Shown: positions 1 to 64,000 of the stretch, piece by piece
Numbering within the stretch: position 1 is the first letter of the stretch
Layout of the letters: each line of letters begins with the position of its first letter
Assembly (NCBI GenBank): GCA_016282015.1
Contig: JAEEJS010000032.1
Coordinates: 1 to 64,000 of the forward strand
Reading direction: 5' to 3'
DNA from: Bacteroidales bacterium
Lineage (GTDB): Bacteria; Bacteroidota; Bacteroidia; Bacteroidales; F082
DNA: 64,000 bases
The notes under the pieces: model-generated
Database searches by the model: none
What the model was told of the DNA's origin: nothing
The model's input: the letters and a program-made list of their open reading frames with translations, nothing else
Program-made: the position numbers and the translations under genes

Positions 1-166
1 GGCATACAAAATTTTAGACAGCTGTGTAGCTTGCGGTACTTGCATCGACGAGTGCCCAGTCGGCGCTATTTCAGAAGGTAGCATCTATTCAATCAACGCT
101 GATAACTGCGTTTCATGCGGCACATGCGCAAGCGTTTGCCCGAACGAAGCTATCGTTGAGGACTAA
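1..166 (+). CDS. 2[4Fe-4S] ferredoxin (5' end cut by window edge)
   Basis: Frame 2 reads AYKILDSCVACGTCIDECPVGAISEGSIYSINADNCVSCGTCASVCPNEAIVED*; two CxxCxxCxxxCP clusters. Confidence 0.93.
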   Translation, partial: AYKILDSCVACGTCIDECPVGAISEGSIYSINADNCVSCGTCASVCPNEAIVED

Positions 167-186
167 TACACACAGTGCGTTAATGC

Positions 187-218
187 AAAAAATGGTCGGC
201 AATCGCCGACCATTTTTT
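187..218. terminator. Bidirectional rho-independent terminator
   Basis: Hairpin aaaaaatggtcggc-aatc-gccgaccatttttt between convergent ferredoxin and GH2 genes. Confidence 0.85.
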
Positions 219-2052
219 ATTTCTTGAAATAATTTGAAATCTTTAGGTTTATCTCACGAATCCTTTCTTCGTTGAGCTTCACCACTTCCCTATCGTATGT
301 CATCAAGCCGTTAAGCTCGACCTCACAGTCGGTAGTCTGGGTGTAGACTGCCGCCGAGAAGCCGCGCGGAATTAGATTAAAAAGCTTGTTGGCATATTCC
401 ACATAAGTGTCGGTGACTTTTTCCTCGGTGTCGTATTCCACATAGCCCCAGCCTTGCGACGGAACCCATGTATGTCCCTCTATTTTCCTGCCGATTCCAC
501 CATATTCGCCAAGAACATTGACGCGTGATGCATCGTAGAAATACATCTCAGGGTCGGGATAGTTGTGAATGTCGAGAATGTCGCCTACCGGATAGTGGTT
601 ACCGCCAGATGCCGGGTTCACTAAGCGCGACGGATCGTAACTCTTGGTCCATTCAACGATTTCAGGGGTTTTGAACTGTCCCCACGACTCGTTAAACGGC
701 ACCCAAACGCCAATTGAAGGAACTGAATAGAGATAATCTATGATTTCTTTCCATTCTTTCTTATATGTCGCTTCCGATTCAGGTGTTCTGCGACTTAAAG
801 AACCATCGAAATATCTGTCTGTGACCCAGCCTGGACCGCGACCGCCAGACGGCATATCCTGCCAAACTATGATTCCAAGTTTATCACACCAATAGTACCA
901 ACGCGCAGGCTCCACCTTCACATGCTTACGAATCATATTGAAGCCGAAATCCTTGGTTTTCTGAATATCATATTTCAACGCCTCGTCGCACGGAGCGGTG
1001 TAGAGACCGTCGCACCACCAGCCCTGATCAAGCGGACCGAACATGAAAACCGGCTCGTTGTTAAGCATCAGACGCACAATGCCGTTTTCGTCTTTTGCAG
1101 TACTGAACTTGCGCATAGCGAAATAACCGACGACCCTGTCGACTACTATATCAGCTTGATACAAAACGACCTCGATATTGTACAGATAAGGATAATCGGG
1201 CGACCATAGCTTAGCATCAGCAGGCATTGGCACCTCGACTGCTTCACCATTTATCGATACTGCCGTTGCTCCTGCACACGGATTATGTCCATCAGCATAC
1301 GGTTTGCCGCTTTCAGAAACTGTAACTTTAACTTTTTTCGAAAAATTGCTCACAATAGTAGGAATAACCGTCACCTTGTGATTGTCAATATCGGGTATAA
1401 TCTTCAAATCAGCAATATAATTTTCATAAACCGGTTCAAGCCACACCGTCTGCCAGATTCCAGTGACTGGTGTATACCAGATTCCATGAGGTTTAACATG
1501 CTGTTTTCCACATGGTTGCTCGCCCTGGTCTGTCGGATCCCAAACACGCACTTTCAACACGTTACCTTTCTTTCTTACAGCTTGAGTGATATCAATACTA
1601 AATGGTGTATAACCGCCTGTATGAGATCCCACTTTTATGTCGTTTACCCATACATCACATTTCCAATCGACGGCACCGAAATGCAACAGAATGCGTTTAC
1701 TTCTCCATTTCGAAGGAACATCAAATTCTCGCTGATACCAGAGTTCATTGTCTTTTCCGACATATTTCTGCACTCCCGACAACGATGATTCTATGCAAAA
1801 CGGCACTAAAATCTTGCCGTCAAACTCGCCAATGTTATTTTCGCCTTTCGGACGAATGGCATAATCCCATAAGCCATTGAGGTTCATCCAATCAGAACGT
1901 TTCATCTGCGGACGCGGATACTCTTGCCAAACGTTTTCTGGAGTTATTTCAGAAGCCCAGCGGGTCTTCAAACTGTCGCCTGCCGGAGCATATTGCCCCA
2001 CCATAGTTAATCCGCTGATTAACAAGCAAATAAAGGTAATAAGTTTTTTCAT
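217..2052 (-). CDS. Glycoside hydrolase family 2 protein (beta-galactosidase/beta-glucuronidase-like), signal peptide
   Basis: 611 aa; GH2 sugar-binding, Ig-like and TIM-barrel regions (GVWVPFNESWGQF catalytic region; NVLGEYGG). Confidence 0.88.
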   Translation of the reverse strand: MKKLITFICLLISGLTMVGQYAPAGDSLKTRWASEITPENVWQEYPRPQMKRSDWMNLNGLWDYAIRPKGENNIGEFDGKILVPFCIESSLSGVQKYVGKDNELWYQREFDVPSKWRSKRILLHFGAVDWKCDVWVNDIKVGSHTGGYTPFSIDITQAVRKKGNVLKVRVWDPTDQGEQPCGKQHVKPHGIWYTPVTGIWQTVWLEPVYENYIADLKIIPDIDNHKVTVIPTIVSNFSKKVKVTVSESGKPYADGHNPCAGATAVSINGEAVEVPMPADAKLWSPDYPYLYNIEVVLYQADIVVDRVVGYFAMRKFSTAKDENGIVRLMLNNEPVFMFGPLDQGWWCDGLYTAPCDEALKYDIQKTKDFGFNMIRKHVKVEPARWYYWCDKLGIIVWQDMPSGGRGPGWVTDRYFDGSLSRRTPESEATYKKEWKEIIDYLYSVPSIGVWVPFNESWGQFKTPEIVEWTKSYDPSRLVNPASGGNHYPVGDILDIHNYPDPEMYFYDASRVNVLGEYGGIGRKIEGHTWVPSQGWGYVEYDTEEKVTDTYVEYANKLFNLIPRGFSAAVYTQTTDCEVELNGLMTYDREVVKLNEERIREINLKISNYFKK

Positions 2053-2055
2053 GGT

Positions 2056-2799
2056 TTAATGTTTAAATTTCCAGCCCAGACCGAAAAACACCGTTCTAAT
2101 CTGGTCGTCTGTAATATAAATATCTCTGTAATCTCTAACAAAAACCGACAGATACTGACGTCGCGTAAGGCGATAATCGACACTGCCTACAAGTAATATG
2201 CTTTCAAGGAATAAATCTTTGCCTTTAGTCTCCGCTATCAATTCACCTGACAAACCATAACTCCACCTCGAGTTTTTACCGCGGTACTCTACCGAGAGCC
2301 TGTTACGCCAAACATGTTGCATCTTGTAATTGTAATACCCACGTGTCTCATCGTGCATCATCATCTGATAGCGGGTACGGAAAGCGAATTCCCAATTCCT
2401 ATAGTCATACTTATAAGTAAAATGGGCTGAAAAACGATACCTGTTTCGATAAATGTGCTTTTCGGTATATTTGTTGATATACTCCACAGCTATGCCCATC
2501 TTTAATCCGTGTAAGAGCCTGTATTTTTTAAACTTATAATCAAAGCCAAGCGCAGTCTTGGATCGATTGTATTGCGAGAAATCATGGTCAAAACGAAGGT
2601 CTTCTTTCACCCAGACCTCATACAAATTCGCAAAACCGCACTGATATTCAGCAGTGAGCATTCCACCGAAATCAGTCTCATTTTGGGCTGATACACGATT
2701 GGGAATCAAAAACAACAATAATAAAAACGCAATTGCGGAGACCATGTTGACACGGCCTCTGCGGCAAGATTGCATATTTATTAGTTGTTTATAACTCAT
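2056..2799 (-). CDS. DUF2490-type outer-membrane beta-barrel protein
   Basis: Signal sequence, alternating aromatic beta-strand pattern, terminal FFGLGWKFKH. Confidence 0.7.
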   Translation of the reverse strand: MSYKQLINMQSCRRGRVNMVSAIAFLLLLFLIPNRVSAQNETDFGGMLTAEYQCGFANLYEVWVKEDLRFDHDFSQYNRSKTALGFDYKFKKYRLLHGLKMGIAVEYINKYTEKHIYRNRYRFSAHFTYKYDYRNWEFAFRTRYQMMMHDETRGYYNYKMQHVWRNRLSVEYRGKNSRWSYGLSGELIAETKGKDLFLESILLVGSVDYRLTRRQYLSVFVRDYRDIYITDDQIRTVFFGLGWKFKH

Positions 2800-3524
2800 T
2801 GAAAATCTCTGAGTTTAGTGATATTATTGATAGTGTTTTGTGTCTTTGAAAACGGTTTGTACGTAACCTTAACGTAGGCCACATCGCGCAGGAAGTCGAT
2901 ATGCCCCACCTCCACCTCGATTATATCCAAACCTGTACGCTCCTTGAGGTCGGCAATAAGTTCAGCCTCACGCCCGTGTTTCACATTCTCTATCTTATCG
3001 TAAAGAACGATTTTCATCTCAGTGCGTTTAGCTGTAATGACATGATATTCAAACAGCCATATCGCTATGATAAACAAGAGGTTAGTGATACCCAACTCGA
3101 GATAGCTCACCGTCAGGGCCAAACCGTTGATGATGGAAATGCCTATGATGATGAAAAGATAGGTCATCTCCCTGATTTTCAGCGTCTCCGTTCGGTAACG
3201 TATCATTCCGAAAATAGCAAAAAGTCCCAAAGCGAAACTTATGGCCATCTTCATATTCTCCATCTGTATAATCAGAAGGAAAATAGTAATTGCGAAGAGC
3301 ATGAAAGTGAAATAATAATCGTTGCGGCGGCTTTTGGGGTAATAGAAGCAGCGCACTATGATCCAGCACACCAGAAAATGGAATGCGAAACGCACCAATA
3401 GCGTCCATAGACTTGCCAGGTCGACAAGCGGCACCCCTAAAAATCCCGATTCAAAGGCGTCACCGCCGAATTCGCGGGCGATGTCCGGATCAAAGTTCTG
3501 TTGAACCAGTTGAAGTAACAGCAT
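2796..3524 (-). CDS. DUF4956 multi-pass membrane protein
   Basis: Four or more TM helices then a soluble C-terminal domain; pattern MAISFALGLFAIFGMIRYRTETLKIREMTYLFIIIGISIING is typical of DUF4956. Confidence 0.8.
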   Translation of the reverse strand: MLLLQLVQQNFDPDIAREFGGDAFESGFLGVPLVDLASLWTLLVRFAFHFLVCWIIVRCFYYPKSRRNDYYFTFMLFAITIFLLIIQMENMKMAISFALGLFAIFGMIRYRTETLKIREMTYLFIIIGISIINGLALTVSYLELGITNLLFIIAIWLFEYHVITAKRTEMKIVLYDKIENVKHGREAELIADLKERTGLDIIEVEVGHIDFLRDVAYVKVTYKPFSKTQNTINNITKLRDFQ

Positions 3525-4296
3525 ATTCTCTTAATTTTTTTAATTTTTCCAATCTTATAATTTTCTTCTTGAAACGGTTTTGTTTCAGATTCTCGTCAGT
3601 CATGGCCCTGCCTATGCAGTATTTGCTGATTTTGAACGGCTTGACACGCAGGTCGGACAGAGTTTTCTGAAAGAAGGAATCACAGCGTCCGTCGCGCTTA
3701 AGTTCTATGACGACAAGCGGCGCGAGAGTTGCCTCGTTGCCCGTCTCCAGATTGTGGAAACGCACGTTGAAGTCTATGGTGATGCGCTCCGTTTTGCCTT
3801 TGTTGACCACGGTGATACGATCAAAAGCGGTCTTCATCTTCTTTTCGAATTTGTCGAAATCGTAAGTCGGAAGCTCCTTCTCGACAAACTCTCGCACCGC
3901 CAGGTCAGACTTTAGGTCGTCAAACACTCCTGGCCCCACTTCTATACGTTTTTTCTTAGTACGCCCGTGGTTGTTCTTGTGCTTTACCTCGCAGAAATAG
4001 CCGTTGGTATCCACATAGTTGCGCACTCGCAGCTTATCACGCTTCAGCTTTTTGTCCTGATGAATGATGTACATGTGATTGTCGGCCGTGTCATAATAAA
4101 CGCTGTCATAAGCGGCTATGCGTTTGCCGTCAATCTCCTGCACGTAATATTCATCTTTAATCAACGAAAACAGTTCGTTCACTGTAAAGTCGTCAGCGAC
4201 ATATTTGGTGTCGACACGGTTCATCATCTTCACGGCGCTCATGTCGTCAAGGCTGATGGGGGCCATTTCTTTCAATATGTCGTCCAGAAGCATCAT
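3490..4296 (-). CDS. VTC-domain (polyphosphate polymerase-like) protein
   Basis: RVDTKYV, YFDT-like VYYDTADNHMY, KLKRDKLRVRNY, CEVKHKNNHGRTKKKRI, VVIELKRDG: basic tunnel and acidic residues of the VTC/TTM fold. Confidence 0.82.
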   Translation of the reverse strand: MMLLDDILKEMAPISLDDMSAVKMMNRVDTKYVADDFTVNELFSLIKDEYYVQEIDGKRIAAYDSVYYDTADNHMYIIHQDKKLKRDKLRVRNYVDTNGYFCEVKHKNNHGRTKKKRIEVGPGVFDDLKSDLAVREFVEKELPTYDFDKFEKKMKTAFDRITVVNKGKTERITIDFNVRFHNLETGNEATLAPLVVIELKRDGRCDSFFQKTLSDLRVKPFKISKYCIGRAMTDENLKQNRFKKKIIRLEKLKKLREYAVTSTGSTEL

Positions 4297-4727
4297 CAGT
4301 CCTTGAAGATTAACTCGAACGTCTTCACCGACTCCAATTTCCCGTTGGGATAATAATTGTACTGATATTTCTTGCTACCGTCTTCGTTGTACTCAAACTT
4401 TCTGATGCGCACCACCTTGTCGCGGTCGTTGTACTCTATCTCGCGAAGCACTTTGGAAGCCGGATCCAAAGGATCGGCGTACTCGCTAACCACACGCGAT
4501 TTCTGACCGTAAGATGCATATTCTATCTCCTCGATCTTCCTGCCGAGGGTGTCGTATGTGGTGACATGGTCCAAAAACGCCTGCTTTGAACCGGCGGGGG
4601 TGTTCCACTCCTTGATGGTCAAACCCTTACGCTGCTGACGTTTGGCAACTGTTTCAGGTTTCACCTGCTGGGCAAAGACCGGCATCACCAAAGCCATCAG
4701 AAATGACAAAACAAATAATCTCTTCAT
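4296..4727 (-). CDS. Secreted hypothetical protein with YD/MORN-like repeats
   Basis: Signal peptide; YDTLGRKIEEIEY, YNEDGSKKYQYNYYPNGKLESVKTFE. Confidence 0.6.
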   Translation of the reverse strand: MKRLFVLSFLMALVMPVFAQQVKPETVAKRQQRKGLTIKEWNTPAGSKQAFLDHVTTYDTLGRKIEEIEYASYGQKSRVVSEYADPLDPASKVLREIEYNDRDKVVRIRKFEYNEDGSKKYQYNYYPNGKLESVKTFELIFKD

Positions 4728-4754
4728 TTATTCTTCTTTCTTGTCCTTGTAAAC

Positions 4755-5471
4755 TTAAACCTGTATTCTGACCACAAATGTGGTGTCCGGCTCCATCTCT
4801 ATGATTTCGCCAATATTGTCTATGGAAATTGTGTCGATAATCGGATAAGGTATCTCGCTCTCGTTCTCTGTGAAAGTGAACACCTCATAGTCACCCGGTT
4901 CCAGTTTTTGGAAAGCGAACACTCCGTCCAGCCCCACTCGCACATCGTCGAAATGGCAGATATCACCGAGGTTTCTGATGTAGACACGGTGTTCGTAGGC
5001 CCAGCCCTGTCCGCGATAAGTGCTGTTGTGATAGTACAATGCGTACACCTTGCCCTTCAGAATAGAGGTGCCGTATGCTTTGCCTGAATGTATGTACATT
5101 GTATCAACCCTGCCAGTTTCGCCTTTGCCTATTGATATTGAGGCCGAAACAGGAATCCTTTCACCTGAAGGAAGAGTGGAATATGTAAATACAGTGTATC
5201 TGCCTTGGGTCAGGTATTTGAATTTATAAAAGCCGTTGTCGTCGGTCTCCACGTCGTCGCCGTAAAAATCGTCATCGCCGTAAACAATGAAAACGTCGGT
5301 TTTTGAAGCCACTGTAGTGTCGGCCGGCAGGCTGTAGTTGTCGTCAGGATGCGAGACAAGCATGACATAACCCTGTACTGTGCCCGTACCGCCTTCGCCT
5401 GGATTACTGTTGCACGAAGCAAACAAAACAATGCCAAGGCATAAAAGCCCTAATAATTTGATTGTACGCAT
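4755..5471 (-). CDS. Lipoprotein with tandem CnaB/carboxypeptidase-regulatory-like domains
   Basis: Lipobox LFASC; two repeats ending DDNGFYKFKYLTQGRYTVFTYS and GLDGVFAFQKLEPGDYEVFTFT. Confidence 0.68.
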   Translation of the reverse strand: MRTIKLLGLLCLGIVLFASCNSNPGEGGTGTVQGYVMLVSHPDDNYSLPADTTVASKTDVFIVYGDDDFYGDDVETDDNGFYKFKYLTQGRYTVFTYSTLPSGERIPVSASISIGKGETGRVDTMYIHSGKAYGTSILKGKVYALYYHNSTYRGQGWAYEHRVYIRNLGDICHFDDVRVGLDGVFAFQKLEPGDYEVFTFTENESEIPYPIIDTISIDNIGEIIEMEPDTTFVVRIQV

Positions 5472-5478
5472 ATTAAGT

Positions 5479-5907
5479 TTAACTTTCCAAGTTGTTGATA
5501 ATCTGTTGAAGCACTTTCACAAAATTGTCGAGATCTTTTTCGCTGATACCCTTAATGGTGTCGTTCATAAATTTGATAGCCACTTCGGTTGCCTCGTTTT
5601 TCAATGCCAGACCCTGCTCGGTCAACTCAATCTTGTTGATGCGGCGGTCGTTCTTGTCTATGGTGCGGCAGACCAGATTGTTTTTCTCCAAAGAGTCTAT
5701 GAATTTGGTTACCGAGTTCTTGTCTTTCTTGATAATATCAGCTATTTTCTGCTGAGAGATAGACTGCTCGTCCCAGAGTATATCCATCACAAGATACTGC
5801 TCCGGGGTCATGTTTATACCGTTTTCCTGAAGCTTGTCAAGGAAGTACTTCTTTATCCTTGAGTTGAGGATATTGATATAGACTGCTATTTCCTTAATTA
5901 GCATCAT
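5479..5907 (-). CDS. MarR-family transcriptional regulator
   Basis: winged-HTH: QQKIADIIKKDKNSVTKFIDSLEKNNLVCRTIDKNDRRINKIELTEQG. Confidence 0.9.
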   Translation of the reverse strand: MMLIKEIAVYINILNSRIKKYFLDKLQENGINMTPEQYLVMDILWDEQSISQQKIADIIKKDKNSVTKFIDSLEKNNLVCRTIDKNDRRINKIELTEQGLALKNEATEVAIKFMNDTIKGISEKDLDNFVKVLQQIINNLES

Positions 5908-5928
5908 AGTTTATAGGGATTTTGCAAG

Positions 5929-5936
5929 CAAAGATA
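5929..5936 (-). promoter_or_regulatory. Bacteroidetes -7 element for the marR operon
   Basis: Minus strand TATCTTTG matches TAnnTTTG, ~22 bp upstream of the marR start. Confidence 0.6.
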
Positions 5937-5968
5937 TATATTTTTTTTAGAAAAAGATATATATTTTT
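5930..5968. repeat. Two direct copies of AAAGATATATATTTTT in the marR promoter
   Basis: aaagatatatatttttttt (5930-5948) and aaagatatatattttt (5953-5968), 23-bp period. Confidence 0.7.
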
Positions 5969-5977
5969 CAGGAAATG

Positions 5978-6802
5978 TTATTTCTTTTTTCTAATCGGGC
6001 TTTCAGGTTCTTTGGCCATCATCTGATATTCCACCCATTCGACCAATCGCGGAAGGACAAAGTCCACCAATTTGGTCATCTTGCCCATAGGGGTCAGAAT
6101 CATGTCTTTTTTGCGGAATCTGATGCCGAAAGCCATACGCTGCGCCACTCTTTCTGCCGACATCATCTTGTTCTCATTTCGTGGTGTCATGCCTTGTGGT
6201 GAGCCGTCAGCAAGAAGTGCTGTGTTGCGGATGTTTGAGGAGGTGAATCCGGGTGCGAACACCATGACGTGCAAACCGTCATAGCGATGCTCCACCCTTA
6301 GGGTATTGAGGAATCCCCTGATGGCAAACTTAGAGGCCGAATAGCCCGTTCTGCCAGGCAATCCGATATGTCCGGCCGTGGAAATGACTCCCACCACGCT
6401 GCCTTTAGTCTTAAGCAAATAAGGCAGAGCGTATTTGGTACAGTAGACCGTGCCCCAGAAATTGGTGTCCATCAGTTTTTTGATAACGACAAGGTCCAAA
6501 TCGAGAAACATTGCCCTCATCGAGATACCGGCGTTATTGACCAAAATATCTATGCGTCCAAACTTCTCAACTGCTTTATCGATAAGATTTCTGCAGTCCT
6601 CCTCCACCGACACGTCAGTCTTGACACACAACACTTTATCCTTATCAGACATTTCCTCACGCAAAGCCGTAAGTTTTTCGTAGGAACGTGCCGCCATCAC
6701 TATCTTGGCGCCGAGGGAGTTGAACAAACGGGCAGCAGCCAGCCCTATTCCAGAGCTGGCTCCCGTTATGATTATTACCTTATCTACAAAATATTTTGTC
6801 AT
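5978..6802 (-). CDS. Short-chain dehydrogenase/reductase (possible 3-ketosphinganine reductase)
   Basis: TGASSGIG, NNAG, YSASK motifs; C-terminal extension; adjacent to SPT-like gene. Confidence 0.85.
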   Translation of the reverse strand: MTKYFVDKVIIITGASSGIGLAAARLFNSLGAKIVMAARSYEKLTALREEMSDKDKVLCVKTDVSVEEDCRNLIDKAVEKFGRIDILVNNAGISMRAMFLDLDLVVIKKLMDTNFWGTVYCTKYALPYLLKTKGSVVGVISTAGHIGLPGRTGYSASKFAIRGFLNTLRVEHRYDGLHVMVFAPGFTSSNIRNTALLADGSPQGMTPRNENKMMSAERVAQRMAFGIRFRKKDMILTPMGKMTKLVDFVLPRLVEWVEYQMMAKEPESPIRKKK

Positions 6803-6810
6803 CTATAGCA

Positions 6811-8070
6811 CTACAGAATAGCCATCTGAGGCAACTCAGGTTTGTCGTACTGTCCGGCAGCGAGTTTTTCCTTGATTTCCTTAAAGGCGTTAAGTGTGTA
6901 ATGCACGTCTTCAAGTGAGTGAGCCGCAGTCGGGATGATACGGAAGATGATCATGCCGCGTGGGATGACAGGATATGTGACGATAGAGCAGAAAATCTTG
7001 TAGTTGGTGCGCAAATCGAGGGCTATCCATGCTGCCTGAGCCTCGTTACCAGGCAGGAAGATAGGTGTTACGCATGCCTCGGCCGGTCCGATGTTGAATC
7101 CGAGTTCGCGGAAACCGTTCTGCAGGGTGCGTGTAACAGTCCAGAGTTTCTTGCGAAGCTCGTCACCTTCTGCGCTGCGGATGATTTCCAAACGTTTCAG
7201 GCAGCCTTCAACTATAGGCATAGGCAATGACTTCGCGTACATCTGCGAGCGCATGTTGTAACGGAGGTAGTCGATGATATACTTAGGTCCGGCAACGAAA
7301 CCGCCTATGATAGCCATTGACTTGGCGTATGCGCCTATGTAAAGGTCTATTTCGTCCATCACGCCGAAATGCTCCGAGGTACCGCGTCCTGTTGGGCCCA
7401 TGCAGCCAAAGCCGTGAGCGTCGTCTATGAGGATACGGAACTGATATTTCTTCTTCAAAGCTGCAATCTGGTCGAGTATACCGAGAGCGCCTGTCATTCC
7501 GAACACTCCTTCGGTGATGAGCAGTATGCCGCCGCCAGTCTTCTTCACCACCTCGGTAGCTCTCTGCAACATCTTTTCGCAACTCACTATGTCGTTGTGT
7601 TTGAAGTGAAACGACTGACCCATGTGCAAACGTTTGCCGTCAATCAGGCAGGCATGAGCCTCAGCGTCGAATACTATGACATCGTTGCGGGTGCAAAGGG
7701 CGTCGATAGTTGACACTATACCCTGATATCCGAAGTTAAATTCGTAGGCGTCCTCCTTGCGTTCAAAGTCGGCAAGCTCACGCTCCAGACGTTCGTGCAG
7801 ACGGGTGTTACCACTCATCATACGAGCGCCCATAGGATAAGCCAGGCCCCAGCGTGCCGCAGCCTCGGCGTCTACTTTTCTCACCTCCGGATGATTGGCC
7901 AGTCCGAGGTAATTGTTTAAACTCCAGCACAATACGTCAATGCCGTTGAAGCGCATATGAGGTCCAAGCTCGCCTTCCAAACGCGGGAATGCGAAATATC
8001 CGTGAATGCGGTCCATATACTGTCCGATCGGACCACCTGAATCATGAGCTATTCTTTCGAAAATTTCCAT
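6811..8070 (-). CDS. Alpha-oxoamine synthase, likely serine palmitoyltransferase
   Basis: PLP fold type I: DDAHGFGCMGPTGRGTSEHFG, AYAKSMAIIGGFVAG (Schiff-base Lys); start taken at MEIFERIAHD (8070) rather than the longer ORF. Confidence 0.83.
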   Translation of the reverse strand: MEIFERIAHDSGGPIGQYMDRIHGYFAFPRLEGELGPHMRFNGIDVLCWSLNNYLGLANHPEVRKVDAEAAARWGLAYPMGARMMSGNTRLHERLERELADFERKEDAYEFNFGYQGIVSTIDALCTRNDVIVFDAEAHACLIDGKRLHMGQSFHFKHNDIVSCEKMLQRATEVVKKTGGGILLITEGVFGMTGALGILDQIAALKKKYQFRILIDDAHGFGCMGPTGRGTSEHFGVMDEIDLYIGAYAKSMAIIGGFVAGPKYIIDYLRYNMRSQMYAKSLPMPIVEGCLKRLEIIRSAEGDELRKKLWTVTRTLQNGFRELGFNIGPAEACVTPIFLPGNEAQAAWIALDLRTNYKIFCSIVTYPVIPRGMIIFRIIPTAAHSLEDVHYTLNAFKEIKEKLAAGQYDKPELPQMAIL

Positions 8071-8075
8071 ACTTT

Positions 8076-8110
8076 GATAATTTTGTTTTAGATTGCAAAA
8101 ATAGTAAAAA
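8076..8110 (-). promoter_or_regulatory. -7 element (TATTTTTG) for the SPT-like gene
   Basis: Minus-strand ...actatttttgcaat... upstream of 8070; fits TAnnTTTG. Confidence 0.4.
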
Positions 8111-8175
8111 TATTTACAGTAAACCACACCATCTATTTATTTTTTCAAGTTTTTCTTACGGTTCGGTTTTTTTTG

Positions 8176-8183
8176 TACTTTTG
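8176..8183 (+). promoter_or_regulatory. -7 element (TACTTTTG) for the divergent SDR gene
   Basis: TAnnTTTG 18 bp upstream of ATG at 8201. Confidence 0.5.
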
Positions 8184-8200
8184 TACTCTATTTTCGGAAA

Positions 8201-8992
8201 ATGATAGATTTAAGAGATAAAAACGCCCTTGTAACCGGTGCCAGTTCAGGCATAGGCGCAGCCATAGCTCGACGTCTGTCCAAGGAAAAATGCAATCTGT
8301 TCCTCACAGGACTTGGAGAGGAGCAACTGCGGGAAACCAAGGAGACATGCGAGAAAGAGGGCGTCAAAGTATATTATAAAGAATGCAACTTCGGAGAGTT
8401 CGCCTCAATTGACGAGCTGGTGAAGGAAATAAAATCCATAGGATTCAGCATAGATCTTTACGTGTTGAACGCCGGCATCTCGCAGCGCGACCGCGGCTTC
8501 GACACCGACTTCTCCATAGACCAGCGCATAATGCAGGTCAACTATTGGAGCAGCGTATATCTGGTAAAACAGTTCAAGGATGAGATTCTGACCAAAGACA
8601 ATGTTAGCATGTCGGTGACCACCTCGCTGGCCGGTCTGTTCGGATTCCCTCTCAGAACCTCATACTGTGCCTCAAAGCATGCCCTATTCGGTTTCTTCGA
8701 GTCATTGGACCTTGAATACCCCAATGTTCACGTAACATTCCTGATTCCAGGACGCATCAACACGCCTATCAGCAAAAGCGCCCTCATGGGCAACGGCGAC
8801 AAATACGCAAAAATGGATCCGGGGCAGGCCAAAGGCTTGGATGTCGACAAGGCAGCCTCGCGTGCGGTGAAAGCCATAAAGAGACAGAAGCACCGCAAAC
8901 TTATAGGGAAAAGCGAACTGCTAATGGCTTATATTAATAGGTATATGCCTTGGCTCTATTACATTATAGCGAACAAAATTTCTCCAACCTGA
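8201..8992 (+). CDS. Short-chain dehydrogenase/reductase
   Basis: TGASSGIGAAIARRL, LNAGIS, YCASKHALFGF. Confidence 0.87.
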   Translation: MIDLRDKNALVTGASSGIGAAIARRLSKEKCNLFLTGLGEEQLRETKETCEKEGVKVYYKECNFGEFASIDELVKEIKSIGFSIDLYVLNAGISQRDRGFDTDFSIDQRIMQVNYWSSVYLVKQFKDEILTKDNVSMSVTTSLAGLFGFPLRTSYCASKHALFGFFESLDLEYPNVHVTFLIPGRINTPISKSALMGNGDKYAKMDPGQAKGLDVDKAASRAVKAIKRQKHRKLIGKSELLMAYINRYMPWLYYIIANKISPT

Positions 8993-9006
8993 TTTGGAAA
9001 TACAAC

Positions 9007-10074
9007 ATGAAAGCTCAACAAAAAGAAAAAGTCATCTGTGGAATACAGCAGGTAGGCATAGGGGTCGAGGACCTCATGACAGCCTGGAAGTGGTACAACA
9101 AACATCTCAACATCCGCATGAAGGTAGTCGACGACGACGGAGTGGCGGAGCGAATGCTGCCTTACACAGGCGGAAAACCTCAGCCCAGACATGCATTTCT
9201 GGCATTGGCCGAGCGCGGTGGCGGCGGTTTCGAGATTTGGCAGCCTAAAGGCCGTAAGGTGGTTTACCCCAAAGAGCCTCTACGCATAGGCGACTATGGC
9301 ATTAACATCTGCAAGGTGAAATGTCCGGATGTCAAGAAGGCGTTTGACTACTACAAAAACAACGGCATCAATGTTCTGAGTGAAATAAACGTCTCCCCTC
9401 TCGGCATTGAGCATTTTTACATTCAAGACCCTTGGGGCAATGTGTTTGAGATTGAAAAAGACGACTACATATTCATGAATGTGGACCTTCTGACCGGAGG
9501 CTCAAACGGTGCAGTGTTAGGCGTATCGGACATGGAGAAGTCAATAGAGTTTTACAGCAAGCTCCTCGATTACGACATAGTGGCTTTCGATAAGACAGAC
9601 GTTTTTGAAGACCTCAAATGCTTAAACGGCGGCAACTGCAAAGTGCGTCGCGTGGAACTGAAGCGCTCCAAGCCGATAATGGGACCTCTGAGCGACATTA
9701 TGGGACCTTCACATCTGGAGTTGATTCAGAATTTCGAGATTGAGGCTCACAAGACTCTCGAAGGCCGTTGGTGGGGCGACCCGGGCTTCATACATCTGTG
9801 CTTCGACATCCGCAATATGGAGAAGATACGCGAGGAAGCCAAGGCTCTGGGCCACGACTTTGTGTGCGACAGCGGCGACAATTTCGACATGGGCAATGCA
9901 AACGGACGTTTCACTTACGTGGAAGACCCTGACGGAGCTCTCATAGAGTTTGTGGAAACATTCAAAATTCCGCTCTTCAAGGGCATAGGGCTCAGCCTCA
10001 AGAAAAGAGACGACTACAAGCCTCTCCCGAGATGGATTACCAAGGCATTCCGCTTTACACGCGAGGTGTTTTAA
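9007..10074 (+). CDS. VOC-family protein with two glyoxalase-like modules
   Basis: IQQVGIGVEDLMTAWKWYNKHL...FYIQDPWGNVFEIE and GVSDMEKSIEFYSKLLDYD...YVEDPDGALIEFVE. Confidence 0.85.
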   Translation: MKAQQKEKVICGIQQVGIGVEDLMTAWKWYNKHLNIRMKVVDDDGVAERMLPYTGGKPQPRHAFLALAERGGGGFEIWQPKGRKVVYPKEPLRIGDYGINICKVKCPDVKKAFDYYKNNGINVLSEINVSPLGIEHFYIQDPWGNVFEIEKDDYIFMNVDLLTGGSNGAVLGVSDMEKSIEFYSKLLDYDIVAFDKTDVFEDLKCLNGGNCKVRRVELKRSKPIMGPLSDIMGPSHLELIQNFEIEAHKTLEGRWWGDPGFIHLCFDIRNMEKIREEAKALGHDFVCDSGDNFDMGNANGRFTYVEDPDGALIEFVETFKIPLFKGIGLSLKKRDDYKPLPRWITKAFRFTREVF

Positions 10075-10080
10075 TAAAAC

Positions 10081-10110
10081 AGAAAAGGCTTCCGAACGGA
10101 AGCCTTTTCT
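10081..10110. terminator. Bidirectional rho-independent terminator
   Basis: agaaaaggcttcc-gaac-ggaagccttttct between convergent genes. Confidence 0.87.
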
Positions 10111-10129
10111 ATTTGTATTTCATTAGCGA

Positions 10130-10639
10130 TTAAAGACCGAGCTTTGCCTTGACATCGGCTGTGATGTCGATGGCGGTGTCACCTATTGAAAGGATGACGG
10201 TCTTTTCGAATACGTATGCCATACCTTTAGCCTTCACCACATCGTCTATAGCTTTCTTAATCTTGTCGAGCATAGGCTTTGACAGCTCTTCCTGTTTGGC
10301 TGCGAAGTCTGATTCGGCATTGTTCTGGAAGTCCTGAATACGGCCCTGGAGGTCGACGATTTCCTTTTCTTTTGACTGACGAAGGATATTCGACATTGTG
10401 GCTGAGTTAGCCTCATAGTCTCTCAATTTGTTCTGATATTCGGTTGCCATAGCCTGAAGCTCAGCCTGAAGTTCACCGTAGTAAGCCTGCAAATCCTGCT
10501 GAATCTTTGCACTCTCCGGCATCATGTCAATGATGCTCTGTGAGTCAACATAACCGATTTTCTGTCCCTGTGCATTGGCGCCAAAACTGATACCGAGTGC
10601 CAACACCATTAAAACCAATACTTTAGTTAATCTTTTCAT
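10130..10639 (-). CDS. OmpH/Skp-family periplasmic chaperone
   Basis: IGYVDSQSIIDMMPE..., coiled-coil, VFEKTVILS..DIT. Confidence 0.9.
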   Translation of the reverse strand: MKRLTKVLVLMVLALGISFGANAQGQKIGYVDSQSIIDMMPESAKIQQDLQAYYGELQAELQAMATEYQNKLRDYEANSATMSNILRQSKEKEIVDLQGRIQDFQNNAESDFAAKQEELSKPMLDKIKKAIDDVVKAKGMAYVFEKTVILSIGDTAIDITADVKAKLGL

Positions 10640-10675
10640 TTCTATTTAATTTTAATTATTCTCTCAATTTTGCTG

Positions 10676-10683
10676 CAAAGATA
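10676..10683 (-). promoter_or_regulatory. -7 element TATCTTTG for the distal skp gene
   Basis: Minus-strand TATCTTTG in the 87-bp gap between the two ompH genes. Confidence 0.5.
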
Positions 10684-10726
10684 GTATTTTTTTCATTAAC
10701 AGTGGAAATAATTTTCCCGCAGCAGT

Positions 10727-11401
10727 TTATTTCTTTCTTTCATCTTCAGCGCCTTTAGGCGTTCTTGGCTCCGACTTTTTGTTGCCGCTTCCGCTGCCTG
10801 CCGAGCCACTGGCTACGTTTGAACGCTTTCTATCCTGACGGCGAACGGTCTGCATCACATTGCCTATCTCGTCCAGAACGTCATCGCTGATGTCGAACTT
10901 GTCGTTACAATACAAAATGGTGGTGCCGGCTGCTTTGTCAAGCACGAAAGCATAGTTCTTAATCTGCGCGACTTGAGTTATGGCATTGTAAATCTTTTCC
11001 TGAATAGGCTGTATCAGCTCGACTCGCTTGGTGAAGAGCTCTCCGTCCGGGCCGAAATACTGCATCTGAAGAGCGGCTATTTCCTGCTCCTTGGCAGCGA
11101 TAGCGGCTTCCTTTCTGTTTTTCATGTCGTCAGAAAGCAGCACCGATTCGGTCTGGTAATCGCGAACCATCTTATCAAGTTTGTTGCGCAATGCCTTGAT
11201 CTCATTCTCCCATGCTACCGACATCTGGTTGATTTCCTCCTGTGCATCGCCGTATTCAGGGATGTTTTGTAGTATATAATCAGTGTCGATGTAAGCTATC
11301 CTCTGGTTACCCTGAGCCTGGACTTTGCCCAATCCCAGAATCATACAGAATGCGAACAATAAAATTGATGTTTTTGTCTTCATATTTCTTAATTTATTCA
11401 T
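10727..11401 (-). CDS. OmpH/Skp-family periplasmic chaperone (longer paralogue; start possibly 11383)
   Basis: IAYIDTDYILQNIPEYGDAQEEI...; signal peptide. Confidence 0.9.
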   Translation of the reverse strand: MNKLRNMKTKTSILLFAFCMILGLGKVQAQGNQRIAYIDTDYILQNIPEYGDAQEEINQMSVAWENEIKALRNKLDKMVRDYQTESVLLSDDMKNRKEAAIAAKEQEIAALQMQYFGPDGELFTKRVELIQPIQEKIYNAITQVAQIKNYAFVLDKAAGTTILYCNDKFDISDDVLDEIGNVMQTVRRQDRKRSNVASGSAGSGSGNKKSEPRTPKGAEDERKK

Positions 11402-11403
11402 TT

Positions 11404-14061
11404 TTAATCTATTGAACCTCCAATCGAGAAGTGGAACTGGCTACCCGCAGCGTCTGTAACGCCTGGGACCTTGTCGAAGCCATAACCCCAGTCAAGACCG
11501 AGCATACCGAACATCGGCAGGTATATTCTGACGCCCATACCAGCCGAACGGTAAAGGTCGAACGGGTTGAACTTGTCGAACCCGAGCCAGCAGTTACCAG
11601 CTTCCACAAAGGTGAGAGCGTAGATTGTTGCCGATGGGTTAAGTGACAGGGGGTATCTGAGCTCCATAGTGTATTTTGCAAAGACATTACCGCCTTGGTT
11701 GTCGTTGACAGTATAGTTAGGCGTCAAAGAGTTGTTGGCATAACCTCTCATGCCTATGAGCTCACGTCCGTCAAAATTGTAAGCACCTGTCAAACCGTCA
11801 CCACCTAGACAGAAACGCTGGAACGGTGTGATTCCGATATCAGGATTGTAGTAACCCAGCAAGCCGAAGCGGGCACGCGTCATCAACACCAGTTTGTCAG
11901 CCAGTTCGGTATAGATGGCAGCCTTGAATTTCCACTTGTGGAACTCCACCCAGTGGAACATTGCATCCTCCCTCTCGTCTTCATCCGGATACTTGGCTTT
12001 GTAGTCTACGTCGTTGAACAGAGAATACGGTGGTGTAAGCTCCAACGACAGCACAAACTCCGATCCGAAGCGAGGGTAAATCGGGTTGCTGGTTGAGTTA
12101 CGGCCGAATGTGATGTTATATCCGATAAGGTTGAAGTTACCGTTACCGGTACCGAAATTGAATATGGTCTTGTAGTTATCCAGCTGATACTGGATCAAGT
12201 TGATACCGTTGTAAAGGGTAAAATAGTCATCAGGCCATTTCAGACGTGTGCCTATACCCACTGAAACACCTGTCTGCATGAAGTATCCGGTAACTGAGGT
12301 TCTATTGTTACGGTAAGTTGAATGATAAAATGATACCGTGAGTGCATTAGGCTTCTTGCCGCCCAGCCATGGCTCAGTAAAGGTTACACCATAATTAATA
12401 TATGTGGTACCGTAAGTCTGAATCCTGAACGAAAGTTTCTGTCCGTCACCTGCCGGGATAGGTTTCCATGCGTCTTTTTTGAAGACGTTACGAAGCGAAA
12501 CGTTGTTGAGGTTAAGACCGAGCGAAAGCATCAGTCGGTTGTAGCCCCATCCGGCAGACAGCTCAACCTGGTCGTTAGGTGTCTCTTCCACTATGTAGTT
12601 GATGTCGACTGTGCCGTCGGAAGGATCCGGCTGAATGTCCGGCAGCAGCTTTTCAGCGTTGAAATACTGCAAAGCCGAGAGTTCGCGTACGGTTCTAATG
12701 ATATCGCTACGGCTGTACAATTGTCCCGGTCTTGTATACATTTCGCGGACTATAATCTTGTCGTTGGTCTTGGTGTTGCCCTTGACAGTCACGCGTTTGA
12801 TGGTAGCCTGATCGCCTTCCACCATTCTCATTTCAAGGTCGATGGTGTCGTTCTCCACTCTCACCTCAACAGGTTCGACACGGAAGAACAGATAACCGTC
12901 ATCCATGTATAGAGATGAGATGTCGTATCCGCCTTCAGTATAGGTCAGGTTTTTCTCCAGAAGATCCTGGTTGTAGACATCGCCCTTGCGTATGCCAAGC
13001 ACCTTGTTGAGAGTGGCTGTGTCGTACTTGGTATTGCCCACCCAGGTGATCTTACCGAAGTAATATTTGTCTCCCTCGCTGATATCAAGTGCGATGCCTA
13101 TGTTTTTATCGTCCATCACATACACCGAATCTCTGACGATTTTAGCGTCACGATAACCTTTTTCGTTGTATTTCTTGATAATAAGCTCTTTATCTACCTC
13201 ATAGTTGTCTTTGTTGAAACGTGAAGCTTTGAAGATACGCGGACGGACGTATTCTGTAACGTACTCTATGAGTTCTGTCTCAGCTTCCACAGGTTTCAGA
13301 GTGATAAGATCCCAAACTGTGTTAACCACTGTGGCTCCCAATGGGCGCAGCGGGTCGAATTTGCCACGGCGCTTTGTATCTTTCATAGCTGAACGCACTT
13401 GCAAGTCGCTCAACACTTCATTATTGTTGATCACAATCTCACCTATGCGGACCTTGTGCTTCTTATCAACACTGATGATGAGGCTTACATAATTGTTCAT
13501 GGTTGTGTCGGGCACAGATGCGATTTTAACTTCGGCGTTTAAATAACCCTTGTCGGCAAAGTAATTCTTAATGATACGCTCGGTCTTGTTGTAAGTGTGC
13601 TCTGTTGCCACATCTCCACGGGTGATATTGATTTTCTTTCTGACATCCTCGGCCTCAGACTTCTTGAAACCCTTGAATGAGAACTTGCTGATACGGGGTC
13701 TTTCCTTCATGTCGATGTTAAGGAATATCTTGCCCGCAACCTTTTGAGTATAAGTTATCTGAATATCTTCGAAGAGTCCCTGTTCCCACAATTTCTTGAT
13801 GGCGTTTGTTATCTTGTCACCTGGCACCTTCACTGTCATACCCACATTGAGTCCGGAAAGCATAACCACTACGGCAGGGTCGACATACTGCACACCTGTC
13901 ACGGTAATACCGCCAATCTCATATTCCCGAGGGAAAGAATAATCAACCTCAGAAAGGTCGTTGCCGACCTGAACCTGTGCGTTGGACACCAAACCTGTCG
14001 CAATGAAAGTCATAAACAACAGGGCTGTGGTCAAAAATTTATATCTCTTCAAAAACGTCAT
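11404..14061 (-). CDS. bamA: Outer-membrane protein assembly factor BamA
   Basis: Five POTRA-like repeats and C-terminal Omp85 barrel (GLGVAPS/VRGY-type RELIGMRGYANNSL). Confidence 0.95.
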   Translation of the reverse strand: MTFLKRYKFLTTALLFMTFIATGLVSNAQVQVGNDLSEVDYSFPREYEIGGITVTGVQYVDPAVVVMLSGLNVGMTVKVPGDKITNAIKKLWEQGLFEDIQITYTQKVAGKIFLNIDMKERPRISKFSFKGFKKSEAEDVRKKINITRGDVATEHTYNKTERIIKNYFADKGYLNAEVKIASVPDTTMNNYVSLIISVDKKHKVRIGEIVINNNEVLSDLQVRSAMKDTKRRGKFDPLRPLGATVVNTVWDLITLKPVEAETELIEYVTEYVRPRIFKASRFNKDNYEVDKELIIKKYNEKGYRDAKIVRDSVYVMDDKNIGIALDISEGDKYYFGKITWVGNTKYDTATLNKVLGIRKGDVYNQDLLEKNLTYTEGGYDISSLYMDDGYLFFRVEPVEVRVENDTIDLEMRMVEGDQATIKRVTVKGNTKTNDKIIVREMYTRPGQLYSRSDIIRTVRELSALQYFNAEKLLPDIQPDPSDGTVDINYIVEETPNDQVELSAGWGYNRLMLSLGLNLNNVSLRNVFKKDAWKPIPAGDGQKLSFRIQTYGTTYINYGVTFTEPWLGGKKPNALTVSFYHSTYRNNRTSVTGYFMQTGVSVGIGTRLKWPDDYFTLYNGINLIQYQLDNYKTIFNFGTGNGNFNLIGYNITFGRNSTSNPIYPRFGSEFVLSLELTPPYSLFNDVDYKAKYPDEDEREDAMFHWVEFHKWKFKAAIYTELADKLVLMTRARFGLLGYYNPDIGITPFQRFCLGGDGLTGAYNFDGRELIGMRGYANNSLTPNYTVNDNQGGNVFAKYTMELRYPLSLNPSATIYALTFVEAGNCWLGFDKFNPFDLYRSAGMGVRIYLPMFGMLGLDWGYGFDKVPGVTDAAGSQFHFSIGGSID

Positions 14062-14064
14062 TGT

Positions 14065-14814
14065 CTACTTCTTAATTTGTTCACTTGTCTTGCCGAATCT
14101 GCGTTCGCGTGTCTGATAATCGATAATTGCCTCGTATAAGTCTTCCTTCGTGAAGTCAGGCCAGAATTTTTTTGTAAAATAAAGCTCGGAATAAGCTATC
14201 TGCCATAACAGATAATTGCTGATACGCTCCTCGCCGCTGGTGCGGATAAGCAGATCGGGATCGGGCATACCGGCCGTGGCCAGATGTCGGCTAACCGTGG
14301 TCTCATCAATATCTTCCGGACGGATAGTGCCGTTTTTCACCTCTTCAGCTATATCCCTGACGGCCTTGGTCAACTCCCATCTTGACGAATAACTCAAGCA
14401 AAGAGTCAAAGTCATGCGGGTGTTGTTTTTAGTATTGTCGATGGCATACATCAATGCCTCGTACTGAGACTTAGGCAGTCGTTTCAAATCGCCTATGGCG
14501 TTGAGCCGGATATTGTTGTCGTTCAAGGTTTTGAGTTCGTTTTTCAAAGCCGAGGTGAGCAACGCCATCAAAGCGTCAACCTCCATGGAGGAGCGGTTCC
14601 AGTTTTCTGTGGAGAATGCGTACAAGGTAAGATATTTCACTCCAAGTTCAGCGCAAGCTTCGGTAGTGGCACGCACAGCATCTACGCCATGCTGATGTCC
14701 GAATACACGCATCCTGCCCTGCTGCTTAGCCCAGCGTCCGTTGCCGTCCATGATTACAGCTATATGCTGCGGCAGACGCTCCATGATAATCTTATCTTTC
14801 AAACTCTCCATCAA
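14065..14814 (-). CDS. uppS: Isoprenyl transferase (undecaprenyl diphosphate synthase)
   Basis: [54 protein letters not shown]. Confidence 0.97.
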
Positions 14815-15656
14815 TTGTAATTTTTATATCTTTCTCTTTTGTTACAGTCATTTCCGTTAGGCAGGTTGAACTTGTATGTCATCGAAAGGTTCAGATAACC
14901 GTACCAGTCGTAGTCGTTTGCACTGCCTCTCTGTATATACGGCGAGCCGTTGCTAAACCCTGTAGGGTCACTATAGGCATTGTTTTGCAACGGATAATAG
15001 GAATGACAATCGTCAAGCCAGTCTGTCAAAGCAAGGTCCCAACGCCATTCCAATGCCAAGCCTATGCGCCTGGACAGGCTGTATTTAGCTCCTATGCCAA
15101 ACGGTATTGAGACTGCCACTTTGCTGTACTTGGCATTTCCGTTATTAATGTTGTCTTCCAAAGTGCCGTTGTTGTCGTTATAGCCGCTGACGTCAGTCAG
15201 CACGTTGCACAACTCAGTGCCGTCTTCAGCTTTGGGATTAAACATAAGCACCGAAATGCCTCCGAAAAGGTAAGGCGTCAATCCGTTGCGTTTGCTTCCG
15301 GTGAAATAATCGAGGAAGTTAAATTCAGCCACTAAGGCTACATCGTGCACGTTGTTAGTGAATGACAATCCGCGCTCAGGTCTGTAACCGGATTCCTTGT
15401 CACTGCCGGCAAGCTGCAGGTTGGAATAGGCCAGACGGAAAGCCCAACGGGTACCGCCGTAGAATCTCACCAGAACTCCCCAGCCCAATTTGCTCTGATT
15501 GAACGGTTTTTTAGGGTTGATATCGCCCATGTAGTACGACAATCCGATCGAACCGCCTACTTCCATGACTTGGGCGCATGCCTCCTTTTGAGCAAAAAAT
15601 TGCCCTCCGAAAAAGATAATTAACGCAACTACACTAAACTTTCTTAAAATTTTCAT
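14811..15656 (-). CDS. DUF6089-type outer-membrane beta-barrel protein
   Basis: Signal peptide, [41 protein letters not shown]. Confidence 0.75.
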
Positions 15657-15755
15657 TCGTCTAATTTTTCTTCTCTCTTGATAGTCAGCCTTTTAAATTT
15701 AACCCTAATAAAACGACAAATTTACATTTTTATTTAATAATTATGTAAAAAATTT

Positions 15756-16574
15756 TCAATTTCTGACATCATTGCCCCAAAGGAGCTTATTTCGGATTGC
15801 TGAGAAGAAATCTTTATCGGGCAGTTTCACCATATTGAAGCTGAAGTCAGCCTTCCTGATTTCAAGCTCCAAGTGCTTGTCTACCAACCTACTGCGTGAG
15901 TCCAAGCTAAGCGAATACTCGTCGCAACGGCCGTCCACTTTAATCTTCACCACGCTATTGCCAGAGATGACAATGGGGCGCACGCTCAGATTGTGAGCCG
16001 ATATTGGAGTTATGAGGAAACTGTCATTGTTTGGTGCAACTATAGGGCCGCCCACGCTAAGCGAATAAGCCGTGGAACCTGTTGGAGTGGCGAAAATGAG
16101 TCCGTCTGCCCAGTAGGTGTTGAGCAGTTTGTCGTCTACAAACACCTGTATCACTATGAGACTGCTGCCGTCCTTGCGCATTATGCTCATTTCGTTGAGG
16201 GCGTAGTTGATACCGTTGAACAGCTGCTCCTGCCCCACCAGCTTTACCAATGAGCGTTTCTCTATCTCGTAATCGCCGCTCAGGATTTTATGCACTGCAC
16301 CTAAGGTCTCGTCAGGTGCCACGCCCGATAGAAAGCCCAGACGTCCGGTGTTGATGCCAAGCACAGGAATGCCGCTGTCGCGTACCAATTCCACAGTGTC
16401 GAGCATGGTGCCGTCACCTCCAAACGAGAACAGCATGTCGACCTTGCCTTTAAGCTGTTCGTATGAGTTGAACTTCACCGTTTCGACGCCAGCGCCGTGC
16501 AAAACGTCGAGAACCTCTTTCATGAGGCCTTCATAATCAGGATCAAATGTCCTTCCATATAATGCTATTCTCAT
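15756..16574 (-). CDS. nadK: NAD kinase
   Basis: GGDGTMLDTV, LGINTGRLGFL, TPTGSTAYSLSVGGPIV. Confidence 0.95.
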   Translation of the reverse strand: MRIALYGRTFDPDYEGLMKEVLDVLHGAGVETVKFNSYEQLKGKVDMLFSFGGDGTMLDTVELVRDSGIPVLGINTGRLGFLSGVAPDETLGAVHKILSGDYEIEKRSLVKLVGQEQLFNGINYALNEMSIMRKDGSSLIVIQVFVDDKLLNTYWADGLIFATPTGSTAYSLSVGGPIVAPNNDSFLITPISAHNLSVRPIVISGNSVVKIKVDGRCDEYSLSLDSRSRLVDKHLELEIRKADFSFNMVKLPDKDFFSAIRNKLLWGNDVRN

Positions 16575-16592
16575 AACGTTATAATTTTCAAT

Positions 16593-17978
16593 TTATATTG
16601 GTGCCACAAGATGCACAAAGAAACCCGTCTCGCCCAAAGAATTGATACCGTACTCAAAACGGAAAACCTTATCGTAATATGTAACGAGGTCTATGCCCAC
16701 TCCCGTACCGTAAATAAACTCATTGGCTATGCGAGTGGAGAAACCGTCCGGAATAGGCACATTCCAAGTGTAAGCGCAATCGAAAAACAAGTTGGCGTAA
16801 AGAGCCAGGTGTATTTTGCCGAATCTGTCGTTTTTGATGAGTGGCAGGTGTCCGGTAACCGGCTTCAATATCGCGAATTTCAAGTTATTCTTGATAATGG
16901 CATAATTCAAAGCGTCCACCACATAAAGGTCGAAGGTTCGGACGTAGTCATTCCTGTATCCCAACCCCTGCGACAGGAAATACGGCGCCTTATTGCTGTC
17001 GGACAACTTGGCCGTCAGATTGGATGCCCAGTAAAAACGGCCGATTACAGGAGTGTACCAGTCAGCAGTCAACTTGCCGTAAAACAGATTGGGCGCATAA
17101 TCGAAGAGGCCCAAGCCTATCTTGGTCAGTTCGAATTCCAGATAATGTCCGTCGAGCGGATAGTTATGGTCGTCACGATAGTCGTTTTTGAACATAGCCG
17201 AGAGCGTAAAATACTGAAAACGAGTACCTTCAGGATTAGCAAAATCGGAATTCAGCTTCTGCAGACTGTCATTGAACGAACGGTTGTCGTAAGTCAGCTG
17301 CAAATACAAAGTGTTACGGTATCCAAAACGGTAATACGGCTCCAGAGAAGCGTAAAACGACTCATGCGCATATTCCGAGTCGCCTTTGAAATAAGTGACT
17401 TTGTCGTTTTGTGTGATGTATGCCACCTCCCTGTCGCGGGTGTAACCTATTGTGGATTTGACACCCAGCCTCTGTCTTTTGGTAAGATATGGAATATCGT
17501 AACTGACACCGTAATTCTGATTATAGCCGGCAATTATTGTCAGATCGAGTTCGTGCTTCAGACCCCACATATTGCCGTACACCAAGTCAAAGCCATAACT
17601 CAGACGGGTTATATCGTTAGCCTCGAACCACGAGCGCAAGTTCCTGTCGGCATAGGCCAGATACGGTATAGGCCATAGGTACCAGCGTTCCACCATACTG
17701 ATAGTCAGTTGCTTAGCCCATGGCCCATCGTCAACCCAATCGAAATCTACAAAATTGAATAATGAGGTATTCAACAGATTCTCACGGCTCTGTTTTACCA
17801 CCTCCATATCGCATATAGTGTCGCCTTCATGGAAGAGCATTTCCCTCTGAATTGTCGACAACTTGGTCACTTTATTGCCTTTAAGGGAGATCTTGGATAC
17901 AACGAAACAGTCGCTTTCCTGCTGCGCGAAAGCAGTGGAGAAGCAAAGGATGAGCAGTATCGTCAGCAGATTCTTCAT
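16593..17978 (-). CDS. Omp85-superfamily (POTRA plus barrel) outer-membrane protein
   Basis: ISLKGNKVTKLSTIQREMLFHEGDTI POTRA, C-terminal barrel. Confidence 0.8.
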   Translation of the reverse strand: MKNLLTILLILCFSTAFAQQESDCFVVSKISLKGNKVTKLSTIQREMLFHEGDTICDMEVVKQSRENLLNTSLFNFVDFDWVDDGPWAKQLTISMVERWYLWPIPYLAYADRNLRSWFEANDITRLSYGFDLVYGNMWGLKHELDLTIIAGYNQNYGVSYDIPYLTKRQRLGVKSTIGYTRDREVAYITQNDKVTYFKGDSEYAHESFYASLEPYYRFGYRNTLYLQLTYDNRSFNDSLQKLNSDFANPEGTRFQYFTLSAMFKNDYRDDHNYPLDGHYLEFELTKIGLGLFDYAPNLFYGKLTADWYTPVIGRFYWASNLTAKLSDSNKAPYFLSQGLGYRNDYVRTFDLYVVDALNYAIIKNNLKFAILKPVTGHLPLIKNDRFGKIHLALYANLFFDCAYTWNVPIPDGFSTRIANEFIYGTGVGIDLVTYYDKVFRFEYGINSLGETGFFVHLVAPI

Positions 17979-17983
17979 GGCAA

Positions 17984-18892
17984 TCAGTCATCCATCATGT
18001 TACAATAGTTTTCGTAGCGCCAGCCGGCGATAATATTCTTATCAACTGCCTCCTTGACTGCACAATGCGGTTCGTGGAGATGAGTGCAGTTGTTGAAATG
18101 GCAGTCATGCATCACGGCTCTCATCTCAGGAAAACGCTGAGCCAGAGTTTCTTTCTCCAGATCAAACAGAGCAAACTCCTTTATTCCAGGAGTGTCTATG
18201 ATAAATCCGCCGAAGCAGAGAGGGAACATCTGGGCGTAGGTAGTGGTATGTTTGCCTTTTTCGTGCACTTCCGAAATTTCGCCCACACGTACGTTCAAGT
18301 TAGGATCCAGACGGTTGACCAAAGCCGACTTTCCGACACCGGAATGGCCTGAAAACATGCTCATCTTGTCTTTCATCAACTCCTTGAGACGGTCACAATT
18401 GTATCCGGTTTTCGCAGATATCATAAACGACTGATAACCAATGCCATTGTATACCCGCATCAGCTCCTCAGCCGCCGCATTCTGCTCAGCGTCGTAGAGG
18501 TCACACTTGTTGAACACTATGATAACCGGTATGTGATATGCCTCGGCTGTCACCGTAAAACGGTCGATGAACCCTGTTGAAGTGCGCGGCTGCGCAATGG
18601 TTGCCACAAGTATTGCCTGGTCGACATTGGCCGCTATGATATGAGACTCCTTCGACAAATTGACCGACTTTCGTACTATCACATTGTTGCGTGGCAGAAT
18701 TTTGTCGATGACACAGGTTTCCTTATCACGTTCTTTCTCAAAATTGACTAGGTCGCCCACAGCCACAGGATTGGTGGTACGCAGTCCGTCGAGGCGGATT
18801 TTGCCACGGAGACGGCACATCAACACCTGGCCGGCATCGTCCTTGACGTCGTACCAGCTGCCTGTTGACTTGATGACTCTTCCTATAGGCAT
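17984..18892 (-). CDS. rsgA: Ribosome small-subunit-dependent GTPase A
   Basis: Circularly permuted GTPase: FNKCDLYD, GHSGVGKSALVNRL, DTPGIKEF; zinc site HDCHFNNCTHLHEPHCAV. Confidence 0.96.
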   Translation of the reverse strand: MPIGRVIKSTGSWYDVKDDAGQVLMCRLRGKIRLDGLRTTNPVAVGDLVNFEKERDKETCVIDKILPRNNVIVRKSVNLSKESHIIAANVDQAILVATIAQPRTSTGFIDRFTVTAEAYHIPVIIVFNKCDLYDAEQNAAAEELMRVYNGIGYQSFMISAKTGYNCDRLKELMKDKMSMFSGHSGVGKSALVNRLDPNLNVRVGEISEVHEKGKHTTTYAQMFPLCFGGFIIDTPGIKEFALFDLEKETLAQRFPEMRAVMHDCHFNNCTHLHEPHCAVKEAVDKNIIAGWRYENYCNMMDD

Positions 18893-18914
18893 GTCTGCAT
18901 CGAAAAATTCGGTG

Positions 18915-18922
18915 CAAAGGTA
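18915..18922 (-). promoter_or_regulatory. -7 element TACCTTTG upstream of rsgA
   Basis: Minus-strand TAnnTTTG about 23 bp upstream of the rsgA start. Confidence 0.5.
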
Positions 18923-18941
18923 GTGATTTTTATTGAATTAT

Positions 18942-20039
18942 TCACAACTTTTGATAACGTTTTCCAGGAAGAGCTGTCAGCACTCCGTCAAACTCCAGAG
19001 ACAGCAGTATCGAAGCGATTCTGGAAGGCGACAAATCTGTCTTGACGATGATGTCGTCAAGATGAACTATGTCTGTATCTCCAAAGGCGTCCATCACTGA
19101 TTGCTCCTCATCGCTAAATTCCCGAAACATCCGCATCTGCTTGGCCACAGTCTTAGTGTCTATGTCCCAGCGCATTGTATAACAAATGTCGCCTGCACAT
19201 GTAACCAGATTGGCCTTGTTTGTCCTAATCAGTTGATTACAGCCTTCGCTATAGATGTCCCCCACCTTGCCGGGTACCGCAAACACCTCACGATCGTAGG
19301 AATTTGCGATATCGGCCGTTATCATGGCACCGCCTTTCAAAGCGCTTTCCACCACAACCAGGCAGTCGGTCATCCCGGCTACTATGCGGTTGCGTTGAGG
19401 AAAATTCCCGGGGAAGGGCTCCGTCCCACTTATATACTCCGTTAAAATACCTCCTTTCTCAAGCATTTCGGTTGATAACTTTCTGTTTGTAGCCGGGTAA
19501 ACAGTTTGCAGTCCGTGTCCCAGCACTCCCACGGTAGCAAGATCATATTTCAACGCGGCTTTGTGTGCCGCGGCGTCTACACCATAAGCCAATCCGCTGA
19601 TTATCAATATGCCACTCCCCTCCAAACCCTCAACAATCATCTCCACCATACGACGGCCATATTCCGTTATGCTGCGTGTTCCGACCACCCCCATAGTCTT
19701 TTGGGCATTCAGGTCGGCATTGCCTTTGTAATAAAGCATAATCGGGCTGTCAGCGCAGTGTTGCAGACGCTTTGGATATTCAGTGTCAAGATAGTAAAGC
19801 GGCTTGATGCTGTGTTTTTCAATAAATTCAAGCTCCGCTTCAGCTCGTTGCATTATCGCCTTAGACCCTATGTTTTGCACCACATCATCCCCTATTCTCG
19901 GGATTTTACCCAAAGCTTTTTTCTTCTCACAAAACACAGCCTCGGCGCCTCCGCAGTAAGCCACCAGCTTCTTACCGTTCACATCTCCCAATCCGGGAAT
20001 GAGTGTAAGGGCGATTTCATATAATTTCCGATTTGTCAT
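18942..20039 (-). CDS. dprA: DNA-processing protein DprA
   Basis: VGTRSITEYGRRMVE, SGLAYGVDAAAHKAAL, GLQTVYPATNRKL; C-terminal winged helix. Confidence 0.95.
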   Translation of the reverse strand: MTNRKLYEIALTLIPGLGDVNGKKLVAYCGGAEAVFCEKKKALGKIPRIGDDVVQNIGSKAIMQRAEAELEFIEKHSIKPLYYLDTEYPKRLQHCADSPIMLYYKGNADLNAQKTMGVVGTRSITEYGRRMVEMIVEGLEGSGILIISGLAYGVDAAAHKAALKYDLATVGVLGHGLQTVYPATNRKLSTEMLEKGGILTEYISGTEPFPGNFPQRNRIVAGMTDCLVVVESALKGGAMITADIANSYDREVFAVPGKVGDIYSEGCNQLIRTNKANLVTCAGDICYTMRWDIDTKTVAKQMRMFREFSDEEQSVMDAFGDTDIVHLDDIIVKTDLSPSRIASILLSLEFDGVLTALPGKRYQKL

Positions 20040-20207
20040 GCTGCAAAATTAAACAATTTTAAAATACGTATAACATTGATTTTCATTAATTTATGTTAAT
20101 TTTTATTAACATTTGCGTAAAAAATCGTTAATATTGTTAAAAAAATTTAACTCTTCAAAATGAGCATACCATTTCGAAAATGCATTATCTTTGCAAAAAA
20201 TAAAAAA

Positions 20208-21287
20208 TTGGGGAAAAAGATACTTATATGTCCATTGAACTGGGGATTGGGACACGCCACACGCTGTGTGCCAATCATCAAAGCTTTGGTAAGTCAAAAG
20301 CATAGGGTTATTATAGCCGCTGACGAGGGTCCTCTGGCCTTCCTTCAGAAGGAATTTCCAGATATGGATTTCATAAAATTCCCGGGATTTTCGCCCCGAT
20401 ATAGCCGTTCCAACTCACAGGTTCTCAAACTGTTATCATCTTTTCCCGGAGCCTTGAGAGATTTTCGCAGAGACCACAAAACTGTAGAGCAAATTGTAAA
20501 AAACCGCAATATAGAATTGGTAATTTCAGACAACCGTTTCGGCTGCTGGAGCAAACAAGTTCCGACAATATTCATAACCCATCAGTTGCATATACAGGTT
20601 CCGAGGTTCTGGAAATTTGCCTCTCCCATCGTCAAACTGTTCAATAACAGCTATTTGAGAAAATTTGACAAGATATGGGTACCGGACGAGGAAAACGAGC
20701 CGTCTTTGGCCGGCAAGCTTTCACATCCGGCTATCAAGCGTTTCAAGACGGAATATATGGGCTTTTTGAGCCGTTTCCACCATAATAATCAGGAGGATAC
20801 AGAAAAAGACAACAAATATCTGGTAATATTGTCAGGACCTGAGCCGCAGCGGACCATGTTCGAAGACATAGTGCTGGAACAGGCGGCCAAAACCAAGGAC
20901 AACATCCTGATTCTCAGGGCCAAGCCCGATTCCTACGATCTTCCGCACGACATACCCGAAAACGTGAGCATGTTCAATCATGTGGACGACGAGTTGTTTG
21001 TGGAACTGGTGAACAGCGCCGAGAACATAATTTGCCGTGGCGGGTATTCATCTCTGATGGATCTCGTAAGGCTAGGCAGGAATGCCTATCTGGTACCTAC
21101 TCCGGGACAGACCGAGCAGGAATTTCTGGCTCAGCACCTCACCGAACTAGGCTATTTCAACTGGTGCAAACAATCTGAGTTTCAATTGGAAAAAGTCATG
21201 ATACCAAAGATTGACATCCGGGAGAAATATAACGACGACGAACATAAAATAGAAGATTTCATACAAACTCATTTGACAAACATTTAA
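20208..21287 (+). CDS. GT-B glycosyltransferase, MurG/MGDG-synthase-like; likely TTG start
   Basis: ILICPLNWGLGHATRCVPIIKAL; IICRGGYSSLMDLVRLGRNAYLVPTPGQTEQ. TATCTTTG at 20186-20193 lies just upstream of in-frame TTG 20208. Confidence 0.78.
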   Translation: MGKKILICPLNWGLGHATRCVPIIKALVSQKHRVIIAADEGPLAFLQKEFPDMDFIKFPGFSPRYSRSNSQVLKLLSSFPGALRDFRRDHKTVEQIVKNRNIELVISDNRFGCWSKQVPTIFITHQLHIQVPRFWKFASPIVKLFNNSYLRKFDKIWVPDEENEPSLAGKLSHPAIKRFKTEYMGFLSRFHHNNQEDTEKDNKYLVILSGPEPQRTMFEDIVLEQAAKTKDNILILRAKPDSYDLPHDIPENVSMFNHVDDELFVELVNSAENIICRGGYSSLMDLVRLGRNAYLVPTPGQTEQEFLAQHLTELGYFNWCKQSEFQLEKVMIPKIDIREKYNDDEHKIEDFIQTHLTNI

Positions 21288-21291
21288 TAAT

Positions 21292-22128
21292 ATGCTACTA
21301 AACTATATCATCTGGGACGTTGACCCCTTCATTTTCACTTTTCCTGAAAAATTCCCGATTTTGGGCGGACGTCCGATTGCCTGGTACGGCTTGTGCTGGG
21401 CCATGGTGTTTATTGTTGGCTACTACATTATAAAGAAGGTTTTCAAGAAAGAGGGCCTGGGCGAGGAATACGCCGATAAGATTCTCATGTATATGCTCGT
21501 CTTCACAATAGTGGGAGCACGCTTGGGACATTGTCTTTTCTACGAGCCGGAATATTATCTGTCGGACCCGATTAAGTTTCTTTATATATGGGAAGGCGGT
21601 CTGGCCAGTCACGGTGGCGCAATCGGCATACTGATAGGCCTTTGGATATACTCCAGACGAGTTAAGAAACCTATGCTATGGGTGTTGGACAGGGTGGTAA
21701 TCCCAGTGGGTATAGGCGGAGCCTTCATCCGATTCGGCAACCTGATGAACTCTGAGATTTACGGCTATGAAACAACACTTCCGTGGGGATTCAAGTTTGT
21801 ACGCGACTGGGCTCCAGGCACCCCTATAGACATGATTCCGGCCTGCCATCCTACACAAATCTACGAGGCGCTGGTATGTATCATAGTTTTTGCTATTCTC
21901 ATGTATCTTTTCTTCAAGAAAGACACCATCAACCAGCATCCGGGATTCTTCTTCGGCTTTTTCTGCACCATGATTTTCGGCTCGAGAATACTTATCGAAT
22001 TCATCAAGCAGCCGCAAGTGGAATTCGAGAAATCCATGACTCTCGACATGGGACAATGGCTGTCAATTCCATTCTTCATCGTAGGAGTGTATTTCATCAT
22101 CAGAAGCTATAAAAAAGTCAGGAGCTAA
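21292..22128 (+). CDS. lgt: Prolipoprotein diacylglyceryl transferase
   Basis: RPIAWYGLCW, GARLGHCLFYEPEYY, GGLASHGGAIG, RFGNLMNSEIYG, HPTQIYEAL. Confidence 0.97.
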   Translation: MLLNYIIWDVDPFIFTFPEKFPILGGRPIAWYGLCWAMVFIVGYYIIKKVFKKEGLGEEYADKILMYMLVFTIVGARLGHCLFYEPEYYLSDPIKFLYIWEGGLASHGGAIGILIGLWIYSRRVKKPMLWVLDRVVIPVGIGGAFIRFGNLMNSEIYGYETTLPWGFKFVRDWAPGTPIDMIPACHPTQIYEALVCIIVFAILMYLFFKKDTINQHPGFFFGFFCTMIFGSRILIEFIKQPQVEFEKSMTLDMGQWLSIPFFIVGVYFIIRSYKKVRS

Positions 22129-22151
22129 AAGTTTCGCTTTTAACTCCCGAC
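22117..22151 (-). terminator. Convergent-gene hairpin
   Basis: gtcaggagctaaaag-tttcg-cttttaactcccgac; the two mismatches become G-U wobbles on the minus-strand transcript. Confidence 0.5.
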
Positions 22152-22183
22152 TTCTGGTTTCAATCTGTTAACCGTCAACTGTT

Positions 22184-25100
22184 TTAGAGGTACGGCAGGA
22201 AGTAATCCAAGTATTCATCGACCACACTGTCGAGTTCCTGTTGTATGTCGTAACGTTTGTAACGTTTGGCTGTATCTGCCATGGTGTTGATCAGTGACAG
22301 GTCATCGTGAATATCGTCTTTGTAATACTCAGCGAACTTAGGCTTTAAAGACTTGTAGTAGCGCAGGTTGTCAGCTGCGTTGGCTGCTATCTTCATCAGC
22401 ACAGCATCGCCTTTTTCCATAGCTCCGGCTTTGTAATAAAGCTCAGGGAAGTATCCTTCGTAATAGAATCCGTATGGAATTTTCTCATCTGGGAAGAAAT
22501 ACTGGCATTTGTCCATCACAGTTATGGCTTCGTCGTATCTGTAACGGTTCACCAGAGCCTGTGCCAGACGCATGTAAGACATCTTGATGTAAGGTACATT
22601 GCGTGAGCTTTCCGGATCGATGGTGACATCAGGATCGTTAAGATGTCCCCAACGGGTGTTGTTGACCAGCAGTTCGTAAGAACCGTCAATTGAGACTCCG
22701 CCTGCACCGCTGTGATATTCAGGAGCCGGCACCGGCATGAAGCGATGCGACAAACCTTCCTGATGCAGATATCTGTCAATGCCGAGTATGTTGGAAATGT
22801 CGTTCAAACTTGTGAAGTAAACGCATCTCTCCCAATTGTTTGTAGCCATAAAATCGAGGAGCATAAGCTCGTTCTTTGTCAGATACTGGACCTTATCCGG
22901 AATAGTCCAGACAATCTCGTCCACTATCTTGTCTTTCATGCTTTCAGGCACTATTCCGTTGGCCACCACCTTCTCCTTGTCGACGGTGATTTTCAGATTG
23001 CGGGCCGGCATGTAGTCGACACGTTTGCCACTGCCATCGGTGGCTTTGGTGCGCGGGTTGTCGCTGCGGATGAAATCAATCACATCCCTCAGCTCGACTG
23101 GGCCGTCAAACACACTTTCAATATAAACTTGCTCATGGATTCCGTTGTCATACTGCTCAGGAGTAAGCGACAGAGGCATACGCTCCGACTTGTAGATCTT
23201 GCGCCCCATCTGATGCACGTACCAGTAGCCCGAAGACAGCATGAAGTTGCAGACACGCACATCCGTGCGATAGCCTTCCACCTCCTGCACATACCAAAGC
23301 GGGAAGGTATCGTTGTCGCCTCTTGTGAAAATCACAGCGTTTTCAGGCAGTCCGGTCAGATAGTTCTTACCCCAGTCCAAAGCGGAGGTCTTGCCCGAAC
23401 GGTTATGGCCTTCCCAACCCTGTGCAGCCATCAGAATAGGTACAAATAGGCAGGCAGCCGTAGCCACGGTCATCACTACCTTCTGATTCTTGACCACTTG
23501 TCTTAATCCGTTGATGATACCAAGCACTCCGAAGCCCATCCATATGGTAAATGCATAGAATGCGCCGGCATAGGAATAATCACGTTCACGCGGCTGATAT
23601 GGAGTCTGATTGAGGTAAATTATGATGGCTATACCAGTCATGAAGAAGAGCAGGAATACCACCCAGCAGTTCTTCGGATCATATTTTACCTGATAAAGCA
23701 GGCCTATTATGCCTAACAGCAACGGCAGGAAGTAGTACTTGGTGTTGGCAGGGCTTTGCATGCTGCGAGGCAGATTGCTCTGATCACCAAGACGCGGATT
23801 GTCGATGAATCCGAAACCGCTGACCCAGTTGCCATGTTCAATCTCACCCTGACCTTCAATGTCGTTCTGACGACCTACAAAGTTCCACAGGAAATAACGC
23901 CAGAACATCCAACCGCATTGATAGTCAATAAAGAAACGCAGGTTCTGACCGAAGGTCGGAATCATCACACGTTCAGTGCTGCCATTGGCCTTTTTCTGAG
24001 TGGTGACACGCATCTTCGACTTATCGATATAGCGCTCGTAAGTGCTTGTAAATGTTTTCTTTGAACCATTCCACATACGTGGGAAAACAGTCTGGACATT
24101 GCTGTCGTAAACATAATCGCCCGGATTTTGGGCAACTTCCACATATTTACCTTTCTGATGGTCTTTATAATATATAGGTGAACCGTCAGTCATGTCGTAA
24201 GGCTTTGCGGTGTAATACGGACCGTAAAGCAGAGGCCAGCTGCCGTACTGCTCACGTTTCAGGTAGGAAAGCAGAGAAACCGCGTCTTTAGGTTCATTTT
24301 CATTGATAGGTGTATTGGCATTGGCACGAATCACCAGCATAAAGAATGAAGAATACCCTATCAGAATGAACATGAACGAAAGGATGATGGTGTTCCAAAT
24401 CGGCTTGTTATTCTTTGTTGTATACCACAATCCCCAGACTATCAAGGCAATAATGAGGACAAAATAGAATATGGTACCGAAGTTGAACGGCATTCCTATG
24501 GAGTTGACAAAGAACAATTCGAACTTACCGGCCAATGAAACAATAGCCGGAATGAGTATCACCTGAATGAAGCCTGTGAGGGCTACCGCTATGATTCCTG
24601 ACCAAATAAAGCCCTTCCAAGAGAATTTGTATTTCTTGAAATAGACAATGTATGTGATTGCCGGAATGGTAAGCAAATTCAACAAGTGTACACCGATAGA
24701 CAGGCCTATGATGTAAGCTATGAAGACTATCCAACGGTAATGGTTGGGCTCGTCCGACACCTGCTCCCATTTCAAAATAGCCCAGAATGTGATGGCTGTG
24801 AGCAGGGATGACATGGCATACACCTCACCTTCAACAGCATTGAACCAGAACGAGTCGGTGAAAGTATAGGCCAAAGCGCCTATCGCTGAAGCTACCACAA
24901 CAGCTATCTGATTGAATTTCGGAGAGTTCTCCCCATCTTTCATCCAAAGTTTCTGCGCCAGCATTGATATGGTCCAGAATAGGAACAAAATGGTGAAGCT
25001 GCTGCACAGACATGACATGACATTTATCATCATGGCCACCTTGGTGACGTCACCGAAGGCAAACAAAGTGAAGAAACGTCCAATCAGCTGGAATGTGGGT

Positions 25101-25258
25101 GCTCCTGGCGGATGGCCCACCTGCAGTTTATATGCCGTAGAAATATACTCTCCACAGTCCCACCAGCTTACAGTGGATTCCATGGTGAGGAAATAGACGA
25201 TGGTGGCGATAGCGAAAACGCCCCAACCGACAATGTTGTTTAATTTTTTAAAGCTCAT
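22184..25258 (-). CDS. DUF2723 GT-C-like membrane protein with C-terminal soluble domain
   Basis: 1024 aa; N-terminal FLTMESTVSWWDCGEYISTAYKLQVGHPPGAPTFQLIGRFF; ~12 TM helices. Confidence 0.88.
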   Translation of the reverse strand: MSFKKLNNIVGWGVFAIATIVYFLTMESTVSWWDCGEYISTAYKLQVGHPPGAPTFQLIGRFFTLFAFGDVTKVAMMINVMSCLCSSFTILFLFWTISMLAQKLWMKDGENSPKFNQIAVVVASAIGALAYTFTDSFWFNAVEGEVYAMSSLLTAITFWAILKWEQVSDEPNHYRWIVFIAYIIGLSIGVHLLNLLTIPAITYIVYFKKYKFSWKGFIWSGIIAVALTGFIQVILIPAIVSLAGKFELFFVNSIGMPFNFGTIFYFVLIIALIVWGLWYTTKNNKPIWNTIILSFMFILIGYSSFFMLVIRANANTPINENEPKDAVSLLSYLKREQYGSWPLLYGPYYTAKPYDMTDGSPIYYKDHQKGKYVEVAQNPGDYVYDSNVQTVFPRMWNGSKKTFTSTYERYIDKSKMRVTTQKKANGSTERVMIPTFGQNLRFFIDYQCGWMFWRYFLWNFVGRQNDIEGQGEIEHGNWVSGFGFIDNPRLGDQSNLPRSMQSPANTKYYFLPLLLGIIGLLYQVKYDPKNCWVVFLLFFMTGIAIIIYLNQTPYQPRERDYSYAGAFYAFTIWMGFGVLGIINGLRQVVKNQKVVMTVATAACLFVPILMAAQGWEGHNRSGKTSALDWGKNYLTGLPENAVIFTRGDNDTFPLWYVQEVEGYRTDVRVCNFMLSSGYWYVHQMGRKIYKSERMPLSLTPEQYDNGIHEQVYIESVFDGPVELRDVIDFIRSDNPRTKATDGSGKRVDYMPARNLKITVDKEKVVANGIVPESMKDKIVDEIVWTIPDKVQYLTKNELMLLDFMATNNWERCVYFTSLNDISNILGIDRYLHQEGLSHRFMPVPAPEYHSGAGGVSIDGSYELLVNNTRWGHLNDPDVTIDPESSRNVPYIKMSYMRLAQALVNRYRYDEAITVMDKCQYFFPDEKIPYGFYYEGYFPELYYKAGAMEKGDAVLMKIAANAADNLRYYKSLKPKFAEYYKDDIHDDLSLINTMADTAKRYKRYDIQQELDSVVDEYLDYFLPYL

Positions 25259-25289
25259 TATTCCGTATAATTTTCCTTATTTTAAACTG

Positions 25290-25297
25290 CAAAAATA
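25290..25297 (-). promoter_or_regulatory. -7 element TATTTTTG for the DUF2723 gene
   Basis: Minus-strand TAnnTTTG ~32 bp upstream of start. Confidence 0.4.
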
Positions 25298-25369
25298 AAC
25301 AAATATTACAGACGCAGACTTAGAAAAATATTTTTTTTACTTTTTTACCTATTATATTAAAAAAATCCG

Positions 25370-25377
25370 TAATTTTG
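25370..25377 (+). promoter_or_regulatory. -7 element TAATTTTG for tRNA-Gln
   Basis: TAnnTTTG 25 bp before the tRNA. Confidence 0.55.
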
Positions 25378-25401
25378 CACCCGCATTCAGAAATGGAATG
25401 A

Positions 25402-25472
25402 TGTCGAGTGGTGTAATGGCAGCACTGCAGATTTTGGTTCTGCCTGTCAAGGTTCGAATCCTTGCTCGACAA
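25402..25472 (+). tRNA. tRNA-Gln (TTG)
   Basis: Acceptor TGTCGAG/CTCGACA, anticodon stem GCAGA/TCTGC with loop TTTTGGT (anticodon TTG), T-arm CAAGGTTCGAATCCTTG. Confidence 0.96.
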
Positions 25473-25492
25473 CATAAGGATTGAGTTGAAGG

Positions 25493-25520
25493 CCTGCTAC
25501 GGAATGTAACAGGTTTTTTT
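25493..25520 (+). terminator. Terminator after tRNA-Gln
   Basis: cctgctac-ggaat-gtaacagg followed by ttttttt. Confidence 0.6.
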
Positions 25521-25532
25521 ATTGTAGAAAAA

Positions 25533-25994
25533 ATGATAACAAAAGAACAGATTATCAGTTTGGCCGAAGAGGCTTTGCAAGGTACAGACCGCTACGTTGT
25601 CAATGTGTTAATCCACAAAGGCAACGTGATTGAGTTGTTTTTGGACGCCGACAGTTCGGTGACCATCGACCACTGCGTTGAAGTGAGCGATTTCATCAAC
25701 GAACACCTCGACAGGGAGGTGGAAGACTACGAGCTCAGCGTGTCGTCAGCCGGCATTGACGAGCCTCTGCTGAAGGTGCGCCAATACCAGAAATACATAG
25801 GCAAAGACCTTGTCATCACCGACAAGGAAGGAGTGAAAAAGATGTACCGTCTCGTGTCGTTCAACGATGCAGAGATGACAGCCGAAGAAGCCGAGCAGAA
25901 GAAATACGGCAAACTGACCAAAGTCATCTATCACGACGCCAAAACATTGAATCTAAACGAAATAAAAGAAATTAGACCATATATAAAATTTTAA
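25533..25994 (+). CDS. rimP: Ribosome maturation factor RimP
   Basis: VELFLDADSSVTIDHCVEVSDFINEHLD...YELSVSSAGIDEPL; precedes nusA. Confidence 0.94.
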   Translation: MITKEQIISLAEEALQGTDRYVVNVLIHKGNVIELFLDADSSVTIDHCVEVSDFINEHLDREVEDYELSVSSAGIDEPLLKVRQYQKYIGKDLVITDKEGVKKMYRLVSFNDAEMTAEEAEQKKYGKLTKVIYHDAKTLNLNEIKEIRPYIKF

Positions 25995-25996
25995 AA

Positions 25997-27244
25997 ATGG
26001 ACACACTTAACTTAATAGACACCTTTTCCGAATTTAAGGAGTTTAAGAACATCGACCGTGAGGCTATGATGCACATCCTGAGCGACGTGTTCAAGGCCAT
26101 GCTTGCCAAGAAATACGGCAGCGATGAGTATTTCGACATCATCGTCAACATCGACAAGGGCGACCTTGAGATTTACCACAACCGCACTGTCGTTGAGGAC
26201 GGCGCTGTGGAGGACGAACTGGCCGAAATCGCATATTCCGACGCCATTAAGATAGAGCCGGACTTCGAGGTTGGTGACGATGTTGCAGAAGTTGTTGACA
26301 TTCATAGTTTTGGAAGAAGAGAGATTCTGGCCATCCGTCAGAACCTCCAGACCAAAATCATGGAGTACGAAAAGGAAAACATCTATCAGAAATACAAAGA
26401 CAAAGTCGGTGAAATCATTAACGCCGAAGTTTCACAGGCATGGCGTAAGGAAATCATCGCAGTTGATGAGGACGGCATAGAGCTGGTGCTGCCTAAGATC
26501 GAGCAGATTCCTGCCGATGTTTACAAAAAAGGCGAAAGCATACGCGCCATCGTCAAGAGCGTTGAGAACAAAAACGGTTCACCGGTCATCACTTTGTCGA
26601 GAACTTCGGAAATATTCCTGCAGCGTCTGTTCGAGCAGGAGGTGCCTGAAGTCTACGACGGACTTATCACAATCCGTAAGATTGTGCGCGAGCCCGGCCA
26701 GAGAGCAAAAATCGCCGTCGAATCGTACGACGACAGAATCGACCCGGTGGGCGCATGCGTGGGTATGAAGGGCTCGCGCATACATGGCATAGTTAGAGAG
26801 TTGCGTAACGAAAACATAGACGTCATCAACTTTACAACCAAGCCTGAGCTGTTCATCACCAGAGCTTTGAGCCCTGCCAAGATCACCTCCATCACCATCA
26901 ACGAAGAGAAGAAACTCGCTGAGGTTTATATGGAGAACGATCAGGTAAGCCTTGCCATCGGTAAAGGCGGCTATAATATCAAGTTGGCCGGCAAACTCAC
27001 AGGCTACGACATTGACGTTTATCGTAACAGCGATGAAGTTGACATGGAAGACGACGTCGACCTGAAGGAATTCAACGACGAAATCGAAGATTGGATCATC
27101 GAATCGCTGCACCGCATGGGTTGCGACACAGCTAAGAACGTACTCGCCTACACTCCTGAGGAAGTGGCATCACGCGCCGACCTCGAGATTGAGACAGTGA
27201 ACGAGGTGTTCAGAATACTCCAGGCTGAATTTGCTGAAGACTGA
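25997..27244 (+). CDS. nusA: Transcription termination/antitermination factor NusA
   Basis: S1 and KH domains: DPVGACVGMKGSRIHGIVRELRNENIDVI, VYMENDQVSLAIGKGGYNIKLAGKLTG. Confidence 0.97.
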   Translation: MDTLNLIDTFSEFKEFKNIDREAMMHILSDVFKAMLAKKYGSDEYFDIIVNIDKGDLEIYHNRTVVEDGAVEDELAEIAYSDAIKIEPDFEVGDDVAEVVDIHSFGRREILAIRQNLQTKIMEYEKENIYQKYKDKVGEIINAEVSQAWRKEIIAVDEDGIELVLPKIEQIPADVYKKGESIRAIVKSVENKNGSPVITLSRTSEIFLQRLFEQEVPEVYDGLITIRKIVREPGQRAKIAVESYDDRIDPVGACVGMKGSRIHGIVRELRNENIDVINFTTKPELFITRALSPAKITSITINEEKKLAEVYMENDQVSLAIGKGGYNIKLAGKLTGYDIDVYRNSDEVDMEDDVDLKEFNDEIEDWIIESLHRMGCDTAKNVLAYTPEEVASRADLEIETVNEVFRILQAEFAED

Positions 27245-27310
27245 TTCAAGTTTTGAGTTAAAACCAAGTAAAGATTATTGAAAAAAAGTTTAAAAATTTA
27301 AAAAAATTTT

Positions 27311-30214
27311 ATGTCCGAAGAAGTTGTAAACATCAGATTATCAAAGGCCGCAAGGGAGTTTAACGTTGGCACATCGACCATAGTCGAATTCCTTACCAAA
27401 AAAGGATTCAACATCGACCCGTCACCCAACACCAAACTCACCGCGGAGCAATATGCCTTGGTCAAGAAAGAATATCAGAGCGAGAAGGAAGTCAAGAAAA
27501 ACGCCGACCAGCTCGGAAACATAGCCTTCAAGGGTAAAACCATTACCGTTGAAGCTACCGAGAAACCAGTCGTCGAAGAGGAGGAAGAGGAAATCGTGGC
27601 CATCAAGACCAATATTCTTCAGAATAAGGAAGTGAAGGATAAGGTTGAGAAGAAAGAGGAGCCCGTCAAGGAGGAGAAGAAGGAGAAAATCGAGGCGATA
27701 AAACTGAATGTGGTCGGCAAGATTGACCTTGGCGGCAAGAAGGCCGAAAAGCCGAAGGAAGAGAAGCCGGTGGAGAAACCGGTTGAAAAACCTGTGGAGA
27801 AGCCAGTGGAAAAACCGGCCCCGAAACAGGAAGAGAAGCCAGCCCCCAAGCCGGTCGAGAAACCGGTTGAGAAACCAGTTGAGAAACCGGTAGAAAAACC
27901 GGCACAGCCCGCAGCAGAACCTCAGGCAGAGGCAAAGCCTACCACCGATGTCAACTTCATCCCGACCAAAGTTCAGAAACTTGAGGGACCGAGAATTATC
28001 GATAAGATTGACCTTCCGATGGAACACAAAGGCAAGGGCAAACCCGTCGCTTCATCTGACGACAAATTCGGCAAGGACAAGAAGAAAAAACGCAAACGCA
28101 TAGGCAACAGCCCTGTAAATCCTAACGATATAGCCGGTGCCGACAAGCCAAGAGAAGGCAAAGATGGTAAAGGCGGCAAACCGGGCGACAAAGGCAAACC
28201 GGGCAAGATGATGGATAAAGCCGAAAAGGGCGAAAAGGGCGACAAACGCAATAAAGACCGCGACCGCTTCAAGAAAGGCCGTCAGCCTATAATTGAAGAA
28301 CGCGAGCTCACCGATGACGAGATTAAGAACCAGATTAAGGAGACTCTCGCAAGACTGTCACCTATGGGTAAGTCAAAAACCTCGAAACACCGTCGTGAAA
28401 AGCGTCACAACATCCAAAACGAGCTTGAGGAGGAAAGAATGCATGAAATGGAGGATCAGAAAGTCCTCAAGGTGACAGAATTCGTCACCGCCAACGAGCT
28501 CGCCACCATGATGAACATACCTGTGACCAAGGTTATAGGAACCTGCATGAGCCTGGGTATCTTCGTATCAATCAACCAGCGTCTGGACGCCGAGGTGTTG
28601 CAGATGGTGGCTGAAGAGTTCGGTTTCAAGGTTGAGTTTGTCAGCGCCGACGTGCAGGAAGCCCTTTCAGAGGTGGACGAACCTGACAATCCGGAAGAAC
28701 TCGTCCCGAGAGCGCCTGTGGTAACCGTCATGGGTCACGTCGACCACGGTAAGACCAAGTTGTTGGACTTCATCCGCAGCACCAACGTGGTGGCAGGCGA
28801 GGCCGGCGGTATCACTCAGCACATCGGTGCTTACGAGGTTAAGACAAGTTCAGGCAAAAAGGTAACCTTCCTTGATACCCCTGGTCACGAAGCCTTCACC
28901 GCCATGCGTGCCCGTGGAGCTAAGATTACCGACGTGGCCATCATAGTCATCGCTGCTGATGACAATGTGATGCCTCAGACAATCGAAGCTATCAACCACG
29001 CTCACGCTGCCAATGTGCCTATCGTATTCGCAATCAACAAGATAGATAAACCAACCGCTGACCCGCAGAAGATCTACCGTCAGTTGTCGGAGATGAACAT
29101 TCTGGTGGAAGAATGGGGCGGTAAGGTTCAGTCACAGGAAATATCAGCAAAACAAGGTATAGGCGTTGACGAGCTTTTGGAGAAGGTGCTTCTTGAAGCC
29201 GAAATGCTTGACCTCAAGGGCAATCCTAGCCGCTTGGCCAAGGGTACGGTTATTGAATCGGCACTCGACAAAGGACGCGGCTATGTGGCCAAAGTGCTTG
29301 TGCAGGACGGCACACTTCACGTTGGCGACATGGTGCTGGCAGGCACCACCTACGGCAAGGTGAAAGCCATGTTCAACGAGCGCAACCAGCAAGTGAAAGA
29401 GGCAGGTCCTTCAACACCGGTGCTGTTGCTCGGCTTGAACGGCGCTCCTCAGGCAGGCGACAACTTCAACGTTATGACAGACGAGCGTGAGGTGAAGACC
29501 ATAGCTAACCGCCGTCTGCAGCTGCAACGCGAAATGGGATTGCGCACCCAGAAACACATCACCCTCGACGAGATCGGACGCCGCATCGCCATTGGCGACT
29601 TCAAGGAGCTCAACATCATTGTCAAGGCTGATGTGGACGGTTCTGTGGAGGCTCTGTCAGACTCATTGCTGAAACTCTCGACCGAAGAAGTGCAGGTCAA
29701 CATCATCCACAAGTCGGTGGGTGCCATCAGCGAAGCCGATATCATGCTGGCATCGGCATCCAATGCCATCATCGTTGGCTTCAACGTGCGTCCGACCATG
29801 CAGGCCCGCAAGATTGCCGAGCACGAGCAGATCGATATCCGCCTCTACTCTATCATCTACACAGCTATAGAGGAAATCAAGGCTGCTATCGAAGGCATGT
29901 TGTCACCTGAGATTCAGGAAGTTGTGACATGCAACATAGAGATACGCGAAGTGTTCCATATCAGCAAGGTCGGAAATATCGCCGGCTGTATGGTGCTCGA
30001 CGGCAAGGTCAACCGTCAGACGAAGATTCGTCTTATCCGCGACGGCATAGTGGTGCACACCGGCACACTCGGTTCACTGAAACGTTTCAAGGACGACGTG
30101 AAGGAAGTGTCGGCTGGCTTCGAATGCGGTCTGAACATTGAGAACTTCAACGATATTAAAGTTGGCGATATCATTGAGGGTTACACCGAAAAAGAGGTTA
30201 GCAGAAAACTTTAA
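27311..30214 (+). CDS. infB: Translation initiation factor IF-2
   Basis: [33 protein letters not shown]; long basic/acidic N-terminal extension. Confidence 0.98.
27770..27910 (+). repeat. In-gene tandem repeat encoding PVEK units
   Basis: Repeated ~12-nt unit (gagaaaccggtt-like) encoding [45 protein letters not shown]. Confidence 0.88.
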
Positions 30215-30221
30215 TTCAGCT

Positions 30222-31289
30222 ATGAAAAAACTCATAATCACACTATTGATTTTGGTTGCGGCCAAGTTTTCCTTTGCCAGCGGACTGTTTTTTGACAGTT
30301 TTGAGTATGTGAACCACGATTTACAGTCACCGGCAGGTTGGATATGCGAAGACGACTCATGGCTGGCAGGATACCTTCAGAAAGATCACAACCGCGTTGC
30401 CCACACAGGCAACTGGTATGCTTTCACCAATGGCAGCGAGTCGTGGATGTTCATGTCTTCATACATGAGTCAGGATCTTAAGTTCCGCTTCACAGTTTGG
30501 GCCATATCCGACGGGGAATACCAGTTGGAGATATGGGGTGGCAACTCGGCTGAGAGTTCTGCCATGACCCAGTTGTTTGTGTCAGAAAATGTCAATAGCG
30601 GCAACTATGTCAAGGTTTCGGCCTATATAGAGGAAATGCTTGGCAATTACGAGTATTTCGGCATACATGCAGTGCCTGTGAACGGCGGCAGTATGCTCAC
30701 CATAGATGACGTGAGTGTAGACATTATAAACCAATATGATTTCCACGCCAGTCCATCACAGATAGACACTGTCATGCAGCCGGGCGCACAGGCTGTGTTC
30801 AACTGGAAGATGATAAACGAAGGCTATGAGGATGTAACCATTTACATGTCAGCCCATTCCAGCCATTTCACCGATGTGCATTTTTATGTCAACGGAGTTA
30901 TGACCAACCAGTTTTTCCTTCCTCATGACGGAATGGTACCCGTCAGAGGTGTGGCTACGCTTTCTCCCGATATGGAACCGGGCAGTACAAACTGGGTTGA
31001 CATTATGTTCACCATAGACTGCGGCTGTTCAACAGCCATGTTTACTTATTGGGCGACCGCTGCCGAGGATGGAATTGAGGAGAACCATGTGAATCCAATA
31101 AACATATACCCCAATCCTTCCAAAGGACAGATTACCATAGAAGGAACAGGCAGTTACTCAGTTTTTAACAGCCTCGGGCAGGAGGTTTTGAGAAGAAACA
31201 TTGCCGGCAAAGAGACTGTAGAACTTCCGAAAGGGGTTTATTTTATTAGGAAAGACGACAAGGCTACAGAAAAGATCATAGTGGAATAA
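30222..31289 (+). CDS. Secreted protein with choice-of-anchor-J-like domain and T9SS sorting domain
   Basis: Signal peptide at 30222 (MKKLIITLL); FDSFEYVNHDLQSPAGW...; C-terminal INIYPNPSKGQITIEG...GVYFIRKDDKATEKIIVE. Confidence 0.78.
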   Translation: MKKLIITLLILVAAKFSFASGLFFDSFEYVNHDLQSPAGWICEDDSWLAGYLQKDHNRVAHTGNWYAFTNGSESWMFMSSYMSQDLKFRFTVWAISDGEYQLEIWGGNSAESSAMTQLFVSENVNSGNYVKVSAYIEEMLGNYEYFGIHAVPVNGGSMLTIDDVSVDIINQYDFHASPSQIDTVMQPGAQAVFNWKMINEGYEDVTIYMSAHSSHFTDVHFYVNGVMTNQFFLPHDGMVPVRGVATLSPDMEPGSTNWVDIMFTIDCGCSTAMFTYWATAAEDGIEENHVNPINIYPNPSKGQITIEGTGSYSVFNSLGQEVLRRNIAGKETVELPKGVYFIRKDDKATEKIIVE

Positions 31290-31293
31290 ACTG

Positions 31294-33303
31294 ATGAAAA
31301 CACGTTGTTTGATATTGGTATTATTACTGCTACCTTTGAGTATTTTTGCACAAAGTTTCACCGACAGCAACCTCCCGATAGTTGTCATCAACACTGATGG
31401 CGGAGTCCCCATCCCTGACGAGCCTAAGGTATTGGCAACCATGAAGATAATATGGCATCAGGATGGCTCTCGCAACTATCTTTCTGACATCAACAACCCG
31501 GAATTTCTGAACTACGACGGCCGAATCGGTATAGAGCGCCGCGGTACTTCTTCCCAGATGCCTAACAAGAAGCCGTACGGCCTTACCACATTGATGAGCG
31601 ACGACGTCACCAACAATAACGTCAGCATACTGGGGATGCCTTCAGAGAATGACTGGATTCTCAATTCCCTCCCCTTCGACCAGACAGGCATGCGCGACGT
31701 GCTGTCATACGAATTGTCTGAAAAACTTGGACAATACGCTTCACGACGTGTTTACTGCGAGGTGGTGATAAACGGCAGTTACAATGGACTATACGTCTTC
31801 ATGGAGAAGATAAAAGTTGACAAAGACCGTGTCAACATACAGAAAATGGACGAGAACTGCTACAATCAGCCTGAGGTCAGCGGAGGCTATATAACCAAAA
31901 CCGACAAGACAACCGGAGGTGACCCCGTGGCCTGGACCATGCAAGGTTATGGAGGCGGTTGGTGGCCAGAGACAGCCGATTTCATACACCATTATCCCAA
32001 GCCGGAAAATATCAACACCTCCCAGCACAACTATATCAAGAGCGTGTTTATGGACCTTGCCGAAAAGGCTGGCAATCATAACGTTTCCATAGAGAACGGC
32101 ATACCATCCATAATCGATATACCGTCCTTCGTTGACTTCATGATTATAGGGGAATTCGCATCAAACGTGGACGTGTACGCATTCAGCACTTTCTTCCATA
32201 AGGACAGAAAAGGCAAGCTGCGCGCCGGCCCGGTATGGGATTACAACCTCACCTACGGGCACGACGAGTTCGGAAACCGCAGCCGCTACGACGTGTGGCA
32301 GTTCAACAACGATGACAACAACGGTCCGAAATTCTGGAAAGACCTGTTCGAAACAATTGTATTCAGATGCTATTTCGCAAAACGCTGGTTTGAGGTAACT
32401 GCTGAAGGCATGCCGTTGAATTATAACCAGATAAGCGCCCGTATGGACGAGCTTGACCAACTCATAGCAGAGGCCGTAGTGCGTGACAATCAGCGCTGGG
32501 GCTATATGAACCAGCACGCCTATGAGGTACAGGCCATGAAGACCTGGATTCAACAGAGAATCAACTGGTTGAACAACAATATCATGTCTTTTAGCAACTG
32601 CTATGCCGAGCTGCCGCCTCTTGTCATATCGCGTATCAACTACCACCCCTTGCCTAACGACACCATAGACGGAGACAACTACGAGTTTATACAGATCAAC
32701 AACAACGGTGACGACGATGTAGACCTCACCGGCATATATTTCCGCAAGCTCGGTGTAACCTACCGTTTTCCTAACGGCTCAACTCTAGCAGCCCGTGATT
32801 CTCTGGTTCTCTGCTCCGATTCTCTGCGTTTTATGGAGCGTTACAACAGGGTCCCGTTTGGACAGTATATGCGCAAACTCTCCAACAATTCAGAAGACGT
32901 GGTGATAGCCGACGCCTGGGGCAACATCATTGACGAGGTGCATTATGCCGACACCCTCCCCTGGCCTATTGAAGCCGACGGCCAAGGCGCCTATCTGCAA
33001 CTTATCGACCTGAATCTTGACAACAACCTTCCTGAGAGTTGGATAGCGGCCTACGAGTACGATAATACAGCTGAATTCATTGAGAATCAAATCAGTGTAT
33101 ATCCAAATCCTTCGAACGGAATTCTGAAAATCGACAGCAACGAAACTGTGATATCAATGGAGGTTTATGATATGGCAGGAAGAAAACTGGCGGCTTTCAA
33201 TAACGACAGAATAGACATTTCAGACCTTCCAAACGGATTTTACACTCTGAGAATAGTCACAGGAAAAGCTGTCTCCATCGAAAAAATAGCCTTAATAAAA
33301 TAA
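31294..33303 (+). CDS. CotH-kinase-family protein with lamin-tail-like domain and T9SS C-terminal domain
   Basis: RGTSSQMPNKKPYGLTT, YCEVVINGSYNGLYVFMEKIKVDKDRVNI, GPVWDYNLTYG; ISVYPNPSNGILKI... Confidence 0.85.
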   Translation: MKTRCLILVLLLLPLSIFAQSFTDSNLPIVVINTDGGVPIPDEPKVLATMKIIWHQDGSRNYLSDINNPEFLNYDGRIGIERRGTSSQMPNKKPYGLTTLMSDDVTNNNVSILGMPSENDWILNSLPFDQTGMRDVLSYELSEKLGQYASRRVYCEVVINGSYNGLYVFMEKIKVDKDRVNIQKMDENCYNQPEVSGGYITKTDKTTGGDPVAWTMQGYGGGWWPETADFIHHYPKPENINTSQHNYIKSVFMDLAEKAGNHNVSIENGIPSIIDIPSFVDFMIIGEFASNVDVYAFSTFFHKDRKGKLRAGPVWDYNLTYGHDEFGNRSRYDVWQFNNDDNNGPKFWKDLFETIVFRCYFAKRWFEVTAEGMPLNYNQISARMDELDQLIAEAVVRDNQRWGYMNQHAYEVQAMKTWIQQRINWLNNNIMSFSNCYAELPPLVISRINYHPLPNDTIDGDNYEFIQINNNGDDDVDLTGIYFRKLGVTYRFPNGSTLAARDSLVLCSDSLRFMERYNRVPFGQYMRKLSNNSEDVVIADAWGNIIDEVHYADTLPWPIEADGQGAYLQLIDLNLDNNLPESWIAAYEYDNTAEFIENQISVYPNPSNGILKIDSNETVISMEVYDMAGRKLAAFNNDRIDISDLPNGFYTLRIVTGKAVSIEKIALIK

Positions 33304-33313
33304 TTATTTTATT
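33294..33313. terminator. A/T-rich perfect palindrome downstream of the CotH gene (possible weak terminator)
   Basis: aataaaataa/ttattttatt, immediately around the stop codon. Confidence 0.3.
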
Positions 33314-33350
33314 TTGGTTATTTTATTTATAATTTGAATTGATTTTTTCA

Positions 33351-33358
33351 TATCTTTG
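33351..33358 (+). promoter_or_regulatory. -7 element of the predicted aryl-polyene operon
   Basis: TATCTTTG (TAnnTTTG) 33 bp before ATG 33392; a TTTG at 33333 is only 14 bp upstream, shorter than the usual spacing. Confidence 0.55.
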
Positions 33359-33391
33359 CTCTTTAAAAGATTTTGTTTTAAAGAGTGTTTT

Positions 33392-34930
33392 ATGATAACT
33401 TTTAAGGACAGGATAACTCTCGATGAAGTAGAAAAAGTTTTATACTCAGGCGAGAAAATAGCAGTCTCGGAAGAAGCAATGAAACGCGTCGATGCTTGCT
33501 ATCGTTTTCTTGAGAAATTTGCCTCTGAGAAGGTTATCTACGGTATAAATACCGGCTTTGGTCCCATGGCACAATGGCGTGTAGACGACCAGCATCTCAT
33601 TGATTTACAATACAATATCATACTCAGCCATTCAACAGGCGCAGGCGAGCCTCTTGACGATGTTTACGTCAAGTCGGCCATGATTGCCCGTCTGGGAACA
33701 GTGCTGCAATGCCGTTCGGGCGTACACACCGACGTAGCAAAACTGCTCATAGCCTTCATCAACGAGGGCATCTACCCTTTCATCCCTATGCACGGCAGCG
33801 TGGGTGCCAGCGGCGATTTGGTACAATTGGCTCACATAGCGCTCTGTCTCATAGGCAAAGGCGAGGTGCATTACAAAGGCGAGTGGCGTGATACAGCCGA
33901 AGTGATGCGGCAGTTAGGTATCAGCCCTTTGCAGATGCACTTGCGCGAAGGCCTCTCCATCACCAATGGCACCTCGGTAATGACAGGTATAAGCGCTGTC
34001 AACCAGTTTTATGCCGAGACACTTCTGGACTGGGCCACTCTAGATGCAGTATGGATGAACGAGATAGCCTCATCATTCGACGATTACATGGCCGAAGAGG
34101 AAAACTCCTGCCGCCGTCATGCAGGACAGCAACTGATAGCACGCCGTATGCGCGAGCTGTCGGAAGGTTCGCTCTGCTTAAAAAAACGCGCTCACGAGCT
34201 GTACGACTACGGTCATTCGGATGTGAAGGTGTTTGAACATAAAGTCCAGGCCTACTATTCTCTGCGCTGCACCCCACAGATTCTCGGCCCTATCTGCGAC
34301 ACATTGCAAAATGCACGTCAAATCATCGAAGACGAACTGAATTCGGCCTGCGACAACCCTATAGTCGACCCGGATTCACAAAACGTGTATCACGGGGGCA
34401 ACTTCCATGGCGATTACATCTCGCTTGAGGAAGATAAGGTCAAGATAGCCATGGTGCGTTTGGCCATGACAGCCGAGCGACAGCTCAATTACCTGCTGCA
34501 CGACCGCATCAACGGCATACTGCCGCCATTCCTCAACCTTGGAACTCTCGGTCTGAATTACGGACTGCAGGCTTGCCAGTTTACGGCCACGTCAACCACA
34601 GCTGAATGCCAGACGTTGGCTATGCCGAACTATGTGCACAGCATCCCAAACAACAACGACAATCAAGATATAGTGAGCATGGGAACAAACACCGCTTTGA
34701 TATGCCGACAGGTCATAGAGAACTGCTTCCAGGTGATGGCCGTACATCACATCGCCCTGGCGCAGGCCACCGACTGCCTTGGCATAGCGGGCAAGCTCTC
34801 TCCTGCCACACGCAAGATATACGACAAAATACGCGAAATGGTGCCGCTCATCGTGGACGACACCCCTCACTATAAGGAAATCGCTAAGGTTGAAAACTAT
34901 TTGAAAACAGACAAACTGAACTTGAAATAA
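33392..34930 (+). CDS. Aromatic amino acid ammonia-lyase, likely tyrosine ammonia-lyase
   Basis: MIO triad in GSVGASGDLVQLAH; NTGFGPMAQ, GTSVMTG, YYSLRCTPQILGP, HGGNFHGDYISLEEDK, SIPNNNDNQDIVSMG. Confidence 0.9.
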   Translation: MITFKDRITLDEVEKVLYSGEKIAVSEEAMKRVDACYRFLEKFASEKVIYGINTGFGPMAQWRVDDQHLIDLQYNIILSHSTGAGEPLDDVYVKSAMIARLGTVLQCRSGVHTDVAKLLIAFINEGIYPFIPMHGSVGASGDLVQLAHIALCLIGKGEVHYKGEWRDTAEVMRQLGISPLQMHLREGLSITNGTSVMTGISAVNQFYAETLLDWATLDAVWMNEIASSFDDYMAEEENSCRRHAGQQLIARRMRELSEGSLCLKKRAHELYDYGHSDVKVFEHKVQAYYSLRCTPQILGPICDTLQNARQIIEDELNSACDNPIVDPDSQNVYHGGNFHGDYISLEEDKVKIAMVRLAMTAERQLNYLLHDRINGILPPFLNLGTLGLNYGLQACQFTATSTTAECQTLAMPNYVHSIPNNNDNQDIVSMGTNTALICRQVIENCFQVMAVHHIALAQATDCLGIAGKLSPATRKIYDKIREMVPLIVDDTPHYKEIAKVENYLKTDKLNLK

Positions 34931-35658
34931 TGAAATACGCTCTCATCACCGGTGCTTCACGCGGCTTGGGCAAGGCTGCCGCCTTGCGGCTCGCCAAAGA
35001 CGGCTTCGCTGTGCTTATCAACTATCAGTCGAACAAAGAAGCCGCCGAGGATACTCTGAGACAGGTGCAGGAGGCAGGAGGCTTTGGCGAGCTCATGCCT
35101 TTCGACGTGTCCGACCCTCAAGCGGTAGAGACCGCCATAGAGGCATGGCAAGCCGCGCATCCAGACGAATACGTGTCAGTATTGGTCAACAACGCGGGCA
35201 TCCGCAAGGACAACTTGATGATATTCATGCAGGATTCGGAATGGGACAGCGTGCTCAGCACCTCTCTGACAGGCTTTTTCCACGTAACACGCCGTCTGTT
35301 GAAAGACATGATGACACACCGCAACGGGCGCATCATCAACATGGCGTCTCTGTCAGGACTTAAGGGACTTCCAGGACAGACCAACTACTCTGCCGCCAAG
35401 GCCGCTCTGATTGGAGCCACCAAGGCACTGGCACAGGAGGTCGCGGCCCGTAAAGTAACCGTTAACGCCATAGCCCCGGGCTTCATAGCCACCGACATGA
35501 CCAAGGAACTCAACGAAGACGAACTGAAAAAGCTCATACCCATGGGACGTTTCGGCAAACCCGAAGAAGTGGCGAATCTGGTGTCCTTCCTCGCATCTGA
35601 TGAGGCAGCGTATATCACAGGTCAGGTTATATCCATAAACGGAGGATTGTACTCATGA
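34930..35658 (+). CDS. 3-oxoacyl-ACP reductase (FabG-like)
   Basis: TGASRGLGKAAALRL, NNAGIRKD, YSAAKAALIG, AYITGQVISINGG. Confidence 0.93.
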   Translation: MKYALITGASRGLGKAAALRLAKDGFAVLINYQSNKEAAEDTLRQVQEAGGFGELMPFDVSDPQAVETAIEAWQAAHPDEYVSVLVNNAGIRKDNLMIFMQDSEWDSVLSTSLTGFFHVTRRLLKDMMTHRNGRIINMASLSGLKGLPGQTNYSAAKAALIGATKALAQEVAARKVTVNAIAPGFIATDMTKELNEDELKKLIPMGRFGKPEEVANLVSFLASDEAAYITGQVISINGGLYS

Positions 35659-36875
35659 GAAGAGTGGTTATCACGGGCATAGGTATCTGGTCGTGCTTAG
35701 GCACTGACAAGGAAACGGTGAGCGCGGCTTTGCGCGAAGGCCGTTCAGGCATAGGCATAGACCCTCAACGCATAGAATACGGCTACCGTTCGCCTCTGAC
35801 AGGCATAGTGGCCAAGCCGGAGCTGAAAGGCAAGCTCGACCGCAAGCAGCGCATGTATCTGGCCGAAGAGGGCGAATACGCATATATGGCAACCATGGAA
35901 GCCTTCAGCCAAGCAGGCGTTGACGACGCATATCTCCTCAACAACGAGGTGGGTCTGATATTCGGCAACGACTCCTCAGCAAAGGCTGTCATAGAGTCGC
36001 ACGAGATAGCCATGGCCAAGAAAGACACCACCCTGATAGGATCTGCAGGCATCTTCCAGTCGATGAACTCCACCGTGACAATGAACCTCTCCACCATCTT
36101 CCATCTGAGAGGCATAAATCTGACAATTAGCGCAGCCTGCGCCAGCGGTTCGCATTCCATAGGTTTGGGCGCGCTTCTGATTCGTGACGGACTGCAGGAC
36201 ATGGTATTATGCGGCGGTGCTCAGGAGACCAATTATCTATCGATGGGCAGCTTCGACGGCATCAGCGCTTTTTCCACACGTATAGACGAGCCCACCAAGG
36301 CGTCACGTCCGTTCGACCGTGACCGTGACGGTTTGGTGCCCAGCGGAGGCGCCGCGGCACTGGTGCTCGAAGATTATGATCATGCCGTAGCCCGCGGCGC
36401 CAAAATAATTGCCGAGGTATGCGGATACGGTTTCTCATCAAACGGCGAAAACCACATCTCACAACCCAGCGAAGAAGGCTGCGCCAGAGCTATGACACGA
36501 GCTCTTAACGAAGCCGGACTTAAAGCTGAAGACATAGACTATGTGAACGCCCACGCCACATCCACAGTGCAGGGCGACATGTTCGAAGCCCTAGCCCTGA
36601 AGAGGATGTTCGGCGCCACGCACACTCCCATCTCTTCGACCAAATCTATGACAGGACACGAGTGCTGGATGGCGGGAGCAAGCGAGATAGTATACAGCAT
36701 ACTCATGATGCAGGGCGGCTTCATAGCGCCAAACATCAACTTCGAGAACCCGGACGAGTTTTCCGAAGGTCTCAACATAATCAACAAGACCACAGAAAAA
36801 GAGCTCAACATAGTGCTGTCCAACTCCTTCGGTTTTGGCGGCACAAACAGCGCATTGATAATCAAAAAGTTATAA
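35655..36875 (+). CDS. Beta-ketoacyl-ACP synthase (catalytic C-H-H intact)
   Basis: ISAACASGSHSIG, NAHATSTVQGD, MTGHECWMAGASE. Confidence 0.92.
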   Translation: MRRVVITGIGIWSCLGTDKETVSAALREGRSGIGIDPQRIEYGYRSPLTGIVAKPELKGKLDRKQRMYLAEEGEYAYMATMEAFSQAGVDDAYLLNNEVGLIFGNDSSAKAVIESHEIAMAKKDTTLIGSAGIFQSMNSTVTMNLSTIFHLRGINLTISAACASGSHSIGLGALLIRDGLQDMVLCGGAQETNYLSMGSFDGISAFSTRIDEPTKASRPFDRDRDGLVPSGGAAALVLEDYDHAVARGAKIIAEVCGYGFSSNGENHISQPSEEGCARAMTRALNEAGLKAEDIDYVNAHATSTVQGDMFEALALKRMFGATHTPISSTKSMTGHECWMAGASEIVYSILMMQGGFIAPNINFENPDEFSEGLNIINKTTEKELNIVLSNSFGFGGTNSALIIKKL

Positions 36876-36877
36876 CA

Positions 36878-37972
36878 ATGAAACTATTCCCCAACCTTGA
36901 GAAAGCGTATACTGAAGAGCATCTGACTGCTCCCGAGGCCCAGAGCCGGGCTTATATGATAGCGTTCGGCCCTATAGTTTTCCAGGTGGGACGGCTGATG
37001 ATAAAATTCGGCATACTCGACCTGCTACGCGACAGCGACAAAGGACTGACCCAGGAAGAGATAGTGGGAAAAACCGGTCTCACTCCATACGCCGTGAAAG
37101 TCCTGATGGAGGGCTCCCTATGCATAGGATTAGTGCTAGTCGACACTGCAACCGACCGTTTCTCATTGTCAAAGACAGGATGGTTCCTATTAAACGACCC
37201 GGCTATTAGGGTTAACATCGACTTCAACCACGACGTCAATTACGAGGGATGGTTCAAGCTTGAAGAGGCTCTGAAAGAAGGCAAGCCCTCAGGCTTGGAG
37301 CATTTCGGCAACTGGCCCACTATTTACGAAGGGCTGTCACAACTGCCGGAACAAGTGAAGAAAAGTTGGTTCGGATTCGACCACTTCTACTCTGACGGCT
37401 CATTCGAACAGGCCCTTGACATAGTTTTCAGCTATAAGCCACAAAACCTGCTCGATGTGGGAGGTAATACCGGCCGTTGGGCCCTGCAATGCGTCAACCA
37501 CGACGACAAGGTAAATGTCACCATAATGGATCTGCCCCAGCAACTGGAAATGATGCGTGAGTTCACAAAAGGCCAAAAAGGCAGTGAGCGCGTAGGCGGA
37601 TATGGCATCAATATGTTGGACGACAGCCAGCAGTTCCCAACTGACAAGCACTACGACATCATCTGGATGAGCCAATTCCTGGACTGCTTCGGCGAAAACG
37701 AGATACTGAGCATACTCAGCAGAGCTGCGAAAATAATGGATGCAGACAGCCGGCTTTGCATAATGGAGACCTTCTGGGACCGCCAGAAATACACTCCTGC
37801 CGCATTCACCCTAACCATGACAAGTCTGTATTTCACCGCCTTGGCCAATGGCAACAGCAAGATGTATCATTCTTCCGACATGGAAGCCGTCGTTAACAAA
37901 GCCGGGCTGAAAGTCGAGAAGATACACGATGGTCTGGGATTGGGGCACAGCATTATGGTTTGCAAAAAATGA
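36878..37972 (+). CDS. SAM-dependent O-methyltransferase (Methyltransf_2-like)
   Basis: N-terminal winged-helix dimerisation domain, LDVGGNTGRWALQ, C-terminal HSIMVCKK; ATG 36878. Confidence 0.83.
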   Translation: MKLFPNLEKAYTEEHLTAPEAQSRAYMIAFGPIVFQVGRLMIKFGILDLLRDSDKGLTQEEIVGKTGLTPYAVKVLMEGSLCIGLVLVDTATDRFSLSKTGWFLLNDPAIRVNIDFNHDVNYEGWFKLEEALKEGKPSGLEHFGNWPTIYEGLSQLPEQVKKSWFGFDHFYSDGSFEQALDIVFSYKPQNLLDVGGNTGRWALQCVNHDDKVNVTIMDLPQQLEMMREFTKGQKGSERVGGYGINMLDDSQQFPTDKHYDIIWMSQFLDCFGENEILSILSRAAKIMDADSRLCIMETFWDRQKYTPAAFTLTMTSLYFTALANGNSKMYHSSDMEAVVNKAGLKVEKIHDGLGLGHSIMVCKK

Positions 37973-37990
37973 AGTATAAATTTTTATATC

Positions 37991-38233
37991 ATGAAAAGAG
38001 AAGATATTGAAAAAACAGTCAAAGATTTTATGGTTGAGGAGTTGGAGCTTGACGCGGAGACTATAACCCCGGACGCACGCCTTAAAGAAGACATAGGCAT
38101 AGACAGTCTGGATGTTGTCGACATAGTCGTCATAGTCGAAAAGAGCTTTGGCTTTAAGATTAAAATGGAAGACATGGCCAACATAAAGACATTCAAGCAG
38201 TTCTGCGACTATATAGAGAAGAAGACTGCCTAA
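37991..38233 (+). CDS. Acyl carrier protein
   Basis: 80 aa; phosphopantetheine site GIDSLDVVDIV. Confidence 0.92.
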   Translation: MKREDIEKTVKDFMVEELELDAETITPDARLKEDIGIDSLDVVDIVVIVEKSFGFKIKMEDMANIKTFKQFCDYIEKKTA

Positions 38234-38236
38234 ACG

Positions 38237-39127
38237 ATGGGCGAACAGTTGCAACATAACGAATGGTCGGGCAAGACTGACGGATTGCCATGGATGCAGC
38301 GTTCGCTGATATTCATGTTCCGCATATTCCCGTTATGGCTTGTGTACGGTATTATGGCTTTGGTGGTGCCGTTTTACATGCTTTTCGGCAAAGGATACAA
38401 GGCGAGTTACCGTCTGTACCGCGACAGATTCGGATATGGAGCATTGAAGTCGTTTGTTTATGCTTATACCAACCACTTCCGTTTCGGACAAGTCATCTTA
38501 GACCGCTTTGGTGTTTATGGAGGTAAAAGATATGATTTCATCAAGGAAGGCCAAGATATAATGGACGACCTTGAAAAACGAGAGGAAGGCTTTATAGTGT
38601 TGAGCTGTCATGTGGGTAATTATGAGATAGCGGGCTATTCGTTAAGACCCAAGGCAAAGAGGTTTAACGCTTTGGTGTACGGAGGCGAGACGGCTACGGT
38701 GATGGAGAACCGTCAGCGGCTGCTGGCACAGAACAATATGAGACTCATACTTGTGAAAGAAGACCTCTCGCATATGTTCGAGCTGAACGCTGCCATAGAA
38801 AACGGTGAAATTGTCAGCATACCGGCCGACCGCATTTTGGGATCGCAGAAATATGTGGAATGCGATTTCCTGGGAGCCAAGGCACATTTCCCCATGGGTG
38901 CCTTCGCTTTGGCGGTGAGTAAAAATTTGCCGGTGCTGGCTGTATTCGTCATGAAGGAAGGCCTGCGGAAATACCACGCCTACGTCAGCATTGTGGATTG
39001 CGACAGACAGTTGGGCAGGCAGGATCAGATAGAGCAGATGGCGCATAACTACGTCGGTAAGATTGAGGAAACTCTGAAGCGATACCCCACCCAGTGGTTC
39101 AACTTTTATGATTTTTGGAAACAATGA
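38237..39127 (+). CDS. LpxL/HtrB-like lysophospholipid acyltransferase
   Basis: LSCHVGNYEIAGYSL (HX4E-like), IPADRILGSQKYVECDFLGAKAHFPMGAFALA. Confidence 0.85.
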   Translation: MGEQLQHNEWSGKTDGLPWMQRSLIFMFRIFPLWLVYGIMALVVPFYMLFGKGYKASYRLYRDRFGYGALKSFVYAYTNHFRFGQVILDRFGVYGGKRYDFIKEGQDIMDDLEKREEGFIVLSCHVGNYEIAGYSLRPKAKRFNALVYGGETATVMENRQRLLAQNNMRLILVKEDLSHMFELNAAIENGEIVSIPADRILGSQKYVECDFLGAKAHFPMGAFALAVSKNLPVLAVFVMKEGLRKYHAYVSIVDCDRQLGRQDQIEQMAHNYVGKIEETLKRYPTQWFNFYDFWKQ

Positions 39128-39561
39128 GAAAGATACAGGACATACCATTAAACGAGCTTCTGCCGCAGCGGCCGCCTTTTGTGATGATAGACAGGCTGTT
39201 GATGGCGGAAGGATTGTCATGTGTCACCGAGCTGCTGGTGAAAAACGAAAATGTCTTTGTTGAGAACGGCAGTATGACTGCAGCCGGGTTGGTTGAGAAC
39301 ATAGCCCAGTCGGCTGCGGCCCATATAGGTTACCTCAGCATAGACAAAGGCGATGCCGTGAAGATAGGCGTCATCGGAGCCATTAGCAATCTGAGTATAG
39401 CCCGTACGCCAATGGTTGGAGAGACCATAAAAACCTCCGTCAACAGGCTTGAAGAGGCATTCAACATTACTCTGATAGAGGCAGAGGTGAGATGTAATGA
39501 CGAAGTGCTCGCCAACGCTAGAATGAAGATAGCTTTAACAGATATAGATTCAAAAGAATGA
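39124..39561 (+). CDS. Hotdog-fold beta-hydroxyacyl-ACP dehydratase (ApeP/FabA-like)
   Basis: LLPQRPPFVMIDRLL...AAGLVENIAQSAAAHIGY; ATG 39124 overlaps upstream TGA. Confidence 0.82.
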   Translation: MRKIQDIPLNELLPQRPPFVMIDRLLMAEGLSCVTELLVKNENVFVENGSMTAAGLVENIAQSAAAHIGYLSIDKGDAVKIGVIGAISNLSIARTPMVGETIKTSVNRLEEAFNITLIEAEVRCNDEVLANARMKIALTDIDSKE

Positions 39562-40676
39562 TAGTCTGCGTAGCGCATAACATTACCTCGCCTTTGGGCA
39601 TGACCTCCGCGGAGAATTACTCGGCGGTGAAAGCTGGCTTGTCCAAACTGAGGCAATACGACGGACTTTGGGGACTGCCCGAGCCTTTTGTGGCCTCCCT
39701 GATAGAGCGCGAAGCTTTTACCGACAACAGACATACCATAGTCGAGCAGATGGCTATTCATTCCGTATCAAAGGCTTTGGAAAACGCCGGTATAGACACT
39801 ACATCAGAGAAGGTGATTTTCATAATCTCCACCACTAAAGGCAATGTTTTCCTGCTTGACAAACGGGAACAAGGCTTCCCGCAGGAGCGTGTCAGACTTG
39901 GAATGATGGCCAGACAGATAACTGAATATTTCGGGAATCCAAACGAACCTATTGTGGTTTCAAATGCCTGCATCTCAGGCGTTTGCGCACAGATAGAGGC
40001 GATGCGATACTTGGAGGGCGGCGGCTACGACGCCGCAGTCGTCGTTGGCGTCGACGTGCAGTCGGCCTTCATAGTGTCAGGTTTCCAGTCGCTGAAGGCG
40101 TTGTCACCCGAGCAGTGCAAGCCCTTCGACGCCAACCGCCGAGGTCTGAACCTCGGCGACGCCGCCGCCACTGTCATCTACATCAGAAAAGACAAGGTCG
40201 CTGAGAACGAATGGGTTGCCTGCCGCGGCGCCATCCGCAACGACGCCAACCATATATCAGGTCCGTCGCGCACTGGCGAAGGCAGCTACCGTGCCCTAAA
40301 AGCCACTCTTGGAGACATAGACCCGGCAACCATAGCCTTCATCAATGCCCACGGAACAGCCACTCCATACAATGACGAGATGGAGTCGGTAGCCATAGAA
40401 CGCGCCGGGCTTTCAAGCATCCCGGTCAACTCTCTGAAAGGCTATTACGGTCATACCATGGGAGCGGCGGGAGTGCTCGAAACCGTCATTTCCATGCAAG
40501 CCATAGACGACAACAACATATTGGGGACCAGAGGTTTCGATACCCTGGGGGTGACCCATCCGCTGGATATAACCAGCTGCAATAGGACGACGGCAAAACG
40601 TGCTTTCATCAAGCTTCTGTCCGGATTCGGAGGCTGCAACGCGGCACTGCTCATGGCGAAAGGAGGTCTGCAATGA
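39558..40676 (+). CDS. Beta-ketoacyl-ACP synthase (catalytic C-H-H intact)
   Basis: VSNACISGVCAQIEA, NAHGTATPYNDE, GYYGHTMGAAGVLE. Confidence 0.9.
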   Translation: MIVCVAHNITSPLGMTSAENYSAVKAGLSKLRQYDGLWGLPEPFVASLIEREAFTDNRHTIVEQMAIHSVSKALENAGIDTTSEKVIFIISTTKGNVFLLDKREQGFPQERVRLGMMARQITEYFGNPNEPIVVSNACISGVCAQIEAMRYLEGGGYDAAVVVGVDVQSAFIVSGFQSLKALSPEQCKPFDANRRGLNLGDAAATVIYIRKDKVAENEWVACRGAIRNDANHISGPSRTGEGSYRALKATLGDIDPATIAFINAHGTATPYNDEMESVAIERAGLSSIPVNSLKGYYGHTMGAAGVLETVISMQAIDDNNILGTRGFDTLGVTHPLDITSCNRTTAKRAFIKLLSGFGGCNAALLMAKGGLQ

Positions 40677-41236
40677 TTACACATAGCGTAATAATCACAT
40701 CCGATAAGGTTGTAGTCGACGGACAGACCTTGCCGCACAAAGAGCAAGGTTCCGCTATGCTCACGGAATTGTACCGCAGCCATGTTGGCGACTATCCCAA
40801 GTTCTTCAAGATGGACACCTTGTGCAAAGTGGGTTTCCTGGCATCGGAGTTGCTATTAAACGCCGAGGGCGACAGAAATTTCGAGCCACGTGAAGACCGA
40901 GCCGTCATACTGTTCAACAGAAGTTCCTCCCTTCAGGCCGACACTCACTACCAGTCGACCATACAGGAAGCCGACAACTTCTACCCCAGCCCGGCTGCCT
41001 TTGTGTACACCCTGCCCAACATAGTGACTGGCGAAATCGCCATACGCAACAAATTTATGGGCGAAACCTCCTTCATGGTGATAGAGGATTACGACGAACA
41101 GACTATCATGCAAAATCTCGCCAACGCCTTCCAGGATCCGGTGACTGAGAGTGTAATTAGCGGCTGGTGCGATTGCATGGACGAGGAGCATTTTGAAGCA
41201 AAACTATTTTTGAACAATAAACTAAGCAACAGATAA
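40673..41236 (+). CDS. Small KS-like protein without catalytic Cys
   Basis: 187 aa; thiolase-like segment SPAAFVYTLPNIVTGEIAIRNKFMGETSFMV, no ACxxG or HGT motif. Confidence 0.55.
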   Translation: MITHSVIITSDKVVVDGQTLPHKEQGSAMLTELYRSHVGDYPKFFKMDTLCKVGFLASELLLNAEGDRNFEPREDRAVILFNRSSSLQADTHYQSTIQEADNFYPSPAAFVYTLPNIVTGEIAIRNKFMGETSFMVIEDYDEQTIMQNLANAFQDPVTESVISGWCDCMDEEHFEAKLFLNNKLSNR

Positions 41237-41493
41237 TGGACGAACTGATTTACACTCTGAAAAAACAGATCATAGAGGCTTTGAACCTCGAGGATATGAC
41301 ACCTGAAGACATAGACGAGAACGCTGCCTTGTTCGGTGAAGGTCTCGGACTCGACAGCATTGACGCCCTTGAGCTCATAGTGATGATGGAGAAAAACTAC
41401 GGCATCAAGTTGAAAGATCCGGCACAAGGCAAGGAAATTTTCAAATCAGTGGCTGTTATGGCCGATTTTATCTCTAAAAACAGGACAAAATAA
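41236..41493 (+). CDS. Acyl carrier protein
   Basis: GLGLDSIDALELIVMMEKNYG phosphopantetheine site. Confidence 0.92.
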   Translation: MDELIYTLKKQIIEALNLEDMTPEDIDENAALFGEGLGLDSIDALELIVMMEKNYGIKLKDPAQGKEIFKSVAVMADFISKNRTK

Positions 41494-42690
41494 ATGACAA
41501 ATCCTATTGTGATAACAGGCAGTGGCGTCGTCTCGGCCATAGGCTTGGGTAAAAAGCCCACTCTCGACGCTTTGCTCGACGGCCGCAGCGGCGTCGGGCC
41601 GCTTGTCTATCTCAAGACGGAACACAAGGAATTTCCTGTAGGCGAGGTCAAAATGAGTGATGCCGAGATGTGCAGGCTCTTGGGCATCAGCCCCAAGGCA
41701 ATCAGCACCCGCACCGCTCTGCTTGGCATGCTGGCCCTTGACGAGGCCTTGAAAGAGGCTAAAATCACAACCGACATGCTTCCGGGCATCGGCTTGATAT
41801 CCGGAACCACAGTCGGCGGCATGGACATGACCGAGCAGTTTTATCCCGACTATAAAAACAACGACAACCACAAAGAGTATATAGCAGTGCACGACTGTGG
41901 CAGCAACACCGAGCTTACAGCCGCTCATTTCGGCAAGTTCGCATTTGTCACCACTTTGTCCACCGCCTGTTCATCGGCAGCCAACGCCATAATTATGGGC
42001 GCCAATATGATACGCTGTGGCGAGGCCGATATAGTGGTTGTGGGCGGCAGCGAGTGCCTTACCAAATACCATCTCAACGGATTCAACTCCTTAATGATAC
42101 TAGACAATCGTAATTGCCGTCCCTTCGATGCCTCTCGCAACGGCTTGAACCTGGGCGAAGGTGCGGCATTCCTCGTATTGGAATCTGCAGAAAGCGCTCA
42201 GAGACGGGGAGTGAAAGCCCAAGCCATATTATCAGGCTACGGCAACGCCTGCGACGCCTTCCATCAAACGGCTTCGTCGGATGAAGGCGAGGGTGCCTAC
42301 CGAGCCATGCAGGAAGCCCTGCAGCAAGCCGGTTTACAGCCTGCCGACATCGACTACATAAACGCACACGGCACTGGCACCCCCAACAACGACCTTAGCG
42401 AAAGCCAGGCAATGCGCCGACTGTTTGGCGACAACATGCCACCTGTGTCATCTACAAAACCGTTTACCGGACACACCACCAGCGCTTCGGGCTCCATAGA
42501 GGCAGTGTTCTGCATATTGGCTTTGCAACACGGCTTCATACCTGTTAACCTCAACTGGTCACAACCGATGGAAGACGGCATAACTCCAGTACATCAGTCT
42601 CTCAGAAAAGAGTTGAGACATGTGCTGTGCAACGCCTTCGGCTTCGGAGGCAACGATTCCTCAATGTTATTCACTAAAACGGAACTGTGA
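41494..42690 (+). CDS. Beta-ketoacyl-ACP synthase (catalytic C-H-H intact)
   Basis: LSTACSSAANAI, NAHGTGTPNND, FTGHTTSASGSIE. Confidence 0.92.
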   Translation: MTNPIVITGSGVVSAIGLGKKPTLDALLDGRSGVGPLVYLKTEHKEFPVGEVKMSDAEMCRLLGISPKAISTRTALLGMLALDEALKEAKITTDMLPGIGLISGTTVGGMDMTEQFYPDYKNNDNHKEYIAVHDCGSNTELTAAHFGKFAFVTTLSTACSSAANAIIMGANMIRCGEADIVVVGGSECLTKYHLNGFNSLMILDNRNCRPFDASRNGLNLGEGAAFLVLESAESAQRRGVKAQAILSGYGNACDAFHQTASSDEGEGAYRAMQEALQQAGLQPADIDYINAHGTGTPNNDLSESQAMRRLFGDNMPPVSSTKPFTGHTTSASGSIEAVFCILALQHGFIPVNLNWSQPMEDGITPVHQSLRKELRHVLCNAFGFGGNDSSMLFTKTEL

Positions 42691-43691
42691 TGGAAAACAA
42701 GACGTTATATGTGCTATCGGCTAAACAGATATCCGTCCAGCAGCCATTGAGCGAGGAGTGGATGACACAGCCCGTATTGTATCAAACTCCATACAACCGT
42801 TGTATAGACCCTTCTTTCAAAGACTACGTCTCCCCTATAGAGGCCAGGCGTATGGGCAAGATTTTGAAGAGGGCCATAGCCACTTCGAGAGAAGCCTTGA
42901 CGGCCTCGGGACTGACAGAGGTCGACGCCCTCATAACCGGCACAGGCTACGGCTGCCTTGAGAACACCGAGCTTTTCCTCGACGCCCTGACAACAGAAGG
43001 CGAGCAGTTGCTCAAGCCTACACATTTCATGCAGTCCACTCACAACACCATAAGCTCGCTGGTAGCCATACAGATGAAAAACCACGGCTACAATGCCACT
43101 TACGCACACAAAGGCATATCATTCGACAGCGCCATGTACGATGCGGTGCTGCAGATGCGTCTTGGCAAGATCAATTCGGCTCTGGTAGGCGGTCATGACG
43201 AGCTGACTGAGAACTTTTACCACATACTCAAAAAAGGCGGCATGATGGGACATGACGACGAGATGTGCGCCGAAGCCGCCGTGTCGGTGGTGATAGGCAG
43301 TCAGGGCAGTAACAGTTTGTGTAAATTGGTGGATTTCAAGATATTGCATCAGCCGACAATAGAGAAGCTGAAAAATATCACAACAAAATATAAGGCAGAT
43401 TACATTCTCACTGGAATCAGCGGCAACCATAGCAAAGACGAGGCTTATCTGGCGGAGGCCAAAGAGCTGTTCAGTGGAGCCGCCTTGCTGAAATACAAAC
43501 ATCTTTTCGGCGAGAGCTTCACATCCTCAGGACTGGGTTTCTATGTGGCAGCTCATTGTCTCAAAGAAGGCAAGATTCCAGCTCATCTGTTTGTAGATCC
43601 CACGGATAAAACAGACAGAAAACCTGCCAACATATTGGTTTTCAACCGTTCCGACGGAACGAATTATTCATTAGCATTATTGGAGGCATAA
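42690..43691 (+). CDS. KS-like protein lacking active-site Cys (possible chain-length-factor-like partner)
   Basis: Thiolase-fold pattern (DALITGTGYGCLENTE..., TYAHKGISFDSAMYDAVLQMRLGKINSALVGGHDE) with HKGIS where ACSSG is expected. Confidence 0.65.
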   Translation: MENKTLYVLSAKQISVQQPLSEEWMTQPVLYQTPYNRCIDPSFKDYVSPIEARRMGKILKRAIATSREALTASGLTEVDALITGTGYGCLENTELFLDALTTEGEQLLKPTHFMQSTHNTISSLVAIQMKNHGYNATYAHKGISFDSAMYDAVLQMRLGKINSALVGGHDELTENFYHILKKGGMMGHDDEMCAEAAVSVVIGSQGSNSLCKLVDFKILHQPTIEKLKNITTKYKADYILTGISGNHSKDEAYLAEAKELFSGAALLKYKHLFGESFTSSGLGFYVAAHCLKEGKIPAHLFVDPTDKTDRKPANILVFNRSDGTNYSLALLEA

Positions 43692-43693
43692 TT

Positions 43694-44047
43694 ATGTGGA
43701 AACTGATAGGACTTGTATCGTTGCAGACCTTCTTCCTTGCCGGAGGACAGGTTCTGCTTAAAATCGCCATGCAACAGCTCGGCAAATTCGAGTGGACATG
43801 GGCTTATTTCAAGACAGTGTTGGTCGACTGGTGGCTGTTGGCTTGCGGCATCAGCTTCGGCTTCGCCGCAGTGCTGTGGCTATACATTATCAAGAGGTTC
43901 CCATTTAGCCAAGCCTACCCGCTCACCAGCATGGCATTTGTGTTCGGAATGATAGCCGCTTGGCTGGTTTTCGGCGAGAGCATACCGTTATCACGTTGGA
44001 TTGGCCTGATTATGGTAGTGGCTGGTTGTTTCTTAATCATGCGATGA
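43694..44047 (+). CDS. EamA/SMR-like four-TM transporter or flippase subunit
   Basis: 117 aa, four TM helices, FPFSQAYPLTSMAFVFGMIAAWLVFGE. Confidence 0.72.
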   Translation: MWKLIGLVSLQTFFLAGGQVLLKIAMQQLGKFEWTWAYFKTVLVDWWLLACGISFGFAAVLWLYIIKRFPFSQAYPLTSMAFVFGMIAAWLVFGESIPLSRWIGLIMVVAGCFLIMR

Positions 44048-44048
44048 T

Positions 44049-44675
44049 ATGAAAAAATTGTTGACAGTCGGTTTACTGCTTATCACAAGCATATTGAGCT
44101 TCGCCCAAAATACCGAAGAGGTGATGGACGAGCTGACCCGCACTGCCACGGGTATGCAATGCCTGCAGTGTGAGTTTGTGCAGACGCAGACTACAGCTAT
44201 GCTTGCAGAGCCTGTGACATCGACTGGCATGATGTATTACATGGCGCCTGACCGTATGCGTTGGGAGTACCTTACCCCCTACTCTCTAGCCCTGCTGGTA
44301 AACGGCACTGCCATGACCAAAATAAGCGACGGCAAGGCCGAGAGACTGGACTCCAAAAACAACAGAATGTACCAGGGTATGATCAACATCATCATGGGCA
44401 GCGCCAGTGGCAAGACTCTGTTCGACAAGACAGTTTTCGACATAACAATGGCCGACGACGGGGATTTTTGGAAGGCCGATATGACGCCCAAGAAACGCGA
44501 CATGAAACGCATGTTCCGCCAACTGGTGTTCCGGTTCGACAAAAACACAAAAGTGATAAACAGCGTAGAGTTGATCGGAAGCGGCGGCGACGTAACATTC
44601 ATACAGTTTAAGAATATCAAACTCGACACAGCTATAGATACCCTGATGTTCGAGTGTAACAGCATAAAACAATAA
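44049..44675 (+). CDS. LolA-family outer-membrane lipoprotein carrier protein
   Basis: Signal peptide; FVQTQTTAMLAEPVTSTGMMYYMAPDRMRWEYLTPYSLALLVNG. Confidence 0.83.
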   Translation: MKKLLTVGLLLITSILSFAQNTEEVMDELTRTATGMQCLQCEFVQTQTTAMLAEPVTSTGMMYYMAPDRMRWEYLTPYSLALLVNGTAMTKISDGKAERLDSKNNRMYQGMINIIMGSASGKTLFDKTVFDITMADDGDFWKADMTPKKRDMKRMFRQLVFRFDKNTKVINSVELIGSGGDVTFIQFKNIKLDTAIDTLMFECNSIKQ

Positions 44676-44677
44676 CA

Positions 44678-45049
44678 ATGAAGTTTTTGGATAATCTTCT
44701 GATAATTAAAAACATAGCTGATACCGAGGATGGTTTTGCTGTCACTTTGACCACCGAGCCTGACAATGTGATCTACAAGGCGCATTTCCCGGGGAATCCC
44801 ATCACTCCGGGAGCTTGTCTGATTCAGACAGCCGGTGAGATATTGCAGCAAAGGCTTGGCAAGCGGCTATTTCTGAAGTCGTCCAAAAACATCAAGTTTT
44901 TAAATACACTGATACCTGCCAAAGACAGAGAAGTGACGTTTTCTTATACAAAGATCGAAGAAGGTGAAGCAGAATACAAGACTCAGGTAGTGGTGTCAGA
45001 CCCAAACACGGTATACACAAAAATGTCGTTGACATACAGTTATGAATAG
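44678..45049 (+). CDS. Hotdog-fold FabZ/ApeI-like dehydratase
   Basis: KAHFPGNPITPGACLIQTAGEI. Confidence 0.82.
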   Translation: MKFLDNLLIIKNIADTEDGFAVTLTTEPDNVIYKAHFPGNPITPGACLIQTAGEILQQRLGKRLFLKSSKNIKFLNTLIPAKDREVTFSYTKIEEGEAEYKTQVVVSDPNTVYTKMSLTYSYE

Positions 45050-45794
45050 CATTGACAAATCACGTATATGCGTTGTAATGCCGACCTACAACAACGGCGG
45101 CACCTTGCGCGACATCATTGAGCGCGTTCTCGCATATTGTGTCAATGTGATAGTGGTTAACGACGGCTGCACGGACAACTCGTCCGATATCCTGACATCT
45201 TTTGGTGAGAGGATAATTGTTGTGGACTATGGTAAAAACCGAGGCAAAGGCTACGCTTTGAAAAAAGGGCTGGGCAAAGCCCGGGAACTTGGCTTCGATT
45301 ATGCAATCACCATTGATTCCGACGGGCAACATTATCCCGAAGACATACCGTTGCTCGTTGAGACCTTGGAGCAGCATCCCGACGCTTTGATTGTGGGAAG
45401 CAGGGATTTCCAGCAGGAGAACATGCCCGGAGGTAACAGTTTCGCCAATAAGTTCTCCAACTTTTGGTTTAAGATACAGACTGGCGTCAAGCTACCCGAC
45501 ACCCAGACCGGCTATCGTCTATATCCTTTAAAGCACCTGCCCAACTTAAAATGTCTGACCGCAAGATATGAGGCTGAACTGGAGCTTTTGGTGGGTGCGG
45601 CATGGAGAGGTCTCGACCTGATACCTGTAGGCATCAGAGTTTATTACCCTAAGGCTGAAGAGCGTGTATCTCACTTCCGTCCGTTTGGAGACTTTGTGAG
45701 AATCAGTGTTTTAAACACTTATTTGTGCATCATCGCATTAGTCTACGGACTGCCTTCCAGAGCGATAAGAAGAGCAAGGAGGCGGCATGAATAG
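45042..45794 (+). CDS. Family 2 glycosyltransferase (polyprenyl-phosphate-glycosyltransferase-like)
   Basis: VVMPTYNNGGTLRDIIERVL, VVNDGCTDNS, ITIDSDGQHYPEDIP, TQTGYRLYPL. Confidence 0.9.
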   Translation: MNSIDKSRICVVMPTYNNGGTLRDIIERVLAYCVNVIVVNDGCTDNSSDILTSFGERIIVVDYGKNRGKGYALKKGLGKARELGFDYAITIDSDGQHYPEDIPLLVETLEQHPDALIVGSRDFQQENMPGGNSFANKFSNFWFKIQTGVKLPDTQTGYRLYPLKHLPNLKCLTARYEAELELLVGAAWRGLDLIPVGIRVYYPKAEERVSHFRPFGDFVRISVLNTYLCIIALVYGLPSRAIRRARRRHE

Positions 45795-48700
45795 GTTTTT
45801 CTTATACATACACGACAAATTGTCTGAAAATAAAGCATTATCAATATTTTTATTGTTGATAATGACGGCCTTATGCGTGTTTTCAGCTTTGCGTCTCGAC
45901 TATAAGGAAAACATAGCCGACTTCCTCCCCTCAAACCCTGAAAAAGAAAAATACACCTCGGTTTATGAGGATTTGAGCGATCAGGGACAAATCACTGTGA
46001 TTTTCTCCGGCGACGACAAATACGAGCTCATGGATGCCGTAGACGATTTCGAAAGCAACTGGGCAAAAGCAGACACTTCAATGTTAGTCAGCGACTTACG
46101 TTGCAAAATTGATGACAAGATTGTATTCGACGCCATAGATTTCATAAGGGACAACCAACCTTTGTTCCTCACCGAAAGCGATTACACCCGTATAGATTCA
46201 CTGTTGGCTCAGCCCGATTATGTAGCTACATGCCTGACCAACATCAAGCGGATGCTGGCACTCCCAGCGGTAAGCTTTGTGGTGGAAGGAGCCAAAGCCG
46301 ATCCTCTCAGTCTCTATACCCCTTCCTTACAGCGTCTCAACGCCCTCAATGCCACCGAAGGCTTTGTCGTTGAGGATGAATACCTATTTAACGAAAGCGG
46401 CGACAAGGCTTTCGCTTTCCTCACCTCCCCTTTTCAAGGCAGCGACACCAAAAACAACGCCCTGCTGGTCAATCTGCTTGACAATGTGATTAAAACAACT
46501 CAAGCCAGCCATCCAGAGGTAACTGTATCGGCTGTAGGAGCCCCCACCATAGCCGTCACCAACGCCCAGCAAATTAAATATGACAGTTTCCTCTCCATTG
46601 CTCTGGCCATCATCTTGATATTCAGCATTTTGATGTTCACCATGGCCAGAAAGCGCAACCTGCTGTGGCTGGGTCTGTCTATAGTTTTCGGCTGGATATT
46701 CGCTTTGGCCGTCATAGCACTATTCAAAACTAGCATTTCCATCATAGTGGTTGGCATAGGCTCGGTAATTGTAGGCATAGCCGTGAATTATCCCCTACAC
46801 TATCTTGACCATATCAAGCAGCAACCCGACAGGCGCGAAGCCTTGAAGGATGTGATTCAGCCTTTGGTAATAGGCAACATCACCACGGTGGCGGCCTTCG
46901 CCTGCCTTATCTTTGTAAAAGCCGAGGCCATGCACGACTTGGGCATGTTTGGCGCCCTAATGCTGATAGGAACCATTCTCTTTGTGATGATATTCCTACC
47001 TTTGTTTGCAGTATCACCAAAGAAGACACACCCTCTGTTTGTCGACAGCGGCAGGCCTCAATCTGAGAGATGGAGGAAATTCAAGCTATACGCATTCTGG
47101 CCTTTGATACTTGTAACTTTGATACTCGCCCATTTCAGTCAGAACGCGGCCTTCGACTCTGACCTGCACAATATCAACTACATGACAGAGCAGCAAAAAG
47201 CCGATTTGGCACTTCTGAGCGGATCAATGGAGCAAACCGGTCAAACCGAGTTGATGTATCTGGTGGCGGAAGGCGTTGACATGGAAGACGCATTGGCACA
47301 GAACGAAAAAATCATGTCAAGCCTGCTAGCTTTCAACAGTGACAGTCAAGACATTACAGTTTCTGGACCTTACGGCTTACTGCCTTCCATTGAAGGTCAG
47401 CAACAATCGCTAGATAGATGGGCAGATCTATGGAACCGTCATTCAGACATCCCTGCTAAAGTCCGGCTCGAAGCAAAGAAAGCCGGCTTCACAGAAGATG
47501 CCTTCTCAGTGTTTACCCAAAACATTGAAAAACAATACAATATCAAAACCTTCGACGAGATGGGACCTTTGACGGAGTTGTGCAAGGCCTATACCTTGCA
47601 GCATGACACTGTAGCCAGAGTCATCAATTTCATGCATATTCCGGCAGAGGAATCAGAACCGTTGAAACATCAGTTACGTCAGGCCTTGCCTGAAAGAGCC
47701 TTCGCATTCAGTCTCAGCGACGTGGGCAACAGCCTTGTCACTGCCTTGTCAGACGACTTCGATTATATACTATATGTATGCAGTATAGTGGTGTTCTTCT
47801 TCCTCTGCCTGTCCTTCGGCAGACTGGAGCTTTCGATATTGGCTTTCCTGCCGCTCACCATAGGCTGGGCTTGGATATTGGGAATCATGCACTTAAGTGC
47901 CATCAAGTTTAATATAGTAAACATAATTCTGGCTACCTTTATTTTCGGACAGGGTGACGATTACACCATATTCATAACTGAAGGCTTACTCTACGAATAT
48001 GCCTACGGCAAGAAACTGCTCAAGAACTACCGCAACAGCGTTATCCTATCGGGAATACTGATGTTCATCGGTATTGGAACCTTGATTTTCGCCAAACATC
48101 CGGCAATGAAGTCGTTGGCTGAAGTTGCTATAATTGGCATGGCCACCGTGGTTTTCATGGCCTGTTACCTCCCTCCTATAGTTTTCGGTTGGCTCACCAG
48201 AAAACACGGACAGTTACGTGAGGTGCCGATGACTTTGAGACGTATCATTTATACCGCATTGGTGCTGACCATATTCTTTGTAGCCGCCTTTGTAATTGCT
48301 ACGCCTTTATCTCTGATTTACATTGCTTTATGGCCAAGAACCAAGAACAAACGCTATCATTATCATCAGATGATAGCATATTTCATGCGCTTGGCCCTGA
48401 AGATGCTGCCAGGCGTGACACTCAGTCTTAAAAACAATTTTGGCGAGAAATTTGAAAAGCCTGCCGTTATCATAGCCAACCATCAGTCACATCTCGATTT
48501 GCTATGCATGATGATGCTACATCCCAAGGTGGTACTTCTGACAACAGATTGGGTATGGAAAAACCCAGTATACGCTGTCATAATACGTTATGCCGAATTT
48601 CTACCAGTTTCGGACGGTTATGACCGGAACTTCGACCGTCTGCAAGGCCTTATACAACGGGGGTATTCTGTAATAGTCTTCCCAGAAGGCACACGCTCAG

Positions 48701-49311
48701 CCGACGGCGGCATACTGCGTTTCCACAAAGGAGCCTTCCAACTGGCGCAGGCACTGAACATAGATATTTTGCCAGTGTTCATACACGGTACACACGATGT
48801 GATGCCCAAAAACGATTTGATACTACGCGAAGGGCGTTTGTATATTGAAATAGGCGAAAGGATGCAAGCAGATGAAGTAAAGTCGATGGAAACCAGAACC
48901 TTGGCATCGCACTTCCGCAAGCTTTACATCAGCCGTATGGAAGAAATCAGAAAAGAGAGGGAGGATGTGGAATATGTGCTGCCATATGTCAGGTATAAAT
49001 ATGTTTACAAAGGCAGAAATGTGGAAAGAGTCGTGAGAACCAACCTGAAGAGGATAAAGGCCCATTCTCAAGACATCAACACATTGAATTACAATAGCAT
49101 AGCCATAGCTAACAGCGGCTATGGGGAATTGGCATGGACTGTTGCCCTGGTGCACCGCGACATACAGGTATACGCTTACGAGGAGGATGAAGACAAGTAT
49201 CTGATAGCCTCACATTGCAGTTACATACCAGAGAATCTGCATTTTATTAAAGGTGGAGATATTTCGAAAGATATAGATTGTTTGATTGATAATCATTTAT
49301 TTGCAAGATGA
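45787..49311 (+). CDS. MMPL/RND-type exporter fused to PlsC-type acyltransferase and extra C-terminal domain
   Basis: 1174 aa; two six-TM MMPL halves (VGIGSVIVGIAVNYPLHYLDH; FGQGDDYTIFITEG) then IIANHQSHLDLLCMMMLHP and FPEGTRSADG, then ~110 aa tail. Confidence 0.92.
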   Translation: MNRFFLYIHDKLSENKALSIFLLLIMTALCVFSALRLDYKENIADFLPSNPEKEKYTSVYEDLSDQGQITVIFSGDDKYELMDAVDDFESNWAKADTSMLVSDLRCKIDDKIVFDAIDFIRDNQPLFLTESDYTRIDSLLAQPDYVATCLTNIKRMLALPAVSFVVEGAKADPLSLYTPSLQRLNALNATEGFVVEDEYLFNESGDKAFAFLTSPFQGSDTKNNALLVNLLDNVIKTTQASHPEVTVSAVGAPTIAVTNAQQIKYDSFLSIALAIILIFSILMFTMARKRNLLWLGLSIVFGWIFALAVIALFKTSISIIVVGIGSVIVGIAVNYPLHYLDHIKQQPDRREALKDVIQPLVIGNITTVAAFACLIFVKAEAMHDLGMFGALMLIGTILFVMIFLPLFAVSPKKTHPLFVDSGRPQSERWRKFKLYAFWPLILVTLILAHFSQNAAFDSDLHNINYMTEQQKADLALLSGSMEQTGQTELMYLVAEGVDMEDALAQNEKIMSSLLAFNSDSQDITVSGPYGLLPSIEGQQQSLDRWADLWNRHSDIPAKVRLEAKKAGFTEDAFSVFTQNIEKQYNIKTFDEMGPLTELCKAYTLQHDTVARVINFMHIPAEESEPLKHQLRQALPERAFAFSLSDVGNSLVTALSDDFDYILYVCSIVVFFFLCLSFGRLELSILAFLPLTIGWAWILGIMHLSAIKFNIVNIILATFIFGQGDDYTIFITEGLLYEYAYGKKLLKNYRNSVILSGILMFIGIGTLIFAKHPAMKSLAEVAIIGMATVVFMACYLPPIVFGWLTRKHGQLREVPMTLRRIIYTALVLTIFFVAAFVIATPLSLIYIALWPRTKNKRYHYHQMIAYFMRLALKMLPGVTLSLKNNFGEKFEKPAVIIANHQSHLDLLCMMMLHPKVVLLTTDWVWKNPVYAVIIRYAEFLPVSDGYDRNFDRLQGLIQRGYSVIVFPEGTRSADGGILRFHKGAFQLAQALNIDILPVFIHGTHDVMPKNDLILREGRLYIEIGERMQADEVKSMETRTLASHFRKLYISRMEEIRKEREDVEYVLPYVRYKYVYKGRNVERVVRTNLKRIKAHSQDINTLNYNSIAIANSGYGELAWTVALVHRDIQVYAYEEDEDKYLIASHCSYIPENLHFIKGGDISKDIDCLIDNHLFAR

Positions 49312-50828
49312 AGAAGTGCGTCGTCATAGGAAGTGGCTTGGGTGGGCTTTCCACAGGGGTGATTTTAGCCAAGAACGGCTATGAGGTAACCATACTAGAG
49401 CAAGCTCATCAGATCGGAGGCTGTCTGCAGTGCTTCGAGCGTGAAGGCGTGAAATATGAGACCGGCATGCACTTCATCGGCAGCATGGACGATGGACAAG
49501 TGCTCTCCAACTACCTTAATTATCTGGAAATAAAGGATAAAATCAAGCTAAGTCGTCTGAACCCCGAAGCTTACGATGTAATTTCACTGGACGGAGAACG
49601 TTTTGCCATCCCCAACGGACGTGAAGCCTTCATTGAAAAGCTATCCGCACGTTTTCCATCTCAACGTGAAAATTTGAAGCGTTATTGCGACTTGGTGCAT
49701 CAAGTAGCTTCACTTTCTCCTTATCGCGACCTAGAGGGCAGCAGCGAAGCCTTAACAGATAACTCTTTGTTATTCAGAAGTATAGACAATGTATTGGAAC
49801 AAACCGTCACCGATCCGCTGTTGCGCAAGGTGTTGTTAGGCAACATATCGCTTTATGCAGCCGTGAGAGGCATCACCCCCTTCTCCACCCATGCTTTCAT
49901 ATTCGATTTTTACAATAACGGAGCATTCAGGATTGTAGGTGGCAGCGACACCATAGCCCAAGCCCTGACTGCAGTGTTGAACAGTCATGGTGGTAGAGTA
50001 CTCACGCGGCAGAAAGTCACCAAAATAGCAGTTGAAGACAAGGTCGCAAAAGGCGTGCTGACCGAAAACGGTGAATTCTACCCGGCCGACCTGGTTATTT
50101 CAGACATCAATCCCAAGCATCTGCTTGAAATGGTTGACGACAAGGTATTCAATAGAGCTTACCAGTCAAGAATCCAGGAAATGCGGGACACAGCCTCGGT
50201 TTTCTCGCTCTACTTACGATTCAAGGACGAGAGCATGCCTTATTACAACTCAAATTTCTATGGATTCAGAGTGGATACTCCTTGGGATGTGACAGGAAAG
50301 GTTGACGGAACTTGGCCGCAAGGATATCTCTACATGCACTATTGCCATGAAGATAATCCGCGCTTCGCTCAAAGTGCCGTGATTCTGTCGTACATGTCTA
50401 TGGATGCCGTAAAGCAATGGGAAGGCACCTCTGTCGGGCATAGAGGCTCTGATTATGAGCAGTTTAAAAAAGACATGGCCGAACGTCTGATATCGTTGGT
50501 GGAGAAAGATTTCCCCGGTTTGAGAGACAGCATAGCAGATATCAACACAGCCACTCCACTAACCTACCGCGACTACACTCTAACCCCCAACGGCTCCATG
50601 TACGGTTTGGCAAAAAACGTACAGATGGGTGTAGCCGGATCCATATTACCCAAAACAAAAGTGCCAAATCTGTTGCTGGCCGGACAGAGCGTCAATGCCC
50701 ACGGCATGCTGGGAGTGCTTGTTGGCAGCATGAAGGTTTGCGCGCAACTGATTGGAGAACAGGAACTCAGACGACAAGTCATTGCAGCCAACAGCAAGAG
50801 TTCAAGTTGTAAAAATATTGCAAAATGA
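49308..50828 (+). CDS. FAD-dependent oxidoreductase of the CrtI/retinol-saturase type
   Basis: VIGSGLGGLSTGVILAKNGYEVTILEQAHQIGG; C-terminal LLLAGQSVNAHGMLGVLVGS. Confidence 0.88.
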   Translation: MKKCVVIGSGLGGLSTGVILAKNGYEVTILEQAHQIGGCLQCFEREGVKYETGMHFIGSMDDGQVLSNYLNYLEIKDKIKLSRLNPEAYDVISLDGERFAIPNGREAFIEKLSARFPSQRENLKRYCDLVHQVASLSPYRDLEGSSEALTDNSLLFRSIDNVLEQTVTDPLLRKVLLGNISLYAAVRGITPFSTHAFIFDFYNNGAFRIVGGSDTIAQALTAVLNSHGGRVLTRQKVTKIAVEDKVAKGVLTENGEFYPADLVISDINPKHLLEMVDDKVFNRAYQSRIQEMRDTASVFSLYLRFKDESMPYYNSNFYGFRVDTPWDVTGKVDGTWPQGYLYMHYCHEDNPRFAQSAVILSYMSMDAVKQWEGTSVGHRGSDYEQFKKDMAERLISLVEKDFPGLRDSIADINTATPLTYRDYTLTPNGSMYGLAKNVQMGVAGSILPKTKVPNLLLAGQSVNAHGMLGVLVGSMKVCAQLIGEQELRRQVIAANSKSSSCKNIAK

Positions 50829-52141
50829 GGATGAAGTCGTTATATATAACACTGTTACTGATACTCAGCATTCAGCTGCCGGCCCAGTCGGTGCAAGATG
50901 CCTGTGTGACAGATATACGTGACTTCACTTTCACCGAACTTATGAACGAGGGTCTTAATACCATGGCGCGCCAATTAGATATTCTGCATGTTCCCGTACG
51001 GCAGTTCAAGTTTGTAATCAAAGGGCATATCAGGCGTCATCATTTTGCGCTCAATAAAGGAAAAAACAGTGTAAAGAAGACCACTTTCCGTGCTATTTCA
51101 TTTACCTACACCTCGATTTCTCCTCAAGGCGACCCTGTGACACTGTCCGGGCTTGTCACCATTCCAATTTTGCCAGACAACAAGCCTTCCAGAATGCTTG
51201 TTTATCATCGCATTATGGCTCCGAGCTACACCATAACCCCTTCCCGCGACATCCCAATAGAAGCTGTGCTGACAGCCGATAACACTATCTGCGTGTTCCC
51301 CGATTATTACGGTTGCGGCGTCACTGAAGGCAAGCCTCATCCTTATATTGCGCTCAACTATCACGCGCGCTGCGCCACCGACTGCGTCTTGGCAGCACTT
51401 GATATAGTACAGGATGCCGGGATTGCTTTGTCCGACGATTTCTATACTTGGAACACAGGTTACAGTCAGGGTGGCGGCTACGCCATGGCCATGCACAAGT
51501 ACATAGAAACCGTACTGCCCGACAGTCTTGCCCAGCGTATCAATCTGCGATGGAGCTTGTGCGGAGACGGAGTTTACAAGCCCATAAACCTTTACGAAAC
51601 AGCCATAAGCAGAAGCAATATGGGCAGCACCCCAACTGTTTATCTACAAGGACTGCGCAGCCTGTTTTACGCTCACAGTGACTGTTTGGGTGATCTCCAA
51701 TTGCGCGATTTTCTCTCCGACAAAGCCATTGAGACAGGCATAGACAGCATACTGCTAGTTAATGACGACAGCCTGTGGGATCTTGTTTACCGACTTGATA
51801 ATAGAGTGGAAAGCGCTGACCCGAACTATTATTTCAACCCCATGGTACTCGACACCAATACGTCTCTGTTTAAAACCATGGCAGCGGCATTTGATCTGGA
51901 CGATTGCGTAGAGGGATGGACCCCGCAATCGCCTGTAATAATGCTACATTCCAAAAACGACAACTGCATCCCCTATCAGCATGCGGTGATGACATACCGG
52001 AAACTAGAAGGGAAAGGCGGTTCTGTCAAACTGGTCAATCCGTCAATCAACAAAGCCCACGTTTCCACTAGCATCATCTACTTTTCCAAGCTATTGAGAA
52101 TACGAGAGGACAAGCTTTACCAAAAACTGGCCGGCAGATAA
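50825..52141 (+). CDS. Secreted alpha/beta-hydrolase (lipase/esterase-like)
   Basis: Signal peptide; NTGYSQGGGYAMAM nucleophile elbow; MLHSKNDNCIPY acid loop. Confidence 0.75.
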   Translation: MRMKSLYITLLLILSIQLPAQSVQDACVTDIRDFTFTELMNEGLNTMARQLDILHVPVRQFKFVIKGHIRRHHFALNKGKNSVKKTTFRAISFTYTSISPQGDPVTLSGLVTIPILPDNKPSRMLVYHRIMAPSYTITPSRDIPIEAVLTADNTICVFPDYYGCGVTEGKPHPYIALNYHARCATDCVLAALDIVQDAGIALSDDFYTWNTGYSQGGGYAMAMHKYIETVLPDSLAQRINLRWSLCGDGVYKPINLYETAISRSNMGSTPTVYLQGLRSLFYAHSDCLGDLQLRDFLSDKAIETGIDSILLVNDDSLWDLVYRLDNRVESADPNYYFNPMVLDTNTSLFKTMAAAFDLDDCVEGWTPQSPVIMLHSKNDNCIPYQHAVMTYRKLEGKGGSVKLVNPSINKAHVSTSIIYFSKLLRIREDKLYQKLAGR

Positions 52142-52160
52142 TCATTTAACCCATAAAAAT

Positions 52161-52191
52161 TTTGTGAAATAAAATAATAGTCGTATCTTTG
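52161..52191 (+). promoter_or_regulatory. Bacteroidetes promoter TTTG-N19-TATCTTTG
   Basis: TTTG 52161-52164, 19-bp spacer, TATCTTTG 52184-52191; fits the -33/-7 consensus upstream of 52232. Confidence 0.7.
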
Positions 52192-52231
52192 CGACAACTA
52201 ACGGGGTTATGCCTAAGTTTTTGTGTAGAGA

Positions 52232-53095
52232 ATGTTAAGAAGATTAGTTGTTTTATCGTTATTGATTTTAACTGCAGCAACCGTCGCCGCTCAAGAAAGA
52301 ATAAGAATTTGGGGCGATGGCGAGGTAAAACACAGCAAACAGGTAACTTTAACGCCATTTATAGCAGAAAACAACATTGACGGCACCTCGGTAATAATTT
52401 GTCCTGGAGGCAGTTATTTCTGGCTCGCCAAAATGAGTGAAGGCGACGATGTGGCCCGTTGGTTTCAGTCGCAAGGCATTTCAGCTTTCGTCCTCCGTTA
52501 CAGAGCGGCCACATGGGGCGCATATTTTTTCCATTACCATCTTATTTTCAGAGGTCACCAGCATCCCGACATGCTGCTTGACGCCCAGCAGGCTATCAAG
52601 TATGTAAAAGAGCATTCCAAAGAATATCACATAGACCCTGACCGTTTGGGTATCATAGGTTTTTCAGCCGGAGGTCATCTGGCAATGATGACAACCTGTT
52701 TCTCAGACAGGGAGGAAAACCATCCGGCCTTTGCAGGCAGCATCTATCCAGTGGTGACTATGAACGAGCCATACGTGCACAAACGTTCCCGTCGCGCCTT
52801 GTTGGGAGAGTACAGAAAAAACGATGCCGTCTGGCGCGACTCACTGTCATTGGAACTTCAGGTACCGGACGACTGTCCGCCGGTGTTTATCGTCAACTGC
52901 GTCGACGACCCGACTGTTGATTACCACAACTCCATCCTGCTCGATTCCACTTTAACAGCAAAAAATATCAAGCACAGATACATTCAATACAACACAGGCG
53001 GACACGGTTTCGGCGTAAGCGAAGTCAAAGGCAGCGAGGAATGCCGGAACTGGAAGTATGAGTTTATCGAATGGCTTGATGAAACGGGCTTTTAA
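52232..53095 (+). CDS. Secreted alpha/beta-hydrolase, acetyl-esterase/xylan-esterase-like
   Basis: ICPGGSYFWLA, LGIIGFSAGGHLAMM, signal peptide. Confidence 0.83.
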   Translation: MLRRLVVLSLLILTAATVAAQERIRIWGDGEVKHSKQVTLTPFIAENNIDGTSVIICPGGSYFWLAKMSEGDDVARWFQSQGISAFVLRYRAATWGAYFFHYHLIFRGHQHPDMLLDAQQAIKYVKEHSKEYHIDPDRLGIIGFSAGGHLAMMTTCFSDREENHPAFAGSIYPVVTMNEPYVHKRSRRALLGEYRKNDAVWRDSLSLELQVPDDCPPVFIVNCVDDPTVDYHNSILLDSTLTAKNIKHRYIQYNTGGHGFGVSEVKGSEECRNWKYEFIEWLDETGF

Positions 53096-53096
53096 T

Positions 53097-54407
53097 ATGT
53101 TTAATGTTATGATTGACAACGACATTGAATACAAATCCATTGAGGAAATCAAGGCTTTCCAGGAACAGTCGCTCCACGAAGCACTGAAATATCTGGAGGC
53201 TAATTCACCATATTACCAGCGAATGTTCAAGAGCTACGGCATCAATATAGAGAAGATTCGCCACATAGAAGATTTGGTGAAGATCCCATTCACCGAGAAA
53301 AAAGACTTACAGCTGTTCAACGACGAGTTTCTGTGCTGTCCGAAGCACAAAATTATAGATTACATCACCACTTCGGGCACTTTGGGCGACCCGGTGACAT
53401 TCGGATGCACCGAGAAAGACCTGCAGCGACTGGCTTACAATGAGAAAAAGTCGTTTGAATGCGCCGGCGTCAAGCCCGGTGACATAGTGCAGCTGATGAC
53501 CACACTGGACAAGCGCTTCATGGCCGGACTGGCATATTTTCTCGGCCTCCGCGAGCTTGGCGCCGGCGTCATTCGTGTGGGTAACGGCATACCGGAGTTG
53601 CAATGGGACACCATACGCCGCATCAAACCCGACACCATAATGTGTGTGCCGTCTTTCATTCTGAAGCTCATACAATACGCAGAAGACCACAACATTGACT
53701 ATAAAAACAGCAGCATACGCCGCATCATAGGCATAGGCGAAGGCCTTCGCGACCAGGACTTCAACCTCAACCTGCTTGGCCGCAAAATCAAGGAGAAATG
53801 GGATGTACAGCTGTTTGCCACATATTCTTCCACTGAAATGGGCGCCACCTTCTCGGAATGCGAATTCGGAATGGGAGGTCATGTGCATCCGGAGCTTATC
53901 ATAGTGGAAATTATAGGTGACGACGGACTGCCTGTACCCGACGGCCAGCAAGGCGAGATAGTGATTACAACCCTCGGCGTTGAAGCCATGCCTCTGCTGC
54001 GTTTCCGCACAGGCGACATAGCCTCTAAAATAGTAGAGCAATGCCGATGCGGACGCAATTCCTACCGCCTCACCCCTCTGGTCGGGCGCAAGAACAACAT
54101 GATAAAGCTCAAGGGCACCACCCTGTACCCGCCAGCGATAAACGATGTTCTCGACAACACCGACTATGTTGAAAATTACGTCATAGAAGTGCGCCAAAGC
54201 GAGGCTGGAACCGACGATGTAGTAGTCAAAATCGGACTGAAGCACCAGCCCGACTTCGATGTGGTGAAAGAGCTGAAAGACAGTTTCCGCTCACGCATAA
54301 GAGTGGCACCGCAAATAGAAATCCATAGTGTTGAGGAAATACAGAAGATCAATTATCCGGCAAAGAGCCGTAAACCCATAAAATTCATCGACTTAAGAAA
54401 CAAATAA
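53097..54407 (+). CDS. AMP-forming aryl-CoA/acyl-ACP ligase (phenylacetate-CoA-ligase-like)
   Basis: TTSGTLGDPVTFGCTEKD, ATYSSTEMG, LRFRTGDIA, GRKNNMIKLKGTTLYP; start choice 53097 or 53109 uncertain. Confidence 0.87.
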   Translation: MFNVMIDNDIEYKSIEEIKAFQEQSLHEALKYLEANSPYYQRMFKSYGINIEKIRHIEDLVKIPFTEKKDLQLFNDEFLCCPKHKIIDYITTSGTLGDPVTFGCTEKDLQRLAYNEKKSFECAGVKPGDIVQLMTTLDKRFMAGLAYFLGLRELGAGVIRVGNGIPELQWDTIRRIKPDTIMCVPSFILKLIQYAEDHNIDYKNSSIRRIIGIGEGLRDQDFNLNLLGRKIKEKWDVQLFATYSSTEMGATFSECEFGMGGHVHPELIIVEIIGDDGLPVPDGQQGEIVITTLGVEAMPLLRFRTGDIASKIVEQCRCGRNSYRLTPLVGRKNNMIKLKGTTLYPPAINDVLDNTDYVENYVIEVRQSEAGTDDVVVKIGLKHQPDFDVVKELKDSFRSRIRVAPQIEIHSVEEIQKINYPAKSRKPIKFIDLRNK

Positions 54408-55516
54408 TGGCTAAATTCGACGACATACGACCCTATAATTCCGACGAGTTCCCTTCAGCTATGCAGCGTATAGCCGACAGCGAGCTTATACCGTCCATAG
54501 CCCAATACCTCATGCCGGACACAGACGCTGAAGTACTTAGGGATAGACTACGTAGCATCAAGAATATCTATGAGTTACAGGTTGGATTCCTAAAAGAAGT
54601 CATCGAGATTTTAGTAAAAAAGACTACCACCCGATTCGATTGGTCCGGGCTTGACAACATAAAGGAAAAGAAGCCTTACCTGTTTATTTCCAACCATCGT
54701 GACATAGTGCTCGATGCCATGTTTCTCCAGTATATACTGAATGCCGGAGGTCACAACACCTGTCAGATCACTTTTGGCAGCAACCTCATGGAGCACCCTT
54801 TGGTAGTAGATTTCGGCAAGGCCAACAAGATGTTCCGCATAGAACGGGGCGGCAACCGTATGGAGTTTTACAACAATCTGATGCACACATCAGAATATAT
54901 GCGTCATGTCATTACTGATGAGAAAGAGTCGGTATGGATAGCCCAGCGTAACGGACGCACTAAAAACGGCATAGACGCCACCGACCCTGCCATTATCAAG
55001 ATGTTTTGGATGAGCCGTCGCGACGACAAGGTGCTTTCCTTGGCGGAAATGAACATAGTCCCGGTATCAGTGTCATACGAGTGGGAGTCGTGCGACAAGC
55101 TGAAAACCCTGGAACTCTATGCCACCAAGGTCAACGGCCGCTATGAAAAGAGACCGGGCGAAGACCTCAACAGCATCATCACCGGCATAATGCAGCCCAA
55201 AGGACACGTACATTTCCACATATGCGAGCCGGTCAGCAAGGAAGATTTAATCAGGATGGACAGCATACCGGGAGACTACTTCACCAACATAGCCAAGTTG
55301 ATAGACGAACGCATCAACTCAGGTTATACGTCGATGTCCAATAACTTCATCGCCAACGACTTACGAAGCGAAAGCAACAAATATGCCAGCTATTATACTG
55401 AACAGCAAAAAGCTGATTTTCTGAGGTATATGAAATGGATAGACGATTATAAAGACCACGATCAGGCCCTTTTGCGCGATATATTCCTCGGAATTTACGC
55501 CAACTCAGTGCGATAG
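54407..55516 (+). CDS. Glycerolipid acyltransferase-like protein (PlsB/PlsC superfamily)
   Basis: FISNHRDIVLDAMFLQYIL (HX4D), IAQRNGRTKNG. Confidence 0.8.
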   Translation: MAKFDDIRPYNSDEFPSAMQRIADSELIPSIAQYLMPDTDAEVLRDRLRSIKNIYELQVGFLKEVIEILVKKTTTRFDWSGLDNIKEKKPYLFISNHRDIVLDAMFLQYILNAGGHNTCQITFGSNLMEHPLVVDFGKANKMFRIERGGNRMEFYNNLMHTSEYMRHVITDEKESVWIAQRNGRTKNGIDATDPAIIKMFWMSRRDDKVLSLAEMNIVPVSVSYEWESCDKLKTLELYATKVNGRYEKRPGEDLNSIITGIMQPKGHVHFHICEPVSKEDLIRMDSIPGDYFTNIAKLIDERINSGYTSMSNNFIANDLRSESNKYASYYTEQQKADFLRYMKWIDDYKDHDQALLRDIFLGIYANSVR

Positions 55517-55517
55517 G

Positions 55518-58064
55518 CTATTTCAGGACGTTCAGCATTCTTTCAGCGACATCTATTGTATAACCTTGATCTTTAAAGATTACTTTATTGTCCTTATTGA
55601 TAATCAGCAAGATAGGATACATATTTTGTTTCAGATCCAAATCATCTACAACCTTGTAACACATTTTTTCGTCAATTGCAAAAATGCTGTTGTTCGGTAG
55701 TGAACGATCGTATAGACTCTCAGGATACATAAATGAAAACTCATCATATTTTTCCTTATTTGGAAAAACAAAAACCACGCTTCCGCCCCACTCGTCGAAC
55801 TCCTTTTTATTTTGGACTATGCTCCACATAGCATGTTGTGTAGGCTCAGGGGAATATCCGTCAGGAAAAACTAGGATATATTTATCTTTATCATAATTTT
55901 CAGGCAAATAAGGATTTACGAAATCATCTGGCAGAGACGTTTCAGGAAACGTCTCTACGATGGGTTCGCGCATTATCAGCTCAACATGAGTGGTTTCACC
56001 GCTTTCAATATAAAAAACTGCCGAATGGTTAAGCACGCTGCCGTCGGCAAGACGCGGTCCCGAGCTCATGACGTAATATCCAGGATCAAGCGACAAACCG
56101 CCATGTTCCATGATTTGAGAATATGTCAATCCGACATCCATTCCCGGGTCCATGGCGTCGTAAGCCAACAAATCAAATGTGTTTCCGTTGAATTTCTTTA
56201 TCGAGAAATGGGTATAATAACGTGGGTCATCGGTGCCATCATAATGGATGACCAATGTGCCAGGTTTGTTTTGATTAACGTCATCAGATTTTTCAAATTC
56301 CACATCAACCCACTGATTATCAAAATATTGAACCTTACCAGTGACAGGGTCAATACGTGATGTAATGCCTTTGGTTCGCGCCATCGCGACAAAGAATATG
56401 TCGCGTGAATGCGAGTCGGCATGACGTGAGCGCAATACCCCAGCCGGTGAAATCGGGGTTCTACTTTCACCGAAGGCTTCATCGACTATAATGCTATCAC
56501 TAACCCATTTGATCAAAGTCTCAACATTATCAGGCAGGGACGTTTCGTGAAACGCCTTAACATATGGCCGCAACATCTCGTTTGAGACACGAGGATTTAC
56601 AACGTATTGGTAATAGAAATCGTCATTAATGATATTTCCACGTTTTTGAGACGTTTCAGGAGACGTCTCTACATGGTTTAAACAATCGATTAATACATTT
56701 AAATTTACGTCACGTAAATCTTTATCTGTCAAAACATTCAATATTTTACAGGCTTCCTCTTCCCTATCCAAACCTCTCGCATAATCGACAAAATCCTTGA
56801 TAGTCTGATAGTTACCCCATGTCTTCGCCATGATCTCCTTATCGTAATCACCTTCGTTCTGAGCAGAGATACATTGGGCAACATAAGCGTTTCTGATTGA
56901 ATCCTCTATTGCCAAACGTCGATTATTTTTAGCACGTATTTCAGTGGAAACATCTGGAATTCTGGCATTTTCCGCAGGCGGAATTATATCGTAATCATAA
57001 TAATGAATCAATCTTTTTCGCCAATCCGCATCATTACACTGCCATAAAGGCCAGGATGCTGGTTCATATAATCTAATTGTTACAGTATCAATCTCACCAA
57101 TTTTTACAACATCCCAACCGATTTTTTCGTCTTTCGAGGCGTAAACCATCATGGTTCCACGACCAGCCGTCAACCATGTTTCTCCTTGATTATCAGTGTA
57201 TTTAGTTGCTACAGTATGATATTCCGAATAGTTGTAAATCTTAAAATCGACGCGTGCATCTTTTACGTTTTTTTTATAATCGCCAACAATTTTCACATTA
57301 AGTTTTGCTGTCTCTGCGTAGTTGTCGATAACGTTTATCTCGGTATAATATGGCGTTTTACTTATCACTTCTTCCGGACCGTCGTAATCGCCTAAAACGC
57401 GAGTGTGCACTAGCAATGCGCGTGATGCTGGAGCGTTGAACCAGCCCAAATCGAGCACCGGCTCCGGCTCGCAAGCACCCAGGAAATGCCATTTGCCGTC
57501 GACCCATGCCTCCACCCAGGCGTGGTTGTCGTCGCAGTGCGCCCAGCGCGGGACATAAACCTGACGTGCTGGGATGCACACAGTACGCAGAGCCGAAACG
57601 AGCAGCGTAGATTCCTCACCGCAGCGTCCCCACGATGTCTTGATTGTCGCCATCGGAGAGCTCGTCCTGGAATCGGAACCTTTATAATTCACCTTCTCAT
57701 GGCACCAATGGTTAACTTCCAACACGGCGTCGTACATCGACAAATTCTTGACTCTGTCGCGCAATTCCTCATAATAAGCCATGCGAAAATTGTCAAGATT
57801 CTCGTTATTCACTCGAATCGGCAAAACAAAATGCTTGAACTCGCGATCAGGAACGCGCTTGCCCCAAGGCAATTCTTTCTTTGCCTTGAAAGAAGTCTGA
57901 ATATTCTGCATGAAATAATCCTGGCTGTACTCGGCGCGATCGCATAACAGCAAAGAAGCATCAAGAAATGCTAATGCATCCTGCTCTTTTTTCGTTATCC
58001 TGCTCGTGGAACACGACGCTGTTACAAGCAACGCAACGGCGATAATAAGGATTAGTCTTTTCAT
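55518..58064 (-). CDS. Transglutaminase-like lipoprotein
   Basis: Lipobox LVTASC; KTSWGRCGEESTLLVSALRTVCIPARQVYVPRWAHCDDNHAWVEAWVDGKW (C-H-D triad). Confidence 0.85.
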   Translation of the reverse strand: MKRLILIIAVALLVTASCSTSRITKKEQDALAFLDASLLLCDRAEYSQDYFMQNIQTSFKAKKELPWGKRVPDREFKHFVLPIRVNNENLDNFRMAYYEELRDRVKNLSMYDAVLEVNHWCHEKVNYKGSDSRTSSPMATIKTSWGRCGEESTLLVSALRTVCIPARQVYVPRWAHCDDNHAWVEAWVDGKWHFLGACEPEPVLDLGWFNAPASRALLVHTRVLGDYDGPEEVISKTPYYTEINVIDNYAETAKLNVKIVGDYKKNVKDARVDFKIYNYSEYHTVATKYTDNQGETWLTAGRGTMMVYASKDEKIGWDVVKIGEIDTVTIRLYEPASWPLWQCNDADWRKRLIHYYDYDIIPPAENARIPDVSTEIRAKNNRRLAIEDSIRNAYVAQCISAQNEGDYDKEIMAKTWGNYQTIKDFVDYARGLDREEEACKILNVLTDKDLRDVNLNVLIDCLNHVETSPETSQKRGNIINDDFYYQYVVNPRVSNEMLRPYVKAFHETSLPDNVETLIKWVSDSIIVDEAFGESRTPISPAGVLRSRHADSHSRDIFFVAMARTKGITSRIDPVTGKVQYFDNQWVDVEFEKSDDVNQNKPGTLVIHYDGTDDPRYYTHFSIKKFNGNTFDLLAYDAMDPGMDVGLTYSQIMEHGGLSLDPGYYVMSSGPRLADGSVLNHSAVFYIESGETTHVELIMREPIVETFPETSLPDDFVNPYLPENYDKDKYILVFPDGYSPEPTQHAMWSIVQNKKEFDEWGGSVVFVFPNKEKYDEFSFMYPESLYDRSLPNNSIFAIDEKMCYKVVDDLDLKQNMYPILLIINKDNKVIFKDQGYTIDVAERMLNVLK
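55933..55956. repeat. Palindromic repeat copy A (perfect 11-bp arms)
   Basis: agagacgtttc-ag-gaaacgtctct inside the transglutaminase ORF; encodes VETFPETSLPD on the minus strand. Confidence 0.85.
56533..56558. repeat. Palindromic repeat copy B (degraded)
   Basis: ggcagggacgtttcgtgaaacgcctt; encodes KAFHETSLPD on the minus strand. Confidence 0.7.
56648..56669. repeat. Palindromic repeat copy C (one mismatch)
   Basis: gagacgtttc-ag-gagacgtctc; encodes VETSPETSQ on the minus strand. Confidence 0.8.
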
Positions 58065-58086
58065 AGCTTTAATTGTTTTTTAACGT

Positions 58087-58148
58087 CATTAGTTGTCATT
58101 CTTTAGCTGCCACCTTTCCGCGAAAGCTGAAGGCTAAAGAATTGACAA

Positions 58149-58154
<6 letters not shown>
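58087..58154. repeat. Long imperfect inverted repeat between two co-directional genes
   Basis: cattagttgtcattctttagc (58087-58107) vs gctaaagaattgacaactaatg (58133-58154), one-base bulge. Confidence 0.75.
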
Positions 58155-62928
<4,774 letters not shown>

Positions 62929-63037
62929 AATCTTTCTTGTCTTTAAAAAATGCTCGTATCAAACTGCAAAATTATATATGATTTGCGACAACTGCAAGAT
63001 TTTTTTGAAAAATTCAATAAAAAAAATTCAATAAAAA

Positions 63038-63061
63038 AGAGCCGCGCTGACGCGCGGCTCT
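63038..63061 (-). terminator. Rho-independent terminator of gapA
   Basis: Minus strand agagccgcgc-gtca-gcgcggctct followed by tttttattg. Confidence 0.88.
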
Positions 63062-63081
63062 AGCTTTTAACTTCCGACTGA

Positions 63082-64000
<919 letters not shown>

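Follow-up and report, generated by a model that had tools for sequence, protein, structure and literature searches.

Flexirubin pigments serve as a taxonomic marker, and matches to FlxA or to 'arylpolyene' are read as the sign of a flexirubin producer. Here we describe a cluster of flexirubin-type (aryl-polyene) genes in the draft genome of a Bacteroidales bacterium. The cluster occupies positions 33392-55516 on the plus strand of the window (the whole stretch of 64,000 nucleotides that was analysed, on contig C38). It is compact and operon-like, and its 22 genes mostly abut or overlap by a few bases (Table 1). On the 5' side it is preceded by a T9SS-exported CotH-domain protein that ends at position 33303, and on the 3' side it converges with the gene of a transglutaminase-core protein on the minus strand (55518-58064). 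The genome, which is that of a ruminant-type gut Bacteroidales, is a 2.46-Mb draft in 74 contigs with a completeness of 98.3%.

Protein families were called using NCBIfam with its curated cut-offs, Pfam and sequence matches in the PDB, and folds were compared using AlphaFold2 and Foldseek. Five proteins (FlxA, FlxB, FlxJ, LolA2 and FlxY) pass the curated NCBIfam cut-offs for flexirubin families; since the gene order is also conserved in dozens of genomes, the cluster is more than a chance assembly. The original prediction had listed an ammonia-lyase with the MIO ASG motif, FabG, three intact ketosynthases (KS), two acyl carrier proteins (ACP), two hotdog proteins, a methyltransferase, LpxL-like and PlsC-like acyltransferases, LolA, an MMPL exporter, a GT2 and an AMP-ligase. 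Pfam, NCBIfam and a reading of the open reading frames of the window recover all of them, in frame and on the plus strand; the lyase motif, for example, is GASGD (in GSVGASGDL). To this list we add two KS-fold proteins that lack the catalytic residues, an EamA/ArnE-F-like transporter, a CrtI/CrtD-like flavoprotein and two hydrolases. The PlsC domain occurs twice, once fused to the MMPL protein and once in a separate PlsC-like protein, a homologue of which adjoins flxA in genomes of the same family.

Table 1. Genes of the cluster in window coordinates, with the matches behind each assignment
Product	Position	Strand	Evidence
FlxA, tyrosine ammonia-lyase (TAL; MIO enzyme)	33392..34930	+	NF053541 826.9 bits, cut-off 700; PF00221
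FlxB, FabG-type ketoreductase (KR)	34930..35658	+	NF053542 409 bits, cut-off 340
KS-1, FabB-like ketosynthase, ApeR/FlxC analogue	35655..36875	+	PF00109/PF02801; triad intact
FlxJ-family methyltransferase, probable ring C-methylation	36881..37972	+	NF053543 589.2 bits, cut-off 560
Acyl carrier protein 1	37991..38233	+	PF00550; GIDSLD motif
LpxL-like acyltransferase	38237..39127	+	PF03279 57.4 bits; ~30% to flavobacterial cluster homologue
DH1, hotdog dehydratase-like	39124..39561	+	weak FabZ match, 33 bits; 39% to flavobacterial-cluster DH
KS-2, FabF-like ketosynthase, triad intact	39558..40676	+	PF00109/PF02801; alignment
187-aa candidate chain-length factor; half-size condensing-enzyme fold without the Cys	40673..41236	+	predicted fold
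Acyl carrier protein 2	41236..41493	+	NF006617 82.7 bits, cut-off 70
KS-3, FabF-like ketosynthase, triad intact	41494..42690	+	best PDB matches are FabF-type KSs
KS-4, KS-like without Cys-His-His, second CLF-like subunit	42687..43691	+	partial PF00109
EamA / ArnE-ArnF-like small membrane transporter	43694..44047	+	PF00892; ArnF/ArnE models below cut-off
LolA2, flexirubin-type periplasmic carrier	44049..44675	+	NF053544 153.4 bits, cut-off 125
DH2, hotdog dehydratase (FabA/ApeI-like)	44678..45049	+	PF07977 25.8 bits; PF22818 ApeI-like 18.4, below cut-off
GT2 glycosyltransferase, resembles polyprenyl-phosphate sugar transferases	45042..45794	+	PF00535; 52% to flavobacterial homologue
MMPL exporter-PlsC acyltransferase fusion, short C-terminal remnant	45787..49311	+	PF03176 + PF01553
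CrtI/CrtD-like FAD oxidoreductase	49308..50828	+	PF01593; TIGR02733 148.8 bits, below cut-off
Secreted alpha/beta hydrolase, lipase-like	50825..52141	+	weak PF00326/PF03583
Secreted BD-FAE/acetylesterase-like hydrolase	52232..53095	+	PF20434; 64-66% in two same-genus clusters
FlxY, 4-coumarate-CoA ligase (4CL)	53058..54407	+	NF053551 713.3 bits, cut-off 520
PlsC-like acyltransferase, last cluster gene	54407..55516	+	PF01553 37.9 bits

Is the condensing machinery of a polyene-forming kind? An alignment of the cluster KSs with the genome's own FabF and with Flavobacterium-type homologues shows that Cys-His-His is kept in KS-1, KS-2 and KS-3, as had been claimed, and is missing in KS-4 and in the 187-aa protein. 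For KS-1, the best NCBIfam model is that of FabB (PRK07967), below its cut-off. Sequence searches of Pfam, NCBIfam and the PDB found nothing for the 187-aa protein, which was placed by fold comparison only. Its AlphaFold2 model (from 32 orthologues, pLDDT 86.5) has as its top PDB matches in Foldseek the chain-length factor (CLF) of ishigamide synthesis (6kxe_B, E 2e-6) and ApeC (6qsp_B, E 4e-6), both with a probability of 1.00 and with modest TM-scores of 0.57-0.63. ApeC is itself a half-size CLF with a single thiolase fold (PMC8358021). The predicted fold makes the 187-aa protein a candidate CLF similar to those of polyene synthases and, with the precedent of ApeC, argues for an iterative KS:CLF system of the polyene type.

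The cluster shares further traits with the aryl-polyene (APE) clusters of E. coli CFT073, Xenorhabdus doucetiae and Acinetobacter: catalytic type II KSs with a half-size, Cys-less putative CLF, a FabB-like second KS, two ACPs, a KR, two dehydratases (here with weak family matches for both), a methyltransferase, and acyltransferases, a glycosyltransferase, LolA and an RND/MMPL transporter, all without dar genes. Among the cluster genes we found neither an enoyl reductase nor a thioesterase. Unlike in those APE clusters, the sequences match flx families and the starter would come from tyrosine, via TAL and a coumarate ligase, and not from 4-hydroxybenzoate.

These starter genes can be compared with characterised homologues. 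In Chitinophaga pinensis, FlxA is a TAL that prefers tyrosine to phenylalanine by a factor of about 1000, FlxY has been shown biochemically to be a 4-coumarate-CoA ligase, and labelling of the flexirubin shows that the aromatic ring gains a single methyl from methionine and loses a ring hydrogen (PMC3992019). The originally proposed route from tyrosine over 4-coumarate to an activated starter, a polyene, ring methylation and the envelope is thus supported by the family models, by collinearity and by this biochemistry, with two amendments. The AMP-ligase is there, as FlxY, while the direct loading of the ACP is improbable: since the C. pinensis enzyme is a CoA ligase, activation probably goes via CoA first. 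Likewise, the 'O-methyltransferase' is a methyltransferase of the FlxJ family, whereas O-methylation was suggested only by the name of the fold; because the label in C. pinensis is found on a ring carbon, we read FlxJ as probably a ring C-methyltransferase. We also considered histidine ammonia-lyase (HAL) as the function of the lyase. This was dropped, since FlxA scores 420-426 bits with the HutH models, below their cut-offs and far from its 826.9 bits with the flexirubin model, and since the genome has a second, HAL-like aromatic lyase on contig C13, beside a histidyl-tRNA synthetase-like gene.

Does the cluster, then, code for a complete flexirubin? It has in common with the flx/dar clusters of C. 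pinensis and Flavobacterium johnsoniae FlxA, FlxB, FlxY, LolA2, the KS/ACP/CLF-like set, GT2, MMPL and the CrtI-like protein, and it shares FlxJ with that of Chitinophaga. Of the cluster genes, 17 recur as homologues in G170, a Flavobacterium-type genome, where their order is kept (identities are, for example, 53% for TAL, 63% for KS-1, 64% for ACP2, 52% for GT2 and 57% for FlxY, and drop to 34% for the CrtI/CrtD-like oxidoreductase and to 29%, over the full length, for the MMPL-PlsC protein). FlxJ is missing there; the genome G238, which comes from another family of the same order, does have it (62%). The cluster is collinear with other Bacteroidales clusters, too. On the other hand, unlike the C. 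pinensis and F. johnsoniae clusters it has no DarA/DarB, BtrH-like protein, ABC transporter, thioesterase or NodB deacetylase, its GT2 is without the additional C-terminal domain found in the flavobacterial protein, and it has an EamA/ArnE-F-like transporter and additional hydrolases. The transporter gene occupies the position that the NodB-type deacetylase has in clusters with dar genes; it recurs in gut relatives and is absent from the clusters of Flavobacterium and G238 and from the dar-containing clusters of the same family. The lipase-like hydrolase has a counterpart in none of the eight clusters compared.

The missing genes form one block. Between the LpxL-like gene and KS-2, G170 has DarA, DarB (NF053539, 675.5 bits), a second dehydratase, a BtrH_N/DUF4872 protein, an ABC transporter and a thioesterase, and the same block is found within a split cluster in G407, a genome of the window's own family. 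In the window this interval holds a single dehydratase, and the gap matches the position of the block exactly. The DarA homologue has no match in NCBIfam or Pfam; we name it from its position beside DarB, from co-occurrence and from the gene layout of the F. johnsoniae locus. Neither DarA, nor DarB, nor the BtrH-like protein that accompanies dar in relatives was found anywhere in the draft genome: the best match to the DarA homologue is fragmentary (20 bits), and the only KASIII is a FabH, with 330.5 bits to a FabH-type model and 39 to DarB (cut-off 550). Thus, of the original class assignment (flexirubin/aryl-polyene type) the polyene half stands, with FlxA, FlxY, FlxJ and a type II KS/KR/DH/ACP set collinear with Flavobacterium, and the dialkylresorcinol (DAR) half does not. 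Because this DAR feature is lacking, we class the locus with the aryl-polyene clusters, though with an initiation of the flexirubin type, and not with the flexirubin clusters. A polyene cluster that lacks dar is not new in principle, since both kinds, with DAR genes and without, have already been recognised across bacteria; ABC-transporter genes are part of the dar cluster of Azoarcus as well (PMC3949708).

Of 396 Bacteroidota genomes, 34 have a FlxA above the cut-off, as do 46 of 100 genomes of the window's family. Among the latter 46, DarA is found in none of the 13 genomes of the same genus and in 31 of the 33 from other genera (Fisher p 1e-9, for genomes that are not independent; in four of the 31, DarA appears as fragments at contig ends). 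Outside the order, 30 of 32 FlxA-positive genomes from other families have DarA, both exceptions belonging to family f7; within the order, it is missing in G238. From the 80 closest relatives with names we also tested 33 genomes, mostly metagenome-assembled Bacteroidales from ruminant, horse and other guts: DarA above 23 bits and DarB above its cut-off were found in none. As these relatives were retrieved with patterns from the window's FlxA, the search itself accounts for part of the leaning of this sample towards guts. We dropped the idea of a clade entirely without dar: G238 and the Prevotellaceae genome KH2P17 carry a distant KS of the StlD/DarB family (499 and 489 bits, cut-off 550), away from the cluster, beside TetR-like genes and without an adjacent DarA, so that related chemistry is partly present.

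The reading that we consider highly probable is that the cluster is of a flexirubin-type aryl polyene that lost, or never had, the DAR branch, and that the polyene is transferred to a (glyco)lipid. Potentially, it could still be a classical flexirubin cluster whose dar genes escaped the draft assembly or are replaced by other enzymes; in other genera of the family the dar genes are indeed often far from flxA. We regard this as very unlikely, since DarA is missing from every FlxA-positive genome of the genus and does not exceed 23 bits in any of the named gut relatives tested, and since FabH is the sole KASIII and there is no BtrH-like partner either. Even more improbable, almost to the point of dismissal, is that the genes serve primary fatty-acid synthesis, or make a specialised saturated lipid (e.g. 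unusual acyl chains of lipid A), in place of a polyene. The KR, KS, DH and ACP proteins are similar to those of fatty-acid synthesis, LpxL-like and PlsC-like acyltransferases are present and the hotdog proteins match weakly, but TAL, 4CL and a ring methyltransferase share the operon, there are CLF-like subunits and no enoyl reductase, and fatty-acid synthesis is encoded elsewhere. In the search of the other contigs we found a primary operon FabH-FabF-FabZ...FabG on C46, with EtfAB and acyl-CoA dehydrogenase genes, and one further KS on C54; the cluster is therefore neither the sole nor the main KS/FabG/FabZ set of the genome, and the primary reading, named at the outset as what would overturn the prediction, was rejected.

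There is maybe more room for doubt about the fate of the polyene. It could be released as a free carboxylic acid or as a sugar ester, with the acyltransferases serving another substrate, and the two hydrolases of the cluster could cut esters. We find this unlikely, because several acyltransferases and LolA/MMPL are conserved in clusters with and without dar and in the APE clusters of E. coli; for the latter, with the same acyltransferase/GT/LolA/RND outfit, a lipid anchor has been proposed (PMC8253772).

A dar-less (glyco)lipid pathway could run as follows. FlxA would convert tyrosine to 4-coumarate and FlxY would form 4-coumaroyl-CoA, which would then be loaded on an ACP. The intact KSs with their Cys-less, CLF-like partners would extend it by malonyl units, FlxB would reduce and the hotdog proteins would dehydrate; since no cluster gene reduces the enoyl, a conjugated polyene acid would grow. 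FlxJ would methylate the aromatic ring. Without the DarA/DarB/BtrH-like module the polyene would not be esterified to a dialkylresorcinol, and the LpxL/PlsC-type acyltransferases would pass it to a (glyco)lipid acceptor, which MMPL and LolA2 would carry to the outer membrane. Perhaps a GT2 sugar and the ArnE/F-like flippase join the acyl transfer; a flipped sugar-lipid step, via the EamA/ArnE-F-like protein and the polyprenyl-phosphate-type GT2, can be imagined. Judging from the sequences, the product is likely a 4-coumarate-primed aryl-polyene lipid, and the gene set for such a tyrosine-derived, presumably yellow membrane pigment is nearly complete. By analogy with the characterised homologues we infer the chemistry of starter and elongation; the acceptor, the role of the flippase, the export, the chain length and the colour we can only infer.

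The clade that keeps the polyene half, with the resorcinol half almost always missing, comes mostly from ruminant and other animal guts, so that flexirubin cannot be predicted from flx genes alone. Pigments of this class are generally held to protect against oxygen radicals and light, which raises the question of why gut anaerobes retain one. The class is already known, and flexirubin-like clusters of gut Bacteroides have been noted before: PMC12940132 describes the arylpolyene cluster pBGC-12 of Bacteroides xylanisolvens as similar and syntenic to the C. pinensis flexirubin cluster, and by that description it resembles the present one as a flexirubin-like cluster of gut Bacteroidales. What is notable here is that the cluster and almost all of its gut relatives lack the resorcinol-half genes of a true flexirubin; a search of openly accessible papers turned up no account of gut Bacteroidales whose flx clusters lack dar. 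A wider proposal, which we make tentatively and could well see fail, is that gut Bacteroidales have a distinct, possibly horizontally spread flx branch without the DAR module, whose product is an aryl-polyene (glyco)lipid primed by 4-coumarate and anchored with the help of an ArnE/F-like flippase and a GT2, i.e. a chemically undescribed class of outer-membrane pigments of anaerobes.

The FlxA tree bears on the history of this branch. The protein is 52-88% identical to its relatives. All gut sequences, together with the window's own genus and G238, form one clade (SH-aLRT 100; 100/100 in the careful tree), which includes sequences labelled Bacteroidaceae, Rikenellaceae and Prevotellaceae. Horizontal transfer fits this tree and would be the simplest reading, as judged from flxA alone, although an old duplication of flxA with differential loss may be an alternative. 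The dar-containing genera of the window's own family fall into a separate FlxA clade, and constraining the family to be monophyletic is rejected by 244 log units (AU p ~1e-44).

We see that genes similar to those of the two T9SS-sorted proteins in the upstream flank (see table) likewise lie upstream of the cluster in G476, a genome of the same genus.

T9SS-sorted proteins in the upstream flank
Protein	Window position	Location
CotH/LTD-domain protein	31294-33303	just upstream of cluster
Second protein	30222-31289	just upstream of cluster

The interval between MMPL and FlxY in G476 (L074/L075) encodes a doubled CrtI-like protein (990 aa) at the place of the window's secreted lipase-like gene, and also a protein similar to radical SAM enzymes of the B12-binding type. 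In several gut relatives the KR, KS-1 and MT genes are separated by insertions of about 0.6 kb (L098, L107, L110, L116, L128, L135 and L168, near 12250-14650), which encode small signal-peptide proteins that are barrel-like or of unknown type.

In the last 130 residues of the MMPL-PlsC fusion (window 45787-49311) we noticed by eye a short stretch that looks like the beginning of a Rossmann fold of the methyltransferase type. This C-terminal stretch is shorter than in Flavobacterium and possibly degenerate.

A distant StlD/DarB-family ketosynthase adjoins TetR-like regulator genes in G238, from another Bacteroidales family (L178, 3605-5252), and in Prevotellaceae KH2P17 (L179, 3684-6294); DarA was not found beside it in either. 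Its product may be a small dialkylresorcinol or related signal.

The primary fatty-acid synthesis operon lies on another contig of the window's own genome (L010, G000:C46:20000-36000, at 6640-13860), in the order FabH-FabF-FabZ, EtfB/EtfA-like genes, acyl-CoA dehydrogenase and FabG. The ETF/acyl-CoA dehydrogenase pair might serve as enoyl reductase.
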